Of a stretch of DNA of 64,000 bases, positions 1 through 64,000 are shown piece by piece. The position numbers were made by a program, and so were the translations under genes. The notes below the pieces were generated by a model. That model ran no database searches. It saw only the letters and a list, made by a program, of their open reading frames with translations, and was not told where the DNA came from. The number at the start of each line of letters is the position of its first letter. The first letter of the stretch is position 1. Origin of the DNA: Sphingomonas koreensis (GTDB lineage: Bacteria > Pseudomonadota > Alphaproteobacteria > Sphingomonadales > Sphingomonadaceae); the NCBI RefSeq assembly GCF_002797435.1, contig NZ_PGEN01000001.1, positions 3,036,501 through 3,100,500 on the forward strand. The letters are read 5' to 3'.

Positions 1-684
1 ATCGACAAGAAGACCGGCGAGCGTATCGACGGGATGGTCGGAAACAATTTCTCCTCCTACGTCCGCGACTATGATTTCAGCGTTGTCCTGCCGGATTACA
101 TGAAGAATCACCCGAATTCGGGGGCGCCGCGGGATTTCGGGAACCTTCACGGCAACCTGTTTAAGCACTTTCTGAATTCGAGTGCCTATCGGGACAATTT
201 CAGCAAGCCGCCTGTTATCTGCCTGAGCGTGTCGAGCAGCAAGACCTATCATCGGACCACGAACGAGCACCCTGTTCTGGGTGTCGAATATCGCAATGAC
301 GAATTCTCCGCGACCGATGAGTATTTCGCCAAGATGGGCATGAAGGTGCGCTATTTCATGCCGCCGAACAGCGTTGCGCCTTATGCCTTCTACCATATCG
401 GCGACCTGCTCGGCGACTATACCAGCCTTGAGCTCGTCAGCACCATCAGCGTGATGGAAACCTTCCAGAAGATCTACCGTCCGGAGATCTACAACGCCAA
501 TTCCGCGGCGGCGGAACATTATCAGCCGAGCCTGAAGTACCAGGACTATTCGCTGACCCGGATCGTCTACGACCGCGAAGAACGCAGCCGGCTCGCCGTC
601 GAGCAGGGCAAGTTCGCCGAGGAGCGCTTCATCAAGCCCTATCAGGCCGTGCTCGAGCAATGGTCGGCCAGCTTCGCCGCCTGA
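1..684 (+). CDS. mesX: MesX (DUF1852), partner of folate-independent methionine synthase; 5' end outside the window
   Basis: Open from the first base in frame 1; the visible part is about 227 C-terminal residues of a family usually somewhat over 300 long, so the true start lies upstream. The protein has no membrane segment and is rich in aromatic residues. I recognise it as DUF1852. That family is genetically required, together with oxygen, for methionine synthesis by MesD and is thought to be an oxygenase; its reaction is not established. The next gene is mesD, 30 bases downstream on the same strand, and that pairing is the main support for the call. The first ATG in the window (position 34) is internal and should not be taken as the start. 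Confidence 0.85.
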   Translation: MDKKTGERIDGMVGNNFSSYVRDYDFSVVLPDYMKNHPNSGAPRDFGNLHGNLFKHFLNSSAYRDNFSKPPVICLSVSSSKTYHRTTNEHPVLGVEYRNDEFSATDEYFAKMGMKVRYFMPPNSVAPYAFYHIGDLLGDYTSLELVSTISVMETFQKIYRPEIYNANSAAAEHYQPSLKYQDYSLTRIVYDREERSRLAVEQGKFAEERFIKPYQAVLEQWSASFAA

Positions 685-714
685 TCCGTCAAAATCACTA
701 AGGTCATTCAATCC

Positions 715-1743
715 ATGAATATAGTGTTGCCCACATCGACTGCCGGCAGCTTGCCCAAGCCCGCCTGGCTCGCGCAGCCCGAGACGCTCTGGTCGCCGTG
801 GAAACTGGAAGGCGAAGAACTGGTCGCCGGCAAGCAGGATGCCTTGCGTCTGGCCGTGGAGGACCAGCGGCAGGCAGGCATTTCGATCGTCGGCGACGGC
901 GAGCAGACGCGCCAGCATTTCGTCACGACGTTTATCGAGCATCTCAGCGGCGTCGATTTCGAGAAGCGCGAGACGGTCAGGATCCGTAATCGCTATGATG
1001 CGAGCGTGCCGACGGTGGTCGGCGCCGTTTCCCGTCCCAATCCGGTCTTCGTCGACGACGCGAAGTTTCTGCGCGCGCAGACCGATCAATCGATCAAATG
1101 GACGTTGCCGGGTCCGATGACGATGATCGATACGCTGTACGACGCGCACTATCGGAGCCGCGAGAAGCTGGCGTGGGAATTCGCCAGAATTCTCAACCAG
1201 GAAGCCAGAGAGCTCGAAGCTGCGGGGGTCGATATCATCCAGTTCGACGAGCCGGCGTTCAACGTGTTCTTCGACGAGGCGAACGACTGGGGAATCGCCA
1301 CGCTGGAGAAGGCGGCCGAAGGGCTGACGTGCGAGACCGCCGTCCACATCTGCTACGGCTATGGCATCAAGGCCAATACCGACTGGAAGAAGACCTTGGG
1401 ATCGGAATGGCGGCAGTACGAGCAAACCTTCCCCAATCTGCAGAAGTCGAAGATCGATATCGTCTCGCTGGAATGCCATCATTCCCATGTGCCGATGGAC
1501 CTGATCGAGCTCATCCGGGGGAAGAAGGTGATGGTGGGCGCGATCGACGTGGCCTCCGACACCGTCGAGACGCCCGAGGAGGTCGCCGATACGCTGCGCA
1601 GGGCGCTTGCGTTCGTGGATGCCGACAAGCTCTACCCCTCGACCAATTGCGGGATGGCGCCGCTGTCGCGCAGCGTGGCGAGGGGCAAGTTGAACGCCCT
1701 GGGTGCGGGTGCGGCAATCGTTCGGCGAGAGCTTTCGGCCTGA
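715..1743 (+). CDS. mesD: MesD-type core methionine synthase (MetE C-terminal-domain family, folate-independent)
   Basis: A 342-residue protein corresponding only to the catalytic C-terminal half of MetE. The MetE zinc ligands are visible as His211 and Cys213 (VHICYG), Glu253 (LECHHSH) and Cys312 (TNCGMAP). The N-terminal folate-interacting half is absent. Proteins of this size next to DUF1852 form the MesD group, which makes methionine from homocysteine without methyl-tetrahydrofolate and needs MesX and oxygen; the methyl donor is unknown. The ATG follows a weak AAGGT about ten bases upstream. It is probably co-transcribed with mesX and the two genes downstream. The alternative would be a generic MetE-like paralogue, but the neighbours argue for MesD. 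Confidence 0.85.
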   Translation: MNIVLPTSTAGSLPKPAWLAQPETLWSPWKLEGEELVAGKQDALRLAVEDQRQAGISIVGDGEQTRQHFVTTFIEHLSGVDFEKRETVRIRNRYDASVPTVVGAVSRPNPVFVDDAKFLRAQTDQSIKWTLPGPMTMIDTLYDAHYRSREKLAWEFARILNQEARELEAAGVDIIQFDEPAFNVFFDEANDWGIATLEKAAEGLTCETAVHICYGYGIKANTDWKKTLGSEWRQYEQTFPNLQKSKIDIVSLECHHSHVPMDLIELIRGKKVMVGAIDVASDTVETPEEVADTLRRALAFVDADKLYPSTNCGMAPLSRSVARGKLNALGAGAAIVRRELSA

Positions 1744-1779
1744 CCGGTCCGGTCGCATGCCCAACTTGTGGAGCCATTG

Positions 1780-2802
1780 ATGAATGCTCTTCTGCGCCGG
1801 CTGCGGCTGGACCCCTATATCGTAGCGATCATGGCCATGGTGGCGGTGGCCGCCATCGTTCCCGCGAAGGGGGCGGGCAAGGACGTGCTCGATCAGGTGG
1901 TGCATGCCGCCATCGCCATCCTGTTCTTCCTCTACGGTGCCAGGATTTCGCCTCAGGCGATCTGGGCCGGCATGACGCACTGGCGCCTGCAAGGCCTGGT
2001 GTTCGCCACGACCTTCCTTGTCTTCCCGCTGGTCGGTCTCGGGATCGTGGCGCTGGCAGGCGGCTATCTCGACAGCGGCCTTGCGATCGGCCTGATGTTC
2101 CTGTGCCTCCTGCCCTCGACGGTGCAGTCGTCGATCGCCTTCACCTCGATCGCGCGCGGCAATGTCCCGGCCGCGATCTGCAGTGCCTCGGTCTCGAACC
2201 TTGCCGGCGTGGTGATCACGCCCTTGCTCGCAACCATGCTCCTGAGCGCCCATTCCGGGGGCATGTCGCTCGGCGCGGTGCGGGACATCGCGCTGCAGAT
2301 CCTGCTTCCCTTCGTCGTCGGCCAGTTTGCTAGGCCATTCATCGGGAACTGGCTGAGCCGCCGGAAGACGCTGACGATGGTCTTTGACCGCGGATCGATC
2401 CTGCTGGTCGTCTATTCGGCGTTCAGCGCCGGCGTTGTCGCGGGAATCTGGAGCAAGGTGACCCCGCAGAGCCTGACGCTGGTCATCGTTCTGGATCTCG
2501 TGATCCTGGGCATCGTGCTGGTCTTCACGACCGCTGCCAGCCGCCTCCTGCGCTTTCCTGTCGAGGATGAGATCGCCATCGTGTTCTGCGGGTCGAAGAA
2601 AAGCATGGCGAGCGGTTTGCCGATGGCGAACATCATCTTTCCGGCGAGCACGGTTGGTCTGATCGTCCTCCCGCTCATGCTGTTCCACCAGATGCAGTTG
2701 ATGGTCTGCGCGGCGCTTGCCCGGCGGTATGGCCAGCGGCCGGAAGAGGCCGCGCCGCCGGTCGCGGTGGTGGCGCGACCCGAGAATTGCCGGGCCGGTT
2801 GA
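1780..2802 (+). CDS. bile acid:sodium symporter (BASS/SBF-like) family membrane transporter
   Basis: About 340 residues with nine to ten hydrophobic segments spread along the whole length, of the SBF-like type (PF13593) typified by YfeH and plant BASS proteins. These carry organic anions across the inner membrane with sodium. The ATG at 1780 is preceded by GGAG with seven-base spacing; a GTG at 1768 in the same frame lacks a good ribosome site. The position between mesD and a flavin reductase suggests it moves a substrate or product linked to the methionine reaction, for example a methyl donor or a keto acid, but that is only inferred from the context. Confidence 0.8.
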   Translation: MNALLRRLRLDPYIVAIMAMVAVAAIVPAKGAGKDVLDQVVHAAIAILFFLYGARISPQAIWAGMTHWRLQGLVFATTFLVFPLVGLGIVALAGGYLDSGLAIGLMFLCLLPSTVQSSIAFTSIARGNVPAAICSASVSNLAGVVITPLLATMLLSAHSGGMSLGAVRDIALQILLPFVVGQFARPFIGNWLSRRKTLTMVFDRGSILLVVYSAFSAGVVAGIWSKVTPQSLTLVIVLDLVILGIVLVFTTAASRLLRFPVEDEIAIVFCGSKKSMASGLPMANIIFPASTVGLIVLPLMLFHQMQLMVCAALARRYGQRPEEAAPPVAVVARPENCRAG

Positions 2803-2827
2803 ACGCGGTAGTCGAGGATTCAAGCAA

Positions 2828-3361
2828 ATGAACACTTTGAGCCCCATCAGCGACGATACCGAACTGCGCCGCCTCTTCGGCCGGTTCCCGACCGGCGTCA
2901 CCGCTTTATGTGCCGTGGATCAGGGCAGGCCCCTGGGGATGACGGCGAGTGCCTTCGTGGCGATCTCGCTTAACCCTCCGCTGGTGTCGGTGTGCATCAA
3001 GCACGGCTCGGGAACCTGGCGGCAATTGCGCACCTGCGAGCGCGTCGGAATCTCATTCCTGGGCAATGGCCATGCCGCGACTGCGCGTCAGCTGGCCCAG
3101 AAGACCGGCGACCGCTTCCTGGGCCTGGACTATGAAGCGAGCGCTGCCGGCGCGCTTTTCCTTGCCAACGCGGCGGCCTGGCTGGAATGCGCGTTCGAGA
3201 AGGAAATCGCCGCCGGCGATCACGACATCGTCCTCTTCCGCCTCCACCGGGCAGCGGTCGCCGACGAAATCCAGCCGTTGGTCTTTCACTCCAGCGATTT
3301 TCATACCCTGGTGCCGATTGGTCAGCCGCCTCTTCAGATCGTGAGCGAGCAGCATTCTTGA
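2828..3361 (+). CDS. flavin reductase domain protein (FMN-binding, HpaC/split-barrel type)
   Basis: A 177-residue protein with the pattern of the flavin-reductase-like family: FGRFPTGVTALCA near the N-terminus, the conserved MTASAFVAISLNPPLVSV stretch around residues 38-56, and GDHDIVLFRL near residue 135. Such enzymes use NAD(P)H to make free reduced FMN or FAD for a partner monooxygenase. The partner here is plausibly MesX, three genes upstream, which is thought to be an oxygenase and may need reduced flavin. The ATG at 2828 is chosen over an upstream in-frame start that would run inside the transporter gene. No terminator with a T-run is seen before the convergent kinase gene. Confidence 0.85.
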   Translation: MNTLSPISDDTELRRLFGRFPTGVTALCAVDQGRPLGMTASAFVAISLNPPLVSVCIKHGSGTWRQLRTCERVGISFLGNGHAATARQLAQKTGDRFLGLDYEASAAGALFLANAAAWLECAFEKEIAAGDHDIVLFRLHRAAVADEIQPLVFHSSDFHTLVPIGQPPLQIVSEQHS

Positions 3362-3470
3362 GACGTTCGGCGAGCTCGGACGGGCTTGAACATCGCCTCG
3401 GCATCGCTGCTTCGTGCATCTGCAATCCCGAAACCACTGTCTGGGAAGATGCCTGCCAATCGCCGCATAT

Positions 3471-6188
3471 TCATTGATCGAGCTGGCCTCTCAGCCGGAC
3501 AATCCGATCCCTGGTGAACGGATCGTCCGTCTTCTCGAGTTGCACTTGCGCCGTGGCGAGCAAGCTGCTTGCCCGGGCGCGGTCGCCACGCGCCAGCGCA
3601 ACCTCGGCCAGCCCCAGATCGACTCCCGCAGCATATCCCGGCTGCCCGGTCAGCTCGACCAGCTTCTGCCGGTTCACATCCTCGAGCAGCCGGCCAGCCT
3701 CGGCGTAACGCAGATTGGCGAGCAGGCACTCGGCCGTGAAATAGCGGATCACATGGGTCAGCGGATAGTCCGGGCCGAAGGCCTGACGGACGCGTTCCAG
3801 CGCATCTGCCGCCACGGTCGCCGCGCGGGCGCGTTGCGCGGTCCGGCACAGTGCGGACGCATAGTCTGCCTGTCCGACAAGCGCCTGATGGGATTGGGGG
3901 CCGGTCTGGGCGGAGGCGCCTCGCCACACCTGTTCGGCTTCGCGGGCGGCTGCGTCGTAGCGACCAAGGGCGGCATAGCTTTCGAAGCGCGTGGAGCGCA
4001 GCCCAAGCGTAAACCGATGGGCGGGACCGAACCGCTTCTCCATTGCCAGGAGCAGCGGCGCGCTACCGCGCAGGGCGGCCTCATGTTCGCCCACCATCGA
4101 CAGGCTGTTCAGCCAATGCTGCCGGGTCACCAGCGTGTCGGGATGGTCGGCCCCCCGCAGCTTCTCGGATTGATCGATCAGCGTGCGTGCGATCGGCTCG
4201 GCTTCCTTCGCGCGACCGAGCCGCATGAGGGTGAGGACCAGCGAGGATTTGACCTTGAGCAACTGGGTCGCGGGGATCTCCGCTTCTGCCTCGCCGATCG
4301 CAATCGCTCTGCGAAAAGCACGCTCGGCCAGGGCGATGTCCGCCATATAGCCATAGGCGCCCTCGGCCTGCGCCAGCGCGAAGCCGGTCCGTGCCGTGTT
4401 GCCGCGCGCTCCCAGGCTGGCGCGCTCGCGTTCGAGCAGGCGGCCCGCTTCTTCGAGCCGTGCAGGCTGGCCCGATGTGGCCTCCATGTGCACCCTGCCC
4501 AGGCGCGCGATGACGGCATCGTCGCTCGTGGCCTCCCCGGCCTCGCGGAACAGCCGGTCGGCAATCTCATATTCAGCACGTGCGGTGTCGGGATCGCCGC
4601 GTTGATGAAAGGCGCGCGCCACTGCAAGGTGCAGACGAGCGGCTACCGCAGGTGACGCGGAGAAGCGCTGGTCGATGTTGCGGCTCGCGCGCTTGACAGC
4701 GTCGATCACCGTCTCGTCGGCGCCCGATTTCGCCGGATCGGGGCTTGCCAGCACATCCTCCGCGATGAAGCTGTATCCGGTATCGGCCAGTTCCCGTGCG
4801 GCGATGGCGCGATCGCGCTGCGACCAGGCATAGACTGCGAGCGCCGAGGTAGCGGCAAACCCGGCCACCAGGCTGGCCGCGGCAGCGCGGACCCAGGGCT
4901 GGCGGACGCGCCGGCGTTCCGCCTCCCGCTTCTGTTCGGCAACGAATGCAGCCCGCTCGGCTTCTTCGGCAGCCGCCTGCCTTCGCACGTCGAGCCTCTC
5001 GATCCGCTCGGCGAGCTCGGCCGCGCTCGCGAGCCTGCGTTCGGGTGTTCCTTCGGCGGCAAGCCCGATGTCTCCACGCAGCAGCGGATCCTCGACCTGA
5101 GCCTCCCACCCCGGTGCCAGCGACCCCGAAAAATCACCGATCGTGAGTTGGTAGAGGATCAGGCCCAGAGCATAGACGTCGCTCTTCACCGTCGGGATGG
5201 CGTCGCCCACCAGTTCGGGCGCGCGATAGGCGAGCGTTCCCGATCGCGGCTCGTCCTTGCCAAGGTCGGCGTCCAATGAGCCGGGATCGGTGATCCGGAA
5301 GCTCGTCAGCACGGCGTCGTCGAGCAGGCGTCCGCTGCCGAAATCTGCGAGCTTTATGACCGGCCCCTGCTCACCTTCGCTGACCAGGATATTGGCGGGT
5401 TTCAGATCCTTGTGCAGGACGCCCAGACCGTGAATGTCGGCGACGGCGCGGCAAATACGCTCGGCGACGTGGAGCCGTTCTTCAAGCGCGATCGCCGGGA
5501 GTCCGCCTGCCTCGCTCGCCCAGGCGAGCAGGTCGCGCCCGCCATAGGCATATTCGAGGAAATAGGGCGAAGCGTCGAAATTCCATTCCAGCAGGGCCGG
5601 TAGCGGCGCGGCTTTGCCGAGCCCGGCAAACAGGATGCGCGCCAAGGCGGCCTCGCGCTTGAGCGCGCGCAGCCGGTCCGGCGCATCAGCGAATTTGAAC
5701 ACGCGCTGCTCGCCGGTCTTGGCATGACGGGCCAACCAGACGTCGAGCGAACCGGTGTCGCCGAGGACGCGTTCGAGCTTCCACTGGCTCCGCCCGGGCA
5801 CCGTATCGCCTGGGGCGAAGGTGAACCGGGGGGCAAGAGGTGAATCGATGCCCTCGATCCTGACCTCGCAGGTCAGGCGATAGCCGATCCGCGGCACCGT
5901 CTCGATGACATTGTCCTGCCGCGCGCCCAGCGCCTTGCGCAGCTTCGAGATCGCGGTCGGCAGCGAGCCTTCGACCACCGTCACGCCAGGCCAGACGGCG
6001 TCGAGTATCTCCTCCTTGGTGACGACCTCGCCCGCGCGCAGCAGCAACTCGTGCAACACTTCGAGGGGCTTGCCTTCGAGCGCCACGGCCGCGCCGCCGA
6101 TCCGCAGCGCCCAGCTCGCTTCGTCGAACTCGGCGCCCGCGAACCGCCAGAGACGCCTGCGCCGTCGCGTCGAGCTGCCTGCGTGCAT
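3471..6188 (-). CDS. winged-helix / Ser-Thr protein kinase / transmembrane / TPR fusion protein
   Basis: A 905-residue protein. Residues about 13-107 are an OmpR/CadC-type winged helix (VWPGVTVVEGSLPTAISKLR). Residues about 135-395 are a Hanks-type kinase with Lys165, Glu179, HKDLKPAN (catalytic Asp261), DFG at 282-284 and RAPEL near 322. A charged, coiled-coil-like stretch (about 400-430) leads into one membrane segment (about 432-455), and the remainder is a helical TPR-like region that would be periplasmic. DNA binding and kinase activity would therefore sit on the cytoplasmic face of a membrane-anchored protein, as in CadC-like regulators. The start has a GGGGGA ribosome site. It is divergent from the four-gene envelope cluster at 6289-9150, a plausible target. 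All key kinase residues are present, so it should be active. Confidence 0.85.
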   Translation of the reverse strand: MHAGSSTRRRRRLWRFAGAEFDEASWALRIGGAAVALEGKPLEVLHELLLRAGEVVTKEEILDAVWPGVTVVEGSLPTAISKLRKALGARQDNVIETVPRIGYRLTCEVRIEGIDSPLAPRFTFAPGDTVPGRSQWKLERVLGDTGSLDVWLARHAKTGEQRVFKFADAPDRLRALKREAALARILFAGLGKAAPLPALLEWNFDASPYFLEYAYGGRDLLAWASEAGGLPAIALEERLHVAERICRAVADIHGLGVLHKDLKPANILVSEGEQGPVIKLADFGSGRLLDDAVLTSFRITDPGSLDADLGKDEPRSGTLAYRAPELVGDAIPTVKSDVYALGLILYQLTIGDFSGSLAPGWEAQVEDPLLRGDIGLAAEGTPERRLASAAELAERIERLDVRRQAAAEEAERAAFVAEQKREAERRRVRQPWVRAAAASLVAGFAATSALAVYAWSQRDRAIAARELADTGYSFIAEDVLASPDPAKSGADETVIDAVKRASRNIDQRFSASPAVAARLHLAVARAFHQRGDPDTARAEYEIADRLFREAGEATSDDAVIARLGRVHMEATSGQPARLEEAGRLLERERASLGARGNTARTGFALAQAEGAYGYMADIALAERAFRRAIAIGEAEAEIPATQLLKVKSSLVLTLMRLGRAKEAEPIARTLIDQSEKLRGADHPDTLVTRQHWLNSLSMVGEHEAALRGSAPLLLAMEKRFGPAHRFTLGLRSTRFESYAALGRYDAAAREAEQVWRGASAQTGPQSHQALVGQADYASALCRTAQRARAATVAADALERVRQAFGPDYPLTHVIRYFTAECLLANLRYAEAGRLLEDVNRQKLVELTGQPGYAAGVDLGLAEVALARGDRARASSLLATAQVQLEKTDDPFTRDRIVRLRGQLDQ

Positions 6189-6288
6189 CGCTATTCCCCC
6201 TCCGTCACGACTTTAGAAATCCTTGAGAAGCGCATCAAGACTTGGGGCCGGCCGCCAAACTAACCACCGCTCATCGGGAAGGGCGGTC

Positions 6289-6930
6289 ATGGCGAACGAC
6301 GAGATCATCACGGATATCGGCCAGCTTTACACGTTCACGCGATCGGGCACGGTTGCCGGAAACCAGAATTGGTCGGAGACCTCATTCTCCTCGACAACGG
6401 TCACCAGCGGCGGCGGGGGCTATCTCCATCAAGGCAGCGGATATGTCACGGCGCCCAGCAGCCACACCACGACCAGCTCGCGCACCAGCGAGCAGCTTCG
6501 CCTGTTCGTGCGCAGCGACGACGAGCGCGAGTTCGAAGCCAGGTTCAGCGATCCCGGATTTGGAGTTCGCGACGGGCATCGCGTGACGATCGTCTATGCC
6601 GGCACCCAGGCGGCGAGGGCCGGCCATCCGATGGCGCTGGTCAATCACAGCACCGGCAGAAGCAAGGTATTCGCGCAGCGCGCCGAATGGCTGCTGAAGC
6701 GGCCGGGGCCTCAGACAGGCTGTCTGCTGTTCGGGGTGTCGATCGCCATCGCGGCATTCATCCCGATCGTCGGCTTCGTCCTCGCCCCCCTCATTTTCGG
6801 GACGTTCGGCATGCGGATGTGGAAGCGCAAGCGCCACAATGACCGGCTTGCCGCCGACATCGTCGCTGCCCTCGAAGCGCGTGTCCAAGATTCCATCGAA
6901 GCAGAAAGGAACCCAAACAATGCGACTTGA
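6289..6930 (+). CDS. hypothetical membrane protein with Ser/Thr/Gly-rich N-terminal region
   Basis: A 213-residue protein, family not recognised. Residues about 25-65 are very rich in Ser, Thr and Gly. Then comes a soluble region of about 85 residues with a beta-rich look, and residues about 150-180 hold two close hydrophobic segments followed by the basic stretch MWKRKRHN. The ATG at 6289 has GGGAAGGG a few bases upstream; an earlier in-frame ATG at 6223 has none. It is the first gene of a four-gene group that faces the kinase/TPR gene and overlaps the next gene by 11 bases. The Ser/Thr-rich stretch could be a kinase substrate, which is speculation. Confidence 0.65.
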   Translation: MANDEIITDIGQLYTFTRSGTVAGNQNWSETSFSSTTVTSGGGGYLHQGSGYVTAPSSHTTTSSRTSEQLRLFVRSDDEREFEARFSDPGFGVRDGHRVTIVYAGTQAARAGHPMALVNHSTGRSKVFAQRAEWLLKRPGPQTGCLLFGVSIAIAAFIPIVGFVLAPLIFGTFGMRMWKRKRHNDRLAADIVAALEARVQDSIEAERNPNNAT

Positions 6931-7306
6931 TCCCGCCCGCCCCCCGGTCCGCCTTGGCCTGTTCGCCTGCCTTCTGTTCCCGCTCGCCGGGTGCGGCCAG
7001 TCGGACTTTACAAAGCAGATGACGGCGATTTGCGCGGAAGAGGCCGATCCCGGAGCGGATTGCGGGTGCATCGTAGGCAAGCTCGACGCGGGACTTCCCG
7101 ATCGGCTGAAACCCGCATTCAGCGCGCTGCGCTGGCCCTTGAAACCCGCCCCGCAGGACCGGGAGCGCGTCTTCAACGACGCGATGCGCGCGGCGGGCGT
7201 CGATCCGGTGGACCGGCAGGCGGTGCAGTCGATCCAGTCCGAATTTCGCGATGCCTACAAGCCGCTACGCGAGCAGCTCCGTGCCGAATGCGGCGGCGAT
7301 CTCTAG
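6920..7306 (+). CDS. small predicted lipoprotein
   Basis: A 128-residue protein with a lipoprotein leader: basic N-terminus, hydrophobic core and the lipobox LAGC, giving Cys at about residue 24. The mature part has a CAEE..CGC cysteine pattern and no recognised domain. The start ATG lies inside the end of the previous gene (11-base overlap) behind GAAAGGA, a strong sign of a shared operon. It would be anchored in the outer or inner membrane facing the periplasm. Function unknown. Confidence 0.65.
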   Translation: MRLDPARPPVRLGLFACLLFPLAGCGQSDFTKQMTAICAEEADPGADCGCIVGKLDAGLPDRLKPAFSALRWPLKPAPQDRERVFNDAMRAAGVDPVDRQAVQSIQSEFRDAYKPLREQLRAECGGDL

Positions 7307-7328
7307 TCCCAAACGAGGAGACCCCGAC

Positions 7329-8102
7329 ATGAAGGGCAAGATACTGGGCTTTAGCGAGCGCGATGGCGGTGCCATCTCCGCCGAGGACGGCTCGCGCTAC
7401 AAGTTCACCGCGGCGGATTGGCGGGGGGAGAGACCGCCTACGCCGGGCCTGGCAGTCGATTTCGAGAGCAATGGCGCCGCCGCATCGGAGGTCTATCCGG
7501 TTTCCGGTGCTGCCATGGCCGCGCTCGGCAACCTCAGCGTCGATCTGACGAGCCTGTCCGCATCGCCGGGCGGCGCGCGCTTCGGCGCATTGTTCACGCA
7601 GTCGCTCGCACTACCCTTTGCGCTCTTGCTGTTGGCGGCCTGCCTGCTGACCGCCATCTCATCACCGGCGCAAAGCTATTCGCTGTTCGGGCTGGGGGAA
7701 GCTGCCGATACGATCCGCGTTCCGTCGGCGATGGCGGCACGGATGATGGGCGAGCGGGGCGGGTCTGGACTCGGGGCGCTGGAAGCGCTGCTCGTGCTGC
7801 GCTTTGCCGCGCCGCTTGCTGCGCTGTGGCTGATCTGGGCAGCCTGGCAAGGCAGGAAGGAACGATTGCCGATGCTGGTCGCTGGCGCTAGCGCGATCCT
7901 GGCGGGCATGTTGGTTTTCCTGTTCAGATCGGCAGTGCTGTCGGCGATACCCTCGTTCGCGCGCGCGCAGATGGGGTCCGTCATCAGCATTGGCCTCGGC
8001 ACCTGGTTGCTCCTGCTTGTCGGCGCGGCCTTGATCGCGGCGGGCCTCGGCATTCTTCGCAATCCGCTCGCCCAAGCGGCGGGCGACGCGACGCAATCGT
8101 GA
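7329..8102 (+). CDS. four-helix membrane protein with N-terminal cold-shock-like (OB-fold) domain
   Basis: A 257-residue protein. Residues 1-60 (MKGKILGFSERDGGAIS, then DGSRYKF and VDFE) resemble the short cold-shock-like domain found at the front of several bacterial membrane proteins. Four hydrophobic segments follow, at roughly residues 95-112, 148-167, 178-198 and 214-237. The start ATG has GAGGAG directly upstream and lies 22 bases after the lipoprotein gene. The N-terminal domain would be cytoplasmic. No enzymatic motif is seen; the role is unknown. Confidence 0.65.
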   Translation: MKGKILGFSERDGGAISAEDGSRYKFTAADWRGERPPTPGLAVDFESNGAAASEVYPVSGAAMAALGNLSVDLTSLSASPGGARFGALFTQSLALPFALLLLAACLLTAISSPAQSYSLFGLGEAADTIRVPSAMAARMMGERGGSGLGALEALLVLRFAAPLAALWLIWAAWQGRKERLPMLVAGASAILAGMLVFLFRSAVLSAIPSFARAQMGSVISIGLGTWLLLLVGAALIAAGLGILRNPLAQAAGDATQS

Positions 8103-8115
8103 CTGGGAGGGGACG

Positions 8116-9150
8116 ATGACTCCGATACGGGCAGGAACATTGGGCTTTGCGCTACTCATGGCCGGTTGCGGTGGCGGTGAAGCGCCGCCGGCGGCCGACA
8201 ATGCCGGCGTGGCGTCCGGGAACGATGTGGCGGGCTCGGCTGTCGCCACCAACCCGGAGCCGTCGGCCGGTGATCAGGCGGGCCTCATCGTCCCGGCGAG
8301 CTGGATGCCGGCCGACTGGGATCGCGACGTCTATGCCGGGTCGGGCGAGCAGCTCGATGACCAGGCCATCCGTCGGGCACGGCAGGGAATGCTCAACACG
8401 GTTCCCTTCACGTTATGGGCTGTCGCGAACGATAGCCGTGTCACCGAAGCCTTCGAGCCGATCTGGGTTTGGTACGCGGCGATACGCTCATGCGCGCGGG
8501 GTATCGAACTGAGCGAGGATCTGGCCGGCGAGTTCGGCAATCGCGATCGTGGCAAGATGGGCCTGACGCGCGCGCGCGACGAACTCAAGCGCTGGGCCGC
8601 AACTCAGCCCCGCGACATGACACTCCATTTCTCCGCGACGCTTGGGGAGTGGAATGCCGAGCGTGGCACGTTTCAGCTCGGATCGCTTAGCAAGGCGACG
8701 ACCTTGAAGCCGGGCGATGTCGAGAGCATCGATCCCTATTTCGACGGCGCGAATGTAGAACTATGGAGTGACCGCAGCGGGCAGGCGATCAACCATTTCC
8801 AGGCCTCGCTGGTTGCGCCGCAATGCGCCTCCGCGGACCGCACGAAAGTCTACAAGTTCCAGCGCCAGTCGCAATGGTGGGTGGTCTTCGGCGACGTCGA
8901 TCGCGGCATGGGCGGGCTGCCGGACTACAAGTCGCGTGCGATGCTGCCGGCGATCGCGATGACGCGTGAGCGCGCCGCCGATTTTGCCCAGCGCAACCGC
9001 GAGCGTAAGGTGATCGTGGCGGTGACCTTCGCTCCGGCGGGCTCCAGTTTCGTGAAGGGCATCGACCAGTCCGCGATCCGGGCAGCATTCCGCAAGGTGA
9101 CGATCACAGACGCGACAGACAATTCGGTGCTGGTCGCAAAGGAGTATTAA
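8116..9150 (+). CDS. predicted lipoprotein, hypothetical
   Basis: A 344-residue protein with a short leader ending in the lipobox LMAGC (Cys about residue 18), followed by a flexible Ala/Gly/Pro-rich linker and a globular domain of about 280 residues with no recognised family. The ribosome site GGGAGGGG lies just before the ATG. It closes the four-gene group that begins at 6289. It is probably an envelope-associated protein; nothing in the sequence gives a reaction. Confidence 0.65.
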   Translation: MTPIRAGTLGFALLMAGCGGGEAPPAADNAGVASGNDVAGSAVATNPEPSAGDQAGLIVPASWMPADWDRDVYAGSGEQLDDQAIRRARQGMLNTVPFTLWAVANDSRVTEAFEPIWVWYAAIRSCARGIELSEDLAGEFGNRDRGKMGLTRARDELKRWAATQPRDMTLHFSATLGEWNAERGTFQLGSLSKATTLKPGDVESIDPYFDGANVELWSDRSGQAINHFQASLVAPQCASADRTKVYKFQRQSQWWVVFGDVDRGMGGLPDYKSRAMLPAIAMTRERAADFAQRNRERKVIVAVTFAPAGSSFVKGIDQSAIRAAFRKVTITDATDNSVLVAKEY

Positions 9151-9333
9151 AGCGGAGCCTCTGTCAATCGCGGCGAAAGCGGCCGCCCGGCCCGGCACCG
9201 GGACATCGCCTGGAGCGGGGAATTGCGGCAGCCCCGCTCGATTGCTTGCCTCTGAAGGAACCTTTGCGGGATAGAGATGCTCTAGAGGATCGCAGCGCCG
9301 CAATCACGAGGGCGCCTGCGGGTTGGAGCGTGC

Positions 9334-12300
9334 GTGGGGCCTAGCGAAGAAAAGGCGAGCGTCGGAAACGAGCGTGCACCTGCTTCGGGCGCAGCATGGC
9401 GTTGGCGTCGTGCGATCGTCGGCCTGCTGGTGCTCACGGCCGTGGTCGCCGGGGCCGCCTGGCTGCAGCGGCGCACGATCGCGCGCAGCTTCGTCGATAG
9501 CGAACTGGCCAGACGCGGCGTTCCCGCCCGGTACGAGATCGAGCAGCTTTCGCCCTGGCGGCAACGGCTGGTCAATGTATCGATCGGCGATCCTCGCGAT
9601 CCGGATCTCGTCGCGGACTGGATCGAGCTTCGCACCTCGCTCACTCCCTGGCGCGCCGAGGTGCTGGTCGCGAAGGCGGGCCAGGTGCAGGCGAAGGGGC
9701 GCATCGTGAAAGGTGTGCTCTCGCTGGGGTCGCTGGACCGGCTCTTGCCGCCACCGTCCGGCAAGCCGTTCGCACTGCCGCGCCTGATCGTCGATGTCGC
9801 CGACGCCCGGTTCCGGCTTGATACCGGCGATGGCCGGGTCATGCTCGGCCTGAGCGGGAGGGGGATGCTGACCGACGGGTTCGCCGGCACGCTGCGTGCC
9901 CGCTCGGCCCGACTTGGTATCGCTGGCTGCACGCTGGACGATGTCGCCGCGACGATGCGGGTCCGCATCAAGGATGGCGCGCCGGGCTTTGACGGGCCGG
10001 CCCGGGCGGTTCGGATCGCCTGCGCAGATATACGTGCCGCACAGGCACGGTTCGACATCAAGGCTGCGCTCGATGCCTCGCTGGCGCGCTGGAGGGGCAG
10101 TGCCGGCCTTGGTGTGTCGGCGATGGCATCGCCCCGGGGCCGGTTGAGCCGGCTGAGGGGCCATATCGGCTTCGATGGCGACCGCAGCCGTACGGCCGGC
10201 GCGGTCACGCTTCGCTCCGGCACAGTCTCGTCGCCGGAAATCAGTGCCGGCTCGACGGCGATATCCGGCCACTATTCGATCGGCGAAACCACCGCTTTCG
10301 AGGGCGAGGCCGCTGTTCAGCGCGCGGCGTTGCCCGCTTCTCTGATCGGCCGGGTCGCGGGCTATGCCGACACCGCCCAGGGCACGCCGGCGGCACCCCT
10401 GATCCGGCAGCTCGCGCTTGCCTTGCGGGATGCCGGTCGCGGCTTCGGCGGTACCGCGACCGTCGAACTGGCCATGCGCGGCGACAGGAGCGCGCTTCGC
10501 GTGCGGCGGTTCGATCTTGCCGCGCATTCCGGCGCACGTCTGCGTTTCGATCGGGGTACGGGGTTGGGACTGGACCTGCGCGACGGCGGGGTCGATCTTG
10601 CCGGACAGCTTTCGCTCGGCGGCGGCGGTCTCCCGGAAGCGGTGCTGAAGCTCATACGGCGGCCGGGAAGCGATGAGCTTCGCGGCACCGGTACCGTCCG
10701 CCCCTATCGGGCGGGCCCCGCCCAGCTCGCACTCTCCGACCTTGATTTCAGGTGGCGGGGCAAAGCGGGTGAAGTTCGGACGACGATGACCCTGTCGGGC
10801 CCGCTCGGCGACGGGCGCGTGGACGGGCTATCGATGCCGCTGCTGTTGCGCTGGAACGCGCAGATGGTCGAAGTGAACCCGGCATGCGCCGCGATCGGCT
10901 TTGCGCGCATCGCTGCTGCGGGCATGGCGCTGGCGGGGGACAGCCTCTCACTCTGTCCTGTCGGCGCGGCGATGATCCGGTGGAGTCCACAGGGGCTCGC
11001 TGGCGGTATTCGCACCCTGAAGCCTGAGCTCAAGGGCAGGGTCGGGGACAGCCCTCTCACCCTCGCGGCGGATGCGGCGCAGATCGACCTCGCCGCCAGC
11101 CGCTTTGCGATCGCCAATGCTGCGGTGCGCCTGGGCGCCGATCAGGCGACGCGCCTGGACATCGGTCAGCTCGCCGGCGATTTCCGCGCGGGGCCGGGCG
11201 GCGACTTCGAAGCGCTCAACGGCCGCATCGGCGCCGTGCCGCTGGCGCTATCGAACGGCAAGGGGAACTGGCGGATCGAGAAGGGCGATCTCTCGCTTCG
11301 CGGCGCCTTCACGCTTTCCGACACCGAGCCCCAGCCCCGCTTCGAACCGTTGCAGGCTCCCGACGCGACCCTGCGGCTGAACGACGGCAAGATCACCGCA
11401 CAGGCCGGGCTTGTCAGCCCCAAGCGCCAGTTGACGGTGGGAAGCGTGACGCTGGCGCATGATCTGACGCTGGGGGCAGGGCATGCGCTGCTCGATATCC
11501 CCGGCATTCGTTTCCAGACCGAAGGGCTGCAACCCAATGAGCTGACCGCGCTCACCTATGGCGTGATCGCCGATGTGGACGGGCTGGTTGCTGGCAGTGG
11601 CCGGTTCGACTGGTCGGGCGAGACGGTGACAAGCACGGGCCGCTTCACCGCGACCGAGATCAGTCTGGCAGCGGTCTTCGGCCAGGTTCAGGGGCTGACG
11701 ACCCGGCTTGAGTTCGCCGATCTCCTCAACATGCGTACTGCGCCCGGGCAGTCGGCCACGATGGCCGAGATCAACCCGGGCGTTCCGGTTCGCGACGGGG
11801 CGCTGCGCTATCGGCTGCTCGATGCCCGCCGTGTGGAGGTGGAAGGGGGACGCTGGCCCTTCGCCGGGGGCGAGCTGATCCTCGATCCCACCATCCTCGA
11901 TTTCGACGAGACGCAGGAACGGCGGATGACCTTCCACGTGAAGGGCGTCGATGCGGCCCTGTTCCTCAAGGAAATGGCGTTCGACAATCTCGATGCCACG
12001 GGCACGTTCGACGGCACGCTCCCGATGATCTTCGACGCGAAGGGCGGCCGGATCGAGAGCGGGGAGCTTCGCGCGCGGTCAGGCGGGCGCATCGCCTATG
12101 TTGGCGAGATATCGCGGCAGGATGTCGGTTTTTGGGGCAATATGGCGTTCCAGGCGCTGAAATCGCTGAACTACCGGAATCTCAGCCTCCGGATGAATGG
12201 ACCACTGGCCGGCGAGATGGTCACCGACGTCAGCTTTTCCGGCGTGAGCCAGGGCGAGGGAACCCAGTCGAATTTCCTGATCCGCAGGCTCGCGAAACTA

Positions 12301-12483
12301 CCCTTCGTGTTCAACGTCCGGATCAGCGCGCCCTTCCGCCAGCTGATGGACTCGGTTCAGTCCTGGTACGATCCCAGCCGGCTGATCGAACGCAACCTGC
12401 CCTCGTTGATCGAGGAACAGAAACGTGCAGAGGAAGCCGCCAAACCCGCCGTTCAGCCTCGCGAAAGCGGCCCCGTCCCATGA
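9334..12483 (+). CDS. ydbH: YdbH family AsmA-like intermembrane phospholipid transport protein
   Basis: A 1049-residue protein with one N-terminal membrane anchor (about residues 26-48) and a very long periplasmic region of repeating beta-strands, the hallmark of AsmA-like bridge proteins. YdbH, TamB and YhdP together carry phospholipids to the outer membrane in E. coli. It starts with GTG behind TTGGAG at seven-base spacing. The next two genes are ynbE and ydbL, the conserved operon order in proteobacteria, which supports the call strongly. The stop codon overlaps an in-frame ATG of the next gene. The length is somewhat greater than in E. coli. Confidence 0.88.
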   Translation: MGPSEEKASVGNERAPASGAAWRWRRAIVGLLVLTAVVAGAAWLQRRTIARSFVDSELARRGVPARYEIEQLSPWRQRLVNVSIGDPRDPDLVADWIELRTSLTPWRAEVLVAKAGQVQAKGRIVKGVLSLGSLDRLLPPPSGKPFALPRLIVDVADARFRLDTGDGRVMLGLSGRGMLTDGFAGTLRARSARLGIAGCTLDDVAATMRVRIKDGAPGFDGPARAVRIACADIRAAQARFDIKAALDASLARWRGSAGLGVSAMASPRGRLSRLRGHIGFDGDRSRTAGAVTLRSGTVSSPEISAGSTAISGHYSIGETTAFEGEAAVQRAALPASLIGRVAGYADTAQGTPAAPLIRQLALALRDAGRGFGGTATVELAMRGDRSALRVRRFDLAAHSGARLRFDRGTGLGLDLRDGGVDLAGQLSLGGGGLPEAVLKLIRRPGSDELRGTGTVRPYRAGPAQLALSDLDFRWRGKAGEVRTTMTLSGPLGDGRVDGLSMPLLLRWNAQMVEVNPACAAIGFARIAAAGMALAGDSLSLCPVGAAMIRWSPQGLAGGIRTLKPELKGRVGDSPLTLAADAAQIDLAASRFAIANAAVRLGADQATRLDIGQLAGDFRAGPGGDFEALNGRIGAVPLALSNGKGNWRIEKGDLSLRGAFTLSDTEPQPRFEPLQAPDATLRLNDGKITAQAGLVSPKRQLTVGSVTLAHDLTLGAGHALLDIPGIRFQTEGLQPNELTALTYGVIADVDGLVAGSGRFDWSGETVTSTGRFTATEISLAAVFGQVQGLTTRLEFADLLNMRTAPGQSATMAEINPGVPVRDGALRYRLLDARRVEVEGGRWPFAGGELILDPTILDFDETQERRMTFHVKGVDAALFLKEMAFDNLDATGTFDGTLPMIFDAKGGRIESGELRARSGGRIAYVGEISRQDVGFWGNMAFQALKSLNYRNLSLRMNGPLAGEMVTDVSFSGVSQGEGTQSNFLIRRLAKLPFVFNVRISAPFRQLMDSVQSWYDPSRLIERNLPSLIEEQKRAEEAAKPAVQPRESGPVP

Positions 12484-12494
12484 AAGGCAAGTAT

Positions 12495-12704
12495 ATGCAG
12501 CTACGAAGCAAGACACAGGCGTTGCCGCGATGGCTTGGATATCTCGGGGTGGCTCCCGCGGTGGTCGCGGGCGGCTGTGTCAACGTGACGGCGCCCGACA
12601 AGCCGATCGTCATCAACCTCAACATTTCGATCACCCAGGAAGTGGTCTATCGTCTCGACAACAAGGCGAAGGCCATCATTCAGGACAATCCGGGAATCTT
12701 CTGA
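12495..12704 (+). CDS. ynbE: YnbE family outer-membrane lipoprotein
   Basis: A 69-residue lipoprotein with leader and lipobox VAGGC, then the short conserved segment INLNISITQEVVYRLD typical of YnbE. In E. coli YnbE stacks onto the C-terminal end of YdbH and anchors the bridge to the outer membrane. ATG at 12495 is chosen because AAAGG lies eight bases upstream; an in-frame ATG at 12480 overlapping the ydbH stop has no clear ribosome site. The gene is shared with ydbH and ydbL in one operon. Confidence 0.88.
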   Translation: MQLRSKTQALPRWLGYLGVAPAVVAGGCVNVTAPDKPIVINLNISITQEVVYRLDNKAKAIIQDNPGIF

Positions 12705-13081
12705 TGCGCAACCTGCTTTCCACCTTCGGCTTCGCGGCGGCGCTGACCGCCACGCTGGTCGTTCCCGCCTCCGCTCAGCGCGATCCCGCCTATCAGGCGG
12801 CGCGCCAGGCCGGGCTCGTCGGCGAGCAGCCCGACGGCTATCTCGGCATCGTCGGCGTCGCGACGCCCGAGCTTCAGGCGATCGTGAACAACATCAACAT
12901 CCAGCGGAAGCGCCAGTACACCCAGCAGGCGGCGGCGAGCTCCACGGTCGAGCAGATGGCGTTCGTCACCGGCTGCAACCTCATCGCCCGCACCGCGCCG
13001 GGCGAGAAGTATCGTGCGCCCGACGGCCGCTGGCTGACGCGCGGCAGCGAGCCCCCGGTGAGGGATCCCCGCTGCCTCTGA
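12704..13081 (+). CDS. ydbL: YdbL family (DUF1318) periplasmic protein
   Basis: A 125-residue protein with a cleavable signal peptide ending near VVPASA-Q. The mature part contains the DUF1318 pattern, with GLVGEQPDGYLGIV and NNINIQRKRQYTQQAA, followed by a tail with two cysteines. YdbL modulates the YdbH-YnbE bridge in E. coli. Its ATG shares one base with the ynbE stop (TGATG). It is the last gene of the operon; a 242-bp spacer follows before the TonB receptor, in which I see no gene or clear terminator. Confidence 0.85.
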   Translation: MRNLLSTFGFAAALTATLVVPASAQRDPAYQAARQAGLVGEQPDGYLGIVGVATPELQAIVNNINIQRKRQYTQQAAASSTVEQMAFVTGCNLIARTAPGEKYRAPDGRWLTRGSEPPVRDPRCL

Positions 13082-13323
13082 GCGGGCGCATACGGACCCG
13101 GTACCGGCGGTCGGAATTTCCGGCTGACCGTGGCGCGGGCGCCATGCCCTTTGCGCCAGTCTCGCAACAAGTGGCCGCCAGTTCGACTGACTCGTGATGG
13201 TCCGTTCCACGCAGCGCGGCTGGATTGCAAAAAAGTTTCCCGCCGACATTCGTAAAGCCGCCGCGGCGGCGTCTATCCCTCAACGAAAAGAGCTTCTGAC
13301 CGAAGGTCTATCAGGGGGAAGAC

Positions 13324-16029
13324 ATGAAAACTCGGGATCTGCTGTTTCTGACCACGGCCTGCGGCCTCGCCATCGCCGCGGCGCCGTCCCGGGCTCAGTC
13401 CAGCGGTGATGCGGCAGCGCAGGCGGCCGATGCTGCGGAGGACGAGGCGCCCGCGGAACTCGTCATCACCGGATCGCGCATCGATCGCGCCGGCTTCGAC
13501 GCGCCGACGCCGACCACGGTGTTGAGCGGCGACGCGCTGCTGCAGGGCGATCGCCCGAGCATTGCGCAGGTGCTGAACGATCTGCCCCAGTTCCGGGCCT
13601 CTACCTCGCCTGTCACAAACTTCTCGGGCACCGCCTCGGGCTCTTCGCCCGCCGATCTGCGCGGCCTCGGCACGACGCGCACGCTGACCCTGCTCAACGG
13701 CCGCCGCTTCACCGGCGCCGGCGATCTCAACACCGTGCCCCAGGGGTTGATCAGCCGGGTCGAGGTGGTCACCGGCGGCGCATCGGCGGCCTGGGGCTCA
13801 GGCGCCGTGGGCGGCGTGGTCAACATCCTGCTCAACGAGAAGCTGGAGGGGCTGACGATCGGCGCGCAGAGCGGCGTCTCGTCGCGCGAGGACGCGTTCC
13901 GCTACGGCTTCGATGCGAGCTTCGGGACGAAGTTCGCCGATGGCGCGGGCCACTTCATGATCGGCGTTCAGTATATGAACGACGAAGGTGTGCTCGACCG
14001 CGATTCCCGCCCGAATCTCGGCAGCACGACGCTGTTCTCCAAGCCGGGCGGCGGGCGGGTGATCGCGCAGGACGTGAACTACTCCAACGCCAGTGTCGGC
14101 GGCCTGATCACCACCGGCGTGCTGGCCGGGCAGACCTTCGAGCGCGACGGCACACTGCGTCCGTTCCGCTTCGGCAGCCCGAACGATGGCTCCTCGATGG
14201 TCGGCGGCGAGGGTACCAGCTTGCGCGACGAGACCGCGCTGTCGGCGCCCTATCAGCGGCTGAACGGCTATGCCCGCGCCAGCTTCGAACTGGGTGACGC
14301 GAAGCTGTGGGTCGATGGCAGCTACTCGCGGATGTGGGCCGAATATCCCTTCTATGCCGAGAGCAATCGCGGCGGCAGCAGCATCACGGTCTCGCGCGAC
14401 AACCCCTTCCTGCCCAAGGCGGTGCGCGACCGGCTGATCGCGGCGAACCAGACCAGCTTCCGCATGGGCCGCGTGTTCGAGGATTATGGCTATCGCACCT
14501 TCGGCTACACGCGTGAGACGATCGATGCCGCGATCGGCATCGACGGATCGTTCGGCGGCGGGAAGTGGCGGTACAGCGCCTATTACGGCCATGGTCAGCT
14601 GATCGACGATCGCGGCTATCTGAACCAGAAGGTCGATGCGAACTTCACGCGGGCGATCGATGTCGTCGCGCATCCGGTGACCGGCGCGCCGATCTGCCGC
14701 GTGGCACTGACCGACCCTGCCACCGCATGCCGTCCGCTCAACGTCTTCGGTGAGGGCAATGCCGATCCGGCGGCGGTCGCCTATGCCTTTTCGAATACGG
14801 CGCATGTCCGCAACACGACCAAGCTCGATACGGCGGCGATCAGCCTGCGCGGCGATCCCTTCTCGCTCTGGGCGGGGCCGGTGTCGGTCGCGATCGGTGC
14901 GGAGGCGCGCTGGGAATCGATCGAATCCAGCGGCCTCGATCCGATCTCCGCCGCGCGGGGCTTCACGACCTTCAACTTCTCCGAGCTCAATGGCGGCTTC
15001 AACGTCAAGGAGGGCTTTGCCGAAGTCGCGGTGCCGCTGCTCGATCAGGATTTCAGCAAGCTCGAATTCAGCGCCGCGGGCCGGTACAGCCACTATAGCA
15101 ACACCGGCAGCGTCAATTCGTGGAAGCTGGGCTTGACCAACCGCGTATACAGCGAGTTGCTGCTGCGCGTTTCGCGTTCGCGCGACATTCGTTCGGGCAG
15201 TCTCAGCGAATTGTTCACCAACCGTTCGACCACCCGGTCGACCGTCGCCGACGGGGCGAACGGCAGCTACGAGATCATCACCTATGGCGGCGGCAACCAG
15301 GCACTGGACCCCGAGATCGGCGAGACGACCACGGCCGGCGTGACCTGGTCGCCCTCCTCCGTTCCGGGCCTCAGCCTGTCGGTCGACTATTTCGATATCC
15401 GCATCAAGGGCGCCATCTCGACGCTGAGCGGCCAGGACATCATCACGCGCTGCGCCAACGGCAATACCGCATTGTGCGGGCAGATCGTCCGCGGCAGCGA
15501 CAACAAGATCGCGCACATCTTCGCGACGTTCGTGAATCTCGCCGAATACAAGACCCACGGCATCGATTTCGAGGCGTCGTACAATCTGCCGCTCAGCAAG
15601 CTGTCGGCCGCATGGCCGGGCACGCTCAAGTTCCGCGGCCTCGCGACCTATGTCCCCAGCCTCACCACCGACGATGGCGTCAGCAAGATCGAATATGCGG
15701 GTGAGGTCGGCGAAGCGCTTCCGTTCGGCACGCCGAAATGGCGCGCGAGCGGCAGCCTGACCTATCAGGATCAGACGCTGAGCGTCGATGCGCGCCTGCG
15801 CTATGTCGCTGGCGGCATGTGGAATAGCGCGCTGAAGGATCTGGAGAACAACGCGATCAAGGCGCGGACCTATGTCGACCTCGGCGCGCGGGTGACGGTC
15901 GACAAGCTGACGCTGTCGCTCAACGTCAACAACCTGTTCGATGTCGATCCGCCGCTGACGACGACCGGCCAGATCCACTATGACCAGATCGGCCGCTACT
16001 TCTCGACCACGGCGAAGATCCGGTTCTGA
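13324..16029 (+). CDS. TonB-dependent outer membrane receptor
   Basis: A 901-residue protein with signal peptide (about 25 residues), a plug domain beginning with ELVITGSRIDR and containing the LNDLPQFRAS and LLNGRRFTG motifs, and a long beta-barrel ending in the typical aromatic KIRF. It would import a substrate too large or too scarce for porins, using TonB energy. The ribosome site GGGGGA precedes the ATG. Downstream on the same strand lie a serine hydrolase, a sigma factor and a peptidase, which suggests a peptide-like substrate. No FecR-type N-terminal signalling domain is visible, so the sigma factor nearby is unlikely to be controlled directly through this receptor. Confidence 0.9.
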   Translation: MKTRDLLFLTTACGLAIAAAPSRAQSSGDAAAQAADAAEDEAPAELVITGSRIDRAGFDAPTPTTVLSGDALLQGDRPSIAQVLNDLPQFRASTSPVTNFSGTASGSSPADLRGLGTTRTLTLLNGRRFTGAGDLNTVPQGLISRVEVVTGGASAAWGSGAVGGVVNILLNEKLEGLTIGAQSGVSSREDAFRYGFDASFGTKFADGAGHFMIGVQYMNDEGVLDRDSRPNLGSTTLFSKPGGGRVIAQDVNYSNASVGGLITTGVLAGQTFERDGTLRPFRFGSPNDGSSMVGGEGTSLRDETALSAPYQRLNGYARASFELGDAKLWVDGSYSRMWAEYPFYAESNRGGSSITVSRDNPFLPKAVRDRLIAANQTSFRMGRVFEDYGYRTFGYTRETIDAAIGIDGSFGGGKWRYSAYYGHGQLIDDRGYLNQKVDANFTRAIDVVAHPVTGAPICRVALTDPATACRPLNVFGEGNADPAAVAYAFSNTAHVRNTTKLDTAAISLRGDPFSLWAGPVSVAIGAEARWESIESSGLDPISAARGFTTFNFSELNGGFNVKEGFAEVAVPLLDQDFSKLEFSAAGRYSHYSNTGSVNSWKLGLTNRVYSELLLRVSRSRDIRSGSLSELFTNRSTTRSTVADGANGSYEIITYGGGNQALDPEIGETTTAGVTWSPSSVPGLSLSVDYFDIRIKGAISTLSGQDIITRCANGNTALCGQIVRGSDNKIAHIFATFVNLAEYKTHGIDFEASYNLPLSKLSAAWPGTLKFRGLATYVPSLTTDDGVSKIEYAGEVGEALPFGTPKWRASGSLTYQDQTLSVDARLRYVAGGMWNSALKDLENNAIKARTYVDLGARVTVDKLTLSLNVNNLFDVDPPLTTTGQIHYDQIGRYFSTTAKIRF

Positions 16030-16046
16030 CGCGCAGGGGAATTGTC

Positions 16047-17606
16047 ATGAGCTCATCTGGCCCGGCCCTCAAAGGATCGATCCGCGGGGGCGTTGCCCTC
16101 GCGACCGGCGTCGCGGTGCTGGCTGCCATGCCCGCCACCGCCCAGTCCGCGGCGCCGGTCACCGCCGTGCAGGTGGATCCGATCTTCGCGACGTTCAATT
16201 CGGACACCGCACCGGGTTGTGCGGTGGCGGTGGACCGGGCCGGGCAGCGGGTGCTGACCCGCGCCTATGGCATGGCGGACCTCGAGCACGGCATCCGCAA
16301 CTCGGCAGATACGGTGTTCGAGGCGGGGTCGGTGTCGAAACAGTTCACGGCGGCGGCGGCGCTCGCGCTGGTCGATGCGGGCAAGCTCAAGCTCGATACC
16401 GATGTGCGGACGATCATTCCCGAGCTGCCCGATTACGGTCAGGTCATCACCGTCGATCAACTGCTCAACCATACCAGCGGGTTGCGGGACTGGGGCGCGA
16501 TCCTCGGTCTTGCCGGCTGGCCGCGCAGCACGCGCATCAACACCCAGAACGATTTCCTGGCCATCGCCGCCAGGCAGAAGGCGCTCAACTACCGGCCTGG
16601 CGCGGAATCGAGCTACACCAACACAGGCTACAACCTGCTGACCGAGATCGTGCAGCGGGTCAGCGGCAAGTCGCTCGCTGACTATAGCCGAGAGACCTTC
16701 TTCGTGCCGCTCGGCATGGCCCACACCCAATGGCGCGACAATTTCCGGCGCATCGTGCCGGGCCGTGCGCAAGCCTATGACCGCAAGGGCGGCGGCTACG
16801 AACAGGACATGCCGTTCGAGGATGCCTATGGCAATGGCGGCCTGCTGACGACGGTCGGCGATCTCCAGATCTGGAACCAGGCGCTCGACAGCGGCAAGCT
16901 CGGCAAGTTCGTGACGACCAAGCTCTCCGAACGCGGCACGCTGCGCGACGGCCGCAAGATCACCTATGGCCGTGGCCTGTTCAACTATACCTTCAAGGGC
17001 ACCGAGGAGATCGCCCATTCGGGGGCGACCGCCGGCTACCGCGCATGGCTGGGCCGCTATCCGGCGCAGAAATTGTCGGTGGCGCTGCTCTGCAATGCCG
17101 CCAACGCCGATACCGGAATGGGACGCCAGGTGGCGGCGCTGTTCCTGCCGGGTCCGCCCGATCCCGAACGCGTGGCCACGATGCCCGAAGGGCTGTTCGT
17201 CGATCAGGCGTCGGGCGCACCGCTGGACGCCGGGCGTTTCCGCGCGAATGAGAGCCGGATCGTTTCGGACGACCGGATCGAATTGACCGGTCGCGACGGC
17301 AACCTCGCAGTGTATCTCCGCACCGAACCGGTCGTCGCCAACACGGTGAAGTTGGCCGACTATGCCGGAAGCTATGCCAGCGACGAGGTCGGCGCGGCCT
17401 ACCGGATCGAACCCGGCGCCGGGGGCCTGGCCTGGCGCATCCGCGACCGCCCGGATTTTCAGCAGGTGCTGAAACCCGTCTATCGCGATGCCTTTCAGGG
17501 CGACGGGGCCACATTCCGGTTTCAGCGCGATGCGGCCGGCCGGGTGGTCTCGCTCACGGTCAGCATCGAGCGCGCGCGCAACGTCAAATTTTCCCGGGTT
17601 CCGTAA
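16047..17606 (+). CDS. serine hydrolase of the beta-lactamase class C / S12 family, exported
   Basis: A 519-residue protein with a signal peptide ending near TATAQS. The S12 catalytic pattern is present: SVSK (Ser95, Lys98) followed by LLNHTSGLRDW, then the Tyr-x-Asn motif within SYTNTGYN, and HSGATAGYRAW as the third motif. A C-terminal extension of about 120 residues resembles the lipocalin-like domain of this group. Family members are D-aminopeptidases, DD-carboxypeptidases, esterases and beta-lactamases, so the substrate cannot be named. It lies 17 bases after the TonB receptor and is probably in the same operon, which favours a nutrient peptide or ester rather than an antibiotic. Confidence 0.85.
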   Translation: MSSSGPALKGSIRGGVALATGVAVLAAMPATAQSAAPVTAVQVDPIFATFNSDTAPGCAVAVDRAGQRVLTRAYGMADLEHGIRNSADTVFEAGSVSKQFTAAAALALVDAGKLKLDTDVRTIIPELPDYGQVITVDQLLNHTSGLRDWGAILGLAGWPRSTRINTQNDFLAIAARQKALNYRPGAESSYTNTGYNLLTEIVQRVSGKSLADYSRETFFVPLGMAHTQWRDNFRRIVPGRAQAYDRKGGGYEQDMPFEDAYGNGGLLTTVGDLQIWNQALDSGKLGKFVTTKLSERGTLRDGRKITYGRGLFNYTFKGTEEIAHSGATAGYRAWLGRYPAQKLSVALLCNAANADTGMGRQVAALFLPGPPDPERVATMPEGLFVDQASGAPLDAGRFRANESRIVSDDRIELTGRDGNLAVYLRTEPVVANTVKLADYAGSYASDEVGAAYRIEPGAGGLAWRIRDRPDFQQVLKPVYRDAFQGDGATFRFQRDAAGRVVSLTVSIERARNVKFSRVP

Positions 17607-17689
17607 GGGCATCGGCGTTATGCAAATTCCGAATACCCCTTTCGACATCGGCATTGGACGCTCCCGCCGCAACGCGGCAGCATTCGGAT

Positions 17690-18277
17690 ATGGAGTATGC
17701 GCAACAAACTTTCAAAGAACTGGAAGTGCGGTTGCGTCTGTTCGTTGCGGCAAGGGTCAGTAACCGGGGCGATGTCGATGACGTGGTTCAGGAATCATTC
17801 CTGAAGTTTCATTCGGCTTGCCGGGATCAGATGATCGTCAATCCTCTGGGCTATCTGTGCCGCGTCGCGCTGAACGTGATCATCGATCAGGGAAGGCGGC
17901 GCACGCCGCTGACCAATTCCGTTGATATCGATGGCGTGGCCGAAAGCTGCCTCGCCATGGAAGCATCGCAGGAGCAGGGACGCCGTCTCGCCGATCTGGA
18001 GCGTGCCTATCATGCCGCGCTCGCCGAGCTGTCACCGCGCTGCGCCGAGGTGTTCCTGCTCCGCCGCCGCCACGACATGGCGACACCGGACGTCGCCGCA
18101 CGCCTGTCGATCACGACGCGGATGGTGCAGAAGCACATGGTCACCGCGATGGCACATCTGCAGGAGCGGCTTCGCCCGTTCCTGTATGGCGATCACGCCG
18201 AGCCGGTATCCGATGGCGGCGGTTTCAGTTCGCCGGTCAGGCGCCAGATGACATCGAGCTCGCAAGCGCATGCATAG
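17690..18277 (+). CDS. ECF-type sigma factor (sigma-70 family)
   Basis: About 195 residues with sigma region 2 (VDDVVQESFLKFH) near residues 29-45 and region 4 (ALAELSPRCAEVFLLRRRHDMATPDVAARL) near 108-137, with the spacing of extracytoplasmic-function sigma factors of the FecI-like type. I chose the ATG at 17690; a TTG at 17654 is the only longer in-frame option and has no better ribosome site. No anti-sigma gene follows directly. The last about 25 residues are low in complexity and overlap a reading frame on the other strand. It probably controls the receptor/hydrolase group around it. Confidence 0.8.
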   Translation: MEYAQQTFKELEVRLRLFVAARVSNRGDVDDVVQESFLKFHSACRDQMIVNPLGYLCRVALNVIIDQGRRRTPLTNSVDIDGVAESCLAMEASQEQGRRLADLERAYHAALAELSPRCAEVFLLRRRHDMATPDVAARLSITTRMVQKHMVTAMAHLQERLRPFLYGDHAEPVSDGGGFSSPVRRQMTSSSQAHA

Positions 18278-18504
18278 GTTTCGGGATCGTCCGTCAGGTC
18301 CGGTAGCGCGGTATCGGGCAGCGGCGTGTCCGCCGTGATCCGTGCGACCAGCGCTTCGAAGGTTTCGGGATCGATCACGCAGTTCCGTCCTGGCCTGTGC
18401 CTCTCTGCATATGCTGCGCCCTTCACCGCGTCGATTCCGATTAGACGAACGTACTCGGCAGTTGCGAACTCGCGCGGGAAATATTCCACCCGATGCTCTA
18501 GCAT
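18193..18504 (-). CDS. possible small hypothetical protein, convergent with the sigma factor gene
   Basis: A frame of about 103 residues from an ATG at 18504 (or 34 codons-plus longer from 18537) running against the sigma factor. Between 18278 and 18504 it covers sequence not otherwise coding, and its composition (acidic, normal aromatic content) is more protein-like than the usual antisense frames in this window. No ribosome site is convincing, the last 85 bases overlap the sigma factor gene, and I recognise no family. It may be a real orphan protein or chance. Confidence 0.3.
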   Translation of the reverse strand: MLEHRVEYFPREFATAEYVRLIGIDAVKGAAYAERHRPGRNCVIDPETFEALVARITADTPLPDTALPDLTDDPETYACACELDVIWRLTGELKPPPSDTGSA

Positions 18505-18535
18505 TGCGACGACCGGCTTCACGAAAGGTTCTACC

Positions 18536-19813
18536 ATGACTTCTCTCGCAACCCTCGCCCTTCTTCTGGCGGCCGGAAGCGCGACCGCTTCGGCCACGCC
18601 GGGGGACAAGGTCGCCAAGGCGACGCTGGCGAGCGCATCCTATCGCGCCGCCGCCGCGCAGCTCGATCGCGAGCATGACCGGATCGTGGAGGAGATCGTC
18701 AAGCTGACCGAGATTCCGGCGCCGCCGTTCAAGGAGGCGAAGCGTGCTGCAGCCTATCGCGAGATGCTTGCCGAAGCCGGGCTCACCGATGTCGAGATCG
18801 ATGCCGAGGGCAATGCGATGGGCCTCCATCGTGGCACCGGTCCGGCAGGCGGTCCGGTGATCGTGCTGGCCGCGCATCTCGACACGGTGTTCCCGGAAGA
18901 GACCAATGTGAAGGTGCGTCGCGAGGGAACACGCCTTCATGCCCCCGGCATCGGCGACGACACACGCAGCCTCGCCGTGCTGCTCGCCTATGCGCGCGCG
19001 CTGAAGGCCAATGCGATCAAGACCAAGTACGACATCCTGTTCGTCGGCAATGTCGGGGAGGAGGGGCCGGGCGATCTGCGCGGGGTCCGTTATCTCTTCA
19101 CCAAGGGCAAGTACAAGGATCGCGTGCGCGCGTTCATGTCGATGGACGGGACGAACCCGGAGCGGATCGTCACCGGCGGGGTCGGATCGAAACGCTATCG
19201 CGTGACCTATAAAGGGCCGGGCGGCCACAGCTACGGTGCGTTCGGGCTGGTGAACCCGATGGTCGCGGCCGGCCGCACCGTCACCGACTTCTACACCATC
19301 CCGGTGCCGAAGACGCCTAAGACGACTTATGCTGCCAGCGTCACCGGCGGCGGCACCTCGGTCAACTCGATCCCCAACGAGATCTTCGTCGAGTTCGACA
19401 TGCGTTCGGAAAACCCGGCCGAACTCGCCAAGGTGGAAGCCCGGTTCAAGGCGATCGTCCAGGCGAGCGTCGATGCCGAGAATGCCGCGCGCAGTACCCG
19501 GGAAGGCAAGATCACTGCCGATCTTAAGATGATCGGCGACCGGCCGGCGGGCAGCACCCCGGCAACGGCCGAGATCGTGCAGATCGCGACCGCGGTGATC
19601 ACCGCCAAGGGCATGAAACCCGCCGCGTCCTTCTCCTCGACCGATTCCAACCTGCCGATGAGCCTCGGAATCCCGGCGATCACGATCGGTTCGGGTGGCA
19701 AGGGCGATCGTGCCCATTCGCTCGACGAGTGGATCGATGTCGAGAAGGGCGCGAGCGTGCAGGGCATGTCGGTCGGCCTCGGCATCCTTCTGGCGGCGGC
19801 CGGCGCCAAGTGA
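18536..19813 (+). CDS. exported M20/M25/M40 family zinc metallopeptidase
   Basis: A 425-residue protein with a signal peptide ending near GSATASA. The M20 metal and catalytic pattern is visible: AAHLDTVFPEE (His and Asp), GIGDDTRS (bridging Asp), EEGPGDLRG (the two catalytic/metal glutamates) and the C-terminal AHSLDEW (His). The central dimerisation domain is present, giving a full-length PepT/ArgE-like enzyme. It would trim oligopeptides or acylated amino acids in the periplasm. The ATG at 18536 has GAAAGG nine bases upstream. The next gene begins almost at its stop codon, so the two are probably co-transcribed. Confidence 0.85.
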   Translation: MTSLATLALLLAAGSATASATPGDKVAKATLASASYRAAAAQLDREHDRIVEEIVKLTEIPAPPFKEAKRAAAYREMLAEAGLTDVEIDAEGNAMGLHRGTGPAGGPVIVLAAHLDTVFPEETNVKVRREGTRLHAPGIGDDTRSLAVLLAYARALKANAIKTKYDILFVGNVGEEGPGDLRGVRYLFTKGKYKDRVRAFMSMDGTNPERIVTGGVGSKRYRVTYKGPGGHSYGAFGLVNPMVAAGRTVTDFYTIPVPKTPKTTYAASVTGGGTSVNSIPNEIFVEFDMRSENPAELAKVEARFKAIVQASVDAENAARSTREGKITADLKMIGDRPAGSTPATAEIVQIATAVITAKGMKPAASFSSTDSNLPMSLGIPAITIGSGGKGDRAHSLDEWIDVEKGASVQGMSVGLGILLAAAGAK

Positions 19814-19821
19814 GCGCAGCC

Positions 19822-21228
19822 ATGGTCCGCGTCGCGCTGCTGGCCGCTGCGGCCATGCTCCCGCTCACCGCCGTTCCGGCACAGGAGCCGCTGGTCACCA
19901 CGCCGGTTCCGACCACGCCGATCGCCGGGGAGTTCACGCTCGCCGCGGTCGGCGACCTCATCTATCTGCGCCCGATGCTGGCGACGCTCGAGGCGCGCAG
20001 CCCGGACATGGTTCGGCTGCTGCGCGGGGCGGACGTGACGTTCGGCAATTTCGAGATGACGGTGCTCGATCTCGCAACGACCAAGGGGGTGGCGCAGGCG
20101 GAATCGGGCGGGACCTGGATCCTCGCCGATCCGGGTGTTCCAGAAGACGTCGCCGGTCTCGGTTTCGACATCGTCAGCCACGCCAACAACCATTCGACCG
20201 ACTGGGGCGTGGAGGGGATGGCCGAAACCGGTCGCCGCCTCACCGACGCCAAGCTTGTCTGGTCGGGGACCGGCCCGAGCATGAGCGCGGCGCGGGCGCC
20301 GCGCTATCTCGATGCGCCCAAGGGGCGCGTCGCGATCGTCTCGGCGACCTCGACCTTCACCCCGATGTCGCGCGCGAGCGACGGCTATGGCGAGGTGGCG
20401 GGGCGTCCGGGCGCCAACACCCTGCGCACCGTCCGCACCGCTCTGGTCAGCGCCGAGCAGCTTGAGACGCTCGCGGCGATCGCGGCCAAGTCGCCGCTGC
20501 GAACCGACGGCCGCAAGGGCGACGCCGTGACGCTGTTCGGCAACCGCTTCGCGCCGGGCGCGACCGGCGGCAGGCATCTCGACTATCGCTACACGATGAA
20601 CGCGGCTGACCTGGCGGCAAACCTGCGCGCGATCCGCCAGGCGAAGCAGAACGGCAATTTCGTGATCTACTCGGTCCATAATCACGAGCCGGGCAATGAT
20701 TTTCAGGAGCCGGCCGACTTCGCGATCGAACTCGCGCGCAAGGCGATCGATGCGGGTGCGGACGCCTATATGGGCCATGGCCCGCATCAGCTGCGCGGGA
20801 TCGAGATCTACAAGGGCAAGCCGATCTTCTACTCGCTCGGCAACTTCGCGATGATGAACAACTCGCTCGATGTCGTCGCGCCCGACATGTACGATCAGTT
20901 CGGCGTCGATCCGGAAAGCGGGACCGTTCCCGAACTGCTCCAGGCGCGCAACACGCGTGCCTTCTCCGACCCCAATCTCTATGAATCGGTGATCGCCGTA
21001 TCGCGCTATTCCGGCGGGCAGGTGTCCGAGATCAGGCTCTATCCGATTGATCTGGGCGTCGAGATCAAGGGTGCGGATCGCGGCGTGCCGCGCATGGCAT
21101 CGCGCGCGCATGGCGACCGGATCCTCGAGCGGCTGCGTACCTTGTCGGCGCCGCTCGGCACGACGATCCGGATCGAGAATGGCGTCGGCGTGATCCGCCT
21201 CGTGCCGGCGGGCGGCAAGCCGAACTAG
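19822..21228 (+). CDS. CapA family protein (poly-gamma-glutamate synthesis/hydrolysis type)
   Basis: About 468 residues with a signal peptide (ending near VPAQE) and the CapA/PGA_cap metallophosphatase-like fold: AAVGDLIYL, ADVTFGNFEMTV, VSHANNHSTDWG, SVHNHEPG and GHGPHQLRGIEIYKGKPIFYSLGNF in the expected order. In Bacillus CapA takes part in export or anchoring of poly-gamma-glutamate; most Gram-negative members are of unknown activity. ATG at 19822 is used; a GTG at 19810 overlaps the upstream stop. It ends in a 4-base overlap with the convergent LysR gene. Its place beside a secreted peptidase and a D-amino-acid-type oxidoreductase suggests use of unusual peptides, which is inference. Confidence 0.8.
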   Translation: MVRVALLAAAAMLPLTAVPAQEPLVTTPVPTTPIAGEFTLAAVGDLIYLRPMLATLEARSPDMVRLLRGADVTFGNFEMTVLDLATTKGVAQAESGGTWILADPGVPEDVAGLGFDIVSHANNHSTDWGVEGMAETGRRLTDAKLVWSGTGPSMSAARAPRYLDAPKGRVAIVSATSTFTPMSRASDGYGEVAGRPGANTLRTVRTALVSAEQLETLAAIAAKSPLRTDGRKGDAVTLFGNRFAPGATGGRHLDYRYTMNAADLAANLRAIRQAKQNGNFVIYSVHNHEPGNDFQEPADFAIELARKAIDAGADAYMGHGPHQLRGIEIYKGKPIFYSLGNFAMMNNSLDVVAPDMYDQFGVDPESGTVPELLQARNTRAFSDPNLYESVIAVSRYSGGQVSEIRLYPIDLGVEIKGADRGVPRMASRAHGDRILERLRTLSAPLGTTIRIENGVGVIRLVPAGGKPN

Positions 21229-22130
21229 GCGGGCCGCGCTCCGCTGCCCATCGCGGGCAGGGCGCTTGCCGCCTTCCACACCTGGTCGACCGATTGCCGC
21301 GTGCGATCGGCCGACCGGTACATGCGGATCTGCATCCGCACGTCCGCGCCCAGATCGTAGAGATAGCCACTCGCCAGTTCGCGGCGGATCAGGCTTTCGG
21401 GCAGCCATGCGATGCCATGCCCCGCCAGTACCATCGCCTTCAGGATTTCCGCCACGGCATTGTCGTTGACATGGCTGGTCAGCAGCTGGACGCCGAAGAC
21501 CCGCGCTGCATGATTGCTCAGCCGGCCGAGAAACGAGTTGGGGCCATAGGCCATCAGCGACGCTTCGCCGTCGAGCGTGAACAGCGGCTTGCCGTTCTCG
21601 CAGCGCGACGCGGCGAGCAGCCGGTCCTCGCCCAGCACGATGAAGGGAAAGCGCTCGGGATCGAGCGACATCGGCACTGCGTCATGATGGAAGGTGAGCA
21701 GGAAGTCGCTCTTCCCCTCGACCAGCGACTGGATGCAATTGTGCGAATTGTCGGCGAGGACGTCGGTCTTGAGCGGTCCCAGGATACGCTCGATGTCCTT
21801 GAGCCATTCGGGGAAGACGCTCAGCGCCAGCGTATGCAGCGCGGCGAAGCTGACCGTCTTGAGCGAGAGGAGCCGCCGCGTCTGCATATCCGCCCGCGCA
21901 TCCCGCAGCATGTTCAGCACCTCGTCCGCAGTCTCGCGGAACGACCGCCCCTCGTCGGTCAGCGAGGTGGGAAAGGTGCTGCGATCGATCAGCGACGCGC
22001 CGAGCCACAGTTCCAGCGCCTGGATGCGACGGCTGAACGCGGATTGCGTGACGTTGCGCGCGGCCGCCGATCTCGAGAAGCTGCGCGTCTCGCACAGGCT
22101 GACGAAATCCTCGAGATGCTTCAGGTCCAT
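21225..22130 (-). CDS. LysR family transcriptional regulator
   Basis: About 301 residues. The N-terminal winged helix-turn-helix (LEDFVSLCETRSFSRSAAARNVTQSAFSRRIQALE) is typical of LysR proteins, followed by a substrate-binding domain. ATG at 22130 has GGAAGAG just upstream and is preferred over the ATG at 22151. It is divergent from the FAD oxidoreductase gene at 22245, the usual LysR arrangement, so it probably regulates that gene in response to its substrate. Confidence 0.88.
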   Translation of the reverse strand: MDLKHLEDFVSLCETRSFSRSAAARNVTQSAFSRRIQALELWLGASLIDRSTFPTSLTDEGRSFRETADEVLNMLRDARADMQTRRLLSLKTVSFAALHTLALSVFPEWLKDIERILGPLKTDVLADNSHNCIQSLVEGKSDFLLTFHHDAVPMSLDPERFPFIVLGEDRLLAASRCENGKPLFTLDGEASLMAYGPNSFLGRLSNHAARVFGVQLLTSHVNDNAVAEILKAMVLAGHGIAWLPESLIRRELASGYLYDLGADVRMQIRMYRSADRTRQSVDQVWKAASALPAMGSGARPA

Positions 22131-22181
22131 TGCTCTTCCGCCTTGTTTCATCGTCCGCCGGGTTCGCTTAACGACAAAGCC

Positions 22182-22197
22182 CGCGTCTTAGAACGCG
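22182..22197. promoter_or_regulatory. candidate LysR binding site in the divergent spacer
   Basis: The arms CGCGT and ACGCG are separated by six bases, in the 114-bp spacer between the LysR gene and the oxidoreductase. The placement and near T-N11-A spacing suit a LysR operator. Short palindromes arise often in GC-rich DNA, so this is weak. Confidence 0.3.
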
Positions 22198-22244
22198 AAT
22201 GATAACCGGCGCCGCGAGCGCCAGTGCTGGAGAGATGAGCCCCA

Positions 22245-23384
22245 ATGCGCAGACGTGTCGAAGTCCTTGTGATCGGCGGTGGCATCGCGGGGATATCTGC
22301 GGCGGCCCGGATCGCGCAGCATGCGGAAACCATCGTCCTCGAACGCGAATCCGCACTCGGCTATCATTCGTCGGGGCGTAGCGCGACCTTCTATCATTTC
22401 GGGATCGGCAACGATGCAGTGCGCGGCATGACCGCGGCGAGCAGCGACTTCTTCGCAACGCCGCCCGCCGACTATCACGACGGACCGCTCTGGACCGCCA
22501 AGCCTGCTCTGTTCATCGCCGACCGCAACTCGATGCCGGAGCTCGAGGCGCTGCATGTCGAGATGGACCGGTTCACCACCACCATCTCGCGCGTAGGGCC
22601 GGAAGCGATGCTGGGGATCGTCCCGGTCCTGAAGACGGGCGAGGACGGCGTCGTCGCCGGCCTGCTCGACACCGGCGGGCGCAAGCTCGATGCGGATGCG
22701 CTGCTCCAGGCCAATGCCCGCGCGTTCCGCCGCGCCGGGGGCGAAGTCGTTTTCGATGCGCCCGTCACATCGATCGTGCGATCGGGTGGCGACTGGGAGG
22801 TCGAGACGCCGGCCGGCTCTTATGCCGCGCGGACCATCGTCAACGCGGCCGGGGCCTGGGCCGACGTCGTCGCGGGCATGGCGGGAGTCCGGCCGCTGGG
22901 CCTTCAGCCGCTGCGCCGAACGATCATCGGCTTTGCGCCGCCGCCCGGGCTCGACGTCTCCGGCTGGCCGTTCCTCAAGACCGTCGCCGATGAGGGCTTC
23001 TACATGCTGCCCGATGCGGGACTGCTGCTGGCTTCGCCGATGGACGTCACCCCGGTCGAGCCGTGCGACGTGCAGCCCGATGAGTATGAGATCGCGCTCG
23101 CGGCATGGCGGGTCGAGGAGGCGACTACGCTCAATGTCGGCCGGGTCAGCACGCGTTGGGCGGGCCTGCGCAGCTTCGTCGCCGACAAGGTGCCGACCGC
23201 GGGTTTCTCGCCCGATGCGGAAGGGTTTTTCTGGCTGGCCGGGCAGGGCGGCTATGGGCTCCAGACCGCGCCTGCCATGGCGATGGCTACCGAAGCGCTG
23301 ATGTTCGATCTGCCCTGGCCGGAAGCGTTGGCGGCGCAAGGCGTCAGGCCGGACCAGATCCGGCCGGAGCGGCTGTTCGGCTGA
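22245..23384 (+). CDS. FAD-dependent oxidoreductase, DAO family (D-arginine dehydrogenase DauA-like)
   Basis: A 379-residue cytoplasmic protein with the N-terminal dinucleotide fold VLVIGGGIAGISAA, the FAD-contact segment YHSSGRSATFY characteristic of DauA-like enzymes, and the C-terminal WLAGQGGYGLQTAPAM motif. The length fits DauA (about 375). Such enzymes deaminate D-amino acids to keto acids and pass electrons to the respiratory chain. The substrate is not determinable from sequence. The divergent LysR gene is the likely regulator. Confidence 0.8.
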   Translation: MRRRVEVLVIGGGIAGISAAARIAQHAETIVLERESALGYHSSGRSATFYHFGIGNDAVRGMTAASSDFFATPPADYHDGPLWTAKPALFIADRNSMPELEALHVEMDRFTTTISRVGPEAMLGIVPVLKTGEDGVVAGLLDTGGRKLDADALLQANARAFRRAGGEVVFDAPVTSIVRSGGDWEVETPAGSYAARTIVNAAGAWADVVAGMAGVRPLGLQPLRRTIIGFAPPPGLDVSGWPFLKTVADEGFYMLPDAGLLLASPMDVTPVEPCDVQPDEYEIALAAWRVEEATTLNVGRVSTRWAGLRSFVADKVPTAGFSPDAEGFFWLAGQGGYGLQTAPAMAMATEALMFDLPWPEALAAQGVRPDQIRPERLFG

Positions 23385-23390
23385 TCGCCG

Positions 23391-24266
23391 TCAACCGTAG
23401 GGCGGCAGGGTTCCGAGCAGGGCGACCGCCAGGATCACCCCCATGGCGAGCAGGGTTTCGAACGTCACGCTCGCCCGCAAGCCGCCCATCGCCGATCGCG
23501 ACGCCGCTTCCAGTCGCGGCGTCAGGTGCCAGCGATTGAATCCGGCAAAGGTCAGCATTGTACCGAACAGAAGCAGCTTGAGGCCAAGGACGCGGCCATA
23601 GTCGCTGGCCGCCAGCGCGGGCAGCGTATCGGTGCCCGCAATCGCCCACAGGTTGATGGCACCGGTGACGATCAGCGTACCCACGATCACCGTGCCCGTG
23701 ACCGCGAACCGGCGAAGCGCGGCGATCAGGTCGCCGGTGGCGATGCGCGATCGTGCAAGCGCGGCGAACAGCAGGACCAGCGTTCCGAGCCAGACCGACG
23801 CGGCGGTCAGATGCAGAATATCGGCTGTGCGGTGGAGGCTGCCGGCGGCGCCCTCGCTGGCGCCCGCATGCCCGGTCCAGGCCAGCGCCGCCAGCGCGGC
23901 CAACGCCAGCGCGGTGTGTGGCACCCGGCTGTGCGCGGTACGGCACGCAAGTGCGGCCAGCACCGCGAGGCACAGGAAGCGGGCGATCGCTGACAGGCCG
24001 GCGCTGGTCTCGAACGCGATGAAACCCAGCATGGGACCATCCAGAACCGCCGTATCGCCCCCGGTCATCGCGAGCGCCGTCACCGCCAGTTGCGCGATAG
24101 CGAGGATCGCGCCCGCGCCTGCCAGCCCCGCGATCACCGGCGCAGATGCTTCGCCGGGCGCGGTCCGCCGTGCGCAGAGCAACAGGCCGGCAAGCAGCAG
24201 GAGGTCGAGATAGACCAGCGCGCGCAGCGCTATCGCTGCGCCCTCTCCTGCTGCCCAGGCGATCAC
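23391..24266 (-). CDS. copD: CopD family copper resistance membrane protein
   Basis: A 291-residue integral membrane protein with about eight hydrophobic segments and conserved histidines in the CopD pattern (RTADILHLTAASVWLG and FNRWHLTP). CopD proteins work with CopC in copper movement across the inner membrane. The start is GTG at 24266, one base beyond the copC stop; an overlapping ATG is in another frame, so translation is probably coupled to copC. Its end faces the oxidoreductase gene at six bases distance. Confidence 0.85.
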   Translation of the reverse strand: MIAWAAGEGAAIALRALVYLDLLLLAGLLLCARRTAPGEASAPVIAGLAGAGAILAIAQLAVTALAMTGGDTAVLDGPMLGFIAFETSAGLSAIARFLCLAVLAALACRTAHSRVPHTALALAALAALAWTGHAGASEGAAGSLHRTADILHLTAASVWLGTLVLLFAALARSRIATGDLIAALRRFAVTGTVIVGTLIVTGAINLWAIAGTDTLPALAASDYGRVLGLKLLLFGTMLTFAGFNRWHLTPRLEAASRSAMGGLRASVTFETLLAMGVILAVALLGTLPPYG

Positions 24267-24267
24267 A

Positions 24268-24657
24268 TCAGTTCACGGCGAAATTGTGCGTGCCGGTGAT
24301 CCGGTGGGTATCGGCGCCCACCACATGCCAGTCGACGCGATAGGTGCCCGCCGGAAGCGGTCGGGCGGAGGTCAGCACGATCGTGGTGCCGTCGCTGCCG
24401 ACTGCGGCGTTTACCCCGGTCATCTTCATGTCGGGGTGGTTGGCCATGCCGGGCATCCCCGTCATCGTCAGCGTCGCGCCGGAAAGCTTCGGGGTCAGCC
24501 GTTCGCTGAACTTGAGCACGATCCGCGACACGCCCTTGGCCGGCTTGTTCGCCGCAGGCGTCGCCGCAACCAGCTTCGGATGCGCGGCGGCCAGACCGGG
24601 GAATGCGAAGGCGATCGTGGCCGCAAGCGATAGTGCGACTTTCGAGAAGGGAGGCAT
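24268..24657 (-). CDS. copC: CopC family periplasmic copper-binding protein
   Basis: A 129-residue protein with a signal peptide ending at GLAAA-HPKLV. The first mature residue is the His that forms the copper site in CopC proteins, and the second site is seen as HPDMKM together with DWHVVGADTHRITG near the C-terminus. The beta-sandwich length is typical. It is divergent from the CnrYXH-like operon across a 109-base spacer and is followed immediately by copD. Copper control by the neighbouring sigma system is likely but not shown. Confidence 0.88.
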   Translation of the reverse strand: MPPFSKVALSLAATIAFAFPGLAAAHPKLVAATPAANKPAKGVSRIVLKFSERLTPKLSGATLTMTGMPGMANHPDMKMTGVNAAVGSDGTTIVLTSARPLPAGTYRVDWHVVGADTHRITGTHNFAVN

Positions 24658-24709
24658 ATATAACTCCGTGAATGTTCGTTCTGGATACGCGGCAAAATCG
24701 CCAACCCCG

Positions 24710-24719
24710 CGAAATTTCG
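24710..24719. promoter_or_regulatory. 10-bp perfect palindrome in the copC / cnrY-like divergent promoter region
   Basis: CGAAATTTCG lies mid-way in the 109-base spacer that must contain promoters for copCD and for the sigma operon. It is the only AT-centred symmetric element there. No -35/-10 pair of a known ECF class could be assigned with confidence. Confidence 0.25.
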
Positions 24720-24766
24720 AGGGCGCCGGCACGGGCTTGCGTAGATGCGATCGACGGAGACGATAG

Positions 24767-25048
24767 ATGGCCACCGACATCGACGAAACATTGCAGGCGC
24801 TGGGCGGGGTTCCCGATCACCCGCAGCTCGACGGGATCGAGGGTCGCGTGCTGGCGTCGATCGAGGTGCGGCGCGCGGATGCGGTGGGATCGCGCATGAC
24901 CCTTATGCTGGCGGCCGGGGCGATGCTGCTCGGCGCGGCGGGGGCGACCTTGCCCTATAAGCCGGCGGCCGCATCGACTCCCGCGACCTTCGCCGATCCT
25001 GGCCCGCTCGCCCCTTCGTCGCTGCTGCTGGGCTCCGCCGAACGATGA
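24767..25048 (+). CDS. CnrY-like small transmembrane anti-sigma factor (putative)
   Basis: A 93-residue protein with a soluble N-terminal part of about 40 residues, one membrane segment (about residues 44-64) and a short periplasmic tail. Size, topology and position in front of a CnrX-like sensor and an ECF sigma gene match CnrY of the Cupriavidus CnrYXH system, where the N-terminal part binds the sigma factor. Sequence identity to CnrY cannot be judged by eye, so the call rests on architecture. The ribosome site ACGGAGA precedes the ATG, and the stop overlaps the next start (ATGA). Confidence 0.65.
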   Translation: MATDIDETLQALGGVPDHPQLDGIEGRVLASIEVRRADAVGSRMTLMLAAGAMLLGAAGATLPYKPAAASTPATFADPGPLAPSSLLLGSAER

Positions 25049-25476
25049 TGAAGCGCAACCTGATTATCGCGCTGATCGCCTTCGCCGCCGCGTTGCTCGG
25101 CGTGTTCGCGGGCCGCGCACTCGCGCCCGCCAAGCAAGACCGGATCGACATCCACACCGTGCTGCACGAGCGGCTGGATCTCGATGCCGATCAGGAGCGC
25201 AAGCTGGATGCACTTGAAAGCGAATTCGCCGTGCGCCGCCGCGTGCTTGAGGCAAGGATGCGCGCGCATAACCGGCGGCTTGCCGAGGCGATCCAGGCGG
25301 AGCATCGCAACGGTCCAGCCGTCGAGGCTGCGATCGACGCGACCCATGTGACGATGGGCGAGCTCCAGAAGGCGACGCTCGCGCATGTCTTTGCGATGCG
25401 CGGGTTGCTTCGGCCCGATCAGGCCCGGATCTTCGACGAGGCGGTGACCAAGGCGCTGGTCGAAGAACAACAGTGA
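25045..25476 (+). CDS. CnrX-like periplasmic metal sensor
   Basis: A 143-residue protein with an N-terminal membrane anchor (about residues 5-23) and a helical periplasmic domain. His37, His41, Glu58, His114 and Met118 stand at the same relative spacing as the CnrX nickel/cobalt ligands as I recall them (His42, His46, Glu63, His119, Met123), a constant offset of five. In CnrX, metal binding loosens CnrY and frees the sigma factor. Start and stop both overlap neighbouring genes by four bases. The downstream genes are copper genes, so the metal sensed here may be copper or may be broader. Confidence 0.78.
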   Translation: MMKRNLIIALIAFAAALLGVFAGRALAPAKQDRIDIHTVLHERLDLDADQERKLDALESEFAVRRRVLEARMRAHNRRLAEAIQAEHRNGPAVEAAIDATHVTMGELQKATLAHVFAMRGLLRPDQARIFDEAVTKALVEEQQ

Positions 25477-26024
25477 CCCTTGCTGCGGCGGGAAGCGATG
25501 GCGATCTGGCGGCGCGATCGCTTGCCGGCGATCAGCGCGCGTTTGCCGAGATCGTGAGCCGCCACAAGCAGTTCCTCTACGGCTTGACCGTGCGCCTCGT
25601 CGGCAGCCCCGACGATGCGCTCGATCTGGTGCAGGAGGCGTTCGTCTCCGCCCACGGGGCGCTCAAGCGCTACGATCCCGAACGCCCGATGCGGACCTGG
25701 CTGGCGCGTATCGCGATCAACAAGGCACGCGACTGGCGCCGGAAGGAACGCGTGCGTGCCGTGCTGCGCAGCGTCCTGCCGCTTGGCGACGCGCCCGATG
25801 TCGCCGCGGACCAGGTGTCGGTGGAGCAGCAGGTTTCGGATCGGGCCGAACTCGCCGAGGTCAGCAGGCAGATCGCGAAGATGCCCGCGAAACTGCGGGA
25901 AGTGCTGGTGCTGCGGACGATCGAAGGTCTGCCGCAGCTGCAGGTGGCCGAGATGCTCGGCATCAGCGAGAAGTCGGTGGAAACGCGGCTCTACCGCGCC
26001 CGGCGGTACCTTGCCGAACGCTGA
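25473..26024 (+). CDS. CnrH-like ECF sigma factor
   Basis: A 183-residue sigma factor with region 2 (DDALDLVQEAFVSAHGALKRYDPERPMRTWLARIAINKARDWRRK, about residues 48-92) and region 4 (LPQLQVAEMLGISEKSVETRLYRARRYL at the C-terminus). It starts with GTG inside the sensor gene stop (GTGA). The gene order, small membrane protein then sensor then sigma, is that of cnrYXH. It very likely directs transcription of its own operon and of copAB, which begin 86 bases downstream, and perhaps of copCD. Confidence 0.85.
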   Translation: MTLAAAGSDGDLAARSLAGDQRAFAEIVSRHKQFLYGLTVRLVGSPDDALDLVQEAFVSAHGALKRYDPERPMRTWLARIAINKARDWRRKERVRAVLRSVLPLGDAPDVAADQVSVEQQVSDRAELAEVSRQIAKMPAKLREVLVLRTIEGLPQLQVAEMLGISEKSVETRLYRARRYLAER

Positions 26025-26060
26025 TTTCCAGCAAATTCGGCCATCTCGATATGAGGGGTC

Positions 26061-26092
26061 TTGGGCACCCTGGCGTAGAACCGGGTACCCAA
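26061..26092 (+). promoter_or_regulatory. inverted repeat between the sigma gene and copA
   Basis: TTGGGCACCC at 26061-26070 and GGGTACCCAA at 26083-26092 pair at nine of ten positions around a 12-base loop. The right arm ends two bases before GGAG of the copA leader. There is no T-run, so it is not a plain terminator; it could be an operator or a leader hairpin that controls copA translation. Confidence 0.45.
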
Positions 26093-26110
26093 CGGAGTTG
26101 CGAGAGCCTC

Positions 26111-27889
26111 ATGAATTCGACAATTGACCGGCGGCAATTGCTGCGCGGCGCGGCTGTGAGCGGCGGCGCGCTGGCGCTTTCCGCATGGATGCCGGCCTGG
26201 GCACAGACCAACTCGCCCGGCCTGACCCGCGATCTGCCCGTCGTGTCGGGGGAGGACATCCGGCTCAGGATCGCGCACCAGATGCTGACGATCGACGGCA
26301 GGCAGGGGCATGCCATCGGCATCAACGGCACCGTTCCCGGCCCGCTGGTTCGTCTGCGCGAAGGGCAGACGGTCCGCCTGCATGTCGACAACGCGCTGGA
26401 CGAAGACAGCTCGATCCACTGGCACGGGCTGATCCTGCCGTTCCACATGGATGGCGTTCCCGGTGTCAGCTTCCCCGGGATCAAGCCGCGCTCGACCTTC
26501 ATCTACGAATTCCCGATCGTCCAGTCGGGCACCTATTGGTACCACAGCCATTCCGGCCTTCAGGAGCAGATGGGGCATTACGGCCCGATCGTCATCGATC
26601 CGGAGGGCGCCGACCCGATCGCGTCGGATCGCGAGCATGTGATCGTGCTGTCCGACTACAGCTTCATGCACCCGCACAAGATCTTCCAGAAGCTCAAGCA
26701 GATGGGCGGCTATTTCAACCGGCAGAAGCTCACCGCGACCGATGGCGAGCCGATGTCGATCAAGGACCGGCTCGAATGGGGCCGGATGCGGATGGACCCG
26801 ACCGATGTCGGCGACGTGACGGGCTCGACCTACACCTACCTCGTCAACGGACACGGACCGCGCGACAATTGGACTGCGCTGTTCCGGCCGGGCGAGCGGG
26901 TGCGCCTGCGCTTCGTCAACGCGTCGGCGATGACGACGTTCAACGTGCGCATCCCGGGGCTCAGGATCACCATCGTCCAGTCCGACGGACTTCCGGTACG
27001 CCCGGTCGCGGTGGACGAGTTCCAGATCGCGGTCGCCGAAACCTATGATGCGATCGTCGAGCCTGTCGATGATCGCGCCTACACGCTGGTCGCCGAAAGC
27101 GTCGACCGCTCGGGCATGGCGGTCGCGACGCTTGCGCCACGTCCCGGAATGGCCGCCACCGTGCCGCCGCTGCGCAAGCGTCCGCTCGCGACGATGACCG
27201 ACATGGGCATGGGCGGAATGGACCATGGCAGCGGAGGCGGGTGCACGCCCGAACATGCCGCGATGGGCCATTGCACAATGCCCGAGGCCGGCGCCGCCGA
27301 TCATGCGGGAGCGGAGAAGGCCCCTGCGATGGACCACGGGATGCGTGACTTCTCCGTCGCGCCGGGGGTCAAGAAGACCCCGACCGTCCAGTCGATCTCG
27401 CCGATGCCGGTCGACCGGATGGGCGATCCGGGCCAGGGCCTGGCCGATGTCGGCCACCGCGTGCTCACCTATCGCGATCTCGTCGCGGTCGAGCGCAACC
27501 CCGATATCCGCGCACCCGAGCGGGCGATGCGCATCCACCTCACCGGCAACATGGAACGCTATATGTGGGCGTTCGACGGCGAGAAGCTGTCGGAGGTGAA
27601 GGCGCCGATCCCGTTCCTCGAGGGCGAGCGCGTGCGCGTGACGCTCGTGAACGACACGATGATGGGCCACCCCATCCATCTGCACGGCCATTTCTTCGAA
27701 CTGGTGACCGGGCATGGCGACTTTGCCCCGCGCAAGCATACGGTGAACGTCCAGCCGGGCGGAACCGCGACCTTCGACTTCACCGCCGATGCGGTGGGCG
27801 ACTGGGCGTTCCATTGCCATATGCTCTACCACATGCACGCCGGGATGATGCAGGTCGTGACGGTGCGTCCGCGGGAGGACGCGGCATGA
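26111..27889 (+). CDS. copA: CopA-type multicopper oxidase, periplasmic, copper resistance
   Basis: A 592-residue protein with a TAT leader (DRRQLLRGAAV). The four copper motifs are intact: IHWHG (from His103), YHSHSG (from His145), HPIHLHG (from His520) and HCHMLYHM (from His568). A Met/His/Gly-rich insert lies at about residues 360-415 and contains a Cys-flanked element C-x2-EHAAMGHC (Cys378 to Cys388). The PcoA/CopA family oxidises Cu(I) in the periplasm and binds extra copper through its methionines. ATG at 26111 is the start that leaves the twin arginines at the N-terminus. The stop overlaps the copB start (ATGA). Confidence 0.92.
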   Translation: MNSTIDRRQLLRGAAVSGGALALSAWMPAWAQTNSPGLTRDLPVVSGEDIRLRIAHQMLTIDGRQGHAIGINGTVPGPLVRLREGQTVRLHVDNALDEDSSIHWHGLILPFHMDGVPGVSFPGIKPRSTFIYEFPIVQSGTYWYHSHSGLQEQMGHYGPIVIDPEGADPIASDREHVIVLSDYSFMHPHKIFQKLKQMGGYFNRQKLTATDGEPMSIKDRLEWGRMRMDPTDVGDVTGSTYTYLVNGHGPRDNWTALFRPGERVRLRFVNASAMTTFNVRIPGLRITIVQSDGLPVRPVAVDEFQIAVAETYDAIVEPVDDRAYTLVAESVDRSGMAVATLAPRPGMAATVPPLRKRPLATMTDMGMGGMDHGSGGGCTPEHAAMGHCTMPEAGAADHAGAEKAPAMDHGMRDFSVAPGVKKTPTVQSISPMPVDRMGDPGQGLADVGHRVLTYRDLVAVERNPDIRAPERAMRIHLTGNMERYMWAFDGEKLSEVKAPIPFLEGERVRVTLVNDTMMGHPIHLHGHFFELVTGHGDFAPRKHTVNVQPGGTATFDFTADAVGDWAFHCHMLYHMHAGMMQVVTVRPREDAA

Positions 27890-28926
27890 TCCGGCTCCTT
27901 TCCGTCGGCGCGGTGTTCGGTGCGCTGATCGCGGCGGTGCCCGCACTCGCGCAGGCGCATGGCGGACACGGACAGCAGGGCGCTTCGCCGACCCTTGCGC
28001 CCAAGCCCGCCGCATCCGGCTGCACGCCCGAACATGCAGCGATGGGACATTGCACGATGCCGGAGGCCAAGTCCGGGACGCCGCCAGCCGCAGACGATCC
28101 TGACTGCCCCGCCGAGCATGCCGCGATGGGCCATTGCACCCCAAAGGCGCGGCCATCCGAAGATGCGGCCGGCACCGCCTTGCCTGCGGGCGATGCACCC
28201 GCGCCGCGCCCGGTCGCGGCCAACTATGCCGACCGCGTCTGGGGCGCCGACGCGATGCAGCCCGCGCGCACCCAGCTCCGCCGCGAGCATGGCGGCGGCA
28301 CCTTCAGCCAGGTCATGCTCGACCTCGCCGAAGTGAAGATCGCCCAGGGCCGCGAAGGCTACGGGTTCGAAGCCAATGTCTGGTACGGCGGCGACATCAA
28401 CCGCGTCGTCTTCAAGGCGGAAGGCGAGGGCGAGTTCGGCGAAGCGATGGAGGGCGCCGAGCTGACCGGGCTCTACAACCGCGCGATCGATCCCTATTTC
28501 AACCTTCAGGCCGGTATCCGCCAGGACGTCGGTGCCGGTCCGGACCGCACGCATGCGGTGGTCGGGGTCGAGGGCCTTGCCCCCTACTGGTTCGAGGTCA
28601 GCGGCTATCTGTATCTGTCGACCGAGGGGGAAGTGACGGCGAGCGTTGCGGGGGAGTATGACCAGCGCCTCACGCAGCGGCTGATCCTCCAGCCCAAGGT
28701 GGAGTTCGACCTGTCGGCGCAGGACATGCCCGAACTCGGGATCGGGTCGGGGCTGACCGGGGCCGAATTCGGCCTGCGCCTGCGCTACGAGGTCGCCCGC
28801 GAATTCGCCCCCTATGTCGGTGTCGTCCACGAACGCAAATTCGGCCGGACGGCGGATTATGCGCGCGCCGCAGGCGAGGACCGGGCCTCCACCAACTTGG
28901 TTATGGGCGTTCGCGCCTGGTTCTGA
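27886..28926 (+). CDS. copB: CopB outer-membrane copper resistance protein
   Basis: A 346-residue protein with a signal peptide ending near LAQA-HGGHG, a low-complexity region to about residue 105, and a beta-barrel domain of the CopB/PcoB family (YADRVWGADAMQPARTQLRREHGG) ending in RAWF. The low-complexity region holds two copies of the same C-x2-EHAAMGHC element seen in CopA (Cys46-Cys56 and Cys74-Cys84). It would sit in the outer membrane and bind or pass copper. It is translationally coupled to copA. Confidence 0.9.
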   Translation: MIRLLSVGAVFGALIAAVPALAQAHGGHGQQGASPTLAPKPAASGCTPEHAAMGHCTMPEAKSGTPPAADDPDCPAEHAAMGHCTPKARPSEDAAGTALPAGDAPAPRPVAANYADRVWGADAMQPARTQLRREHGGGTFSQVMLDLAEVKIAQGREGYGFEANVWYGGDINRVVFKAEGEGEFGEAMEGAELTGLYNRAIDPYFNLQAGIRQDVGAGPDRTHAVVGVEGLAPYWFEVSGYLYLSTEGEVTASVAGEYDQRLTQRLILQPKVEFDLSAQDMPELGIGSGLTGAEFGLRLRYEVAREFAPYVGVVHERKFGRTADYARAAGEDRASTNLVMGVRAWF

Positions 28927-28976
28927 TGTCCCACTGCACCGGTTCTGCACATCCAGAAGACCGAAATCGCATGATG

Positions 28977-28998
28977 GGCTGCGCAACGGCTGCGCAAC
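28977..28998. promoter_or_regulatory. two tandem 11-bp repeats, candidate OmpR-type regulator site
   Basis: GGCTGCGCAAC occurs twice with no gap, 37 bases before the start of the DUF4173/regulator/kinase operon. An 11-base period places both half-sites on the same DNA face, as in PhoB- and CreB-type boxes. The regulator encoded in the operon is of this family, so autoregulation is plausible. Confidence 0.45.
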
Positions 28999-29009
28999 GT
29001 TGCCGCAAA

Positions 29010-29028
29010 CCTCCCTGCGAAAGGGAGG
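29010..29028 (+). promoter_or_regulatory. hairpin that includes the ribosome binding site of the DUF4173 gene
   Basis: CCTCCCT (29010-29016) and AGGGAGG (29022-29028) pair perfectly around the five-base loop GCGAA. The right arm is the Shine-Dalgarno sequence for the ATG at 29035, so the folded leader would hide it. No T-run follows, which argues against a terminator of copB. Confidence 0.45.
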
Positions 29029-29034
29029 ATTTCA

Positions 29035-30681
29035 ATGGACCTTCTCGGATCTGTCCGCCGCGGGCGGTTCGTCTGGCTCGCCGCCGCTGCCGCCTTGCTT
29101 GTCGCGCTCGGCGACGTCCTGTTCTGGCAATATGGCTTCCATGGCGGGCAGTTCGGCGGTTACCTGATGGCCCTTATGCTGATGGCCGTCGCGGTGCGCC
29201 CGGCGATGTGGCGCGACGGCCGGGCGATGACGGCGGCGGCGATGGCGATGCTGTTCGCCGCTGCGATCCTGCTCGATCCGGGCTGGCTCGCGCTCCTGCT
29301 GTTCATGACCGCTTCCGCAATGGCGGTGCTGCTTCCCGCGACCGGCCGGTTCGACGATGGCTGGCGCTGGTTCCAGCGGTTGCTGCTCCACGGGCTGCGC
29401 ACGCCGCTCGCGCCATTGCTCGATCTGCTGCGCGCGATGCGGACGCGCCGCCGGCGCAAACGCGGCGGGCCCGGCCTGCCTCGCGGGCTGGCCGTTTTCG
29501 CTCTGCCTGTCGCGGGCAGCGCGGTGATCCTGATGCTGTTCGCCTCGGCCAACCCGGTGCTCGACCGGTTTCTCAGCGGCCTGACCGAATTCGAGCTTTC
29601 GCTCCTGAGCATTGCTCGCGCGATCCTGTGGTGCGGGTTGCTGCTGCTCGCCTGGCCGCTCCTGCATCCGCGCCCGCGTCAGAAGCTGTTCGGCACGTTC
29701 GACGGCTCGGGTGACTTGCCGCTGCCGGGCGTATCGGTCGCGTCGGTGACGCTGTCGCTCGTCGCGTTCAATCTCCTGTTCGCGCTGCAGAACGCCATGG
29801 ATATCGCCTATCTTGGCGGGCTGCTGCCGATGCCCGAGGGGATCACGCTCGCCGAATATGCGCATCGCGGCGCCTATCCGCTGATCGCCACGGCGCTGCT
29901 CGCCGCGGTGTTCGTGCTGGTGACATTGCGTCCCGGATCGACCACCGCCGCGGTCCCCTTGATCCGTGGGCTGGTGATCCTGTGGATCGCGCAGAATCTG
30001 GTGCTGGTCGGTTCCTCGATCCTGCGCACGATCGACTATGTCGAGGCCTATTCGCTGACCGAGTTCCGCATGGCGGCGCTGGCCTGGATGGCGCTGGTCG
30101 GGCTGGGGCTGGTCTTCACCTGCTGGCGCATGCTGACCGGCAAGAGTGCGAGCTGGCTGATCAACGTCAACCTTGCCGCTGCCGGGCTGGTGCTGACCGC
30201 GTTCAGTCTGACCGACACCGCGGCGATTGCGGCCAAATGGAACGTACGCCATGCGCGCGAGGCCGGGGGCAGGGGCGCCGAACTCGACCTTTGCTATCTC
30301 AACAATCTGGGCGGACCGGCGCTCGCGGCGCTGATCGAGTTGGAGCAGCGCCCGGATCTGCGGCCCGACTTCCGCGAACGTCTGCAGAGCGTGCGCAGCG
30401 AAGTGCACCACCGGCTGCAGCACGACATTGCGGAAGGCGGTTGGTCGTTGCGCGCCGCCCGACGGCTCGCGTCCGCCGATGCAGCGGCCTTGCCCAAGCC
30501 CGTGCCGCTCAAGCCGGGGGTACGCGGATGCGATGGCGCGATCATCCCCCCGGCCGAACCGCCCGCAATGCTCGAAGGGCCCCCGGTCGCGGTGCCTGCC
30601 GGCTCCGCCGCCGAAGCAACGGCGCGGGCGGCGTCCGAAGCGGCCCGGCCCGCCGCATTGACAGCGGAGCCTGAGCAATGA
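29035..30681 (+). CDS. DUF4173 (DUF4153-like) integral membrane protein
   Basis: A 548-residue protein with about ten to twelve hydrophobic segments up to residue 400, then a soluble tail with Ala/Pro-rich end. The segment WNVRHAREAGGRGAELDLCYLNNLGGPAL is typical of DUF4173 proteins. No transport or enzyme motif is recognised. The ribosome site is AGGGAGGA, located in a hairpin arm. The stop overlaps the response regulator start (ATGA), so the protein is made together with a two-component system and may be its sensor partner or target. Confidence 0.8.
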   Translation: MDLLGSVRRGRFVWLAAAAALLVALGDVLFWQYGFHGGQFGGYLMALMLMAVAVRPAMWRDGRAMTAAAMAMLFAAAILLDPGWLALLLFMTASAMAVLLPATGRFDDGWRWFQRLLLHGLRTPLAPLLDLLRAMRTRRRRKRGGPGLPRGLAVFALPVAGSAVILMLFASANPVLDRFLSGLTEFELSLLSIARAILWCGLLLLAWPLLHPRPRQKLFGTFDGSGDLPLPGVSVASVTLSLVAFNLLFALQNAMDIAYLGGLLPMPEGITLAEYAHRGAYPLIATALLAAVFVLVTLRPGSTTAAVPLIRGLVILWIAQNLVLVGSSILRTIDYVEAYSLTEFRMAALAWMALVGLGLVFTCWRMLTGKSASWLINVNLAAAGLVLTAFSLTDTAAIAAKWNVRHAREAGGRGAELDLCYLNNLGGPALAALIELEQRPDLRPDFRERLQSVRSEVHHRLQHDIAEGGWSLRAARRLASADAAALPKPVPLKPGVRGCDGAIIPPAEPPAMLEGPPVAVPAGSAAEATARAASEAARPAALTAEPEQ

Positions 30682-31403
30682 TCAAGTGCCCCATGCCGCG
30701 CTCGATCCTGATCGTCGACGATGATCCGCACATCCGCCAGCTTCTGGTCTTCGCCTTCGGCAAGGCCGGGCTGGAGACGGTCGAGGCGGGCGATGGCGAG
30801 GAAGCGCTGGCGGCCGTCGCGCGTCAGCGGCCGAGCCTGATCGTGCTCGACATCAACATGCCGCGCATGGACGGGCTGGAAGTGTGCCGGCGGCTGCGCG
30901 CAGCGGGAGACGTGCCGATCCTGTTCCTGTCCTCGCGCGACGACGAGATCGATCGCGTGCTGGGCATCGAGCTGGGCGGTGACGACTATGTCGTGAAGCC
31001 CTTCTCGCCGCGCGAAGTGGTGGCGCGATCGATGGCGATCCTGCGCCGCACTGCGGCCACGCCGCCGCCGGTCGAGAACGTGGCGAAGCTCGATTATGGT
31101 GGTCTCAGCATTGATGCCGACGCCTGGTCGGCAAGCTGGCAGGGTGTCGAGGTGCCGCTGACCGTGACCGAGTTCACGATCCTGCGGACGCTCGCCTCGA
31201 TGCCCTCGCGCATCTTCTCGCGCGACATGATCATCGACCGGCTGCACGGGCCCGGCTTCGCGATTACCGATCGCACCGTCGACAGCCATGTCCGCAACCT
31301 GCGGCGCAAATTCGCCGATGCCGGTTGCGGAGACCTGATCGAGACGCGCGCCGGGGTCGGCTATCGCCTGGGGGCGTGCAAGGGGACGATCGCGGCGGCA
31401 TGA
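30678..31403 (+). CDS. OmpR-family response regulator
   Basis: A 241-residue protein with a receiver domain (acidic cluster DDD near residues 14-16, phosphoacceptor Asp58 in VLDINMP, Lys in VVKPFSPRE) and a C-terminal winged helix (VPLTVTEFTILRTLASMP and RTVDSHVRNLRRKF). All phosphorylation residues are intact. The gene overlaps both neighbours by four bases. It would be phosphorylated by the next gene product and may bind the tandem repeats at 28977. Confidence 0.92.
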   Translation: MIKCPMPRSILIVDDDPHIRQLLVFAFGKAGLETVEAGDGEEALAAVARQRPSLIVLDINMPRMDGLEVCRRLRAAGDVPILFLSSRDDEIDRVLGIELGGDDYVVKPFSPREVVARSMAILRRTAATPPPVENVAKLDYGGLSIDADAWSASWQGVEVPLTVTEFTILRTLASMPSRIFSRDMIIDRLHGPGFAITDRTVDSHVRNLRRKFADAGCGDLIETRAGVGYRLGACKGTIAAA

Positions 31404-33019
31404 TCGCCCGGCTCAAGGCCTTGGTCGCGCGGCACTGGCCGGTGCTGCGGCTGCGCACGATCCTGTTCGGCACCTTGCTGTTCGTCGCCGCGCTTCCGGG
31501 CTTTGGCGCGATCTTCCTGCGCGTGTACGAGAACGCGCTGGTCCGCCGCACCGAGGCCGAACTGGTGGCGCAAAGCGCGGCGCTGGCGGCGAGCGCGGCA
31601 GTGCTCTGGGCGCCCGCGCATTCCGTACCTGCAGGCGATCCCGGCGGGGAGACCGCGCCGGACGATCGCAGCCGCAGCTATCGCGAACAGCCGACCGAGG
31701 TCGATCTGCGCGCATCGCCGATCCTCCCGCCCCGGCCCGCGGCGGCGCCCGCAACCGTCGCGCCAGAAGCAGCCGCACTGGCGGTCGCCGGCCGAATGGT
31801 GCCCGCCTTTCTCGAGACCAAGCAGGCGACCTTGTCGTCGATCGTCATGCTCGACCGCAACGGCATCGTGCTGACCGGGCCGGACAAGGGGCGCTCCTTT
31901 GCAATGCTCCCCGAAGTGCGTTCGGCGCTCTCGCGCGCGCCGGCCACCGTGCTGCGGCAGAATGAACGCTATGCCGCGCGCTATCCCTTCGAATGGCTGA
32001 GCCGCGCTTCCAATCTCCGCCTCCATCATGCCCGACCGATCGCGGCGGGCGGGCAGGTGGTGGGCGTGCTGCTGGTCTCGCGCTCGCCGCGCGCGCTGTT
32101 CCGCGGCATCTATGAGGATCGCGGCAAGATCGCGCTCGGATTCGTCCTGATCCTGATGACGCTTGTCGTCCTCTCTGGCGTTCTTTCGCGCGCGATCGTC
32201 CGGCCGATCGAGAATCTGAGCCGCACCACCCGCGCGCTGGCATCGGGTCGGCGGGTCGAGCCGCCGCGCCCATCGCTCCAGGTGGTCGAGATTCGCGCCC
32301 TGTTCGACGATTTCGAGATCATGGCGGACAGCATCGACAAGCGCTCGCGCTATCTGCGCGACTTCGCCTCCTCGGTCAGTCATGAGTTCAAGACGCCGCT
32401 CGCCGGCATCGGCGGCGCGATCGAGCTGCTCCAGGACCATGGCGGCGAGATGACCGCGGCCGAGCGCGAGCGGTTCCTGCACAACATGGCGGGCGATGCC
32501 GAGCGGCTGTCGCGACTGGTGCGGCGTCTTATGGAACTGGCGCAGGCGGATCTGCACCAGCATGATGCCGAGCCGCGTGCGGCGCTGGCCCCGGTCCTCG
32601 CCGCGGTCGCCGATGGCTTGGGCGGCGACGGCTTCGCGATCCGCTTCGTGCTGCCCGAGGCGCTGCCGCTGCTCGCCATCGATGGCCGCACGCTCGAGGC
32701 GATCCTGACCACGCTTGCCGACAATGCGCGTCAGGCCGGGGCGTCGGAACTGGCGATCGCGGTGCGGGTCGAAGACGATGCTGCGCTGCTCGACCTCACC
32801 GACAACGGACCGGGGATTGCGCCGGGCGACCGCGACCGGATCTTCGACCCCTTCTTCACGACCAAGCGCGCGACCGGCGGGACCGGGCTCGGCCTGTCGA
32901 TCGCCCGGTCGCTGATGCAATCCTATGGCGGCACGCTGCGGCTGCTCCCATCCGATGGCGGCGCGCATTTCGAGCTGGCGTGCGGGCTCGTTCCTGCGAA
33001 GCCGCGACACCCGGCCTGA
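31400..33019 (+). CDS. membrane sensor histidine kinase (CreC/ChvG-like architecture)
   Basis: A 539-residue protein with membrane segments at about residues 19-42 and 233-258 enclosing a periplasmic sensor region, an adjacent HAMP linker, HisKA with SVSHEFKTPLAG (His328), and an ATPase domain with DNARQAG, DNGPGIAPGD and GGTGLGLSIA. The periplasmic region has a Pro/Ala-rich insert near residues 75-125. It is full-length and should be active. It is translationally coupled to the response regulator. The signal is unknown. Confidence 0.9.
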   Translation: MIARLKALVARHWPVLRLRTILFGTLLFVAALPGFGAIFLRVYENALVRRTEAELVAQSAALAASAAVLWAPAHSVPAGDPGGETAPDDRSRSYREQPTEVDLRASPILPPRPAAAPATVAPEAAALAVAGRMVPAFLETKQATLSSIVMLDRNGIVLTGPDKGRSFAMLPEVRSALSRAPATVLRQNERYAARYPFEWLSRASNLRLHHARPIAAGGQVVGVLLVSRSPRALFRGIYEDRGKIALGFVLILMTLVVLSGVLSRAIVRPIENLSRTTRALASGRRVEPPRPSLQVVEIRALFDDFEIMADSIDKRSRYLRDFASSVSHEFKTPLAGIGGAIELLQDHGGEMTAAERERFLHNMAGDAERLSRLVRRLMELAQADLHQHDAEPRAALAPVLAAVADGLGGDGFAIRFVLPEALPLLAIDGRTLEAILTTLADNARQAGASELAIAVRVEDDAALLDLTDNGPGIAPGDRDRIFDPFFTTKRATGGTGLGLSIARSLMQSYGGTLRLLPSDGGAHFELACGLVPAKPRHPA

Positions 33020-33023
33020 AGCT

Positions 33024-34625
33024 TCAGACCAGCGCCTCGAACCTGAAGTTGGTGAACTTCGTCTCGCCCTCGCCCGCCGAATAGAGGCCGGGGCGCAGCA
33101 TCAGGAAGCCGCCGCGGACATTGTGGTGGTAGCCTGAAACCTCCATGCCGCGGTCGAAACGCGTCCAGGTCTTCCCGCCGTCGCTCGACGTGTCGAAGGT
33201 CACGATATGGCGGTTGTTGGTGACCCGCATCCGCATCTTGCGTCCATGCGGATTGGCCGGGCGGCCGCGCTCGATGCCATATTGGTGCGTGACGAAGCGC
33301 GTCTCGTCAAAACCCAGGCCACAATAGAGCTTCTCGTCATAGAAGAGGATCAGCCCGGCGGTGCCGCCCGGTGCGATCTCGATATCGCATTCCAAGCGAT
33401 AGCCGGGGTCGCCCGCGATCAGCAGCAGCGGCGATGATGAGGATGGCGCGGTCCCGCGGCCCTTGAGGATCAGCGACCCGTTCTCGACCCGGGCGCGGGT
33501 CTGCTCGTCCGCGGCGGGCTTGAAGAAGTTCCACTTGGTGCCGATCGCGAGGCGGCTGAAATCGTCCGACAGCGCCATGCCGTGCGGCCCCGCTTTCTCG
33601 CCGCCCTTGGGCTTGGCGATCGGCCGGGACAGGTCGCCGCCTTTCATACTGAACCAGCCGTCTGCGGTCCATTCGACCGGATCGAGCAGCGTCTGCCGCC
33701 CGAGCGTCCAGTAACCGTTCTCGAAGCCGTGATAGACTGCCCACCAGCCGCCATCCGGTCCTTCGACCAAAGTCGCATGGCCGCGCGACCACCATTTCTC
33801 GTCGATCGACGTCGTGCGCACCAGCGGATTGCGCGGGCAATTCTCCCACGGGCCGTTGATCGACCTGGAGCGCGCCGCGATCACCATATGGCCGGTCGGC
33901 GGCCCCGCGGTGCCGCCGACCGCGGTGATCATGTAGAACCAGCCATTGTGGCGCGTGATCTTCGGCCCCTCGGGCGCGAACCCCTCGACGATCCAGTCGC
34001 TGGGGTAGCGCCAGGGATCATAGACATGCTCGGGCTCGCCAATGCGGCTGAGACCGTCGTCCGACAGGCGTACGCGATCGCCGCCCGACAGGAACAGCCA
34101 GCGCGACCCGTCCTCGCCCACCGCATGGCCAGGATCGATATGGGCAGGGAGCTTGAGATCGACCGGATCGCTCCACGGCCCTTCGATCTTGTCGGCCCAG
34201 ATCACCCAGCTCGTATTGGGGTTCTTGGTCGGTATGTAGAGATAATAGCGGCCCTTGTGCTTGCAGAGCTCGGGGGCCCAGACCGATCCGATGTTTCGCG
34301 TCAGCGCAGCGCCGACCGGGCGCCAGTTGATCAGGTCGCGCGAGTGCCAGATGACCAGCCCCGGATAGGAATCGAAGGTCGAGAAGGTCATGTAATAGTC
34401 CTTCCCGTCCTTGAGGATCGTCGGATCGGGATGGTCCCCCGCCATCAGCGGGTTGAGGAACCGGCCGTCGCCAAGGTCCGGGATCCGCTGGTTGTCGAAC
34501 CCGCGCTTCCAGTCGGGCACGGGTGCCTTGGCCGCACCGGTGCGTGGGGCGGCGCTCGCCGGGCCAAGAAGAGTGGCGCTGCCAGCAAAGGCTGCGCCCA
34601 TGATGTGGCGTCGGTTCAGATGCAT
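33024..34625 (-). CDS. glycoside hydrolase family 43 protein with C-terminal beta-sandwich domain, exported
   Basis: A 533-residue protein with a TAT-like leader (NRRHIMGAAFAGSATLL). Residues about 55-340 form a GH43 five-bladed propeller: the general base Asp in GDHPDPTIL, SVWAPEL, and the acid Glu in EGFAPEGPKI, with RGHATLVEGPDGGWW further on. The C-terminal about 190 residues resemble the concanavalin-like domain found in GH43 beta-xylosidases and arabinofuranosidases. It probably trims side chains of pectin. It is the last of three minus-strand genes (receptor, esterase, GH43). Four bases separate its end from the end of the sensor kinase gene. Confidence 0.85.
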   Translation of the reverse strand: MHLNRRHIMGAAFAGSATLLGPASAAPRTGAAKAPVPDWKRGFDNQRIPDLGDGRFLNPLMAGDHPDPTILKDGKDYYMTFSTFDSYPGLVIWHSRDLINWRPVGAALTRNIGSVWAPELCKHKGRYYLYIPTKNPNTSWVIWADKIEGPWSDPVDLKLPAHIDPGHAVGEDGSRWLFLSGGDRVRLSDDGLSRIGEPEHVYDPWRYPSDWIVEGFAPEGPKITRHNGWFYMITAVGGTAGPPTGHMVIAARSRSINGPWENCPRNPLVRTTSIDEKWWSRGHATLVEGPDGGWWAVYHGFENGYWTLGRQTLLDPVEWTADGWFSMKGGDLSRPIAKPKGGEKAGPHGMALSDDFSRLAIGTKWNFFKPAADEQTRARVENGSLILKGRGTAPSSSSPLLLIAGDPGYRLECDIEIAPGGTAGLILFYDEKLYCGLGFDETRFVTHQYGIERGRPANPHGRKMRMRVTNNRHIVTFDTSSDGGKTWTRFDRGMEVSGYHHNVRGGFLMLRPGLYSAGEGETKFTNFRFEALV

Positions 34626-34640
34626 CCCGCGATCCCTGGT

Positions 34641-35669
34641 TCAATGCGGTTGGATGAGCAGGCCTTTGGCCCATTCGACGAACAGGCCGGGCCAGGCGGC
34701 GACCGGTTTGTCCGCGGTACCGCGCAGGCCAAAGCCATGGCCGCCGCGGGCGAACAGATGCGTCTCGACCGGAATTCCCTTTGCGCGCAGCGCAGCGCGC
34801 AACAGGACGGCGTTCTCGACCGGCACCGTCGCATCGTCCTCGGCATGGAGGAGAAAGACGGGCGGCGCGTCTGCGGGGACGTTGAGGTGCGGCGAATGCG
34901 CCCGCTCGAGCGCGGGGCTCGCATCCTTGCCGACCAGCTTCTCGCGTGAGCCCGGATGTGCGTCCGGGGCGGACATGCTGACCACGGGATAGACCGGCGC
35001 CGCGGCGGCGGGACGCGCAGACAGCGCGTCGGCGCCATCGACCGGGTCGTAGGTGCGCACGGCAAAGCGGGTGAGCAGATCGGCGCACAGATGCCCGCCG
35101 GCGGAAAAGCCCATCGCCGCGACCCGCGCAGGGTCGATGCCGTAGGTGCGGGCGCGGTGGCGGATCAGCCGCATCGCGCGCTGTGCGTCGGACAGCGAGA
35201 CATCGGGCCCCGCGGCCCACCCTTCGCCGGGCAGGCGGTAGAAGAGGACGAAAGCGGTAAAGCCGCGCGCCGACAGCCAGCGACCGAGCTCATAGCCTTC
35301 CTTGTCGATCACGATCCGGGTGTAGCCGCCGCCGGGCATGATCATCACCGCGGCGCCATTGGGCTTTTCGGGACGGAACACCGCCATGCGCGGCCGGGCG
35401 ATGCCGCTCACCGCACGATCGGCGAAGCTCTGGCCCATGCCGCGTTCGACGACGGTTTCGACCGGCGGGGTCGCGGGCATGCCCGGTGCGCCATTGGGCC
35501 ACAGGTCGATCGTCTCTGCAGGGTCGGGCAAGCGCGCCGGCCCCGGCATTCCGGTGGCCGGCGGCGCGGTTTGGCCAAGGGCGGCGGAGGCGAACACCGC
35601 CCCGCCGCCCGCAGCCGTTAGAAAAGCACGGCGGCCGGCCCGAAAAAGCCTCTCGTTCCGGTCCGCCAT
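34641..35669 (-). CDS. exported alpha/beta hydrolase (acetyl esterase type)
   Basis: About 342 residues with an N-terminal export signal (RAGRRAFLTAAGGGAVFASAALGQ), then an alpha/beta hydrolase with oxyanion motif PGGGYTR, nucleophile GFSAGGHL, acid in HAEDDATVP and His in ARGGHGFGL. This group (BD-FAE/AXE-like) removes acetyl groups from plant polysaccharides. ATG at 35669 has GGGGGAG immediately upstream and is preferred to the one at 35687. The setting between a TonB receptor and GH43 in a pectin locus suggests a pectin or xylan acetylesterase. Confidence 0.82.
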   Translation of the reverse strand: MADRNERLFRAGRRAFLTAAGGGAVFASAALGQTAPPATGMPGPARLPDPAETIDLWPNGAPGMPATPPVETVVERGMGQSFADRAVSGIARPRMAVFRPEKPNGAAVMIMPGGGYTRIVIDKEGYELGRWLSARGFTAFVLFYRLPGEGWAAGPDVSLSDAQRAMRLIRHRARTYGIDPARVAAMGFSAGGHLCADLLTRFAVRTYDPVDGADALSARPAAAAPVYPVVSMSAPDAHPGSREKLVGKDASPALERAHSPHLNVPADAPPVFLLHAEDDATVPVENAVLLRAALRAKGIPVETHLFARGGHGFGLRGTADKPVAAWPGLFVEWAKGLLIQPH

Positions 35670-35683
35670 ACTCCCCCTCTCGG

Positions 35684-38554
35684 TCACATCTTGAAGCGCG
35701 CGCCGACCAGGATGGTGCGGCCGAAATGGTTGTTCTCGTAATTCCGCTGCGCATCGAGGTCGGTGTAGCGGAAGCGATACTCGTCGGTCAGGTTGACGCC
35801 CTCGACCGACAATTCGATCGAGTCCGTCACCTTGTAGCGGATCGAGGCGTCGATGTTCAGCGTATCGCCATAGCCTTCGAACACGTTGCCGGTGGCTGAA
35901 TTGGCATCGACATAGCCCTCGCGATACGAGGCGCTGACGCGCGCCGAGAAGCGCTTGTCTTCATAGTAGAGGGTGCCGTTGACCGCCGACTTGGACAGGC
36001 CGAACAGCGTGCTTTCGCGATTGGCCTGGACGTTCGGCCCCATGTTGCAGACGCCCGCCGTCGTCGTGGGAACGCAGGCGTTCACGATCGGCCCGTTGAC
36101 GCGATAGATCGCGCTCGAATCGATCAGGGTGACGTTCACGATGCCGCCGAAGTTGCTGAGGAAGCCCGGCAGGAACTTGAACGGCGCCTGCAGCGACAGT
36201 TCGATACCCTTGAGGTTGGCGCCCGTGCCGTTGGTGATCGAGGTGATGTTCCAAAGCCGGCCCTCGGGGTTGACCGCGGCGGGCGAACTGGGCGGGATGA
36301 TCGAGGTCGGCAGGCCGGTCGAGGCGAAGGTGCCGGTGCGCGTCACGCCCAGCGGGAAGCTCTCGACATCCTTCTTGAACAGCGCGACCGAGAAGATCGA
36401 CTGCGGCGCGAAATACCATTCGAAAGCGATGTCGAACGCGGTCGCGCGGAACGGCTCCAGGAACGGATTGCCGAAGTTCACATTGTAGTTGAACCCGTCG
36501 ATCGTTCCGCCCGGCGTCAGGTTGCCGAGCGACGGACGCGTGATCACGCGCGAGACGGCGCCGCGGATGATGATGTCGTCATGCGGGAACAGCGCGATGT
36601 TCACCGACGGCAGCCAGTCGTCATAGTTGCGTTCGACCGTCACGGGCGTGCCGCTCGACAGGCCGGTCGAGCTCTGGTCGGTATGGACATAGCGAATGCC
36701 GGCGTTGAGCGCGTAGCGCAGCCCGAGCAGCTCGCCCTTGGCGTCGAACTGCAGATAGCCGCCCTTCACTTCCTCGATCACGCTGCGGGTGTTGCCCGCA
36801 TCGACCGCCGGGGTGCGCGAATAGAGCTTGGTGAATGCCGCCGCTGCCGGGATGTTCGGGATCAGGAACTGGTTGGTGTTCCCGCTCGGCTGGCCGGCGT
36901 TCCCGAGCGTGAACAGCTCGCCCATATTGCCGACCGGGAAGCCGTAGACCGCGGTCGGGCCGAAGGCCGAGGAAGGCGAGCAGGTGAGGGTGCCCAGGAC
37001 GCGGTCGACGCCACCATTGCCGCACACCACGGTATCGCGGGTGAACGCCTTCGAATCGAAGCTGAAGCGGCGATAGACACCGCCCGCCTTCACCGTGAGC
37101 GCGTCCGGCACGACATCCCATTCGGTGTTGAGCTGTGCCGTGCGGAACTTGTTGGTGACGTTGGACGGACGATCGCGAATCTCGGCGAGCTGGAAGTTCG
37201 CGGGATCGGTCACGCTGGTGCCGAAGGTCAGCTTGGGCGACTTCATGTCGCGATAGTCGTAGCTGTAGTTCTGCGCATCGCGGTCGTCGAAGACGAAGGT
37301 CGTCTCGACCGGCACGTCGGCGTTCGATTTCGAAATGCCGCCGCTCAGCGTGAAGCGGAAACGCTCGCCGACCTGCTGCTTCCAGCTGCCGCCGATCTGG
37401 TAGAATTCGGTCTTAGACTGCTTCAGGAAATGTTCGGTGCGGACCCATGCGTCGTTGAGCGTCGCCGCGATCATGTTGTTGTTGCTGTCATAGACCGGGT
37501 TGACCACATCGATCGAACGCTCGTTCGAACGCAGCAAGACCTCGCCCCATTTCTCTTCGCGGTTCTCGCTGAAGCGCGAATAGAGGCCATCGATCGAAAC
37601 CTTGGTCGCGTCGCTCGGCGACCATTGGACGCCCGCGGTGATGCCCAGCCGCTCGCGGTCGTGGCGAACCTCGCCATAGCGCGGAATGCGCGGGTGGAAG
37701 GCGAGGGCGGCCTGATCGCATGCCGCGCTCTGGCGATAGACGCCGCCGGCATTGGGCTGTGCCGCGGTGTTGGTCGCGCTCGCCTGGAAACAGGGCGTGC
37801 CGTTGACCGAGTCGAACCGCGCCTGCGACCAGCGCACCGTATTGTTGCCCAGTTCGAGCGTATCGGTCTTCTGATAGGCGGCCGAGACCGATGCGCCGAA
37901 GCTGCCGTCGGGCGACTTCCATGCCAGCAGGCCGGCGACGCGCGGACCCCAGTTCTCGGACAGATCGTTGTAGCTGCCCTGGGCGGAGGCGACGAAGGTG
38001 AAGCCTTCCTTGCCCGCCAGCGCGTTGCCTGTGTTGAGGTCGACCACCGCGCCCAGCGATCCCTCGTCCAGTTCGGCCGACGCGGTCTTGTGGACGACGA
38101 TCGAGTTGAACAGCTCGGAAGCGAAGACGTTGAAGTCGAAAGCGCGGTCGCGGTTCGACGCCGCACCGTCATGGCTGGTCGCGATCGTCTCCAGCCCGTT
38201 CACGCGTACGCGCGTGAACTGTGCGCCCAGGCCGCGCACGGTGATGCCGCGGCCTTCACCGCCGTCGCGCTGGATCGAGATGCCGGGAATGCGCTGGAGC
38301 GACTCGGCGAGGTTCTGGTCGGGGAATTTGGCGATGTCCTCGGCGACGATGGCATCGACCGCGGCGACCGATTCGCGTTTCACATTGAGCGCGGCGTCGA
38401 GCGAGGCGCGGAAGCCCGAGACGACGACTTCCTCGGGCTCTTCGGCGGCGGGATCGGCGGTCTGCGCATCCTGTGCCTGAGCTGCGGTAGCGATAACAAG
38501 AACGGATGCGGCGGTGAGCAGCCGCGCCGCCCGGCGGCGTAGAGTGACACGCAT
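35684..38554 (-). CDS. TonB-dependent receptor for pectin-derived oligosaccharides (putative)
   Basis: A 956-residue protein with signal peptide (ending near ATAAQAQ), plug domain with the FRASLDAALNVKR, DIAKFPDQNLAESLQRIPGISI and GRGITVRGLGAQF motifs common to carbohydrate receptors of sphingomonads and Caulobacter, and a barrel ending in LVGARFKM. The ATG at 38554 has GAGGGGAAG upstream. The operator-like TGACACCGGT lies 29 bases before the start. It is the first gene of the receptor-esterase-GH43 unit. Substrate is inferred from the neighbours only. Confidence 0.88.
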   Translation of the reverse strand: MRVTLRRRAARLLTAASVLVIATAAQAQDAQTADPAAEEPEEVVVSGFRASLDAALNVKRESVAAVDAIVAEDIAKFPDQNLAESLQRIPGISIQRDGGEGRGITVRGLGAQFTRVRVNGLETIATSHDGAASNRDRAFDFNVFASELFNSIVVHKTASAELDEGSLGAVVDLNTGNALAGKEGFTFVASAQGSYNDLSENWGPRVAGLLAWKSPDGSFGASVSAAYQKTDTLELGNNTVRWSQARFDSVNGTPCFQASATNTAAQPNAGGVYRQSAACDQAALAFHPRIPRYGEVRHDRERLGITAGVQWSPSDATKVSIDGLYSRFSENREEKWGEVLLRSNERSIDVVNPVYDSNNNMIAATLNDAWVRTEHFLKQSKTEFYQIGGSWKQQVGERFRFTLSGGISKSNADVPVETTFVFDDRDAQNYSYDYRDMKSPKLTFGTSVTDPANFQLAEIRDRPSNVTNKFRTAQLNTEWDVVPDALTVKAGGVYRRFSFDSKAFTRDTVVCGNGGVDRVLGTLTCSPSSAFGPTAVYGFPVGNMGELFTLGNAGQPSGNTNQFLIPNIPAAAAFTKLYSRTPAVDAGNTRSVIEEVKGGYLQFDAKGELLGLRYALNAGIRYVHTDQSSTGLSSGTPVTVERNYDDWLPSVNIALFPHDDIIIRGAVSRVITRPSLGNLTPGGTIDGFNYNVNFGNPFLEPFRATAFDIAFEWYFAPQSIFSVALFKKDVESFPLGVTRTGTFASTGLPTSIIPPSSPAAVNPEGRLWNITSITNGTGANLKGIELSLQAPFKFLPGFLSNFGGIVNVTLIDSSAIYRVNGPIVNACVPTTTAGVCNMGPNVQANRESTLFGLSKSAVNGTLYYEDKRFSARVSASYREGYVDANSATGNVFEGYGDTLNIDASIRYKVTDSIELSVEGVNLTDEYRFRYTDLDAQRNYENNHFGRTILVGARFKM

Positions 38555-38582
38555 GAAACTTCCCCTCTCAATCGGCGTCAGA

Positions 38583-38592
38583 TGACACCGGT
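38583..38592. promoter_or_regulatory. TGACACCGGT operator-like site, upstream of the receptor operon
   Basis: One of five exact copies of this ten-base motif, all in or beside gaps before pectin genes. It is half of the perfect palindrome TGACACCGGTGTCA expected for a LacI-family protein, with a degenerate second half. It lies 29 bases from the receptor start codon. Confidence 0.65.
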
Positions 38593-38737
38593 AGCTATTC
38601 GATGCCTGCTGCCGTCCGACAGCGGGCAAAATGACTTTCGGGAGGGGTGCCTTGCCGCGATTCGCGGCGAAATCAGCGCGATCCTCCCGTTTTCGCCGCG
38701 TTATCGCGGTCTCGCACCGGTAATTTCCGCTTGAGAA

Positions 38738-38747
38738 ACCGGTGTCA
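38738..38747. promoter_or_regulatory. TGACACCGGT operator-like site (reverse orientation), upstream of the ThuA-cupin/PL10 operon
   Basis: ACCGGTGTCA, the complement of the motif, sits about 100 bases before the ThuA-cupin start and about 145 bases from the site at 38583. Two sites in one divergent spacer could allow looping. A weaker CACCGGT lies at 38716. Confidence 0.65.
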
Positions 38748-38845
38748 TTGGCACATTGTTCGCGAAAGGCGCCCATGTCAAGAAGGTGCTTGGAAGGATG
38801 GGTATGGGGTTCCGCCCCCGATCGACGGCGAGAGAGGGATGCCGG

Positions 38846-39943
38846 ATGCGTGTGATTCTGCTGATTCTAGGGGCGCTGCTGCTCGCCGCTGCGACTGCGC
38901 CGCCGCCCGCGATCCTGATCTTCAGCCACACCACCGGGTACCGGCATGCCTCGATCGAGCCTGCGGCCATAGCGATCGGTGCAGCGGCGAAAGCCGCGGG
39001 CTATGCCGTCACCACGAGCGAGGATCCGGCGCTGTTCGACGACGCCGCGAAGCTCCGGGGCTTCAAGGCGATCGTGCTCCTGAACACGACGACGCGGCCG
39101 AAGGAGAATGCGTCGGGCGAATGGCTGATCGGCGCGCGGCGCGATGCGCTCCAGGCCTTCGTGCGGGGCGGCGGTGGCATCGTCGGCATCCATGGCGCTG
39201 CGGATTCGCACTATAACTGGGACTGGTACGGCCGGATGATCGGCGCGCGCTTCGCACGGCACCCGTCGGGGACGCCCAGGGGCAAGCTGACGCGCGCCGG
39301 GCTGGATCACCCGTCGATCCGTGCCCTGTCCGAATCGTTCGAAGCGGTCGACGAATGGTATTGGTTCGACGATCTCGATCCGCGGCTGCGTCCGCTGCTG
39401 CTGCTCCACCCCGCATCGATCGGTGAGAAGGGCGCCAACCCGCGTCCGATCGCCTGGGCGCACAGCTTCGAGGGCGGACGCGTCTTCTACACTGCGCTCG
39501 GCCACACGCCCGAGGCGTGGTCGGATCCGCGGATCGTCGGCCATGTCATGGGCGGGCTCGACTGGACGATCGGCCGCGGCGCACGGCCGATGGTGGTGAT
39601 CGACGAGGCCGCCAAGCAGCGCGACGAACCGCCGCCGCACGGCAGGATCGGGATGAGCACCGCATGGCGCATCACTGACGGCGTGCCCGGCCGGATGATG
39701 GAATATCGCAAGCGCGCGCTGCATCCCGGCGCGGCGATCGGTGTCCATCCGATCGACCATGACGAAGTCTATGCCGTCGTCTCCGGCGAGGGCGAGGTCG
39801 TCTCCGACGGCAAGACCGCGAAGCTCAGGCCCGGCATGACCGCCTATCTCTACGCCGGCGCACAGGTCGGTATCCGCCAGACCGGCAAGGCGCCGCTCGT
39901 TCTCATCATCAGCTATCCGCTCGAGAAGGTTCCCCAGCAATGA
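38846..39943 (+). CDS. ThuA-like domain / cupin domain fusion, exported
   Basis: A 365-residue protein with a signal peptide (about 18 residues). Residues about 22-245 are a ThuA-like glutamine-amidotransferase-fold domain (ILIFSHTTGYRHASI, GGGGIVGIHGAADSHYNW, WAHSFEGGRVFYTALGH). Residues about 270-365 form a cupin (HPIDHDEVYAVVSGEGEV). ThuA-like proteins are linked to sugar use, and some act on disaccharides; the cupin resembles sugar-binding or isomerase-like cupins. The fusion is unusual to me. The ribosome site AGAGAGGGA precedes the ATG, and the stop overlaps the PL10 start (ATGA), so it is coupled to the lyase. Confidence 0.82.
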   Translation: MRVILLILGALLLAAATAPPPAILIFSHTTGYRHASIEPAAIAIGAAAKAAGYAVTTSEDPALFDDAAKLRGFKAIVLLNTTTRPKENASGEWLIGARRDALQAFVRGGGGIVGIHGAADSHYNWDWYGRMIGARFARHPSGTPRGKLTRAGLDHPSIRALSESFEAVDEWYWFDDLDPRLRPLLLLHPASIGEKGANPRPIAWAHSFEGGRVFYTALGHTPEAWSDPRIVGHVMGGLDWTIGRGARPMVVIDEAAKQRDEPPPHGRIGMSTAWRITDGVPGRMMEYRKRALHPGAAIGVHPIDHDEVYAVVSGEGEVVSDGKTAKLRPGMTAYLYAGAQVGIRQTGKAPLVLIISYPLEKVPQQ

Positions 39944-41523
39944 TCTCACGCCGCACCCTGCTTGCCGCCTCGGCGACGCTTGCGTTCACCCCCGGCACCG
40001 CCGTGTCGCGGACCGTGTCGAAGGGTGAGATCGCCGAGACGATGAAGCGGGCGACGCGCTTCATGGTCGAGAAGCTGGCGTATCGCGGCGGCTATCTCTG
40101 GTCCTATCTGCCTGATCGCTCGCGCGTGTGGGGCGAACTCGAAGCGTACAAGACGATGGTCTGGGTGCAGCCGCCGGGCACCGCGACGATGGGGCATCTC
40201 TATCTCGACGCCTATAGCGCCACCGGCGACGACTATTATTATCAGGCCGCGGCCAAGGCGGCCGAGGCGCTGATTGCGGGCCAGCTCCCCAAGGGCGGCT
40301 GGAACTATTTCATCGATTTTGGCGGACCGGCTTCCACGAAGCGCTGGTACGACACGATCGGCAGAAACGCCTGGCGCATGGAGGAATTCCAGCACCATTG
40401 GGGCAACGCCACCTTCGACGATCAGGGCACGGGCGAGGCGATCCGACTGCTGATCCGCATCTATGCCGAGAAGCGCGAGAAGCGGTTCAAGGCGGGTCTC
40501 GACAAGGCGATCGGCTTCATCCTCGCAAGCCAGCTTCCCAATGGCGGCTGGCCCCAGCGCTGGCCCCGCGTGCCCGATGGCGGGCTGCACGGTCACCCGG
40601 ACTATACCGGCCTCATCACCTTCAACGACGGCGTCATCCACGACAATATCGATGTGCTGCTGACCTATCATCAGGCGATCGGCGACCCGCGCATCTTGCC
40701 TGCGATCGAACGTGCGATGGATATCTACCTCAAGACCCAGCAGCCCGCACCGCAGGCCGGCTGGGGCCTGCAGCATACGATGGACCTGAAGCCCGCGGGC
40801 GCCCGCACCTACGAGCCCAGGGCGCTGGTCACGCATGCGACAGCGTCGAACATCGAACAGCTGCTGAACTTCTACAAGCTGACCGGGAATGCCAAATATC
40901 TGGCGCCCGTCCCCGCTGCTCTCGACTGGCTCGAAAGCGTCCGTCTTCCTGCCGAATTGCAGCAGGGCGGCCGACAGTTCCCCACTTTTGTCGAGATCGG
41001 AACCAACAAGCCGCTCTGGGTGCATCGCCGCGGATCGAATGTCGTCAACGGCGACTATTATGCCGACGACAATCCGGAGCACACGATCGGCCATTACAAT
41101 GCCCGCCGCTCGATCGACACCGCCAGGCTGCGGCGCGACTATGAGACGTTGCGCGCGACGCCGGGCGGGGTGGCGTCGAAGGAGTCGCCGCTGCTCAAGG
41201 GGCGTCAGCCGCTGGCGAAATACTGGCTCGCCGCGGTCGAGCCTGGATCGGACAAGAATGTCGCCGGCGGCAAGGATGCCAGGGCGCTGGTCGGAACGCT
41301 CAATGCGGAGGGCTGGTGGCCGACCCAGCTCAAGGCAATGAGCCATCCCTATACCGGCCCGGGGGCGAAGACCGTGGCCGCGGGCGATTTCCGCTCCACC
41401 GATGTGGGCGACATCACGGATACTTCGCCCTTCGATGTCGAGAACGGCCCGATCGGCATCTCGACAGGTACCTATATAGATCATATGATCACACTAATAG
41501 GCGCCCTGCGGAGCGCCTCATGA
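39940..41523 (+). CDS. pectate lyase, polysaccharide lyase family 10
   Basis: A 527-residue protein with an export leader (SRRTLLAASATLAFTPG). The helical-toroid PL10 pattern is visible: RAVLWVQPPG-like region near residue 70, LPKGGWNYFIDFGG, LPNGGWPQRWPR and GHPDYTGLITFNDGVIHDNI. PL10 enzymes cleave polygalacturonate by beta-elimination, giving 4,5-unsaturated oligogalacturonides in need of KduI/KduD downstream. The length is larger than many PL10 catalytic modules (about 330), and the C-terminal 130 residues could be a separate cap. It is coupled to the ThuA-cupin gene and followed by DUF4861. Confidence 0.88.
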   Translation: MISRRTLLAASATLAFTPGTAVSRTVSKGEIAETMKRATRFMVEKLAYRGGYLWSYLPDRSRVWGELEAYKTMVWVQPPGTATMGHLYLDAYSATGDDYYYQAAAKAAEALIAGQLPKGGWNYFIDFGGPASTKRWYDTIGRNAWRMEEFQHHWGNATFDDQGTGEAIRLLIRIYAEKREKRFKAGLDKAIGFILASQLPNGGWPQRWPRVPDGGLHGHPDYTGLITFNDGVIHDNIDVLLTYHQAIGDPRILPAIERAMDIYLKTQQPAPQAGWGLQHTMDLKPAGARTYEPRALVTHATASNIEQLLNFYKLTGNAKYLAPVPAALDWLESVRLPAELQQGGRQFPTFVEIGTNKPLWVHRRGSNVVNGDYYADDNPEHTIGHYNARRSIDTARLRRDYETLRATPGGVASKESPLLKGRQPLAKYWLAAVEPGSDKNVAGGKDARALVGTLNAEGWWPTQLKAMSHPYTGPGAKTVAAGDFRSTDVGDITDTSPFDVENGPIGISTGTYIDHMITLIGALRSAS

Positions 41524-41536
41524 CATAGGAGGTGGC

Positions 41537-42916
41537 ATGCCCGGGCGGGTCGTTTGCGTAGCGTTGCTGGCTGTGGCCGGCGCAACTCCAGCTCAGGCCG
41601 CCACGTCCAGCGATCCATGGTATGTCCGCGAGGACTTCAAGCCCGTGCGGCGCATCGCGATCCGGATCGCCAACGACCTCGATCAGCCGGTGCGCGCGAC
41701 GCCGGTGGTGATCACTCCGGCGCAGATCCCCGAGCTAGCGGGGATGCACGAGCTGACTGTGACGCTGGTCGATCCCAGGGGCACGCCGCGTCCGGTCCCC
41801 ACCAAGGAACAGCTCGCGGTGATGGGGCCGCATGGAATCCGGCAGGAGGCGAACGGCCGCCAGCTCGACCTGCAGATGGACGATCTCGACAAGGACGGCG
41901 TGTGGGACGAGCTGTTCTTCCAGGCCGATCTCAAGCCGCGCGAGACGCGGACCTATTATCTCTATCTCGGCTTCCACCAGCGCGGCTGGAACCCGCACGG
42001 CGCGGCGGCCACGATCGGCAGTTATTCGCGGCACATGGTGCCCTTCTGGGAATCGGGCAATGTCGGCTGGAAGCTGTGGTTCCCCGACAGCGCCGACGTG
42101 TACGGCAAGCGCAGGAACATCCTCGTCGCGCCGCAGATCCTGACCAACAACTGGGACGGCTATGCCGTGGCCTATGTCGATCCGGCCTATGGTTCGGACA
42201 TCATGTCGGTCGACGACAGCTTCGGCGGCGGCGGGATCGGGCTGTTCGAGACGCCGGGCAGCGACCATGTCTCGCGCCCGCGCTTCTCGCCCAATGCCGA
42301 TGCGGCCGAGCGCTGGAACACCAGCCAGCTCAAGGACACGCGCTACGCGTTCGAGGTGATCGTCAACGGCCCGCTGCGCGCGATGGTGCGGATCAAGACG
42401 ATGAACTGGAACACCGGCAAGGGCCGCTATGCGCTCGAACAGGTGTACACCGCCTATGCCAATCACAATTATGCGACGGCGAAGGTGCAGTTCCATCAGT
42501 GGCAGCCGGGTGGGAAGGGCGTGCAGTTCGCCGCCGGCATCCGCAAGAAGGCGGGCGAGACGCTCGGGCTACGCCAGGGCGGCGTGGTGGTGACCACTGC
42601 GCCCGAGGCGATCCGCAATCCCGACGATACGGACTCGACGCAAAACGCGCTGACCGTCGGTTATGCCGGGATCGGGCTAGTGGTGAAGGACAGCTATGGC
42701 GCGAAGCATGTCGCGGTGGCGCAGCAGCAGGGCAATGAGCTGTTCCGCTTCCCGCAGCGGGCCGACGGCAAGTACGAATACATGCTCGCCGCCGGCTGGA
42801 GCGAGGGTGAGGTGCTCAAGACCGCCGCCGAGTTCCGCGACTATGTGGTCGGCGTGGCCAAGGAATATAACACGCCCGCGCGGCTGGCGGGGTTCGAGGT
42901 GCAGGTGAAAGAGTAA
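41537..42916 (+). CDS. DUF4861 family exported protein
   Basis: A 459-residue protein with a signal peptide ending near TPAQAA. It matches the DUF4861 pattern as I know it (LPDGRELPVQ-like VDPRGTPRPVPTK, DLDKDGVWDELFFQADL, WESGNVGWKLWFPDSADVYGKR). The family is frequent in polysaccharide-utilisation loci of Bacteroidetes and sphingomonads; its activity is not known to me. A strong ribosome site TAGGAGGTG precedes the ATG. It is third in the operon after the pectate lyase, so a role on released unsaturated oligogalacturonides or on side chains is likely. Confidence 0.75.
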   Translation: MPGRVVCVALLAVAGATPAQAATSSDPWYVREDFKPVRRIAIRIANDLDQPVRATPVVITPAQIPELAGMHELTVTLVDPRGTPRPVPTKEQLAVMGPHGIRQEANGRQLDLQMDDLDKDGVWDELFFQADLKPRETRTYYLYLGFHQRGWNPHGAAATIGSYSRHMVPFWESGNVGWKLWFPDSADVYGKRRNILVAPQILTNNWDGYAVAYVDPAYGSDIMSVDDSFGGGGIGLFETPGSDHVSRPRFSPNADAAERWNTSQLKDTRYAFEVIVNGPLRAMVRIKTMNWNTGKGRYALEQVYTAYANHNYATAKVQFHQWQPGGKGVQFAAGIRKKAGETLGLRQGGVVVTTAPEAIRNPDDTDSTQNALTVGYAGIGLVVKDSYGAKHVAVAQQQGNELFRFPQRADGKYEYMLAAGWSEGEVLKTAAEFRDYVVGVAKEYNTPARLAGFEVQVKE

Positions 42917-42931
42917 GGCAGCTACTGAACG

Positions 42932-44479
42932 CTACGTCCCCGGCTGCACATACGGCACCCGCGCGAACAGCTCGCGCTGCCATTGGCGCGGATCGTTCGC
43001 CACGCGGCTCCGCGCGTCGAAGAGCATCGTCTGGCGCTGGGGCAGGGTATGCCTCGGCCACACCGGCACGCCCGCGCCGTTGGGGTCGCCCTTCGCGGCG
43101 AGATTGACGAACGCGCGCATCATGGTGGCCGACGCGGCCTGCGCAGCGGGGCCGGTGCCGGAGACGGTGCCCTCCGCCCCGATCGTGCCGAACACCAGCG
43201 GGATGTCATGCGTATGCGCGGCGCCGCGCTCCGGTTCGACCGGCGAGGTGAAGTCGAGCTGATAGACCCAGGCGGGGACGCCGGCCCTGGCGCGCTCCTC
43301 CGCCTCGATCACCTGCCCGCGCCAGCTGCGTCCCGCGGTGGTCGCGGCGTAGAAGACCTCGGAGGGCAACCAGCCCGGGAACTGTTTGCGATACTCGGCC
43401 ACCACCCATTCGGGGTGCGCGTCGATCCGCAAACGGGGCGCGATCCGCTCGGCGAGGTTGCTCCAGTCGAGCGTGCGCACCAGTTCGGACCTGGGATCGT
43501 CGAAGGCCCGCGTCTCATCGCGCGTGTTGCCGAGGATCAGCGGAATGCCGTTGCCCAGCGGATTGGCGTCGGGCCAGAAGGGGTGGCGGGTCAGCCACTT
43601 CATGTCGAGCACCGGACCCATATAGACCCCGCCGCCCAGGATCGGATCCTCGGCGCGCAGGCCGTCGATCAGCTTCTCGACCGGCATGTCGACCAGATCG
43701 CCGGGCCTGGCCTTGAGCCGGTCGAGCAGCGCCTGCGCGCGGCGCGTGGCGTTGAGCGGCCCGCTTACCGTCACCTGCTGGCCGGACATCGTCGCCGCGC
43801 GGTGAAACAGGCCCTTGGCGGCTGGCATTCCCATCAGCGTCGCGATCTTGGCGCCGCCGCCCGACTGGCCGAAGACCATGACGCGGCGCGGATCGCCGCC
43901 GAACCCGGCGATATTGTCGCGCACCCATTGCAGCGCCAGGATCAGGTCGAGCTGGCCATTGTTGCCGCTGTCGGGAAACCGCGGGTCGAGCCGGGCGAGG
44001 TAGAGATAGCCGAGCGCGTTGAGCCGGTGGTTGACGGTGACGACGACCACATCGCCCTTCTCCGCCAGCGTCGCCCCGAACACCTGCGGCTCGATCACCG
44101 TGCCGTTCGAATAGGCCCCGCCGTGGAAATAGACCATCACCGGGCGGCGGGCCTTGGCGTTGGCTTCCGGCGTCCAGACGTTGAGGAACAGGCAGTCCTC
44201 ATGCTGGTTGGCGATTCGGCTCGACTGCGGGCAGCTTGCGGCGAAGCTGGTGGCGCTCAGCGTGTCGCGGCTGGCTTCAGGCGCGGTGGCGGGACGGAAG
44301 CGGGCACGGCTGGTATCGTTGCCATAGCGGATGCCGAGAAAGGCCTGAACGCTGCCCTCGCGCTTGCCCCGCCAGCGCCCGGTCTTGCCGGTTGCGACCG
44401 GGTCGGCCTGCGCGAACGCGGCAGGGGGCAGGACGGTCAGTGCCGCGCTTGCCCCCAACAGCGTCCGCCGGTCGATCAC
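42932..44479 (-). CDS. type B carboxylesterase, exported
   Basis: A 515-residue protein starting with GTG at 44479 behind GAAGAGG, eleven bases after the kdgK stop. An export leader (DRRTLLGASAALTVLPPAAFAQ) is followed by a type-B carboxylesterase fold: EDCLFLNVWTP, YFHGGAYSNG oxyanion motif, the nucleophile GQSGGGAK, and a C-terminal His in HTHDIP. Longer in-frame starts lie inside kdgK. As the last gene of the uronate operon, it may remove methyl, acetyl or phenolic esters from pectin fragments. The family is broad. Confidence 0.8.
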   Translation of the reverse strand: MIDRRTLLGASAALTVLPPAAFAQADPVATGKTGRWRGKREGSVQAFLGIRYGNDTSRARFRPATAPEASRDTLSATSFAASCPQSSRIANQHEDCLFLNVWTPEANAKARRPVMVYFHGGAYSNGTVIEPQVFGATLAEKGDVVVVTVNHRLNALGYLYLARLDPRFPDSGNNGQLDLILALQWVRDNIAGFGGDPRRVMVFGQSGGGAKIATLMGMPAAKGLFHRAATMSGQQVTVSGPLNATRRAQALLDRLKARPGDLVDMPVEKLIDGLRAEDPILGGGVYMGPVLDMKWLTRHPFWPDANPLGNGIPLILGNTRDETRAFDDPRSELVRTLDWSNLAERIAPRLRIDAHPEWVVAEYRKQFPGWLPSEVFYAATTAGRSWRGQVIEAEERARAGVPAWVYQLDFTSPVEPERGAAHTHDIPLVFGTIGAEGTVSGTGPAAQAASATMMRAFVNLAAKGDPNGAGVPVWPRHTLPQRQTMLFDARSRVANDPRQWQRELFARVPYVQPGT

Positions 44480-44489
44480 CGCCGCCTCT

Positions 44490-45500
44490 TCATCGACGCA
44501 CGTCCAGCCCGCCTTCGAGGAAAGCGTCGATGTCCGCCTGGCGGAACAGGCTGGCGTCGCCCGGGAGCGAATGTTTGAGGCAGGTGAGCGCGAGGCCCGA
44601 GGCGACGGTGCCTTCCAGATCCTGACCCGACAGCACGCCATGCAGGATGCCCGCGGCATAGGCGTCGCCGCCGCCGATACGGTCGATGATCCCGGCGACC
44701 ACGACTTCTTCGGTCTGGTAGCCGCGCTCGGGCGTGTCGACGCGCGCCGCGATGCGGTGCCGGTCGGCATCGTCGACATGGCGCGCGGTCGAGGCGATGC
44801 GCTTCAAATTGGGGAAGGCGGCGAAGGCAGCTTCGGCGGCCTCGCGGCGGCGGTCGGCGCCATCGCCGGAGAAGGTCTTGCCGAGCAGCAGCGAGACGTC
44901 GCGATGGTTGCCGAACATCGTGTCGGCAAGGCTGACCAGTTCGGTCAGCACGGCGCGGGGATCGCTGTCCCACGCTTCCCACAGCCTTGCGCGGTAATTG
45001 CCGTCGAAGCTGATCGCAACGCCCAGTTCCTTCGCGGCGCGCGCGGCCCGAAGCGCGGCCTCAGCCGTCGCCGGGCCGAGCGCGGGGGTGATGCCCGAGA
45101 GATGCAGCATGCTCGCGCCGCTCAGCAGCGTCTTCCAGTCGAACGCGTCGGCCGGGGCGTTGGCGAAGGCCGAATCCGCGCGGTCATAGACGATGTCCGA
45201 CGCGCGCAGCCCGGCGCCCTGCGTCAGGAAGTAGAGGCCCATGCGGCCGTCGCGATATTGCACACCGCTGGTGTCTGCGCCCTGCGATCGCACGAACTGC
45301 ACCGCGGCGCGGCCCAGCGCATTGTCGGGCACCGCGCTGACCATCGATACCGAATGGCCCAGATTGGCAAGGCCGATGCCGACATTGGCCTCGGCACCGC
45401 CCACGACCACGTCCAGCCGCGGCGTCTGCATCAGCAGCTCGCGCCCCGGAGCGGTCAGGCGGAGCAGCAATTCCCCGAAACAGACGATACGGCCGGCCAT
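44490..45500 (-). CDS. kdgK: 2-keto-3-deoxygluconate kinase (PfkB family)
   Basis: A 336-residue sugar kinase with PfkB signatures: GGAEANVGIGLANLG near residue 34 and DRIGGGDAYAAGILHG near residue 270, where the last Asp is the catalytic base (the usual DTxGAGD is altered to DRIGGGD). It phosphorylates KDG to KDPG, the meeting point of the two uronate branches. The ribosome site GAGGAG precedes the ATG. The KDPG aldolase that must follow is not encoded in this window. Confidence 0.88.
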   Translation of the reverse strand: MAGRIVCFGELLLRLTAPGRELLMQTPRLDVVVGGAEANVGIGLANLGHSVSMVSAVPDNALGRAAVQFVRSQGADTSGVQYRDGRMGLYFLTQGAGLRASDIVYDRADSAFANAPADAFDWKTLLSGASMLHLSGITPALGPATAEAALRAARAAKELGVAISFDGNYRARLWEAWDSDPRAVLTELVSLADTMFGNHRDVSLLLGKTFSGDGADRRREAAEAAFAAFPNLKRIASTARHVDDADRHRIAARVDTPERGYQTEEVVVAGIIDRIGGGDAYAAGILHGVLSGQDLEGTVASGLALTCLKHSLPGDASLFRQADIDAFLEGGLDVRR

Positions 45501-45525
45501 GATGTCTCCTCGCTTGTCCTGGCGT

Positions 45526-46281
45526 TCAGCGCGCCAGCCAGCCGCCGTCTACCGCGAGGATGTGTCCCTGCACATAGTCCGATGCGCGCGAGGCGAGGAA
45601 AACCGCCGCGCCGCCCAGATCTGCCGGGTCGCCCCAGCGGCCCGCCGGGATGCGCTCCATGATCTGGCGGTTGCGCGTCTCGTCCTTTTGCAGTGCATCG
45701 GTGTTGTTGGTGGCGATATAGCCGGGCGCGATCGCGTTCACCGTGATGCCCTTGCTCGCCCATTCATTGGCCAGCAGCTTGGTCAGGCCGCCGACGCCGC
45801 TCTTCGACGCGGTGTAGCTCGGCACGCGGATGCCGCCCTGAAAGGTCAGCATCGATGCGATGTTGATGATCTTGCCGCCGCCATTCGCAATCATGTGGCG
45901 CGCCGCCGCCTGGCACAGGAAGAACACCGACTTCAAATTGGTGTCCATCACCGCGTCCCAGTCTTCCTCGGTGAACTCGACCGAATCCGCACGGCGGATG
46001 ATGCCGGCATTGTTGACGAGGATGTCGAGGCCGCCGAGCTTCTCCACAGTCTCGTCCACAACCCTTTGCACAGGCTCGATCGTGGACAGGTCGGCGCTGA
46101 CGATCTCCGCCTTGCGGCCGAGCGCGCGGACCTTTTCCACCGTTTCGGTCGCGGCGGAGCGGCCGACCGCGGCGATGTCCGCGCCCGCCTGTGCCAGCGC
46201 GAGCGCGATGCCCTGGCCGATGCCGGTGTTCGCGCCGGTGACGACCGCGACGCGGCCGGTAAGATCGAAGGGATTGGTCAT
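45526..46281 (-). CDS. kduD: 2-deoxy-D-gluconate 3-dehydrogenase / 2,5-diketo-3-deoxygluconate reductase
   Basis: A 251-residue short-chain dehydrogenase: TGANTGIGQG cofactor motif, NNAGI, Ser in NIASMLTFQGG, YTASKSG catalytic Tyr/Lys, and the KduD-typical FQGGIRVPSY and YIATNNTDAL segments. It reduces 2,5-diketo-3-deoxygluconate to KDG, the step after KduI or DhuI. The ribosome site CGGAG precedes the ATG. It lies between kduI and kdgK with gaps of about 20 bases. Confidence 0.92.
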   Translation of the reverse strand: MTNPFDLTGRVAVVTGANTGIGQGIALALAQAGADIAAVGRSAATETVEKVRALGRKAEIVSADLSTIEPVQRVVDETVEKLGGLDILVNNAGIIRRADSVEFTEEDWDAVMDTNLKSVFFLCQAAARHMIANGGGKIINIASMLTFQGGIRVPSYTASKSGVGGLTKLLANEWASKGITVNAIAPGYIATNNTDALQKDETRNRQIMERIPAGRWGDPADLGGAAVFLASRASDYVQGHILAVDGGWLAR

Positions 46282-46301
46282 GGAAAGCTCCGGGAGTGGC
46301 G

Positions 46302-47144
46302 TTACGCCAGCTGGCAGATGTCCAGCACGTTCATGTCGGTATAGTCCTGATTCTCGCCCGCCATCGCCCAGATGAAGGCATAGGCCTTGGTCCCCGCGCC
46401 CATATGGATCGACCAGGGCGGGCTGATGACTGCTTCCTCATTCTGCATCACGATGTGGCGGGTCGCCTCGCCCTCGCCCATGAAATGCATCACGCGGTCG
46501 GTGTCGGCATTGTCCAGCTCGAAGTAGAAATAGATCTCGCTGCGGCGCTCATGGATGTGCGGGGGCATGGTGTTCCACACGCTGCCGGGCTTGAGCACCG
46601 TCAGGCCCATCACCAGCTGCGCGCTCTCGCACACGCCGGGAATGACGAGCTGGTAGATGGACCGCTCGTTCGATTCCTCCAGGCTGCCGCGGTCGAGCCG
46701 GTTGGCGTCGGCGATCCCCAGCTTGCGCGTCGTGAACGCCTGATGCGCGGGGCAGGAGACGAGGTAGAAGCGCGCGCCATCGCCCGAGAATTGCACGTCC
46801 GCCGCGCCCATCGTCACGTACAGGCAATCCTTGTTGCCCAGCGTGAATGCCTCGCCATCGACCGTCACGACGCCCTGCGCGCCGCCGACATTGACCACCG
46901 CAAGCTCGCGGCGCTCGAGGAAGGGATGCCCCGCCGCCGACGGCGGCTCGGTCTGGTCGGGCAGCTTGACGCTGCCCGACGCCACCGCGACGCCGCCGAT
47001 CACCATGCGATCGGCATGGGTGTAGTTGAGCACGCACTCCCCGTCGCGGAACAGGCCGCCGATCAAATAGCGGTCGCGCAGTTCCTCGTTCGATACGCAC
47101 GCCATCATGTCGGGGTGCGTGGCGTAATAGGTCCGGTCGAACAT
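46302..47144 (-). CDS. kduI: 5-keto-4-deoxyuronate isomerase
   Basis: A 280-residue cupin isomerase. The KduI pattern is clear: [14 protein letters not shown]-like [12 protein letters not shown], and the metal site [17 protein letters not shown] with WSIHMGAGT further on. It converts the unsaturated monomer, in its open 5-keto-4-deoxyuronate form, to 2,5-diketo-3-deoxygluconate. The ribosome site AAGGGAG precedes the ATG. It is immediately downstream of an RpiB-type isomerase that may do the same step. Confidence 0.93.
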
Positions 47145-47180
47145 GGCGGCTCCCTTTCAGTCTGCCGGCGGCGCGTGGGG

Positions 47181-47834
47181 TCAGGCGAGTGCCGGTTCGG
47201 CGGTCACGCTCTTGAGATACGCGCTGATCTCCGCGTCCTGCGAATTGGCGTAGAAATAGTCGGCGAACTTCTCGCCCGCGATCGCCGCGCGCAGCAGGTC
47301 CTGATCGACGCTCTTCAGCACGGTCAGCATGTCGTGGCAGCTCGCGGCCTTGAGATCGGCCAGGATGCCGCGGTTCTTGCGCATGATCTCGGCGCGCTCC
47401 TTGGGATAGCCCAGGCCGCGCTCGCCGTCGAACAGCTTGCGGTAGACGTCCTGCAGGTTGAGTTCGGCTGCCCAGCCAAAGCCCTTGGCATAGGGCATCG
47501 AGATGGCGTTGCCGTCGTTGATCCGGCCGAACAGGAAGGCGTCGGTCGGATCGATGACCAGGCCGCAGAACACGCCGGGCATCGCGTTGCACGCCAGCAT
47601 CGATCCCATGCCGGTGCCGCAACCGGTGACGACGAAGTCCGCCGCCTTGGAATTGAGCAGGATGCCCGCCAGCAGGCCGTTCATCACATAGGTCAGCGAC
47701 GCGCTGTCCTCGGCCGAATACATGCCATAGTTGAACACCTGATGGCCCAGCGGCTCGGCGACGGCGGTCAGCGCGTCGTTGATGATGCCGTTCTTGGCGG
47801 CCTGGCTGTTCTCGGTGATCAGCGCGATCTTCAT
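47181..47834 (-). CDS. RpiB/LacA/LacB family isomerase, DhuI-like
   Basis: A 217-residue protein with the RpiB fold pattern: N-terminal KIALITENSQAAKN, the TGCGTGMGSMLACN active-site segment (Cys) and the C-terminal helical extension FADYFYANSQDAEI. It is longer than RpiB (about 150) and close in size to streptococcal DhuI, an RpiB-like enzyme that isomerises the unsaturated-uronate product and is a non-homologous alternative to KduI. The gene stands between uxaC and kduI with a ribosome site AAGGAA. DhuI function is inferred from size and context. Confidence 0.75.
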   Translation of the reverse strand: MKIALITENSQAAKNGIINDALTAVAEPLGHQVFNYGMYSAEDSASLTYVMNGLLAGILLNSKAADFVVTGCGTGMGSMLACNAMPGVFCGLVIDPTDAFLFGRINDGNAISMPYAKGFGWAAELNLQDVYRKLFDGERGLGYPKERAEIMRKNRGILADLKAASCHDMLTVLKSVDQDLLRAAIAGEKFADYFYANSQDAEISAYLKSVTAEPALA

Positions 47835-47870
47835 GTCGGATTCCTTATGCGGGGTTCGGTGGAGCGGGGG

Positions 47871-49310
47871 TCAGGCGGCCTTTACGGCGGTAAGGGGCTG
47901 GTCGAGCTTGTAGGCTTTGCGGACGAGCCCGTTGGTCAGCTCATAGGCGAGTTCCGCGGCCTCCCAGTCCTGCATCCGCCCCTCGGCGACGAGGCGGGCA
48001 AGGAAGGCGCAGTCGACGCGGCGCGCGACATCGTGCCGCGCGGGGATCGAAAAGAAGGCGCGGGTGTCGTCGTTGAAGCCGACGGTGTTGTAGAAGCCCG
48101 CGGTCTCGGTGGTCATCTCGCGGAAGCGGCGCATGCCCTCCGGCGAATCATGGAACCACCAGCTCGGCCCGAGCCGCAGGCAGGGGTAATGCCCCGCCAG
48201 CGGCGCCAGCTCGCGGGCATAGGTGCTCTCGTCGAGGGTGAAGAGGATCACCGTCAGGCCGGGCTCGTTGCCGACCACGTCGAGCATCGGCTTGAGCGCA
48301 TGGACATAGTCCGTCCGCGTCGGGATGTCGGCGCCCTTGTCGCGGCCATGGCTGTGGAACAGCTTGGCATTGTGGTTGCGGCACGCGCCCGGATGGATCT
48401 GCATCGTCATGCCATCCTCGACGCTCATCTTCGCCATCTCGGTCAGCATCTGCGCGCGGAACAGTTCGGCGTCCGCCGCGTCCCACTTGCCCGACATGAT
48501 CCGCCCGAACAGCGCCTCGCTCTCGGCGGTCGACAGGTTGGCGGTCTGCGCGGTGGCAAAGCCATGGTCGGTCGCGGTCGCGCCCGCGATGCGGAAGTCG
48601 GCGCGGCGCTTGCGATGCGCGGCGAGATAGCCCTTCCAGCTGTGCACATCCTCGCCGGTCAGTCCGGCGAACGCCTCGAGCGCGCCCTTGAACGCCTCGT
48701 GCTCGACATCGATCACCGAATCGGGGCGATAGGTCGTCACGACCCGGCCGCCCCAGCCCGACCGCCGGATCGCGGCGTGATGCTCGAGCGGATCGTCGGC
48801 GCCTTCGGTGGTGGCGAGGAAGTCGATCTTGAACCGCTCGAACAGCGCGCGCGGGCGATAGGCGGGCGTCGCCAGCGCTTCGTTGATCGTGTCGTAATAA
48901 TGATCGGCGGTGCCGCTATCGAGCAGCCGTTCGATCCCGAACACCTCGGCGAAGACATGGTCGAGCCACATGCGCGACGGCGTGCCGCGGAACAGGTGGT
49001 AGTTGCTCGCAAACAGCCGCCACGCCGCGCGCGGATCGGTCGCCGGCACGCCGTCGATCCGCGGCACGCGCAGCGCGTCGAGGTCCACGCCCTGCGAATA
49101 GAGCATGCGGAAGACATAGTGGTCGGGTGCGAGGAACAGCTCGGTCGCATTCTCCCACGCATCGTCGGTCGCGAACCACGAAGGATCGGTGTGCCCGTGC
49201 GGGCTCACGATCGGGAGGCCGGCGATCTCCTTGTACAGGTCGCACGCAATGGCGCGGGTAGTGGGTTCGGCCGGAAACAGCCGGTCCGGATCGAGTGCCA
49301 GGGGACGCAC
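47871..49310 (-). CDS. uxaC: glucuronate/galacturonate isomerase
   Basis: About 479 residues, the usual UxaC length. The amidohydrolase-like metal motif SPHGHTD is near residue 40, with LDHVFAEVFGI and GACRNHNAKLFHSHGRDKG following. It converts D-galacturonate to tagaturonate, the first step for saturated monomer. I set the start at GTG 49310, which has AGAGGA at eight-base spacing; an adjacent in-frame GTG at 49316 is too close to that site. An operator-like motif is 38 bases upstream. It is the first gene of the six-gene minus-strand operon ending with the carboxylesterase. Confidence 0.92.
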   Translation of the reverse strand: MRPLALDPDRLFPAEPTTRAIACDLYKEIAGLPIVSPHGHTDPSWFATDDAWENATELFLAPDHYVFRMLYSQGVDLDALRVPRIDGVPATDPRAAWRLFASNYHLFRGTPSRMWLDHVFAEVFGIERLLDSGTADHYYDTINEALATPAYRPRALFERFKIDFLATTEGADDPLEHHAAIRRSGWGGRVVTTYRPDSVIDVEHEAFKGALEAFAGLTGEDVHSWKGYLAAHRKRRADFRIAGATATDHGFATAQTANLSTAESEALFGRIMSGKWDAADAELFRAQMLTEMAKMSVEDGMTMQIHPGACRNHNAKLFHSHGRDKGADIPTRTDYVHALKPMLDVVGNEPGLTVILFTLDESTYARELAPLAGHYPCLRLGPSWWFHDSPEGMRRFREMTTETAGFYNTVGFNDDTRAFFSIPARHDVARRVDCAFLARLVAEGRMQDWEAAELAYELTNGLVRKAYKLDQPLTAVKAA

Positions 49311-49347
49311 TTTCACATTCCTCTTACATGATGTGTCCAACCCGGTA

Positions 49348-49357
49348 ACCGGTGTCA
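49348..49357. promoter_or_regulatory. TGACACCGGT operator-like site (reverse orientation), upstream of uxaC
   Basis: ACCGGTGTCA in the 282-base gap before uxaC, 38 bases from its start. It is the only copy before the catabolic minus-strand operon. The rest of the gap (49358-49592) holds no gene that I can support. Confidence 0.65.
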
Positions 49358-49592
49358 GACCGGATTTCAACCGAAGTCTCGAATGCATGTTCTTGTGCCC
49401 CGCACGCACGTCGGGCCGCTGCGCGGTCAGTCTGACCCCGGACCATGCCGATCGCAAGCCGTGTCCTCGCCGCTATCGGACTGCACGTGCGGATTCGGGG
49501 ATGGGTCACGCGTGGCGCGTCGTCGGCGCACTTGCGCTTAAGTCACTATAAGTCCAACCTATATCGCTTATCGGCATAGTGGAAGGTGAAGT

Positions 49593-50609
49593 GTGGGTTT
49601 GTCGACAGCGGACTCGCTCGAACGGGCGTCGAGCCATATCTCGTTCCAGCAACTTGCCGACGCCATGCCGCAAATGGTCTGGTCGACGCTGCCCGACGGC
49701 TCGCACGATTACTATAATGCGCAATGGTACGCGTTCACCGGCGTCCCCGAGGGGTCGACCGATGGAGACGGGTGGAACGGCATGTTCCACGCGGACGATC
49801 AGGAGCGGGCGTGGGGGCGGTGGCGGCACTGCCTGGAAACCGGCGAACCCTATGAGATCGAATACCGGTTGCGGCACCATAGCGGCGTCTATCGCTGGAC
49901 GCTGGGTCGCGCGCTTCCGATTCGCGGCGAGGATGGCACGATCGTCCGCTGGGTCGGCACCTGCACCGACATCGACGATCAGAAGCGCATCGCCGAGCAG
50001 AACCAGATCCTCAGTCGCGAGCTCAGCCACCGGATCAAGAACATCTTCGCGGTGGTCAACGGGCTGATCGGGCTGTCGGCGCGCCAGTTTCCCGGGATGA
50101 CGGGCTTCGCGCAAAAGCTGCAGGAGCGGGTGGCGGCGCTGGGCCGGGCGCATGAGTATGTGCGTCCGCACAGCGAGGAAAGCTTGCCGCACCCCGGCGC
50201 GCCGACGCTCAAGGAGCTCTTCGCCCGGCTCCTCAGCCCTTATCCGGCGCTGGACGAAGGCCGGCTGGTCATCGAAGGCGACGATCATGCTGTGGACGAT
50301 CGCGCGGCGACCCCGCTCGGCCTGGTCTTTCACGAACTGGCGACCAATGCCTCGAAATATGGCGCGCTGGTGACGCCCGAGGGCCGGGTCCGGCTTTCGG
50401 TGCGCGTCGAGGGCGATCAGGTGGAGTTGCGCTGGGACGAGGAGGGCGGACCGGGAATAGCACAGGCGCCCGATCTGTCTGGCTTTGGAACCCGATTGAC
50501 CGAGATCAGCATCACGCGCCAGCTGGGCGGCACGCTGGAGCGCGATTGGGCGCGCGATGGCCTGCGCGTGCGAATCCTCTTGCCGGCCCGCGCGCTGAGC
50601 CGCGATTGA
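49593..50609 (+). CDS. HWE-family sensor histidine kinase with PAS domain
   Basis: A 338-residue soluble protein. Residues about 15-130 are a PAS domain with PAC end (MPQMVWSTLPDGSHDYYN, WVGTCTDIDDQKR). The HWE kinase core follows: ELSHRIKN with phosphoacceptor His146, HELATNASKYG for ATP binding, and RWDEEGGP containing the W-x-E of the HWE signature. The GTG start has GGAAGGTGA upstream. Kinases of this type are common in alphaproteobacterial light or general-stress control. It faces a lone receiver-domain gene only nine bases away. Confidence 0.9.
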   Translation: MGLSTADSLERASSHISFQQLADAMPQMVWSTLPDGSHDYYNAQWYAFTGVPEGSTDGDGWNGMFHADDQERAWGRWRHCLETGEPYEIEYRLRHHSGVYRWTLGRALPIRGEDGTIVRWVGTCTDIDDQKRIAEQNQILSRELSHRIKNIFAVVNGLIGLSARQFPGMTGFAQKLQERVAALGRAHEYVRPHSEESLPHPGAPTLKELFARLLSPYPALDEGRLVIEGDDHAVDDRAATPLGLVFHELATNASKYGALVTPEGRVRLSVRVEGDQVELRWDEEGGPGIAQAPDLSGFGTRLTEISITRQLGGTLERDWARDGLRVRILLPARALSRD

Positions 50610-50618
50610 GCCTGCGGC

Positions 50619-51035
50619 CTATCCGAAGCAGCGAAGCGTGGGCGGTGCTTCCGCCGCTTCGCCTCTCAGGCGGCGCAGCGCAAAAGCGACGGCCGAAATG
50701 AGGCTCGCCTTGTCGGTGGGCTTGGTGAGAACGCCGATCGTGCCCGAGATCCCGTCGCCCAACAGGCGCGGGTTGGCGGTGATGAAAAGAACCCCGGCCT
50801 TTTGCTCATTGGCCAGGCGTTCGCCGATCTGGGGACCGGTCAGGCCGTCGCGCAGGTTGAGATCGACCAGCGCGAGATCGATCTTGCGATCGGCATAGGC
50901 GAGCGTACCGGGAAGGTCTGCGGCGACCCCGATGACGTCATAGCCTTCGTCCTCGAGAATGCTTTCCATCTCGAGGGCAACCAACATCTCGTCTTCGACA
51001 ATCAGAATTGACGCTGTCATACCGCAAAAATCCAC
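50619..51035 (-). CDS. single-domain response regulator
   Basis: About 138 residues, receiver domain only: acidic pair in LIVEDE, phosphoacceptor Asp in ALVDLNLRDG, Thr/Ser in FITANP and Lys in LTKPTDK. There is no output domain. The GTG at 51035 has AAGGAG four bases upstream; ATG at 51020 is an alternative without a ribosome site. It is convergent with the HWE kinase gene and is a likely phosphate acceptor of it. Such lone receivers often relay or buffer phosphate in general-stress signalling. Confidence 0.85.
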   Translation of the reverse strand: MDFCGMTASILIVEDEMLVALEMESILEDEGYDVIGVAADLPGTLAYADRKIDLALVDLNLRDGLTGPQIGERLANEQKAGVLFITANPRLLGDGISGTIGVLTKPTDKASLISAVAFALRRLRGEAAEAPPTLRCFG

Positions 51036-51090
51036 TCAACTCCTTGATGGTTCCCTAATCGGCGGCCGGGATCTTATCGCGAGGCACCGG

Positions 51091-52110
51091 CTATTCAACC
51101 GGCGGCGCGACCGAAGCCCTGCGGATCAGCGTCGAGACGAACAGCGATTCCCCGCTTTCCTCATCCTCGCCATCGCCGATCAGCTTCAGTGCCGCCGCCC
51201 GCGCCATCGTCGCGATCGGCCAGCGCACCGTGGTGAGCGGCGGCCACAGATAGGAAGCGATCGAGGTGTCGTCGAAGCCGACGATCGACAGGTCGCGCGG
51301 CACGTCCAGCCCGCGCTGACGCGCGGTGTGGAGGACGCCCGCCGCCATCGCGTCGTTCGAACAGAACACCGCGGTCGGCCGCGGCGAGAGGTCGAGCAGG
51401 CGCTCGGCCGCGCGCATCCCGGATTCGAACGTATAGTCGCCCTGCGCGATCAGCGTGCGCTGGATCGGGATATCGGCATCGTCGAGCGCGGCTTCATAGC
51501 CCTGGCTGCGCTCGAGCGCCGAGCGGAAGCCGTGCGGGCCGAGGACCAGGCCGATGCGCCTGTGCCCGTTCTCGACCAGATGCGCGACCGCGCCCCGCAC
51601 GACTTCGCGGTCGTTCGACGCGACCATATGCTCGGGATCGTCGAAGCTCGCCGACCCCATGCGGACATAGCGCGCGCCGATCTCCTGGCAGAGCGCGGCG
51701 AGCGAATCATTCTCGCTGATCGGCGGCAGGATCATCACGCCGTACGGGCGCTGGCGCTCGAGGAAGCGGCGGATATCGTCGAGCATCGTCGTCGATCCGC
51801 GGTCGACCGGGTGGACGATCAGCTCGAACTCGGTGTCGCGCAGCACTTCGAGCAGCCCCTGCTGGACGTTGAGCACCATATGCGGGTTGGGGTTGTCGTG
51901 GATCAGCCCGATCAGGAAGTTGCGGCGCAGCGCCAGCGCGCGCGCCTGCGGGTTGGGAACGTACCCGATCTCGGCGATCACCTTCTCCACCCGCTCGCGC
52001 GTCTCCTCGTTGAGAAGGGGGGAGCGGTTGATCACGCGGCTGACGGTTTTCTTGGAGACCCCCGCCAGTCGCGCTACATCGTTGATCGTCGCCTGCGCGC
52101 TTTTCTTCAT
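51091..52110 (-). CDS. LacI-family transcriptional repressor of pectin/uronate genes (putative)
   Basis: A 339-residue protein with N-terminal helix-turn-helix and hinge (TINDVARLAGVSKKTVSRVIN, then NPQARALALRR) and a periplasmic-binding-like effector domain. The minor-groove hinge and CG-centred operator fit the motif TGACACCGGT seen at five places around it. Its ligand is probably KDG, galacturonate or a related acid. The gene has no ribosome site: the inverted repeat of a mobile-like element ends five bases from its ATG, so its expression may be unusual. Confidence 0.88.
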   Translation of the reverse strand: MKKSAQATINDVARLAGVSKKTVSRVINRSPLLNEETRERVEKVIAEIGYVPNPQARALALRRNFLIGLIHDNPNPHMVLNVQQGLLEVLRDTEFELIVHPVDRGSTTMLDDIRRFLERQRPYGVMILPPISENDSLAALCQEIGARYVRMGSASFDDPEHMVASNDREVVRGAVAHLVENGHRRIGLVLGPHGFRSALERSQGYEAALDDADIPIQRTLIAQGDYTFESGMRAAERLLDLSPRPTAVFCSNDAMAAGVLHTARQRGLDVPRDLSIVGFDDTSIASYLWPPLTTVRWPIATMARAAALKLIGDGEDEESGESLFVSTLIRRASVAPPVE

Positions 52111-52115
52111 GGATA

Positions 52116-52383
52116 GGGTCCAAACTTAACTAGGACGTGGAGCATGATGGCGCTCTGCGGGTTCGTGGCGAGGAGTGGCGCCGAAGGCGGGCCGGTTGGC
52201 CCGTCGAGGGGCTGCGACGCGGCCACGGATCTGCAGAGCGCCACCCCGGAGGGGCAGGGCGCAAAAGCGCCCCGGACTGCGTTGGCCGCTCGTCAGGTAG
52301 GCACCGCTACCTGCTTTCGCGGCCGCCTTGCCGGGGAGCTTTTGCGCCTCTGTCATGCCCACGTCCTAGTTGAGTTTGGACCC
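52116..52383. mobile_element. 268-bp non-coding element with 25-bp terminal inverted repeats (MITE-like or structured RNA)
   Basis: The ends 52116-52140 (beginning GGGTCCAAACTT) and 52359-52383 (its complement) match at 24 of 25 positions, and the match continues about eight bases inward with one gap. Inside, more pairs occur: GGCGCTCTGC (52149) with GCAGAGCGCC (52233), GGGCGC/GCGCCC around AAAA (52257-52272), and CAGGTAG/CTACCTG (52294-52313). No transposase and no convincing reading frame are present, and no target duplication is visible. It fills most of the lacI-uxaA spacer. It fits a small non-autonomous transposable element, or else a gene for a folded RNA. Confidence 0.6.
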
Positions 52384-52434
52384 TCGTGCATAGCGTGCAT
52401 CCGGGGCCTAGCCAATCGGGCCGTGCTGGCGTAC

Positions 52435-52444
52435 TGACACCGGT
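52435..52444. promoter_or_regulatory. TGACACCGGT operator-like site, directly before uxaA
   Basis: The motif ends seven bases before the uxaA ATG at 52451. No Shine-Dalgarno sequence is present in that space, so a bound repressor would cover the start region itself, and the transcript may be nearly leaderless. Confidence 0.65.
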
Positions 52445-52450
52445 AGTCGT

Positions 52451-53926
52451 ATGATGAATCCTGCCGCTCTTCGAATCCACGGCGCCGATACCGTCGCCAC
52501 CGCGCTGCGCAATCTGGTGGCGGGGGAGGTAGTGCTTGGCGTCACCCTCAGCGACGCGATCCCGCGCGCGCACAAATTCGCGCTGGTCGCGCACGCGCCG
52601 GGCGATCCGGTGCTCAAATTCGGCTTCCCGATCGGGCGGGCGACCGCGGCGATCGCCCCGGGCGATCATGTCCATGTCCATAATGTCGCGACCGCGCTGG
52701 CGGGCGAGGCAGCCTATGGGGGCGGCGCCGGCGCCGAGCGCGCGCCGGCGGCGGCATCGGCCATCAAGTGGCGCGGCTATCCGCGCGCCGATGGCCGGGC
52801 GGGCACGCGCAACGAGATCTGGATACTGCCCACCGTCGGCTGCGTCGGCCGCACCGCACAGAAAATCGCGGTCAAGGCCGAAGCCCTGCTCCCCGCTGGC
52901 GTCGACGGCGTCCACGCCTTCGCTCACCCGTTCGGCTGCTCGCAATTGAGCGATGATCTCGACGGCACGCGCAACATCCTCTCCGCGCTCGCGCAGCATC
53001 CCAATGCCGGCGGCGTGCTCCTCGTCGGGCTCGGCTGCGAATCGAACCAGCTTTCGGCGCTGCTCGAAACCCTGCCAGAGGATGTGCGCATGCGCGTCCG
53101 CACCGTCGGCGCGCAATCCTCGCCTGACGAGATCGGCGAGGGGGTCGGGAAGGTGCTCGAGCTGGCGCAGCTCGCCGCGACCGCGCAGCGCGAAGAGATG
53201 GGCCTCGACCGGCTGGTGCTGGGGGTCAAATGCGGCGGGTCGGATGGCCTCTCCGGCCTCACCGCCAACCCGCTGGTCGGCATCATGGCCGATCGCATCA
53301 CCGACGCCGGCGGATCGGCGATCCTGACCGAGATTCCCGAGATCTTCGGCGCCGAGCAATTGCTGATGGCGCGCGCCGCCGATGCCGATACGTTCGATGC
53401 GATCGGCGCGCTGGTGAACCGCTTCAAACGCTACTTCATCGACCATGGCGAGCCGGTGTCGGAGAACCCGTCGCCCGGCAACATCGCGGGCGGCATCACC
53501 ACGCTGGAGGAGAAGAGCCTCGGCGCGGTGCAGAAGGGTGGTCAGGCAATCGTCACTGACGTGATCGACTATGGCGATCGCGTGAAGCGTACCGGGCTGA
53601 CCCTGCTCGAGGCGCCGGGCAACGACGCCGTCTCCTCGACCGCGCTGTCGGCCGCGGGGGCGACGGTGATCCTGTTCACGACCGGTCGGGGCACGCCCCT
53701 GGGCTTCCCCGCGCCGACGCTCAAGATCGCGTCCAACTCCGATCTCGCCGCGCGGAAACCGGGCTGGATCGACTTCGACGCCGGGCAGGTGCTGACCGAC
53801 GGCATGGACGTCGCCGCCGATGCCCTGCTCGCGCGTATCGCCGCGATCGCATCGGGCGAGGAAGCCGCCGCCGAACGCAATGGCGAGCGTGAAATTGCAA
53901 TCTGGAAGCGAGGCGTGACCCTGTGA
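52451..53926 (+). CDS. uxaA: altronate dehydratase
   Basis: A 491-residue protein containing both parts of UxaA: an N-terminal SAF-type domain (to about residue 80) and the large C-terminal domain beginning with GYPRADGRAGTRNEIWI, with the conserved FGCSQLSDD, GLGCESNQ and KCGGSDGLSG motifs (iron and catalytic region). It dehydrates altronate to KDG. ATG 52451 or the adjacent ATG 52454 is used; neither has a ribosome site. Its TGA overlaps the GTG of the next gene. Confidence 0.92.
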   Translation: MMNPAALRIHGADTVATALRNLVAGEVVLGVTLSDAIPRAHKFALVAHAPGDPVLKFGFPIGRATAAIAPGDHVHVHNVATALAGEAAYGGGAGAERAPAAASAIKWRGYPRADGRAGTRNEIWILPTVGCVGRTAQKIAVKAEALLPAGVDGVHAFAHPFGCSQLSDDLDGTRNILSALAQHPNAGGVLLVGLGCESNQLSALLETLPEDVRMRVRTVGAQSSPDEIGEGVGKVLELAQLAATAQREEMGLDRLVLGVKCGGSDGLSGLTANPLVGIMADRITDAGGSAILTEIPEIFGAEQLLMARAADADTFDAIGALVNRFKRYFIDHGEPVSENPSPGNIAGGITTLEEKSLGAVQKGGQAIVTDVIDYGDRVKRTGLTLLEAPGNDAVSSTALSAAGATVILFTTGRGTPLGFPAPTLKIASNSDLAARKPGWIDFDAGQVLTDGMDVAADALLARIAAIASGEEAAAERNGEREIAIWKRGVTL

Positions 53927-55362
53927 GCCGATTGACGCTGGAAACGCTGCGGGATGTGCCCGCGGCGATCGTGAAGCCTGCCTATGACCCCGCCACGGTC
54001 TCGACCGGCGTGGTCCATTTCGGGCCGGGCGCCTTCCACCGCGCGCATCAGGCGAGCTATTTCGATACCGTGCTGGCGAACGATCCGCGCTGGGGCATCG
54101 CCGCGGTCTCGCTGCGGTCGGGCGGCACGGTCGAGGCGTTGGCTGCGCAGGACGGGCTTTACACGCTGGCCGTGCTCGACCGCGAACCGTCGATGCGCGT
54201 GATCGGCGCGCACCGGACCTGGATCGGGCCGGGCGGCGGCGCGCAGGTTTCGGCGCTGCTGGCCAGGCCCGAGGTTCGCATCGTCACCTCGACCGTGACC
54301 GAGAAGGGCTATTGCCTCGCCGGCGACGGCACCCTCGACATGAGCCACCCGGATATCGTCGCGGACCTTCAGGGCGGCGAGCCCCGCAGCTTCGTCGGCT
54401 GGCTGGTCCAGGGTCTCGCGGCGCGGCGCGCGGCCGGTGCCGATCCCTTCATGGTGCTGTGCTGCGACAATCTCTCGGGCAATGGCGGCAAGCTGCGCGC
54501 GGCGACGATCGCGCTGGCGGCCGCACGCGACGCCGATCTGGCCAAGTGGATCGCCGATACCGCCGCCTTCCCCGACACGATGGTCGATTCGATCACGCCC
54601 GCCAGCGACGATGCGCTCTATGCCAGGGTCGCGGCGGAACTCGGCGTCGAAGACCGCGCGACGGTGCAGCGTGAGGCTTTCACTCAATGGGTGATCGGCC
54701 CCTACACGCTGGCGGACGGCCCGGATCTTGCCGGTGCGGGCGCGACGCTGACCAGCGATGTCGGCGGCTATGAGCGCGCCAAGCTGCGCATCCTCAATGG
54801 CCTGCATTCCAGCCTTGCCTATCTCGGCCTCGCCATGGGGCTGGAGACGGTGGCGGACGCGATGGGGCAGGCCCAGCTCGCAGCCTTTGCCGAGCGGCTG
54901 GCGCTGCAGGATATCGTCCCGGTGCTCGATCCGGTCGCGGGCCTCGATCACGCCGGATATACTCAGGCTGTGCTTGAGCGTTTCCGTAATCCCGCGATCC
55001 GGCATCTGCTCTCGCAGATCGCCTGGGATGGTTCGCAGAAGCTGCCCTATCGCCTGCTCGACACCACCGCTGCGGCGATCCGCGCGGGGCGGCCGGTCGA
55101 TCGCCTCGCGGTGCCGGTCGCGGCGTGGATGCACTTCGTCGCGCGCCGGGCCGCGGCGGGGGAGGCGATCACCGATCCGCTCGCCGCGCCGCTCGCCGAT
55201 GCTGCGGCTGGCGCCTCGCCCGCGCAACTCGTCGATCGGCTCTTCGCCTTCGAGGCGGTGTTCCGGCCCGAAATCGCCGGTCACGCCGCCTATCGTGCGG
55301 CAGTGACCGCCGGGGTCGAGGCCCTTGCCGAAGGGCGTGTCGAGGCGCTGCTGGCGCGTTGA
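53923..55362 (+). CDS. uxaB: mannitol dehydrogenase family oxidoreductase, tagaturonate/fructuronate reductase
   Basis: A 479-residue protein of the polyol-specific long-chain dehydrogenase family: VHFGPGAFHRAHQASYFD at the N-terminal nucleotide-binding fold, VSTVTEKGY-like TSTVTEKGYC, CCDNLSGNG, and KLRILNGLHSSLAYLG in the catalytic region. Both UxaB (tagaturonate reductase) and UxuB (fructuronate reductase) belong here. With uxaC and uxaA adjacent, and altronate the needed intermediate, tagaturonate reductase is favoured, though the sequence looks closer to the UxuB/MtlK branch. The GTG start overlaps the uxaA stop. Confidence 0.82.
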   Translation: MSRLTLETLRDVPAAIVKPAYDPATVSTGVVHFGPGAFHRAHQASYFDTVLANDPRWGIAAVSLRSGGTVEALAAQDGLYTLAVLDREPSMRVIGAHRTWIGPGGGAQVSALLARPEVRIVTSTVTEKGYCLAGDGTLDMSHPDIVADLQGGEPRSFVGWLVQGLAARRAAGADPFMVLCCDNLSGNGGKLRAATIALAAARDADLAKWIADTAAFPDTMVDSITPASDDALYARVAAELGVEDRATVQREAFTQWVIGPYTLADGPDLAGAGATLTSDVGGYERAKLRILNGLHSSLAYLGLAMGLETVADAMGQAQLAAFAERLALQDIVPVLDPVAGLDHAGYTQAVLERFRNPAIRHLLSQIAWDGSQKLPYRLLDTTAAAIRAGRPVDRLAVPVAAWMHFVARRAAAGEAITDPLAAPLADAAAGASPAQLVDRLFAFEAVFRPEIAGHAAYRAAVTAGVEALAEGRVEALLAR

Positions 55363-55378
55363 TTGCGGCTCTTGTCAA

Positions 55379-55388
55379 TGACACCGGT
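55379..55388. promoter_or_regulatory. TGACACCGGT operator-like site, before the hydratase/transporter genes
   Basis: Located in the 66-base gap after the uxaB-like gene and 41 bases before the next start. It suggests that the last two genes have their own repressed promoter in addition to read-through from uxaA. Confidence 0.6.
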
Positions 55389-55428
55389 TTCCACTACCCC
55401 GTCGCTTCGAGAACAGAGCGAGGGGTGG

Positions 55429-56220
55429 ATGAGTAGTTTGGACGCGATCGCGCAGGCCTTCGTCACGGCGCGCCGCACGGCAACGGGTTTGCCCGATTAT
55501 CCCGGTACCCCGCCCGAATCGCTGGACGATGCCTATGCGATCCAGGATCGCGCGCGGACGCTGAACGGCGGCCAGGTCGCCGGCTGGAAGGTCGGCAGGA
55601 TCAATCCGCCGCTCGATACCCAGCTCGGCACCAACCGACTTGCCGGTCCGATCTTTGCGGACAGCGTGCGCGACGGACGCGGCGAGAACCCGGCGATGCC
55701 CGTCTTCGCCGAAGGTTTCGCCGCGGGCGAAGCCGAATTCCTGCTGCGCATCGCCCGCGCCCCCGATCCAGCCAAGACCCGCTACACGATGGACGAAGCC
55801 GCCGATCTGATCGACGCGGTGCATGTCGGGATCGAGGTCGCGAGTTCGCCCTTTCCGGGGATCAACGCGTTCGGCCCGCTCGTCACCATTTCGGACTTCG
55901 GCAATAATTACGGGCTGGTGGTGGGCGATGCGATTCCGGACTGGCGCAGTCTCGACTTCATCGACTGGCCGGTGACCTTGCTGATCGACGGCGAGCAGGC
56001 GGGCGCGGCGACCGCGCGCGCAATGCTCGACGGGCCGGTCGGCGCGGCGCGCTTCCTGTTCGAATCGATGGCCGCACGCGGCGTTGCGCTCGAAGCGGGA
56101 CAGTGGATCTCGTCGGGTGCGGTAACCGGTGTACATGAAGTGCCCGTCGGTGCCACAGTGACGGCGACCTTCAACGGCATGCAGGTGAGCTGCTCGATCG
56201 AAGCGGCCAGACCCCGATAA
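55429..56220 (+). CDS. fumarylacetoacetate hydrolase-fold protein, 2-keto-4-pentenoate hydratase (MhpD) type
   Basis: About 263 residues of the MhpD-like branch of the FAH superfamily: YAIQDRARTLNGGQVAGWKVG, FAEGFAAGEAEFLLRIA with metal-binding acids, VHVGIEVASSPFP, and the C-terminal SSGAVTGVHEV. Such enzymes hydrate or decarboxylate 2-keto acids. ATG 55429 has GAGGGG upstream. Its own operator and its place between uxaB and the hexuronate transporter tie it to pectin use; a substrate such as a dehydrated keto-deoxy acid is possible, but none is established. Confidence 0.78.
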   Translation: MSSLDAIAQAFVTARRTATGLPDYPGTPPESLDDAYAIQDRARTLNGGQVAGWKVGRINPPLDTQLGTNRLAGPIFADSVRDGRGENPAMPVFAEGFAAGEAEFLLRIARAPDPAKTRYTMDEAADLIDAVHVGIEVASSPFPGINAFGPLVTISDFGNNYGLVVGDAIPDWRSLDFIDWPVTLLIDGEQAGAATARAMLDGPVGAARFLFESMAARGVALEAGQWISSGAVTGVHEVPVGATVTATFNGMQVSCSIEAARPR

Positions 56221-56225
56221 CCCGA

Positions 56226-56240
56226 CCCCGGTCACCGGGG
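56226..56240 (+). repeat. short inverted repeat before the transporter gene
   Basis: CCCCGGT and ACCGGGG flank a single C, 20 bases before the transporter start. It resembles the core ACCGGT of the operator but lacks TGTCA. It may be a weak hairpin or coincidence. Confidence 0.25.
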
Positions 56241-56260
56241 CGGTCAAAGGAGAAGACTGA

Positions 56261-57559
56261 ATGGACGCGAGCCAGGCTGAGGGTATCCGGACGGGTGCCG
56301 CCGCCAATGCGGGGCGCTACCGCTGGATGATCGTCGCGCTGCTGTTCGCGGCGACGGTCATCAACTATATCGACCGGCAGATGATCGGCGTGCTGAAGCC
56401 GACGCTGATGCAGGACCTCCACTGGTCTGAACGCGATTTCGCGGGCGTCATCATCTGGTTCCAGATCGCCTATGCGATCGGTTATATCGGCTTCGGCAAG
56501 TTCGTGGACATGGTCGGCGCGCGCGTCGGCTATGCGGTCGCCTTCGTCATCTGGCAGCTCGCGCATATCGCGCATGGCGGCGCCTATTCGATGACCCAGT
56601 TCGCGATGGCCCGCTTCGGCCTCGGCATCGGCGAATCGGGCAACTTCCCGGCGGGCATCAAGGCGGTGACCGAATGGTTCCCGGCCAAGGAGCGCGCCTT
56701 CGCGATCGGCGTGTTCAACGCCGGCGCCAATATCGGCGCGGTGATCACCCCGCTGGTGGTGCCGCTGATGGTGATCGCCTGGGGCTGGCGCATGGCGTTC
56801 GTCGTCACCGGGGTGATCAGCTTCGTCTGGCTGATCGCCTGGTGGGCGATGTACCGCAGCCCGCGCCAGCACCCCAAGGTCAGCGAGGGCGAGCTCGCCT
56901 GGATCGAGCAGGACCCGGCCGATCCGGTCAAGCCGATCGGCTACGCCACCGTGCTGACCCGCAAGGAGACCTGGGCCTATTCGCTCGGCAAGTTCTTCAT
57001 CGACCCGATCTGGTGGTTCTTCCTCTTCTGGCTGCCGGGCTATCTGTTCAAGCAATATGACTTGAACCTCCTCACCTTCGGCATCCCGCTCGCGGCGATC
57101 TACCTGATTTCCGACGTCGGCAGCGTGTTCGGCGGCTGGATGTCGTCGAAGCTGATGAAGGCGGGCAAGTCGGCCAATTATGCGCGCAAGCTGACGATGT
57201 TCGTCTGCGCCTGCCTCGTCCTGCCGGTGGTGTTCGCCGAATCGATCACCAGCGTGTGGGTGGCGGTGCTGGTGATCGGCGTCGCGACCGCCGGGCACCA
57301 GGCGTTCTCGGCCAACCTCTATGCGCTCCCGTCCGACCTGTTCCCGCGCGGCGCGGTCGGCTCGGTGGTCGGCATCGGCGGCACGGTCGGTGCGGTCGGC
57401 GGCATCCTGATGGCCTTCTATGCCGGCGAGATCCTCGATCGCCTCGGCGTCTACTGGCCGCTCTTCTGGGTCGCGGGCAGCGCCTATTTCGTCGCGCTGC
57501 TGGTCGTCCACCTGCTCTCGCCCCGGCTCGAGCCGGTGAAAGTCGACGAAACCGCTTGA
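56261..57559 (+). CDS. exuT: MFS hexuronate transporter (ExuT-like)
   Basis: A 432-residue major-facilitator protein with twelve membrane segments. The ACS-family signature is seen: VINYIDRQMIGVLKPTL in helix 1, FGKFVDMVGARVG between helices 2 and 3, and RFGLGIGESGNFPAGIKAVTEWFP in helices 4-5, all typical of ExuT and related hexuronate carriers. It would bring galacturonate into the cytoplasm. The ribosome site AAGGAGA precedes the ATG. It ends the uxaA operon. Confidence 0.88.
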   Translation: MDASQAEGIRTGAAANAGRYRWMIVALLFAATVINYIDRQMIGVLKPTLMQDLHWSERDFAGVIIWFQIAYAIGYIGFGKFVDMVGARVGYAVAFVIWQLAHIAHGGAYSMTQFAMARFGLGIGESGNFPAGIKAVTEWFPAKERAFAIGVFNAGANIGAVITPLVVPLMVIAWGWRMAFVVTGVISFVWLIAWWAMYRSPRQHPKVSEGELAWIEQDPADPVKPIGYATVLTRKETWAYSLGKFFIDPIWWFFLFWLPGYLFKQYDLNLLTFGIPLAAIYLISDVGSVFGGWMSSKLMKAGKSANYARKLTMFVCACLVLPVVFAESITSVWVAVLVIGVATAGHQAFSANLYALPSDLFPRGAVGSVVGIGGTVGAVGGILMAFYAGEILDRLGVYWPLFWVAGSAYFVALLVVHLLSPRLEPVKVDETA

Positions 57560-57585
57560 TATTATCTGTCCGTAGTCCCGCTTTG

Positions 57586-57617
57586 GGCGCAATGAAGCAA
57601 TGCTCTCATTGCGCCCG
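57586..57617 (+). promoter_or_regulatory. 11-bp perfect inverted repeat between exuT and the MarR gene
   Basis: GGGCGCAATGA (57586-57596) and TCATTGCGCCC (57607-57617) are exact complements around a 10-base centre. No T-run follows. It ends 27 bases before the MarR start, so it may be the autoregulatory operator, or a transcript-end hairpin for the exuT operon. Confidence 0.5.
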
Positions 57618-57644
57618 CCGCTGGAACGAGGCAATCACTGTCCT

Positions 57645-58097
57645 ATGACGGCAACACTCAAGCTCGACGCGTTCCTTCCCTACCGCCTTTCGGTGGCATC
57701 CAACCGGGTGTCGGGTGCCATTGCGGGCGCCTATCAGGCACTGTTCGGCCTGCGCATTCCCGAATGGCGCCTGATCACCGTGCTTGCCGAATTCGGGGCG
57801 ATGAGCCAGCAGGCGCTGTGCGGCCGCACCCAGATGGACAAGGTGACGGTCAGCCGCGCCGCCATCTCGCTCTACGAACGCGGCCTCGTCACCCGCACCC
57901 CCAATCCCGACGACCAGCGTTCGCATCTGCTCGAGCTCAGCATCGACGGCTGGGCGCTCTACCGCCAGGTCGCGCCCAAGGCGCTCGAGCTCGAACGCCG
58001 CATCTTCGAAAGCCTGTCCGACGCCGAGCAGGGCCAGCTGCGCAACATGCTCGAGCGGGTGGAGAATGTGGCCGCGGCGATCGGCACCGGGGGTTGA
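57645..58097 (+). CDS. MarR family transcriptional regulator
   Basis: About 150 residues with a MarR winged helix: IPEWRLITVLAEFGAMSQQALCGRTQMDKVTVSRAAISLYERGLVTR, and the wing NPDDQRSHLLELS. ATG at 57645 is preferred over a TTG-type upstream start inside the inverted repeat. It lies between the uronate operon and malate synthase G. The target may be either, or itself through the palindrome upstream. Confidence 0.85.
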   Translation: MTATLKLDAFLPYRLSVASNRVSGAIAGAYQALFGLRIPEWRLITVLAEFGAMSQQALCGRTQMDKVTVSRAAISLYERGLVTRTPNPDDQRSHLLELSIDGWALYRQVAPKALELERRIFESLSDAEQGQLRNMLERVENVAAAIGTGG

Positions 58098-58172
58098 TCG
58101 CCACCGGGTCACTCGTCTAATCGGGCACTCCCTCCCCAGGGCCGGATTGAGATTACCCAGGAGGAGTTTCGC

Positions 58173-60275
58173 ATGACCGCTTATGTGACGCGCGCCGGAT
58201 TGTCGGTGGCGGAGCCGCTTGCCCGCTTCGTCGAGGAGCGCGTGCTGCCCGGCCCGGGCATCGATGCGGACGTGTTCTGGAGCGGAGCGGCGGCGATCTT
58301 CGCCCGCTTCGCGCCGCGCAACCGCGCGCTGCTCGATACGCGCGATTCGCTTCAGGCGCAGATCGATGCCTGGTGCGCCGAAGACCCCGCACGTGCTGCC
58401 GATCCCGCGGCGCAGGAGGCCTTCCTGCGCGGCATCGGCTATCTGGTCGACCAGCCCGGCGCCTTCACCGTCACCACCGCCGATGTCGATGCGGAGATCG
58501 CGACGATGGCTGGGCCGCAGCTCGTCGTGCCCGCGCTCAACGCGCGCTTCGTCCTCAACGCGGCCAATGCCCGGTGGGGCAGCCTCTACGACGCCTTTTA
58601 CGGCACCGATGCTCTGCCCGGCGCGGCCAGAGCGGGTGGTTACGATGCGGAGCGCGGCGCGCAGGTGATCGCGGCGGCCAAGGCATTTCTCGACGAAGCC
58701 GTGCCGCTCGCGGGCATGAAATGGGTGGACTTTGCCGGTGGCGATCTGCCGCTCGCCGATCCGGGGCAGCTCGTCGGCACGCGCGGCGATTCGCTGCTGT
58801 TCCGCCACAACGGTCTGCACATCGAAGTGGTGATCGACCGCGACTCGACGATCGGCCGCACCGATCCGGCGGGGATCGCCGATGTGCTGCTCGAAGCGGC
58901 ACTGACTACGATCGTCGATCTCGAGGATTCGATCGCGGCGGTGGATGCGGACGACAAGGTCGCCGCCTATTCCAACTGGCTCGGCCTGATGCGCGGCGAT
59001 CTGGTCGAGACGTTCGACAAGGGCGGCAAGACGCTGACCCGGCGGCTGGCGGAAGACCGCGTCTATCAGCGCCCGTTCGCCAGCGACCTCGTGCTGCCCG
59101 GCCGGTCGCTGCTCTTCGTCCGCAATGTCGGGCATCTGATGACCAACCCGGCCGTGCTGATCGATGGCGATGAGGCGCCCGAGGGCATCCTCGACGCGAT
59201 CGTCACCTCCACCATCGCGCTCCACGACCTCAAGGGGCTGGGGACGCACCGCAACAGCCGCACCGGCAGCGTCTATATCGTCAAGCCGAAGATGCACGGC
59301 CCGGACGAGGCCGCCTTCACCAACGACCTGTTCGACGCGGTCGAGGATCTGCTGGGTCTCGATCGCCACACGATCAAGGTCGGGGTGATGGACGAGGAGC
59401 GGCGCACCTCTGCCAACCTCGCCGCGTGCATCCATGCGGTGAAGGGACGCATCGCCTTCATCAACACCGGCTTCCTCGATCGCACCGGCGACGAGATCCA
59501 CAGCTCGATGCGCGCCGGCCCGATGATCCCCAAGGCGGAGATGAAGGCGTCGAGCTGGATCAAGGCCTATGAGGACCGCAACGTGCGCATCGGCCTGGCG
59601 CACGGCCTGTCCGGCAGGGCCCAGATCGGCAAGGGCATGTGGGCCGCCCCCGATCGCATGGCCGAGATGCTCGAGGTCAAGGTCGGCCATCCGCAAAGCG
59701 GCGCCAACACCGCCTGGGTGCCCTCGCCGACCGCGGCGACGCTGCACGCGATGCACTATCACACGGTCGATGTCTTCGCCCGCCAGCGCGAGATTGCCGG
59801 CGAAACCGTACCCGGGCTCGCGCCGCTGCTGACCATTCCCGTCGCTGCACCGGGCCGCAACTGGACCCCGGAAGACGTCGCGCGCGAGCTCGACAACAAC
59901 GCCCAGGGCATCCTCGGCTATGTCGTGCGCTGGATCGATCAGGGCGTCGGCTGCTCCAAGGTGCCCGACATCAACGACATCGGCCTGATGGAGGATCGCG
60001 CGACGCTGCGGATCAGCTCGCAGCACATGGCCAACTGGCTGCTTCACGGCGTCGCGACTGCCGCGGATGTCGATGCCGCGCTCGTGCGGATGGCCGCAAA
60101 GGTCGATGCGCAGAACGCCGGCGACCCGCTCTACCGCCCGATGGCGGGGAACGAAGCCGCCAGTCTCGCCTTCCAGGCGGCGCGCGCGCTGGTGTTCGAC
60201 GGCGTCGCCCAGCCCAACGGCTATACCGAGCCTTTGCTGCACAGGTTCCGGGCGGAGGCGAAGGCGCGGGGCTGA
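58173..60275 (+). CDS. glcB: malate synthase G
   Basis: A 700-residue protein, close to the 720 or so of bacterial MSG. It condenses glyoxylate with acetyl-CoA to malate in the glyoxylate cycle. Family segments are clear: [42 protein letters not shown] (metal Asp/Glu region), [35 protein letters not shown] and [19 protein letters not shown] strong ribosome site AGGAGGAG precedes the ATG. It follows the MarR gene by 75 bases. No isocitrate lyase gene is nearby. Confidence 0.95.
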
Positions 60276-60352
60276 AAATGGCTCGTTCCGGCGCTTGAAC
60301 CTTCCCCCGGCTCGCTCGTTGGGTTAGCGAGTGGGCAAGGATCGCGATCCCA

Positions 60353-62524
60353 TTGGGAGGACAGGGCATTTCGGGCGTCGGACTGGGGATCCTGCTGTTG
60401 GCGAGCAGCGCGCTGGCGCCGGCCGGCGCACAGATCGGCAGCAATGCAGGCAAGCCCGGCCAGGGCGCTACCGCGGATACCCCTCCGCAAGTGCGGCGTT
60501 CGGTGCAGGACCGCGCTGCGGCGCCGGCAGCCAACGACAAGCCGATCGTCTCGGACGAGGAGTTCGACAAGTCGCTCCCGCCCTTGAGCGACGACATGAA
60601 CGCGCCGCTCGAACCGATGGCGCCCGCCGATCCGGCAGCGCCCCCGGCGGAGCCCGGGGTCGATGCCGCGGACCCGCTCGGCGTGAATCTGCCCCCCGCC
60701 GGTGAGCAGACCGATCTGGCCGCGCCGCTCCCGCCGCTCAGCGAATTCGACAGCACACCGATCGCCGAAGCCATGACGGTCGAGGAATCCCGGGTGGAGA
60801 TCCGCTATGTCACGCGGGTGACCGGCCTTGCCGAGATCGGGCTCGACGACGAGTTCAAGGCGCTCTCGGCGCTGGAGGATGGTGATGGGGCCGCGGCCAA
60901 CGCCGCGATCATCGGCGCTCGTGCGCGCGAGGACGAGGCGCTGGCGGTGCGGCTGATGAAGTCGCTCGGCTATTATGATGCGTCCGCGGTGGCGACGGTC
61001 GATCAGGCCCCCGGCGCCGCGCGCCCGGTGACCGCGACGATCGCCGCGATCCCCGGGCCGCTCTACAAATTGGGGGCGATCAGGATCGACGCCGATCCGA
61101 CCGTTCCGCCCAGCCTGATCGCCGACAATTTCAAGCTGCAGACCGGCGAGCCGATCGATGCGGTTCGCGTCCAGGCGGCCGAAGCGGCGGTGAGCGTGGC
61201 GCTGCCGCAGAACGGCTATCCCTTTGCCGAGGTCGGACAGCGCGACATCCTGCTCGACGATGAAACGCAGACCGGCGACTATCTGCTGCCCGTGACCATC
61301 GGCCCGCGCGCGCGCTTCCGTGCCATCACGACCGAAGGCAAGCTGGTGTTCGACGCGAAGCATATCGAGGTGCTGACCCGCTTCGATCGCGACGATCTCT
61401 ATGACAGCCGCAAGGTCGATGACCTGCGCGATGCGCTGATCGCGACCAGCCTGTTCTCGACGGTCTCGGTCGAGCCGGTGAAGACCGGCGAGGCGGCGCC
61501 CGAGGGCACCGAATATGTCGATCTGCTCGTCCGCCAGACCGCCGGGCCGCCGCGCACGCTTGCGGGCGAGCTGGGCTTTTCGACGGGGCAGGGGCTGCGC
61601 GCCGAGGTCAGCTGGACCCATCGCAACCTGTTCCCGCCCGAAGGCGCGCTGATCCTCGCCGGGGTCGCGGGTACGCAGGAACAGGGCGCGTCGGCAACCT
61701 TCCGCCGCTCGAATGCCGGCCGGCGCGACCGGACATTCCAGCTCTTCGCATCGGCATTGCGCAAGGATGTCGAGGCGTTCACCAGCCTGACCGGTACGCT
61801 GGGCGCGCGCGTCTCGTACGATTCGACGCCGATCTGGCAGAAGCCGCTGACCTATAGCTATGGCGTGGAACTGATCGGGACGAGCGAGGACCGCTATGAT
61901 TTCGACCGCGGCGAGCGCCGCCGCGGCGCCTATTTCATCGCCACGCTGCCGCTGTTCGCCGGGTGGGACAAGTCCGACGATCTGCTCAACCCGACCCGCG
62001 GCTTCCGGGTGAAGCTCAACTTGAGTCCCGAAACCTCGGTCCGCGGAGCGGTGCGCCCCTATGCCCGCGCGATGCTCGAAGGGACCGGCTATTATCCGAT
62101 CGGCGACAGCATCGTGATCGCCGGCCGCGCGCGGTTCGGCACGATCCAGGGGATCGAGCGCAACGACCTCGCCCCGTCGCGGCGCTTCTATGCGGGCGGC
62201 GGCGGATCGGTGCGCGGCTTCGGCTATCAGGAGCTCGGGCCCCGCGCACCGGACGGCAAGCCGATCGGCGGCCGCAGCTACAATGAATTCGCGATCGAGG
62301 CGCGCTACCGCTTCGGCGATTTCGGGATCGTGCCCTTCATCGATGCCGGGCAGGTCTATGAAAGCACCACGCCGCAGTTCACTGACATGCGCTTCGGCTT
62401 CGGCATCGGCGGGCGGATGTACACCAATTTCGGCCCCCTGCGGCTCGACGTCGCCACCCCGATCAACCGCAAGCCGGGCGAGAGCAAGATCGCGCTCTAC
62501 ATCTCGATCGGGCAGGCCTTCTGA
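60353..62524 (+). CDS. tamA: TamA, outer-membrane translocation and assembly barrel (Omp85 family)
   Basis: About 715-723 residues with a signal peptide (LGILLLASSALAPAGAQ), an acidic/Pro-rich linker to about residue 140, POTRA repeats (about 145-400) and a 16-strand Omp85 barrel ending in ISIGQAF, with the family motif SVRGFGYQELGP. It works with TamB in outer-membrane lipid and protein assembly. The start is uncertain: TTG at 60353 is the first option, but the strong site GGGAGGA lies just after it and points to an ATT near 60368. The stop shares one base with tamB (TGATG). Confidence 0.85.
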   Translation: MGGQGISGVGLGILLLASSALAPAGAQIGSNAGKPGQGATADTPPQVRRSVQDRAAAPAANDKPIVSDEEFDKSLPPLSDDMNAPLEPMAPADPAAPPAEPGVDAADPLGVNLPPAGEQTDLAAPLPPLSEFDSTPIAEAMTVEESRVEIRYVTRVTGLAEIGLDDEFKALSALEDGDGAAANAAIIGARAREDEALAVRLMKSLGYYDASAVATVDQAPGAARPVTATIAAIPGPLYKLGAIRIDADPTVPPSLIADNFKLQTGEPIDAVRVQAAEAAVSVALPQNGYPFAEVGQRDILLDDETQTGDYLLPVTIGPRARFRAITTEGKLVFDAKHIEVLTRFDRDDLYDSRKVDDLRDALIATSLFSTVSVEPVKTGEAAPEGTEYVDLLVRQTAGPPRTLAGELGFSTGQGLRAEVSWTHRNLFPPEGALILAGVAGTQEQGASATFRRSNAGRRDRTFQLFASALRKDVEAFTSLTGTLGARVSYDSTPIWQKPLTYSYGVELIGTSEDRYDFDRGERRRGAYFIATLPLFAGWDKSDDLLNPTRGFRVKLNLSPETSVRGAVRPYARAMLEGTGYYPIGDSIVIAGRARFGTIQGIERNDLAPSRRFYAGGGGSVRGFGYQELGPRAPDGKPIGGRSYNEFAIEARYRFGDFGIVPFIDAGQVYESTTPQFTDMRFGFGIGGRMYTNFGPLRLDVATPINRKPGESKIALYISIGQAF

Positions 62525-64000
62525 TGGCGGAAGCGGGCGCCCCGGCAGAGATCGAGACCGGCGGTACCGCCCGGTCGCCGCTATGGCTGCGCATCGCGAA
62601 GTGGCTTGCGATCGGCGTTATTGGTCTCGCGCTGCTGGTCGCGCTCGCGATTTTCGGGCTCAATACCAGCCCCGGCAAGCGCTTCGTCGCCGACCAGATC
62701 GGCCGGTACAGCACGGCGAGCGGGCTCAACATCAAGGTCGGCCGGATCGAGGGATCGCTCTATGGGGCGATGGTGCTGCGCGACGTGCGGGTCAGCGATC
62801 CAAGGGGCGTGTTCGCGACCTCGCCCTCGATCGCGGTCGACTGGCGTCCCTTTGCCTATCTCGACAACCATATCGATGTCCGCTCGGCAACCAGTCCGCT
62901 GGTGCGGGTCGCGCGCCTGCCCGAGCTCAGACCGGGCGATCCCGATGCGCCCTATCTGCCCGATCTCGACATCGATATCGGGCGGCTGTCGATCGACCGG
63001 CTGGTGCTCGATCCGCCCGTCGCGGGGCGGCGCTATGTCGCGACGCTGAGCGGTGAGGCGGCGATCGCCGACCGGCGCGCGCGCGTGATCGTCAACGGGC
63101 GCACGCTCGGGCGGCAGGGCGGCGACCTGGTCGGGCTGGTGCTCGACGCGGTTCCCGACGCCAACAAGCTCGACATGCGCGCCGATCTCAATGCCCCCGC
63201 AAACGGCTTGGTCGCGGGGCTGACGGGGCTGAAGGCGCCCCTGGCGCTCCGGCTCGATGGCCGCGGCAGCTGGGAACGCTGGCAGGGGCGCGCCACCGGC
63301 ACGCTCGGCGGCGCGCCGCTCGCCAACCTCGATGTCGCCGCGCGCAAGGGGACGTTCCAGGTTCGCGGCACCACCCGGCCGGGGCTGATCTTCAAGGGAC
63401 CGGTCGAGCGGCTGACCGCCCCCGATCTCCAGGTCGCGCTCGATGCGACGCTCGACCGGCGCCGCGCCGACACCCGGCTGCGGCTGCGCTCGAAGGCGAT
63501 GGCGCTGACCACCACCGGGACGATCGATCTGGGCAGGAATGCGTTCGACCAGTTCCGTGTCGAAGGCACGTTGCTGACTCCCGGCGCGATCGCACCCAAT
63601 CTCAACGGCCGGTCGGTGGTGGGCGCGGTCGCGCTCAACGGCCCGTTCGCGACGCCGACGGTGAACTACAAGCTTCAGGCGGCCGCGCTCGGCTTTGGCG
63701 AGACGGTGGTCGAGGGCCTCTATGCCGAGGGGCTGGCGACGGTGAATGCGGACCGCATCCTCGTTCCGGTCAAGGCGCGGGCGAAGCGCGTCGCGGGCCT
63801 CAATGCCGCGGCCGGGGGCCTGCTCACCAATGTGACGCTGGCGGGCGATCTCGCGGTGACCGGGATGCAGGTCCTCTCGGAAAATCTGCGCATCCGTTCG
63901 GACAGGATCGACGCGACGGCGATCATCGCCGCCAACATCGCCACCGGCCGCTATGCCGGCGCCCTCAAGGGACGCGTCAACGACTACAAAATCGACAGTA
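62524..64000 (+). CDS. tamB: TamB, translocation and assembly module (N-terminal part; runs off the window)
   Basis: An open frame of 492 codons from ATG 62524 to the window end without a stop. One membrane anchor is at about residues 26-48, then FVADQIGRYSTASGLNIKVGRIEGSLYGAMVLRDV, the typical start of TamB proteins, and long beta-repeat sequence. The full protein is normally about 1,300-1,500 residues. It forms a periplasm-spanning groove that moves phospholipids to the outer membrane, paired with TamA. The shared TGATG makes co-translation with tamA nearly certain. Confidence 0.9.
   Translation, partial: MAEAGAPAEIETGGTARSPLWLRIAKWLAIGVIGLALLVALAIFGLNTSPGKRFVADQIGRYSTASGLNIKVGRIEGSLYGAMVLRDVRVSDPRGVFATSPSIAVDWRPFAYLDNHIDVRSATSPLVRVARLPELRPGDPDAPYLPDLDIDIGRLSIDRLVLDPPVAGRRYVATLSGEAAIADRRARVIVNGRTLGRQGGDLVGLVLDAVPDANKLDMRADLNAPANGLVAGLTGLKAPLALRLDGRGSWERWQGRATGTLGGAPLANLDVAARKGTFQVRGTTRPGLIFKGPVERLTAPDLQVALDATLDRRRADTRLRLRSKAMALTTTGTIDLGRNAFDQFRVEGTLLTPGAIAPNLNGRSVVGAVALNGPFATPTVNYKLQAAALGFGETVVEGLYAEGLATVNADRILVPVKARAKRVAGLNAAAGGLLTNVTLAGDLAVTGMQVLSENLRIRSDRIDATAIIAANIATGRYAGALKGRVNDYKIDS

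Follow-up and report, generated by a model that had tools for sequence, protein, structure and literature searches.

A candidate LacI-family regulon for pectin and uronate genes in Sphingomonas koreensis

Introduction

In a 64,000-nucleotide stretch of Sphingomonas koreensis DNA (the window), a single ten-base motif, TGACACCGGT, marks the genes of a pectin island, and we wondered which protein reads this motif and how far its regulon extends. Sphingomonads are common plant-associated bacteria, and an answer names a regulator, operators and targets for their use of pectin that can be put to the test. LacI-family carbohydrate regulons of this general kind have been reconstructed in RegPrecise (PMC4052901).

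Results

Five exact copies of the motif precede pectin and uronate units

The motif occurred exactly at 38583(+), 38738(-), 49348(-), 52435(+) and 55379(+), as a first-pass annotation of this DNA had stated, and these were all the copies in the window; dinucleotide shuffles of the window gave a mean of 0.09 and a maximum of 1. When one mismatch was allowed the window held 10 copies versus 2.5 expected, and the five additional ones all lay left of 27 kb, outside the pectin island. The 4.40-Mb genome contained the exact motif 14 times, compared with twice for the backwards pattern, so that the earlier claim of no further exact copy held for the window and failed for the genome. These 14 copies were divided into five in the pectin island, four before other genes and five that appeared to be coding, as judged by open frames alone; copies in unrelated coding DNA, which if numerous were to speak against a regulon, thus do so weakly.

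The ten-mer sits at the core of a near-palindrome centred on CG, about wTGACACCGGTwwCaw (core TGACACC/GGT, second half looser), which supports its earlier assignment to a LacI-type palindrome. Since we searched with the exact core, its invariance in our site lists is by construction, and the second half is the free evidence. The pattern TGNNACCGGTNNCA with one mismatch proved useless for searching (232 strand-counted matches versus 290 for the backwards control).

Each of the five copies was found just upstream of a pectin or uronate unit, as the annotation had proposed, and the gene identities held. The candidate operators and their predicted targets are given below; start codons of the target genes were inferred, so site-to-start distances are approximate.

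38583..38592 (+), operator 1: exact copy, ~29 bp before the receptor ATG at 38554; heads the TonB-receptor/esterase/GH43 operon
35684..38554 (-), TonB-dependent receptor, predicted target (PF00593, PF07715; TIGR01782)
34641..35687 (-), esterase of the receptor operon
33024..34625 (-), GH43 protein of the receptor operon
38738..38747 (-), operator 2: exact copy, ~99 bp before the ThuA ATG at 38846; heads the ThuA/PL10/DUF4861 operon
38846..39943 (+), ThuA-domain protein, predicted target (PF06283)
39940..41523 (+), PL10-type pectate lyase, predicted target (PF09492)
49348..49357 (-), operator 3: exact copy, ~38 bp before the uxaC GTG at 49310; heads the uxaC operon
47871..49310 (-), uxaC, predicted target (PF02614)
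46302..47144 (-), kduI, downstream of uxaC (NF002091, 379 bits, cut-off 250)
45526..46281 (-), kduD (TIGR01832, 411 bits, cut-off 339)
44490..45500 (-), PfkB-family kinase, probable KDG kinase (PF00294; KDG/KDGal kinase models match below cut-offs)
52435..52444 (+), operator 4: exact copy between the divergent lacI and uxaA-uxaB; ~7 bp before the uxaA ATG at 52451
52451..53926 (+), uxaA, predicted target (GD_AH_C, GD_AH_second, SAF)
53923..55362 (+), uxaB/uxuB-type reductase, predicted target (Mannitol_dh domains)
55379..55388 (+), operator 5: exact copy, ~41 bp before the hydratase-like ATG at 55429; precedes the MFS transporter too
55429..56220 (+), hydratase-like gene, predicted target (2-keto-4-pentenoate hydratase matches weak, all below cut-off)
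56261..57559 (+), MFS transporter, ExuT-like, predicted target (MFS_1)

Distances of ~7 to 99 bp put the five sites in the promoter region, as in LacI-family regulons. The relative G025 has a similar pair of sites between its receptor and ThuA genes. The product of the hydratase-like gene had no match in the Pfam scan, and a homologue of this gene lies downstream of 17 of the 99 sites collected from relatives.

Could the motif be a core-promoter element, with TTGACA as -35 box followed by a common start region? Several copies indeed read TTGACACCGG. However, the T before TGACA is present in some copies only, the copies share the ACCGGT centre and, three bases beyond it, a C, the orientation relative to the gene varies, and the copies accompany one regulator gene, which together make this explanation scarcely credible.

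The motif co-occurs with the LacI gene of the island

The annotation had proposed that a LacI protein encoded in the middle of the island reads the motif.

51091..52110 (-), LacI-family regulator P0001, probable repressor of operators 1-5 (PF00356, Peripla_BP_3; co-occurrence with the motif)

P0001 matched PF00356 at 72.3 bits (cut-off 27) and PF13377 at 133 bits, giving it a LacI helix-turn-helix (HTH) and a periplasmic-binding-protein-like sensor domain; no IclR domain was found in the Pfam scan. LacI-family regulators were among the best of 68 PDB sequences matching at 1e-10 or better, and all 19 NCBIfam matches stayed below their cut-offs, including those of GalR, RbsR, PurR, CcpA, GntR and IdnR. 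The HTH stretch KKTVSRVIN was identical at every one of the 48 loci (out of 57 orthologue loci) where our search pattern detected the HTH; part of this stretch is dictated by the pattern, whereas KK and IN are free.

We compared 81 Sphingomonas genomes, 45 with a P0001 orthologue (own genome included) and 36 without. The extended motif ATGACACCGGTNNC was present in 40 of the 45 versus 5 of the 36, with 98 matches versus 7 (Fisher p 4.5e-12, kinship ignored), and its backwards control matched once across all 81. The five orthologue-bearing genomes in which this strict motif was absent count against the assignment. The pattern begins with A and misses uxaC-type sites, where C stands. Three of the seven matches in orthologue-free genomes belong to one genome, G020. 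Among 92 sites in the other orthologue-bearing genomes, 56 adjoined the start of a homologue (at least 50% identity) of one of 32 test proteins, compared with 0 of the 7 sites in orthologue-free genomes; of the remainder, 24 had no test-protein homologue nearby, one lay within a gene, and 11 had a weak homologue only; in most of these cases it was a distant TonB receptor, which is hardly informative. Sites in relatives also adjoin GH28 and GDSL esterase genes and a pectate-lyase match just below cut-off.

The same association was seen at orthologous promoters. The best 30 of 68 genomes with uxaC comprised 16 that have the LacI orthologue (the own genome among them) and 14 that do not. The core (at most one mismatch) preceded uxaC in 12 of the former and was missing from the other 4; it preceded uxaC in 0 of the 14, where this gene may belong to other operons. 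At lacI itself, all 17 named orthologue loci from Sphingomonas had a copy 65-147 bp upstream, a count that leaves out L065, a Microbacteriaceae relative at 30%. In the genus sample (best 30 of 45 genomes with the orthologue), the 29 non-own loci, partly from the same genomes as the 17 named ones, had an exact site in 22 cases and one mismatch in 4. The order-level sample comprised 197 genomes, of which 45 had a match at 1e-100, all from the same genus or family; its 27 lacI loci had an exact site in 20 cases and one mismatch in 3, and 12 of the 15 loci from outside the genus were exact. Altogether 7 of the 56 non-own loci lacked a site with at most one mismatch within 300 bp; at the G011 locus, which ends at a contig edge, the site in the scan is that of uxaC, and the lacI site was found separately. 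Absence of the motif from orthologous promoters, which the annotation would have taken as contrary evidence, was therefore not what we observed, and co-occurrence, orthologous promoters and the site before lacI all indicate that P0001 is very probably the partner of the motif.

The genome encodes 11 LacI proteins above the Pfam cut-off, and one of the others could be the main binder, for instance P0002, which adjoins the exact copy at 1543224 and is 41% identical to P0001. Against this, many orthologue-free genomes have LacI homologues of ~40% identity and yet 31 of the 36 are free of the motif, while in 10 other genera an exact site precedes the P0001 orthologue, so that we regard a different main binder as very unlikely. 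On the evidence of sites, conservation and co-occurrence, which are computational observations, we are confident that all five sites serve as operators for a single LacI-family repressor, P0001.

The protein might instead be an activator or a corepressor-dependent repressor: PurR-type members bind DNA with ligand (PMC4052901), and the sites alone do not tell repression from activation. Four of the five sites, however, are less than 50 bp from the likely start codon, as for roadblock repression, and according to the same source most LacI proteins bind without ligand. We consider this alternative improbable and P0001 more probably an inducible repressor.

An element separates lacI from operator 4

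52115..52384 (no strand), non-coding element of ~270 bp, bounded by inverted repeats and located between lacI and operator 4

The element ends in AGGGTCCAAACT and AACTAGGACGTGG, inverted, and is single-copy in its own genome; an 82% copy lies elsewhere in relative G025. Operator 4 is ~325 bp from the lacI ATG in this genome, versus 65-147 bp in the named relatives, and because of this distance lacI autoregulation may be lost here. The displaced operator offers a natural test of how much autoregulation matters.

Sites beyond the pectin island

The four distant gene-upstream copies precede pckA, the receptor gene and manD within an island of polysaccharide lyases, and another TonB receptor gene that has a second LacI gene as its neighbour. 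The lyase-island receptor had an exact site in 10 of the 10 orthologues found at 1e-200 (own included; at least 10, with up to 10 candidates scored per genome, and the gene in two pieces in G021). Among the best 30 of 71 genomes with pckA, 24 had the LacI orthologue (the own genome is one of them), and in 8 of these a site with at most one mismatch was found at -88 to -116 of pckA, versus 0 of the 6 others. For manD, the best 30 of 66 loci had the site only in G000 and G040, with a degenerate form in G021; its conserved membership is not supported, and different palindromes, for example TTGATACCGCTATCAA, occupy this promoter in several relatives.

It is conceivable that P0001 controls pectin genes only and that the copies at pckA, manD and the second receptor arose by chance or belong to other regulators. 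An exact copy was present in 1.9% of random 300-bp pieces cut from loci of this genome (a pool that itself included real sites), the five apparently coding copies point the same way, manD sites are rare among relatives, and the second-receptor site has no conservation support. The distribution of pckA sites argues against this restriction, as does the receptor site, by which at least the lyase-island unit looks real, and we judge it rather unlikely. One regulon, as first proposed, is supported, whereas we reject its confinement to the island on the genome scan and the lyase-island receptor sites. On this reading the P0001 regulon also takes in the lyase-island receptor promoter; pckA probably belongs to it, and manD and the second TonB receptor possibly do.

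The lyase island may or may not be simply an alginate island, as its proteins point two ways. Its lyases match PF05426 and PDB 3nfv and 8bdq, entries named alginate lyase, which favours alginate, whereas the GH88 protein, closest to the unsaturated rhamnoglycuronyl hydrolase 4ce7, and a ManD above the NF043051 cut-off favour a glucuronate polymer. A 620-aa protein of this island had no match in Pfam, NCBIfam or PDB.

Discussion

We infer physical binding, repression instead of activation, and induction as follows. A P0001 dimer would occupy the near-palindrome immediately before the genes for pectin and uronate use, and receptor, lyase and catabolic genes would be held off until a breakdown product binds P0001; the regulon would be dispersed over the pectin island and genes elsewhere in the genome. 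Our best guess for the inducer, and quite possibly the right one, is 2-keto-3-deoxygluconate or its phosphate, the point of convergence of the routes from galacturonate, unsaturated uronates and mannonate. More broadly, and more tentatively, P0001 may be a master regulator of the LacI family that governs uronic-acid catabolism across much of the sphingomonad family and responds to this common intermediate. In some lineages it would couple pectin use to degradation of a second uronic-acid polymer and, via pckA, to gluconeogenesis, and it would then be the counterpart of enterobacterial KdgR, of independent origin and not homologous to it. The lyase island outside the pectin island and pckA, the entry gene to gluconeogenesis, are predicted to be under the same switch.

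KdgR belongs to the IclR family, and KdgR regulons include the gluconeogenic gene ppsA. P0001 is of the LacI family, unlike KdgR, which makes the resemblance one of analogy, not homology. In Dickeya, pectin genes are under one repressor, KdgR, and are freed by pectin-derived 2-keto-3-deoxygluconate, resembling the scheme proposed here (PMC8688573, the text of which has no occurrence of ppsA).

Among the matches listed, literature titles and abstract openings contained none that deals with this motif or with a LacI regulator of pectin genes in Sphingomonas, and the main text of PMC4052901 has no word beginning 'Sphingomon'. The regulators named there include Bacteroides UxaR/UxuR/KdgR and Caulobacter GluR. 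The RegPrecise LacI regulons of that paper resemble the present one in several ways: the palindrome is of even length and centred on CG, it mostly lies 30-140 bp upstream of the start codon, the targets include sugar-acid catabolism, and autoregulation is frequent. For Xanthomonas and Caulobacter, the sugar-related palindrome in the text available of PMC1790865 is that for xylose, with no such pectin motif; their loci, including a probable pectin locus, do resemble the island described here in bringing together a TonB receptor, degradative enzymes and a regulator.

Predicted operator copies and gene units in the window

An exact search of both strands located five copies of TGACACCGGT in the window, at the positions given in the first-pass annotation and nowhere else within it; shuffled sequences gave a mean chance expectation of 0.09. 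Distances to genes were read off the sequence to likely start codons, and the gene contents of the units were verified with Pfam and NCBIfam.

Features of the window
38583 (+): operator copy, exact ten-mer; ~29 bp to likely start codon
38738 (-): operator copy, exact ten-mer; ~99 bp
49348 (-): operator copy, exact ten-mer; ~38 bp
52435 (+): operator copy, exact ten-mer; ~7 bp
55379 (+): operator copy, exact ten-mer; ~41 bp
51091-52110 (-): LacI gene, encoding P0001
52115-52384: non-coding element of ~270 bp lying between lacI and uxaA, with long inverted repeats at its ends
Unit: TonB receptor, esterase, GH43
Unit: ThuA, PL10 lyase, DUF4861
Unit: UxaC, RpiB-like isomerase, KduI, KduD, PfkB kinase
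Unit: UxaA, UxaB-type reductase
Unit: weakly hydratase-like protein, MFS transporter

The uxaA ATG lies only six bases from its operator (52435-52454), leaving no room for a ribosome-binding site; a leaderless transcript and a later start codon both look possible.

Across the five window sites and the lacI sites of 17 relatives, the ten-mer was the search key and hence invariant by construction, and the second half beyond it varied in a patterned way (TTTCC, TTACC, TATCC, TAGTC). The LacI-style palindrome proposed in the first-pass annotation thus held up as a predicted CG-centred near-palindrome. A CG-centred palindrome is the form given for LacI-family sites in PMC4052901.

Copies across the genome

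The window spans 3036501-3100500 of one 4.40-Mb contig, and a whole-genome scan found 14 exact copies of TGACACCGGT versus 2 of the backwards pattern. Beyond the window, four copies stood directly upstream of genes: pckA (L015), a TonB receptor adjoining P0002, a second LacI gene (L016), and the receptor and manD of a single lyase island (L017). Because of these four copies the regulon appears dispersed, and its earlier description as local had to be given up. The remaining five (L002, L003, L007, L008, L014) fell within long open frames and, judged by these alone, look like chance occurrences in coding DNA.

Co-occurrence of motif and regulator

P0001 orthologues were present in 45 of 81 genomes of a genus sample (best match at least 66%); in the others the best match among those listed was at most 45%. 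ATGACACCGGTNNC had 105 matches in 45 genomes of this sample versus 1 for the backwards control, and occurred in 40/45 orthologue-bearing genomes (98 matches) versus 5/36 of the others (7 matches; Fisher p = 4.5e-12, ignoring kinship among genomes).

A scan of named genomes returned 18 P0001 homologue loci, 17 of them from Sphingomonas (78-95% identity), and in all 17 the exact ten-mer lay 65-147 bp upstream of lacI. With at most one mismatch, a site lay within 300 bp of lacI in 26 of 29 genus loci (22 exact; best 30 of 45 genomes, own excluded, partly overlapping the 17 named genomes). At order level, 23 of the 27 loci scanned had such a site (20 exact); 15 of the 27 came from outside the genus, and 12 of these 15 had an exact site, over 10 genera. 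The helix-turn-helix (HTH) string KKTVSRVIN was identical in all 48 loci, out of 57 searched, where the pattern located the HTH; that pattern predetermines part of the string, but not KK or IN.

In the own genome the 270-bp element intervenes, so that ~325 bp separate the lacI ATG from the closest copy. The spacing in the 17 named relatives is too short to hold this element, which has one copy in the own genome and a counterpart of 82% similarity at another place in genome G025. It resembles a miniature transposable element, and we infer its insertion between lacI and the operator.

Predicted targets in relatives

All 99 ATGACACCGGTNNC matches outside the own genome were retrieved, and a target was assigned where one of 32 test proteins had a homologue (at least 50% identity) whose extrapolated start lay within ~400 bp of the site. 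This applied to 56 of 92 sites in orthologue-bearing genomes and to 0 of 7 in the others. Assigned sites, where a single site may score for two genes, numbered 20 for the pectin receptor, 17 for the hydratase, 12 for LacI, 6 for PL10, 4 each for the lyase-island receptor and GH43, 2 each for UxaA and ThuA, and 1 each for UxaB and ManD. The other 36 comprised 11 whose nearby homologue was less similar, usually a distant TonB receptor (weak evidence), 1 inside a matched gene and 24 without a homologue. Of ten unassigned sites whose second half was good, six stood beside LamG-domain proteins (L134, L137, L163), a GDSL esterase (L192), a GH28 pectinase (L162) or a protein that matches pectate lyase slightly under the Pfam cut-off (L165); the remaining four (L130, L159, L172, L194) yielded nothing informative.

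Among the best 30 of 68 genomes, the uxaC promoter carried a site (at most one mismatch, 300 bp) in 12/16 orthologue-bearing genomes, own included, and in 0/14 of the others, with a background of ~4% in random pieces. For the lyase-island receptor, the site was exact in all 10 orthologues found, every genome being orthologue-bearing.

Weaker members and other palindromes

A pckA site (at most one mismatch, 200 bp; best 30 of 71 genomes) occurred in 8/24 orthologue-bearing genomes, own included, and in 0/6 of the others, with all eight sites 88-116 bp ahead of where the aligned gene starts. The pckA promoters of the own genome (L015:7995-8050) and of relatives hold additional CG-centred repeats, CGACAACGTTG, and some relatives have TGACAACGTTTAC where the P0001 site would stand; these perhaps mark another LacI regulator of gluconeogenesis. 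The manD site was found only in G000 and G040, and degenerate in G021, among 30 loci (best 30 of 66 genomes). The second TonB receptor (L016) is a possible member, proposed from its own-genome site.

Where the LacI orthologue is absent, TTGTGCCAGCGCTGGCACAA stands in one uxaC promoter and TTGATACCGCTATCAA in two manD promoters (L271, L227, L231), which we read as other LacI-type palindromes serving the same enzymes. TTGTAGGACAA-like repeats lie by three distant LacI sites (L016:7174-7220, L017:10530-10610, L017:13645-13660), two of them sharing island L017 with a GntR/FCD regulator gene (L017:15762-16604), and are possibly the operator of a second regulator. A sister palindrome, TGTAACCGGTTAC(A/T), occurs at own-genome positions 2409373 and 2417504 (L023, L040), and one copy lies upstream of another LacI gene, within ~90 bp of the point where its HTH-coding part begins; this may be a paralogue of shifted specificity. 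In the lyase island, between the receptor and a GH88 gene, a 620-aa protein (L017:10580-12442) had zero matches in Pfam, NCBIfam and PDB and possibly represents an unrecognised enzyme family.

Proposed mechanism and comparison with known systems

Most likely, P0001 would bind its operators as a dimer, block transcription close to the start, and depart once a uronate intermediate binds it. The galacturonate (UxaC, UxaB, UxaA), unsaturated-uronate (KduI, KduD) and mannonate (ManD) routes all yield 2-keto-3-deoxygluconate, which would therefore be the simplest shared inducer. Since growth on such acids requires gluconeogenesis, pckA would fit the regulon.

A search of published papers did not return, among the matches listed, this motif or a Sphingomonas pectin LacI regulator. 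The idea of one regulon stands, its extent being wider than the first-pass annotation had it: it is a LacI-family catabolic regulon of known type and an unusually clear example. In Dickeya, 2-keto-3-deoxygluconate releases KdgR (PMC8688573). KdgR is unrelated to P0001, so the parallel with the scheme proposed here is one of analogy.
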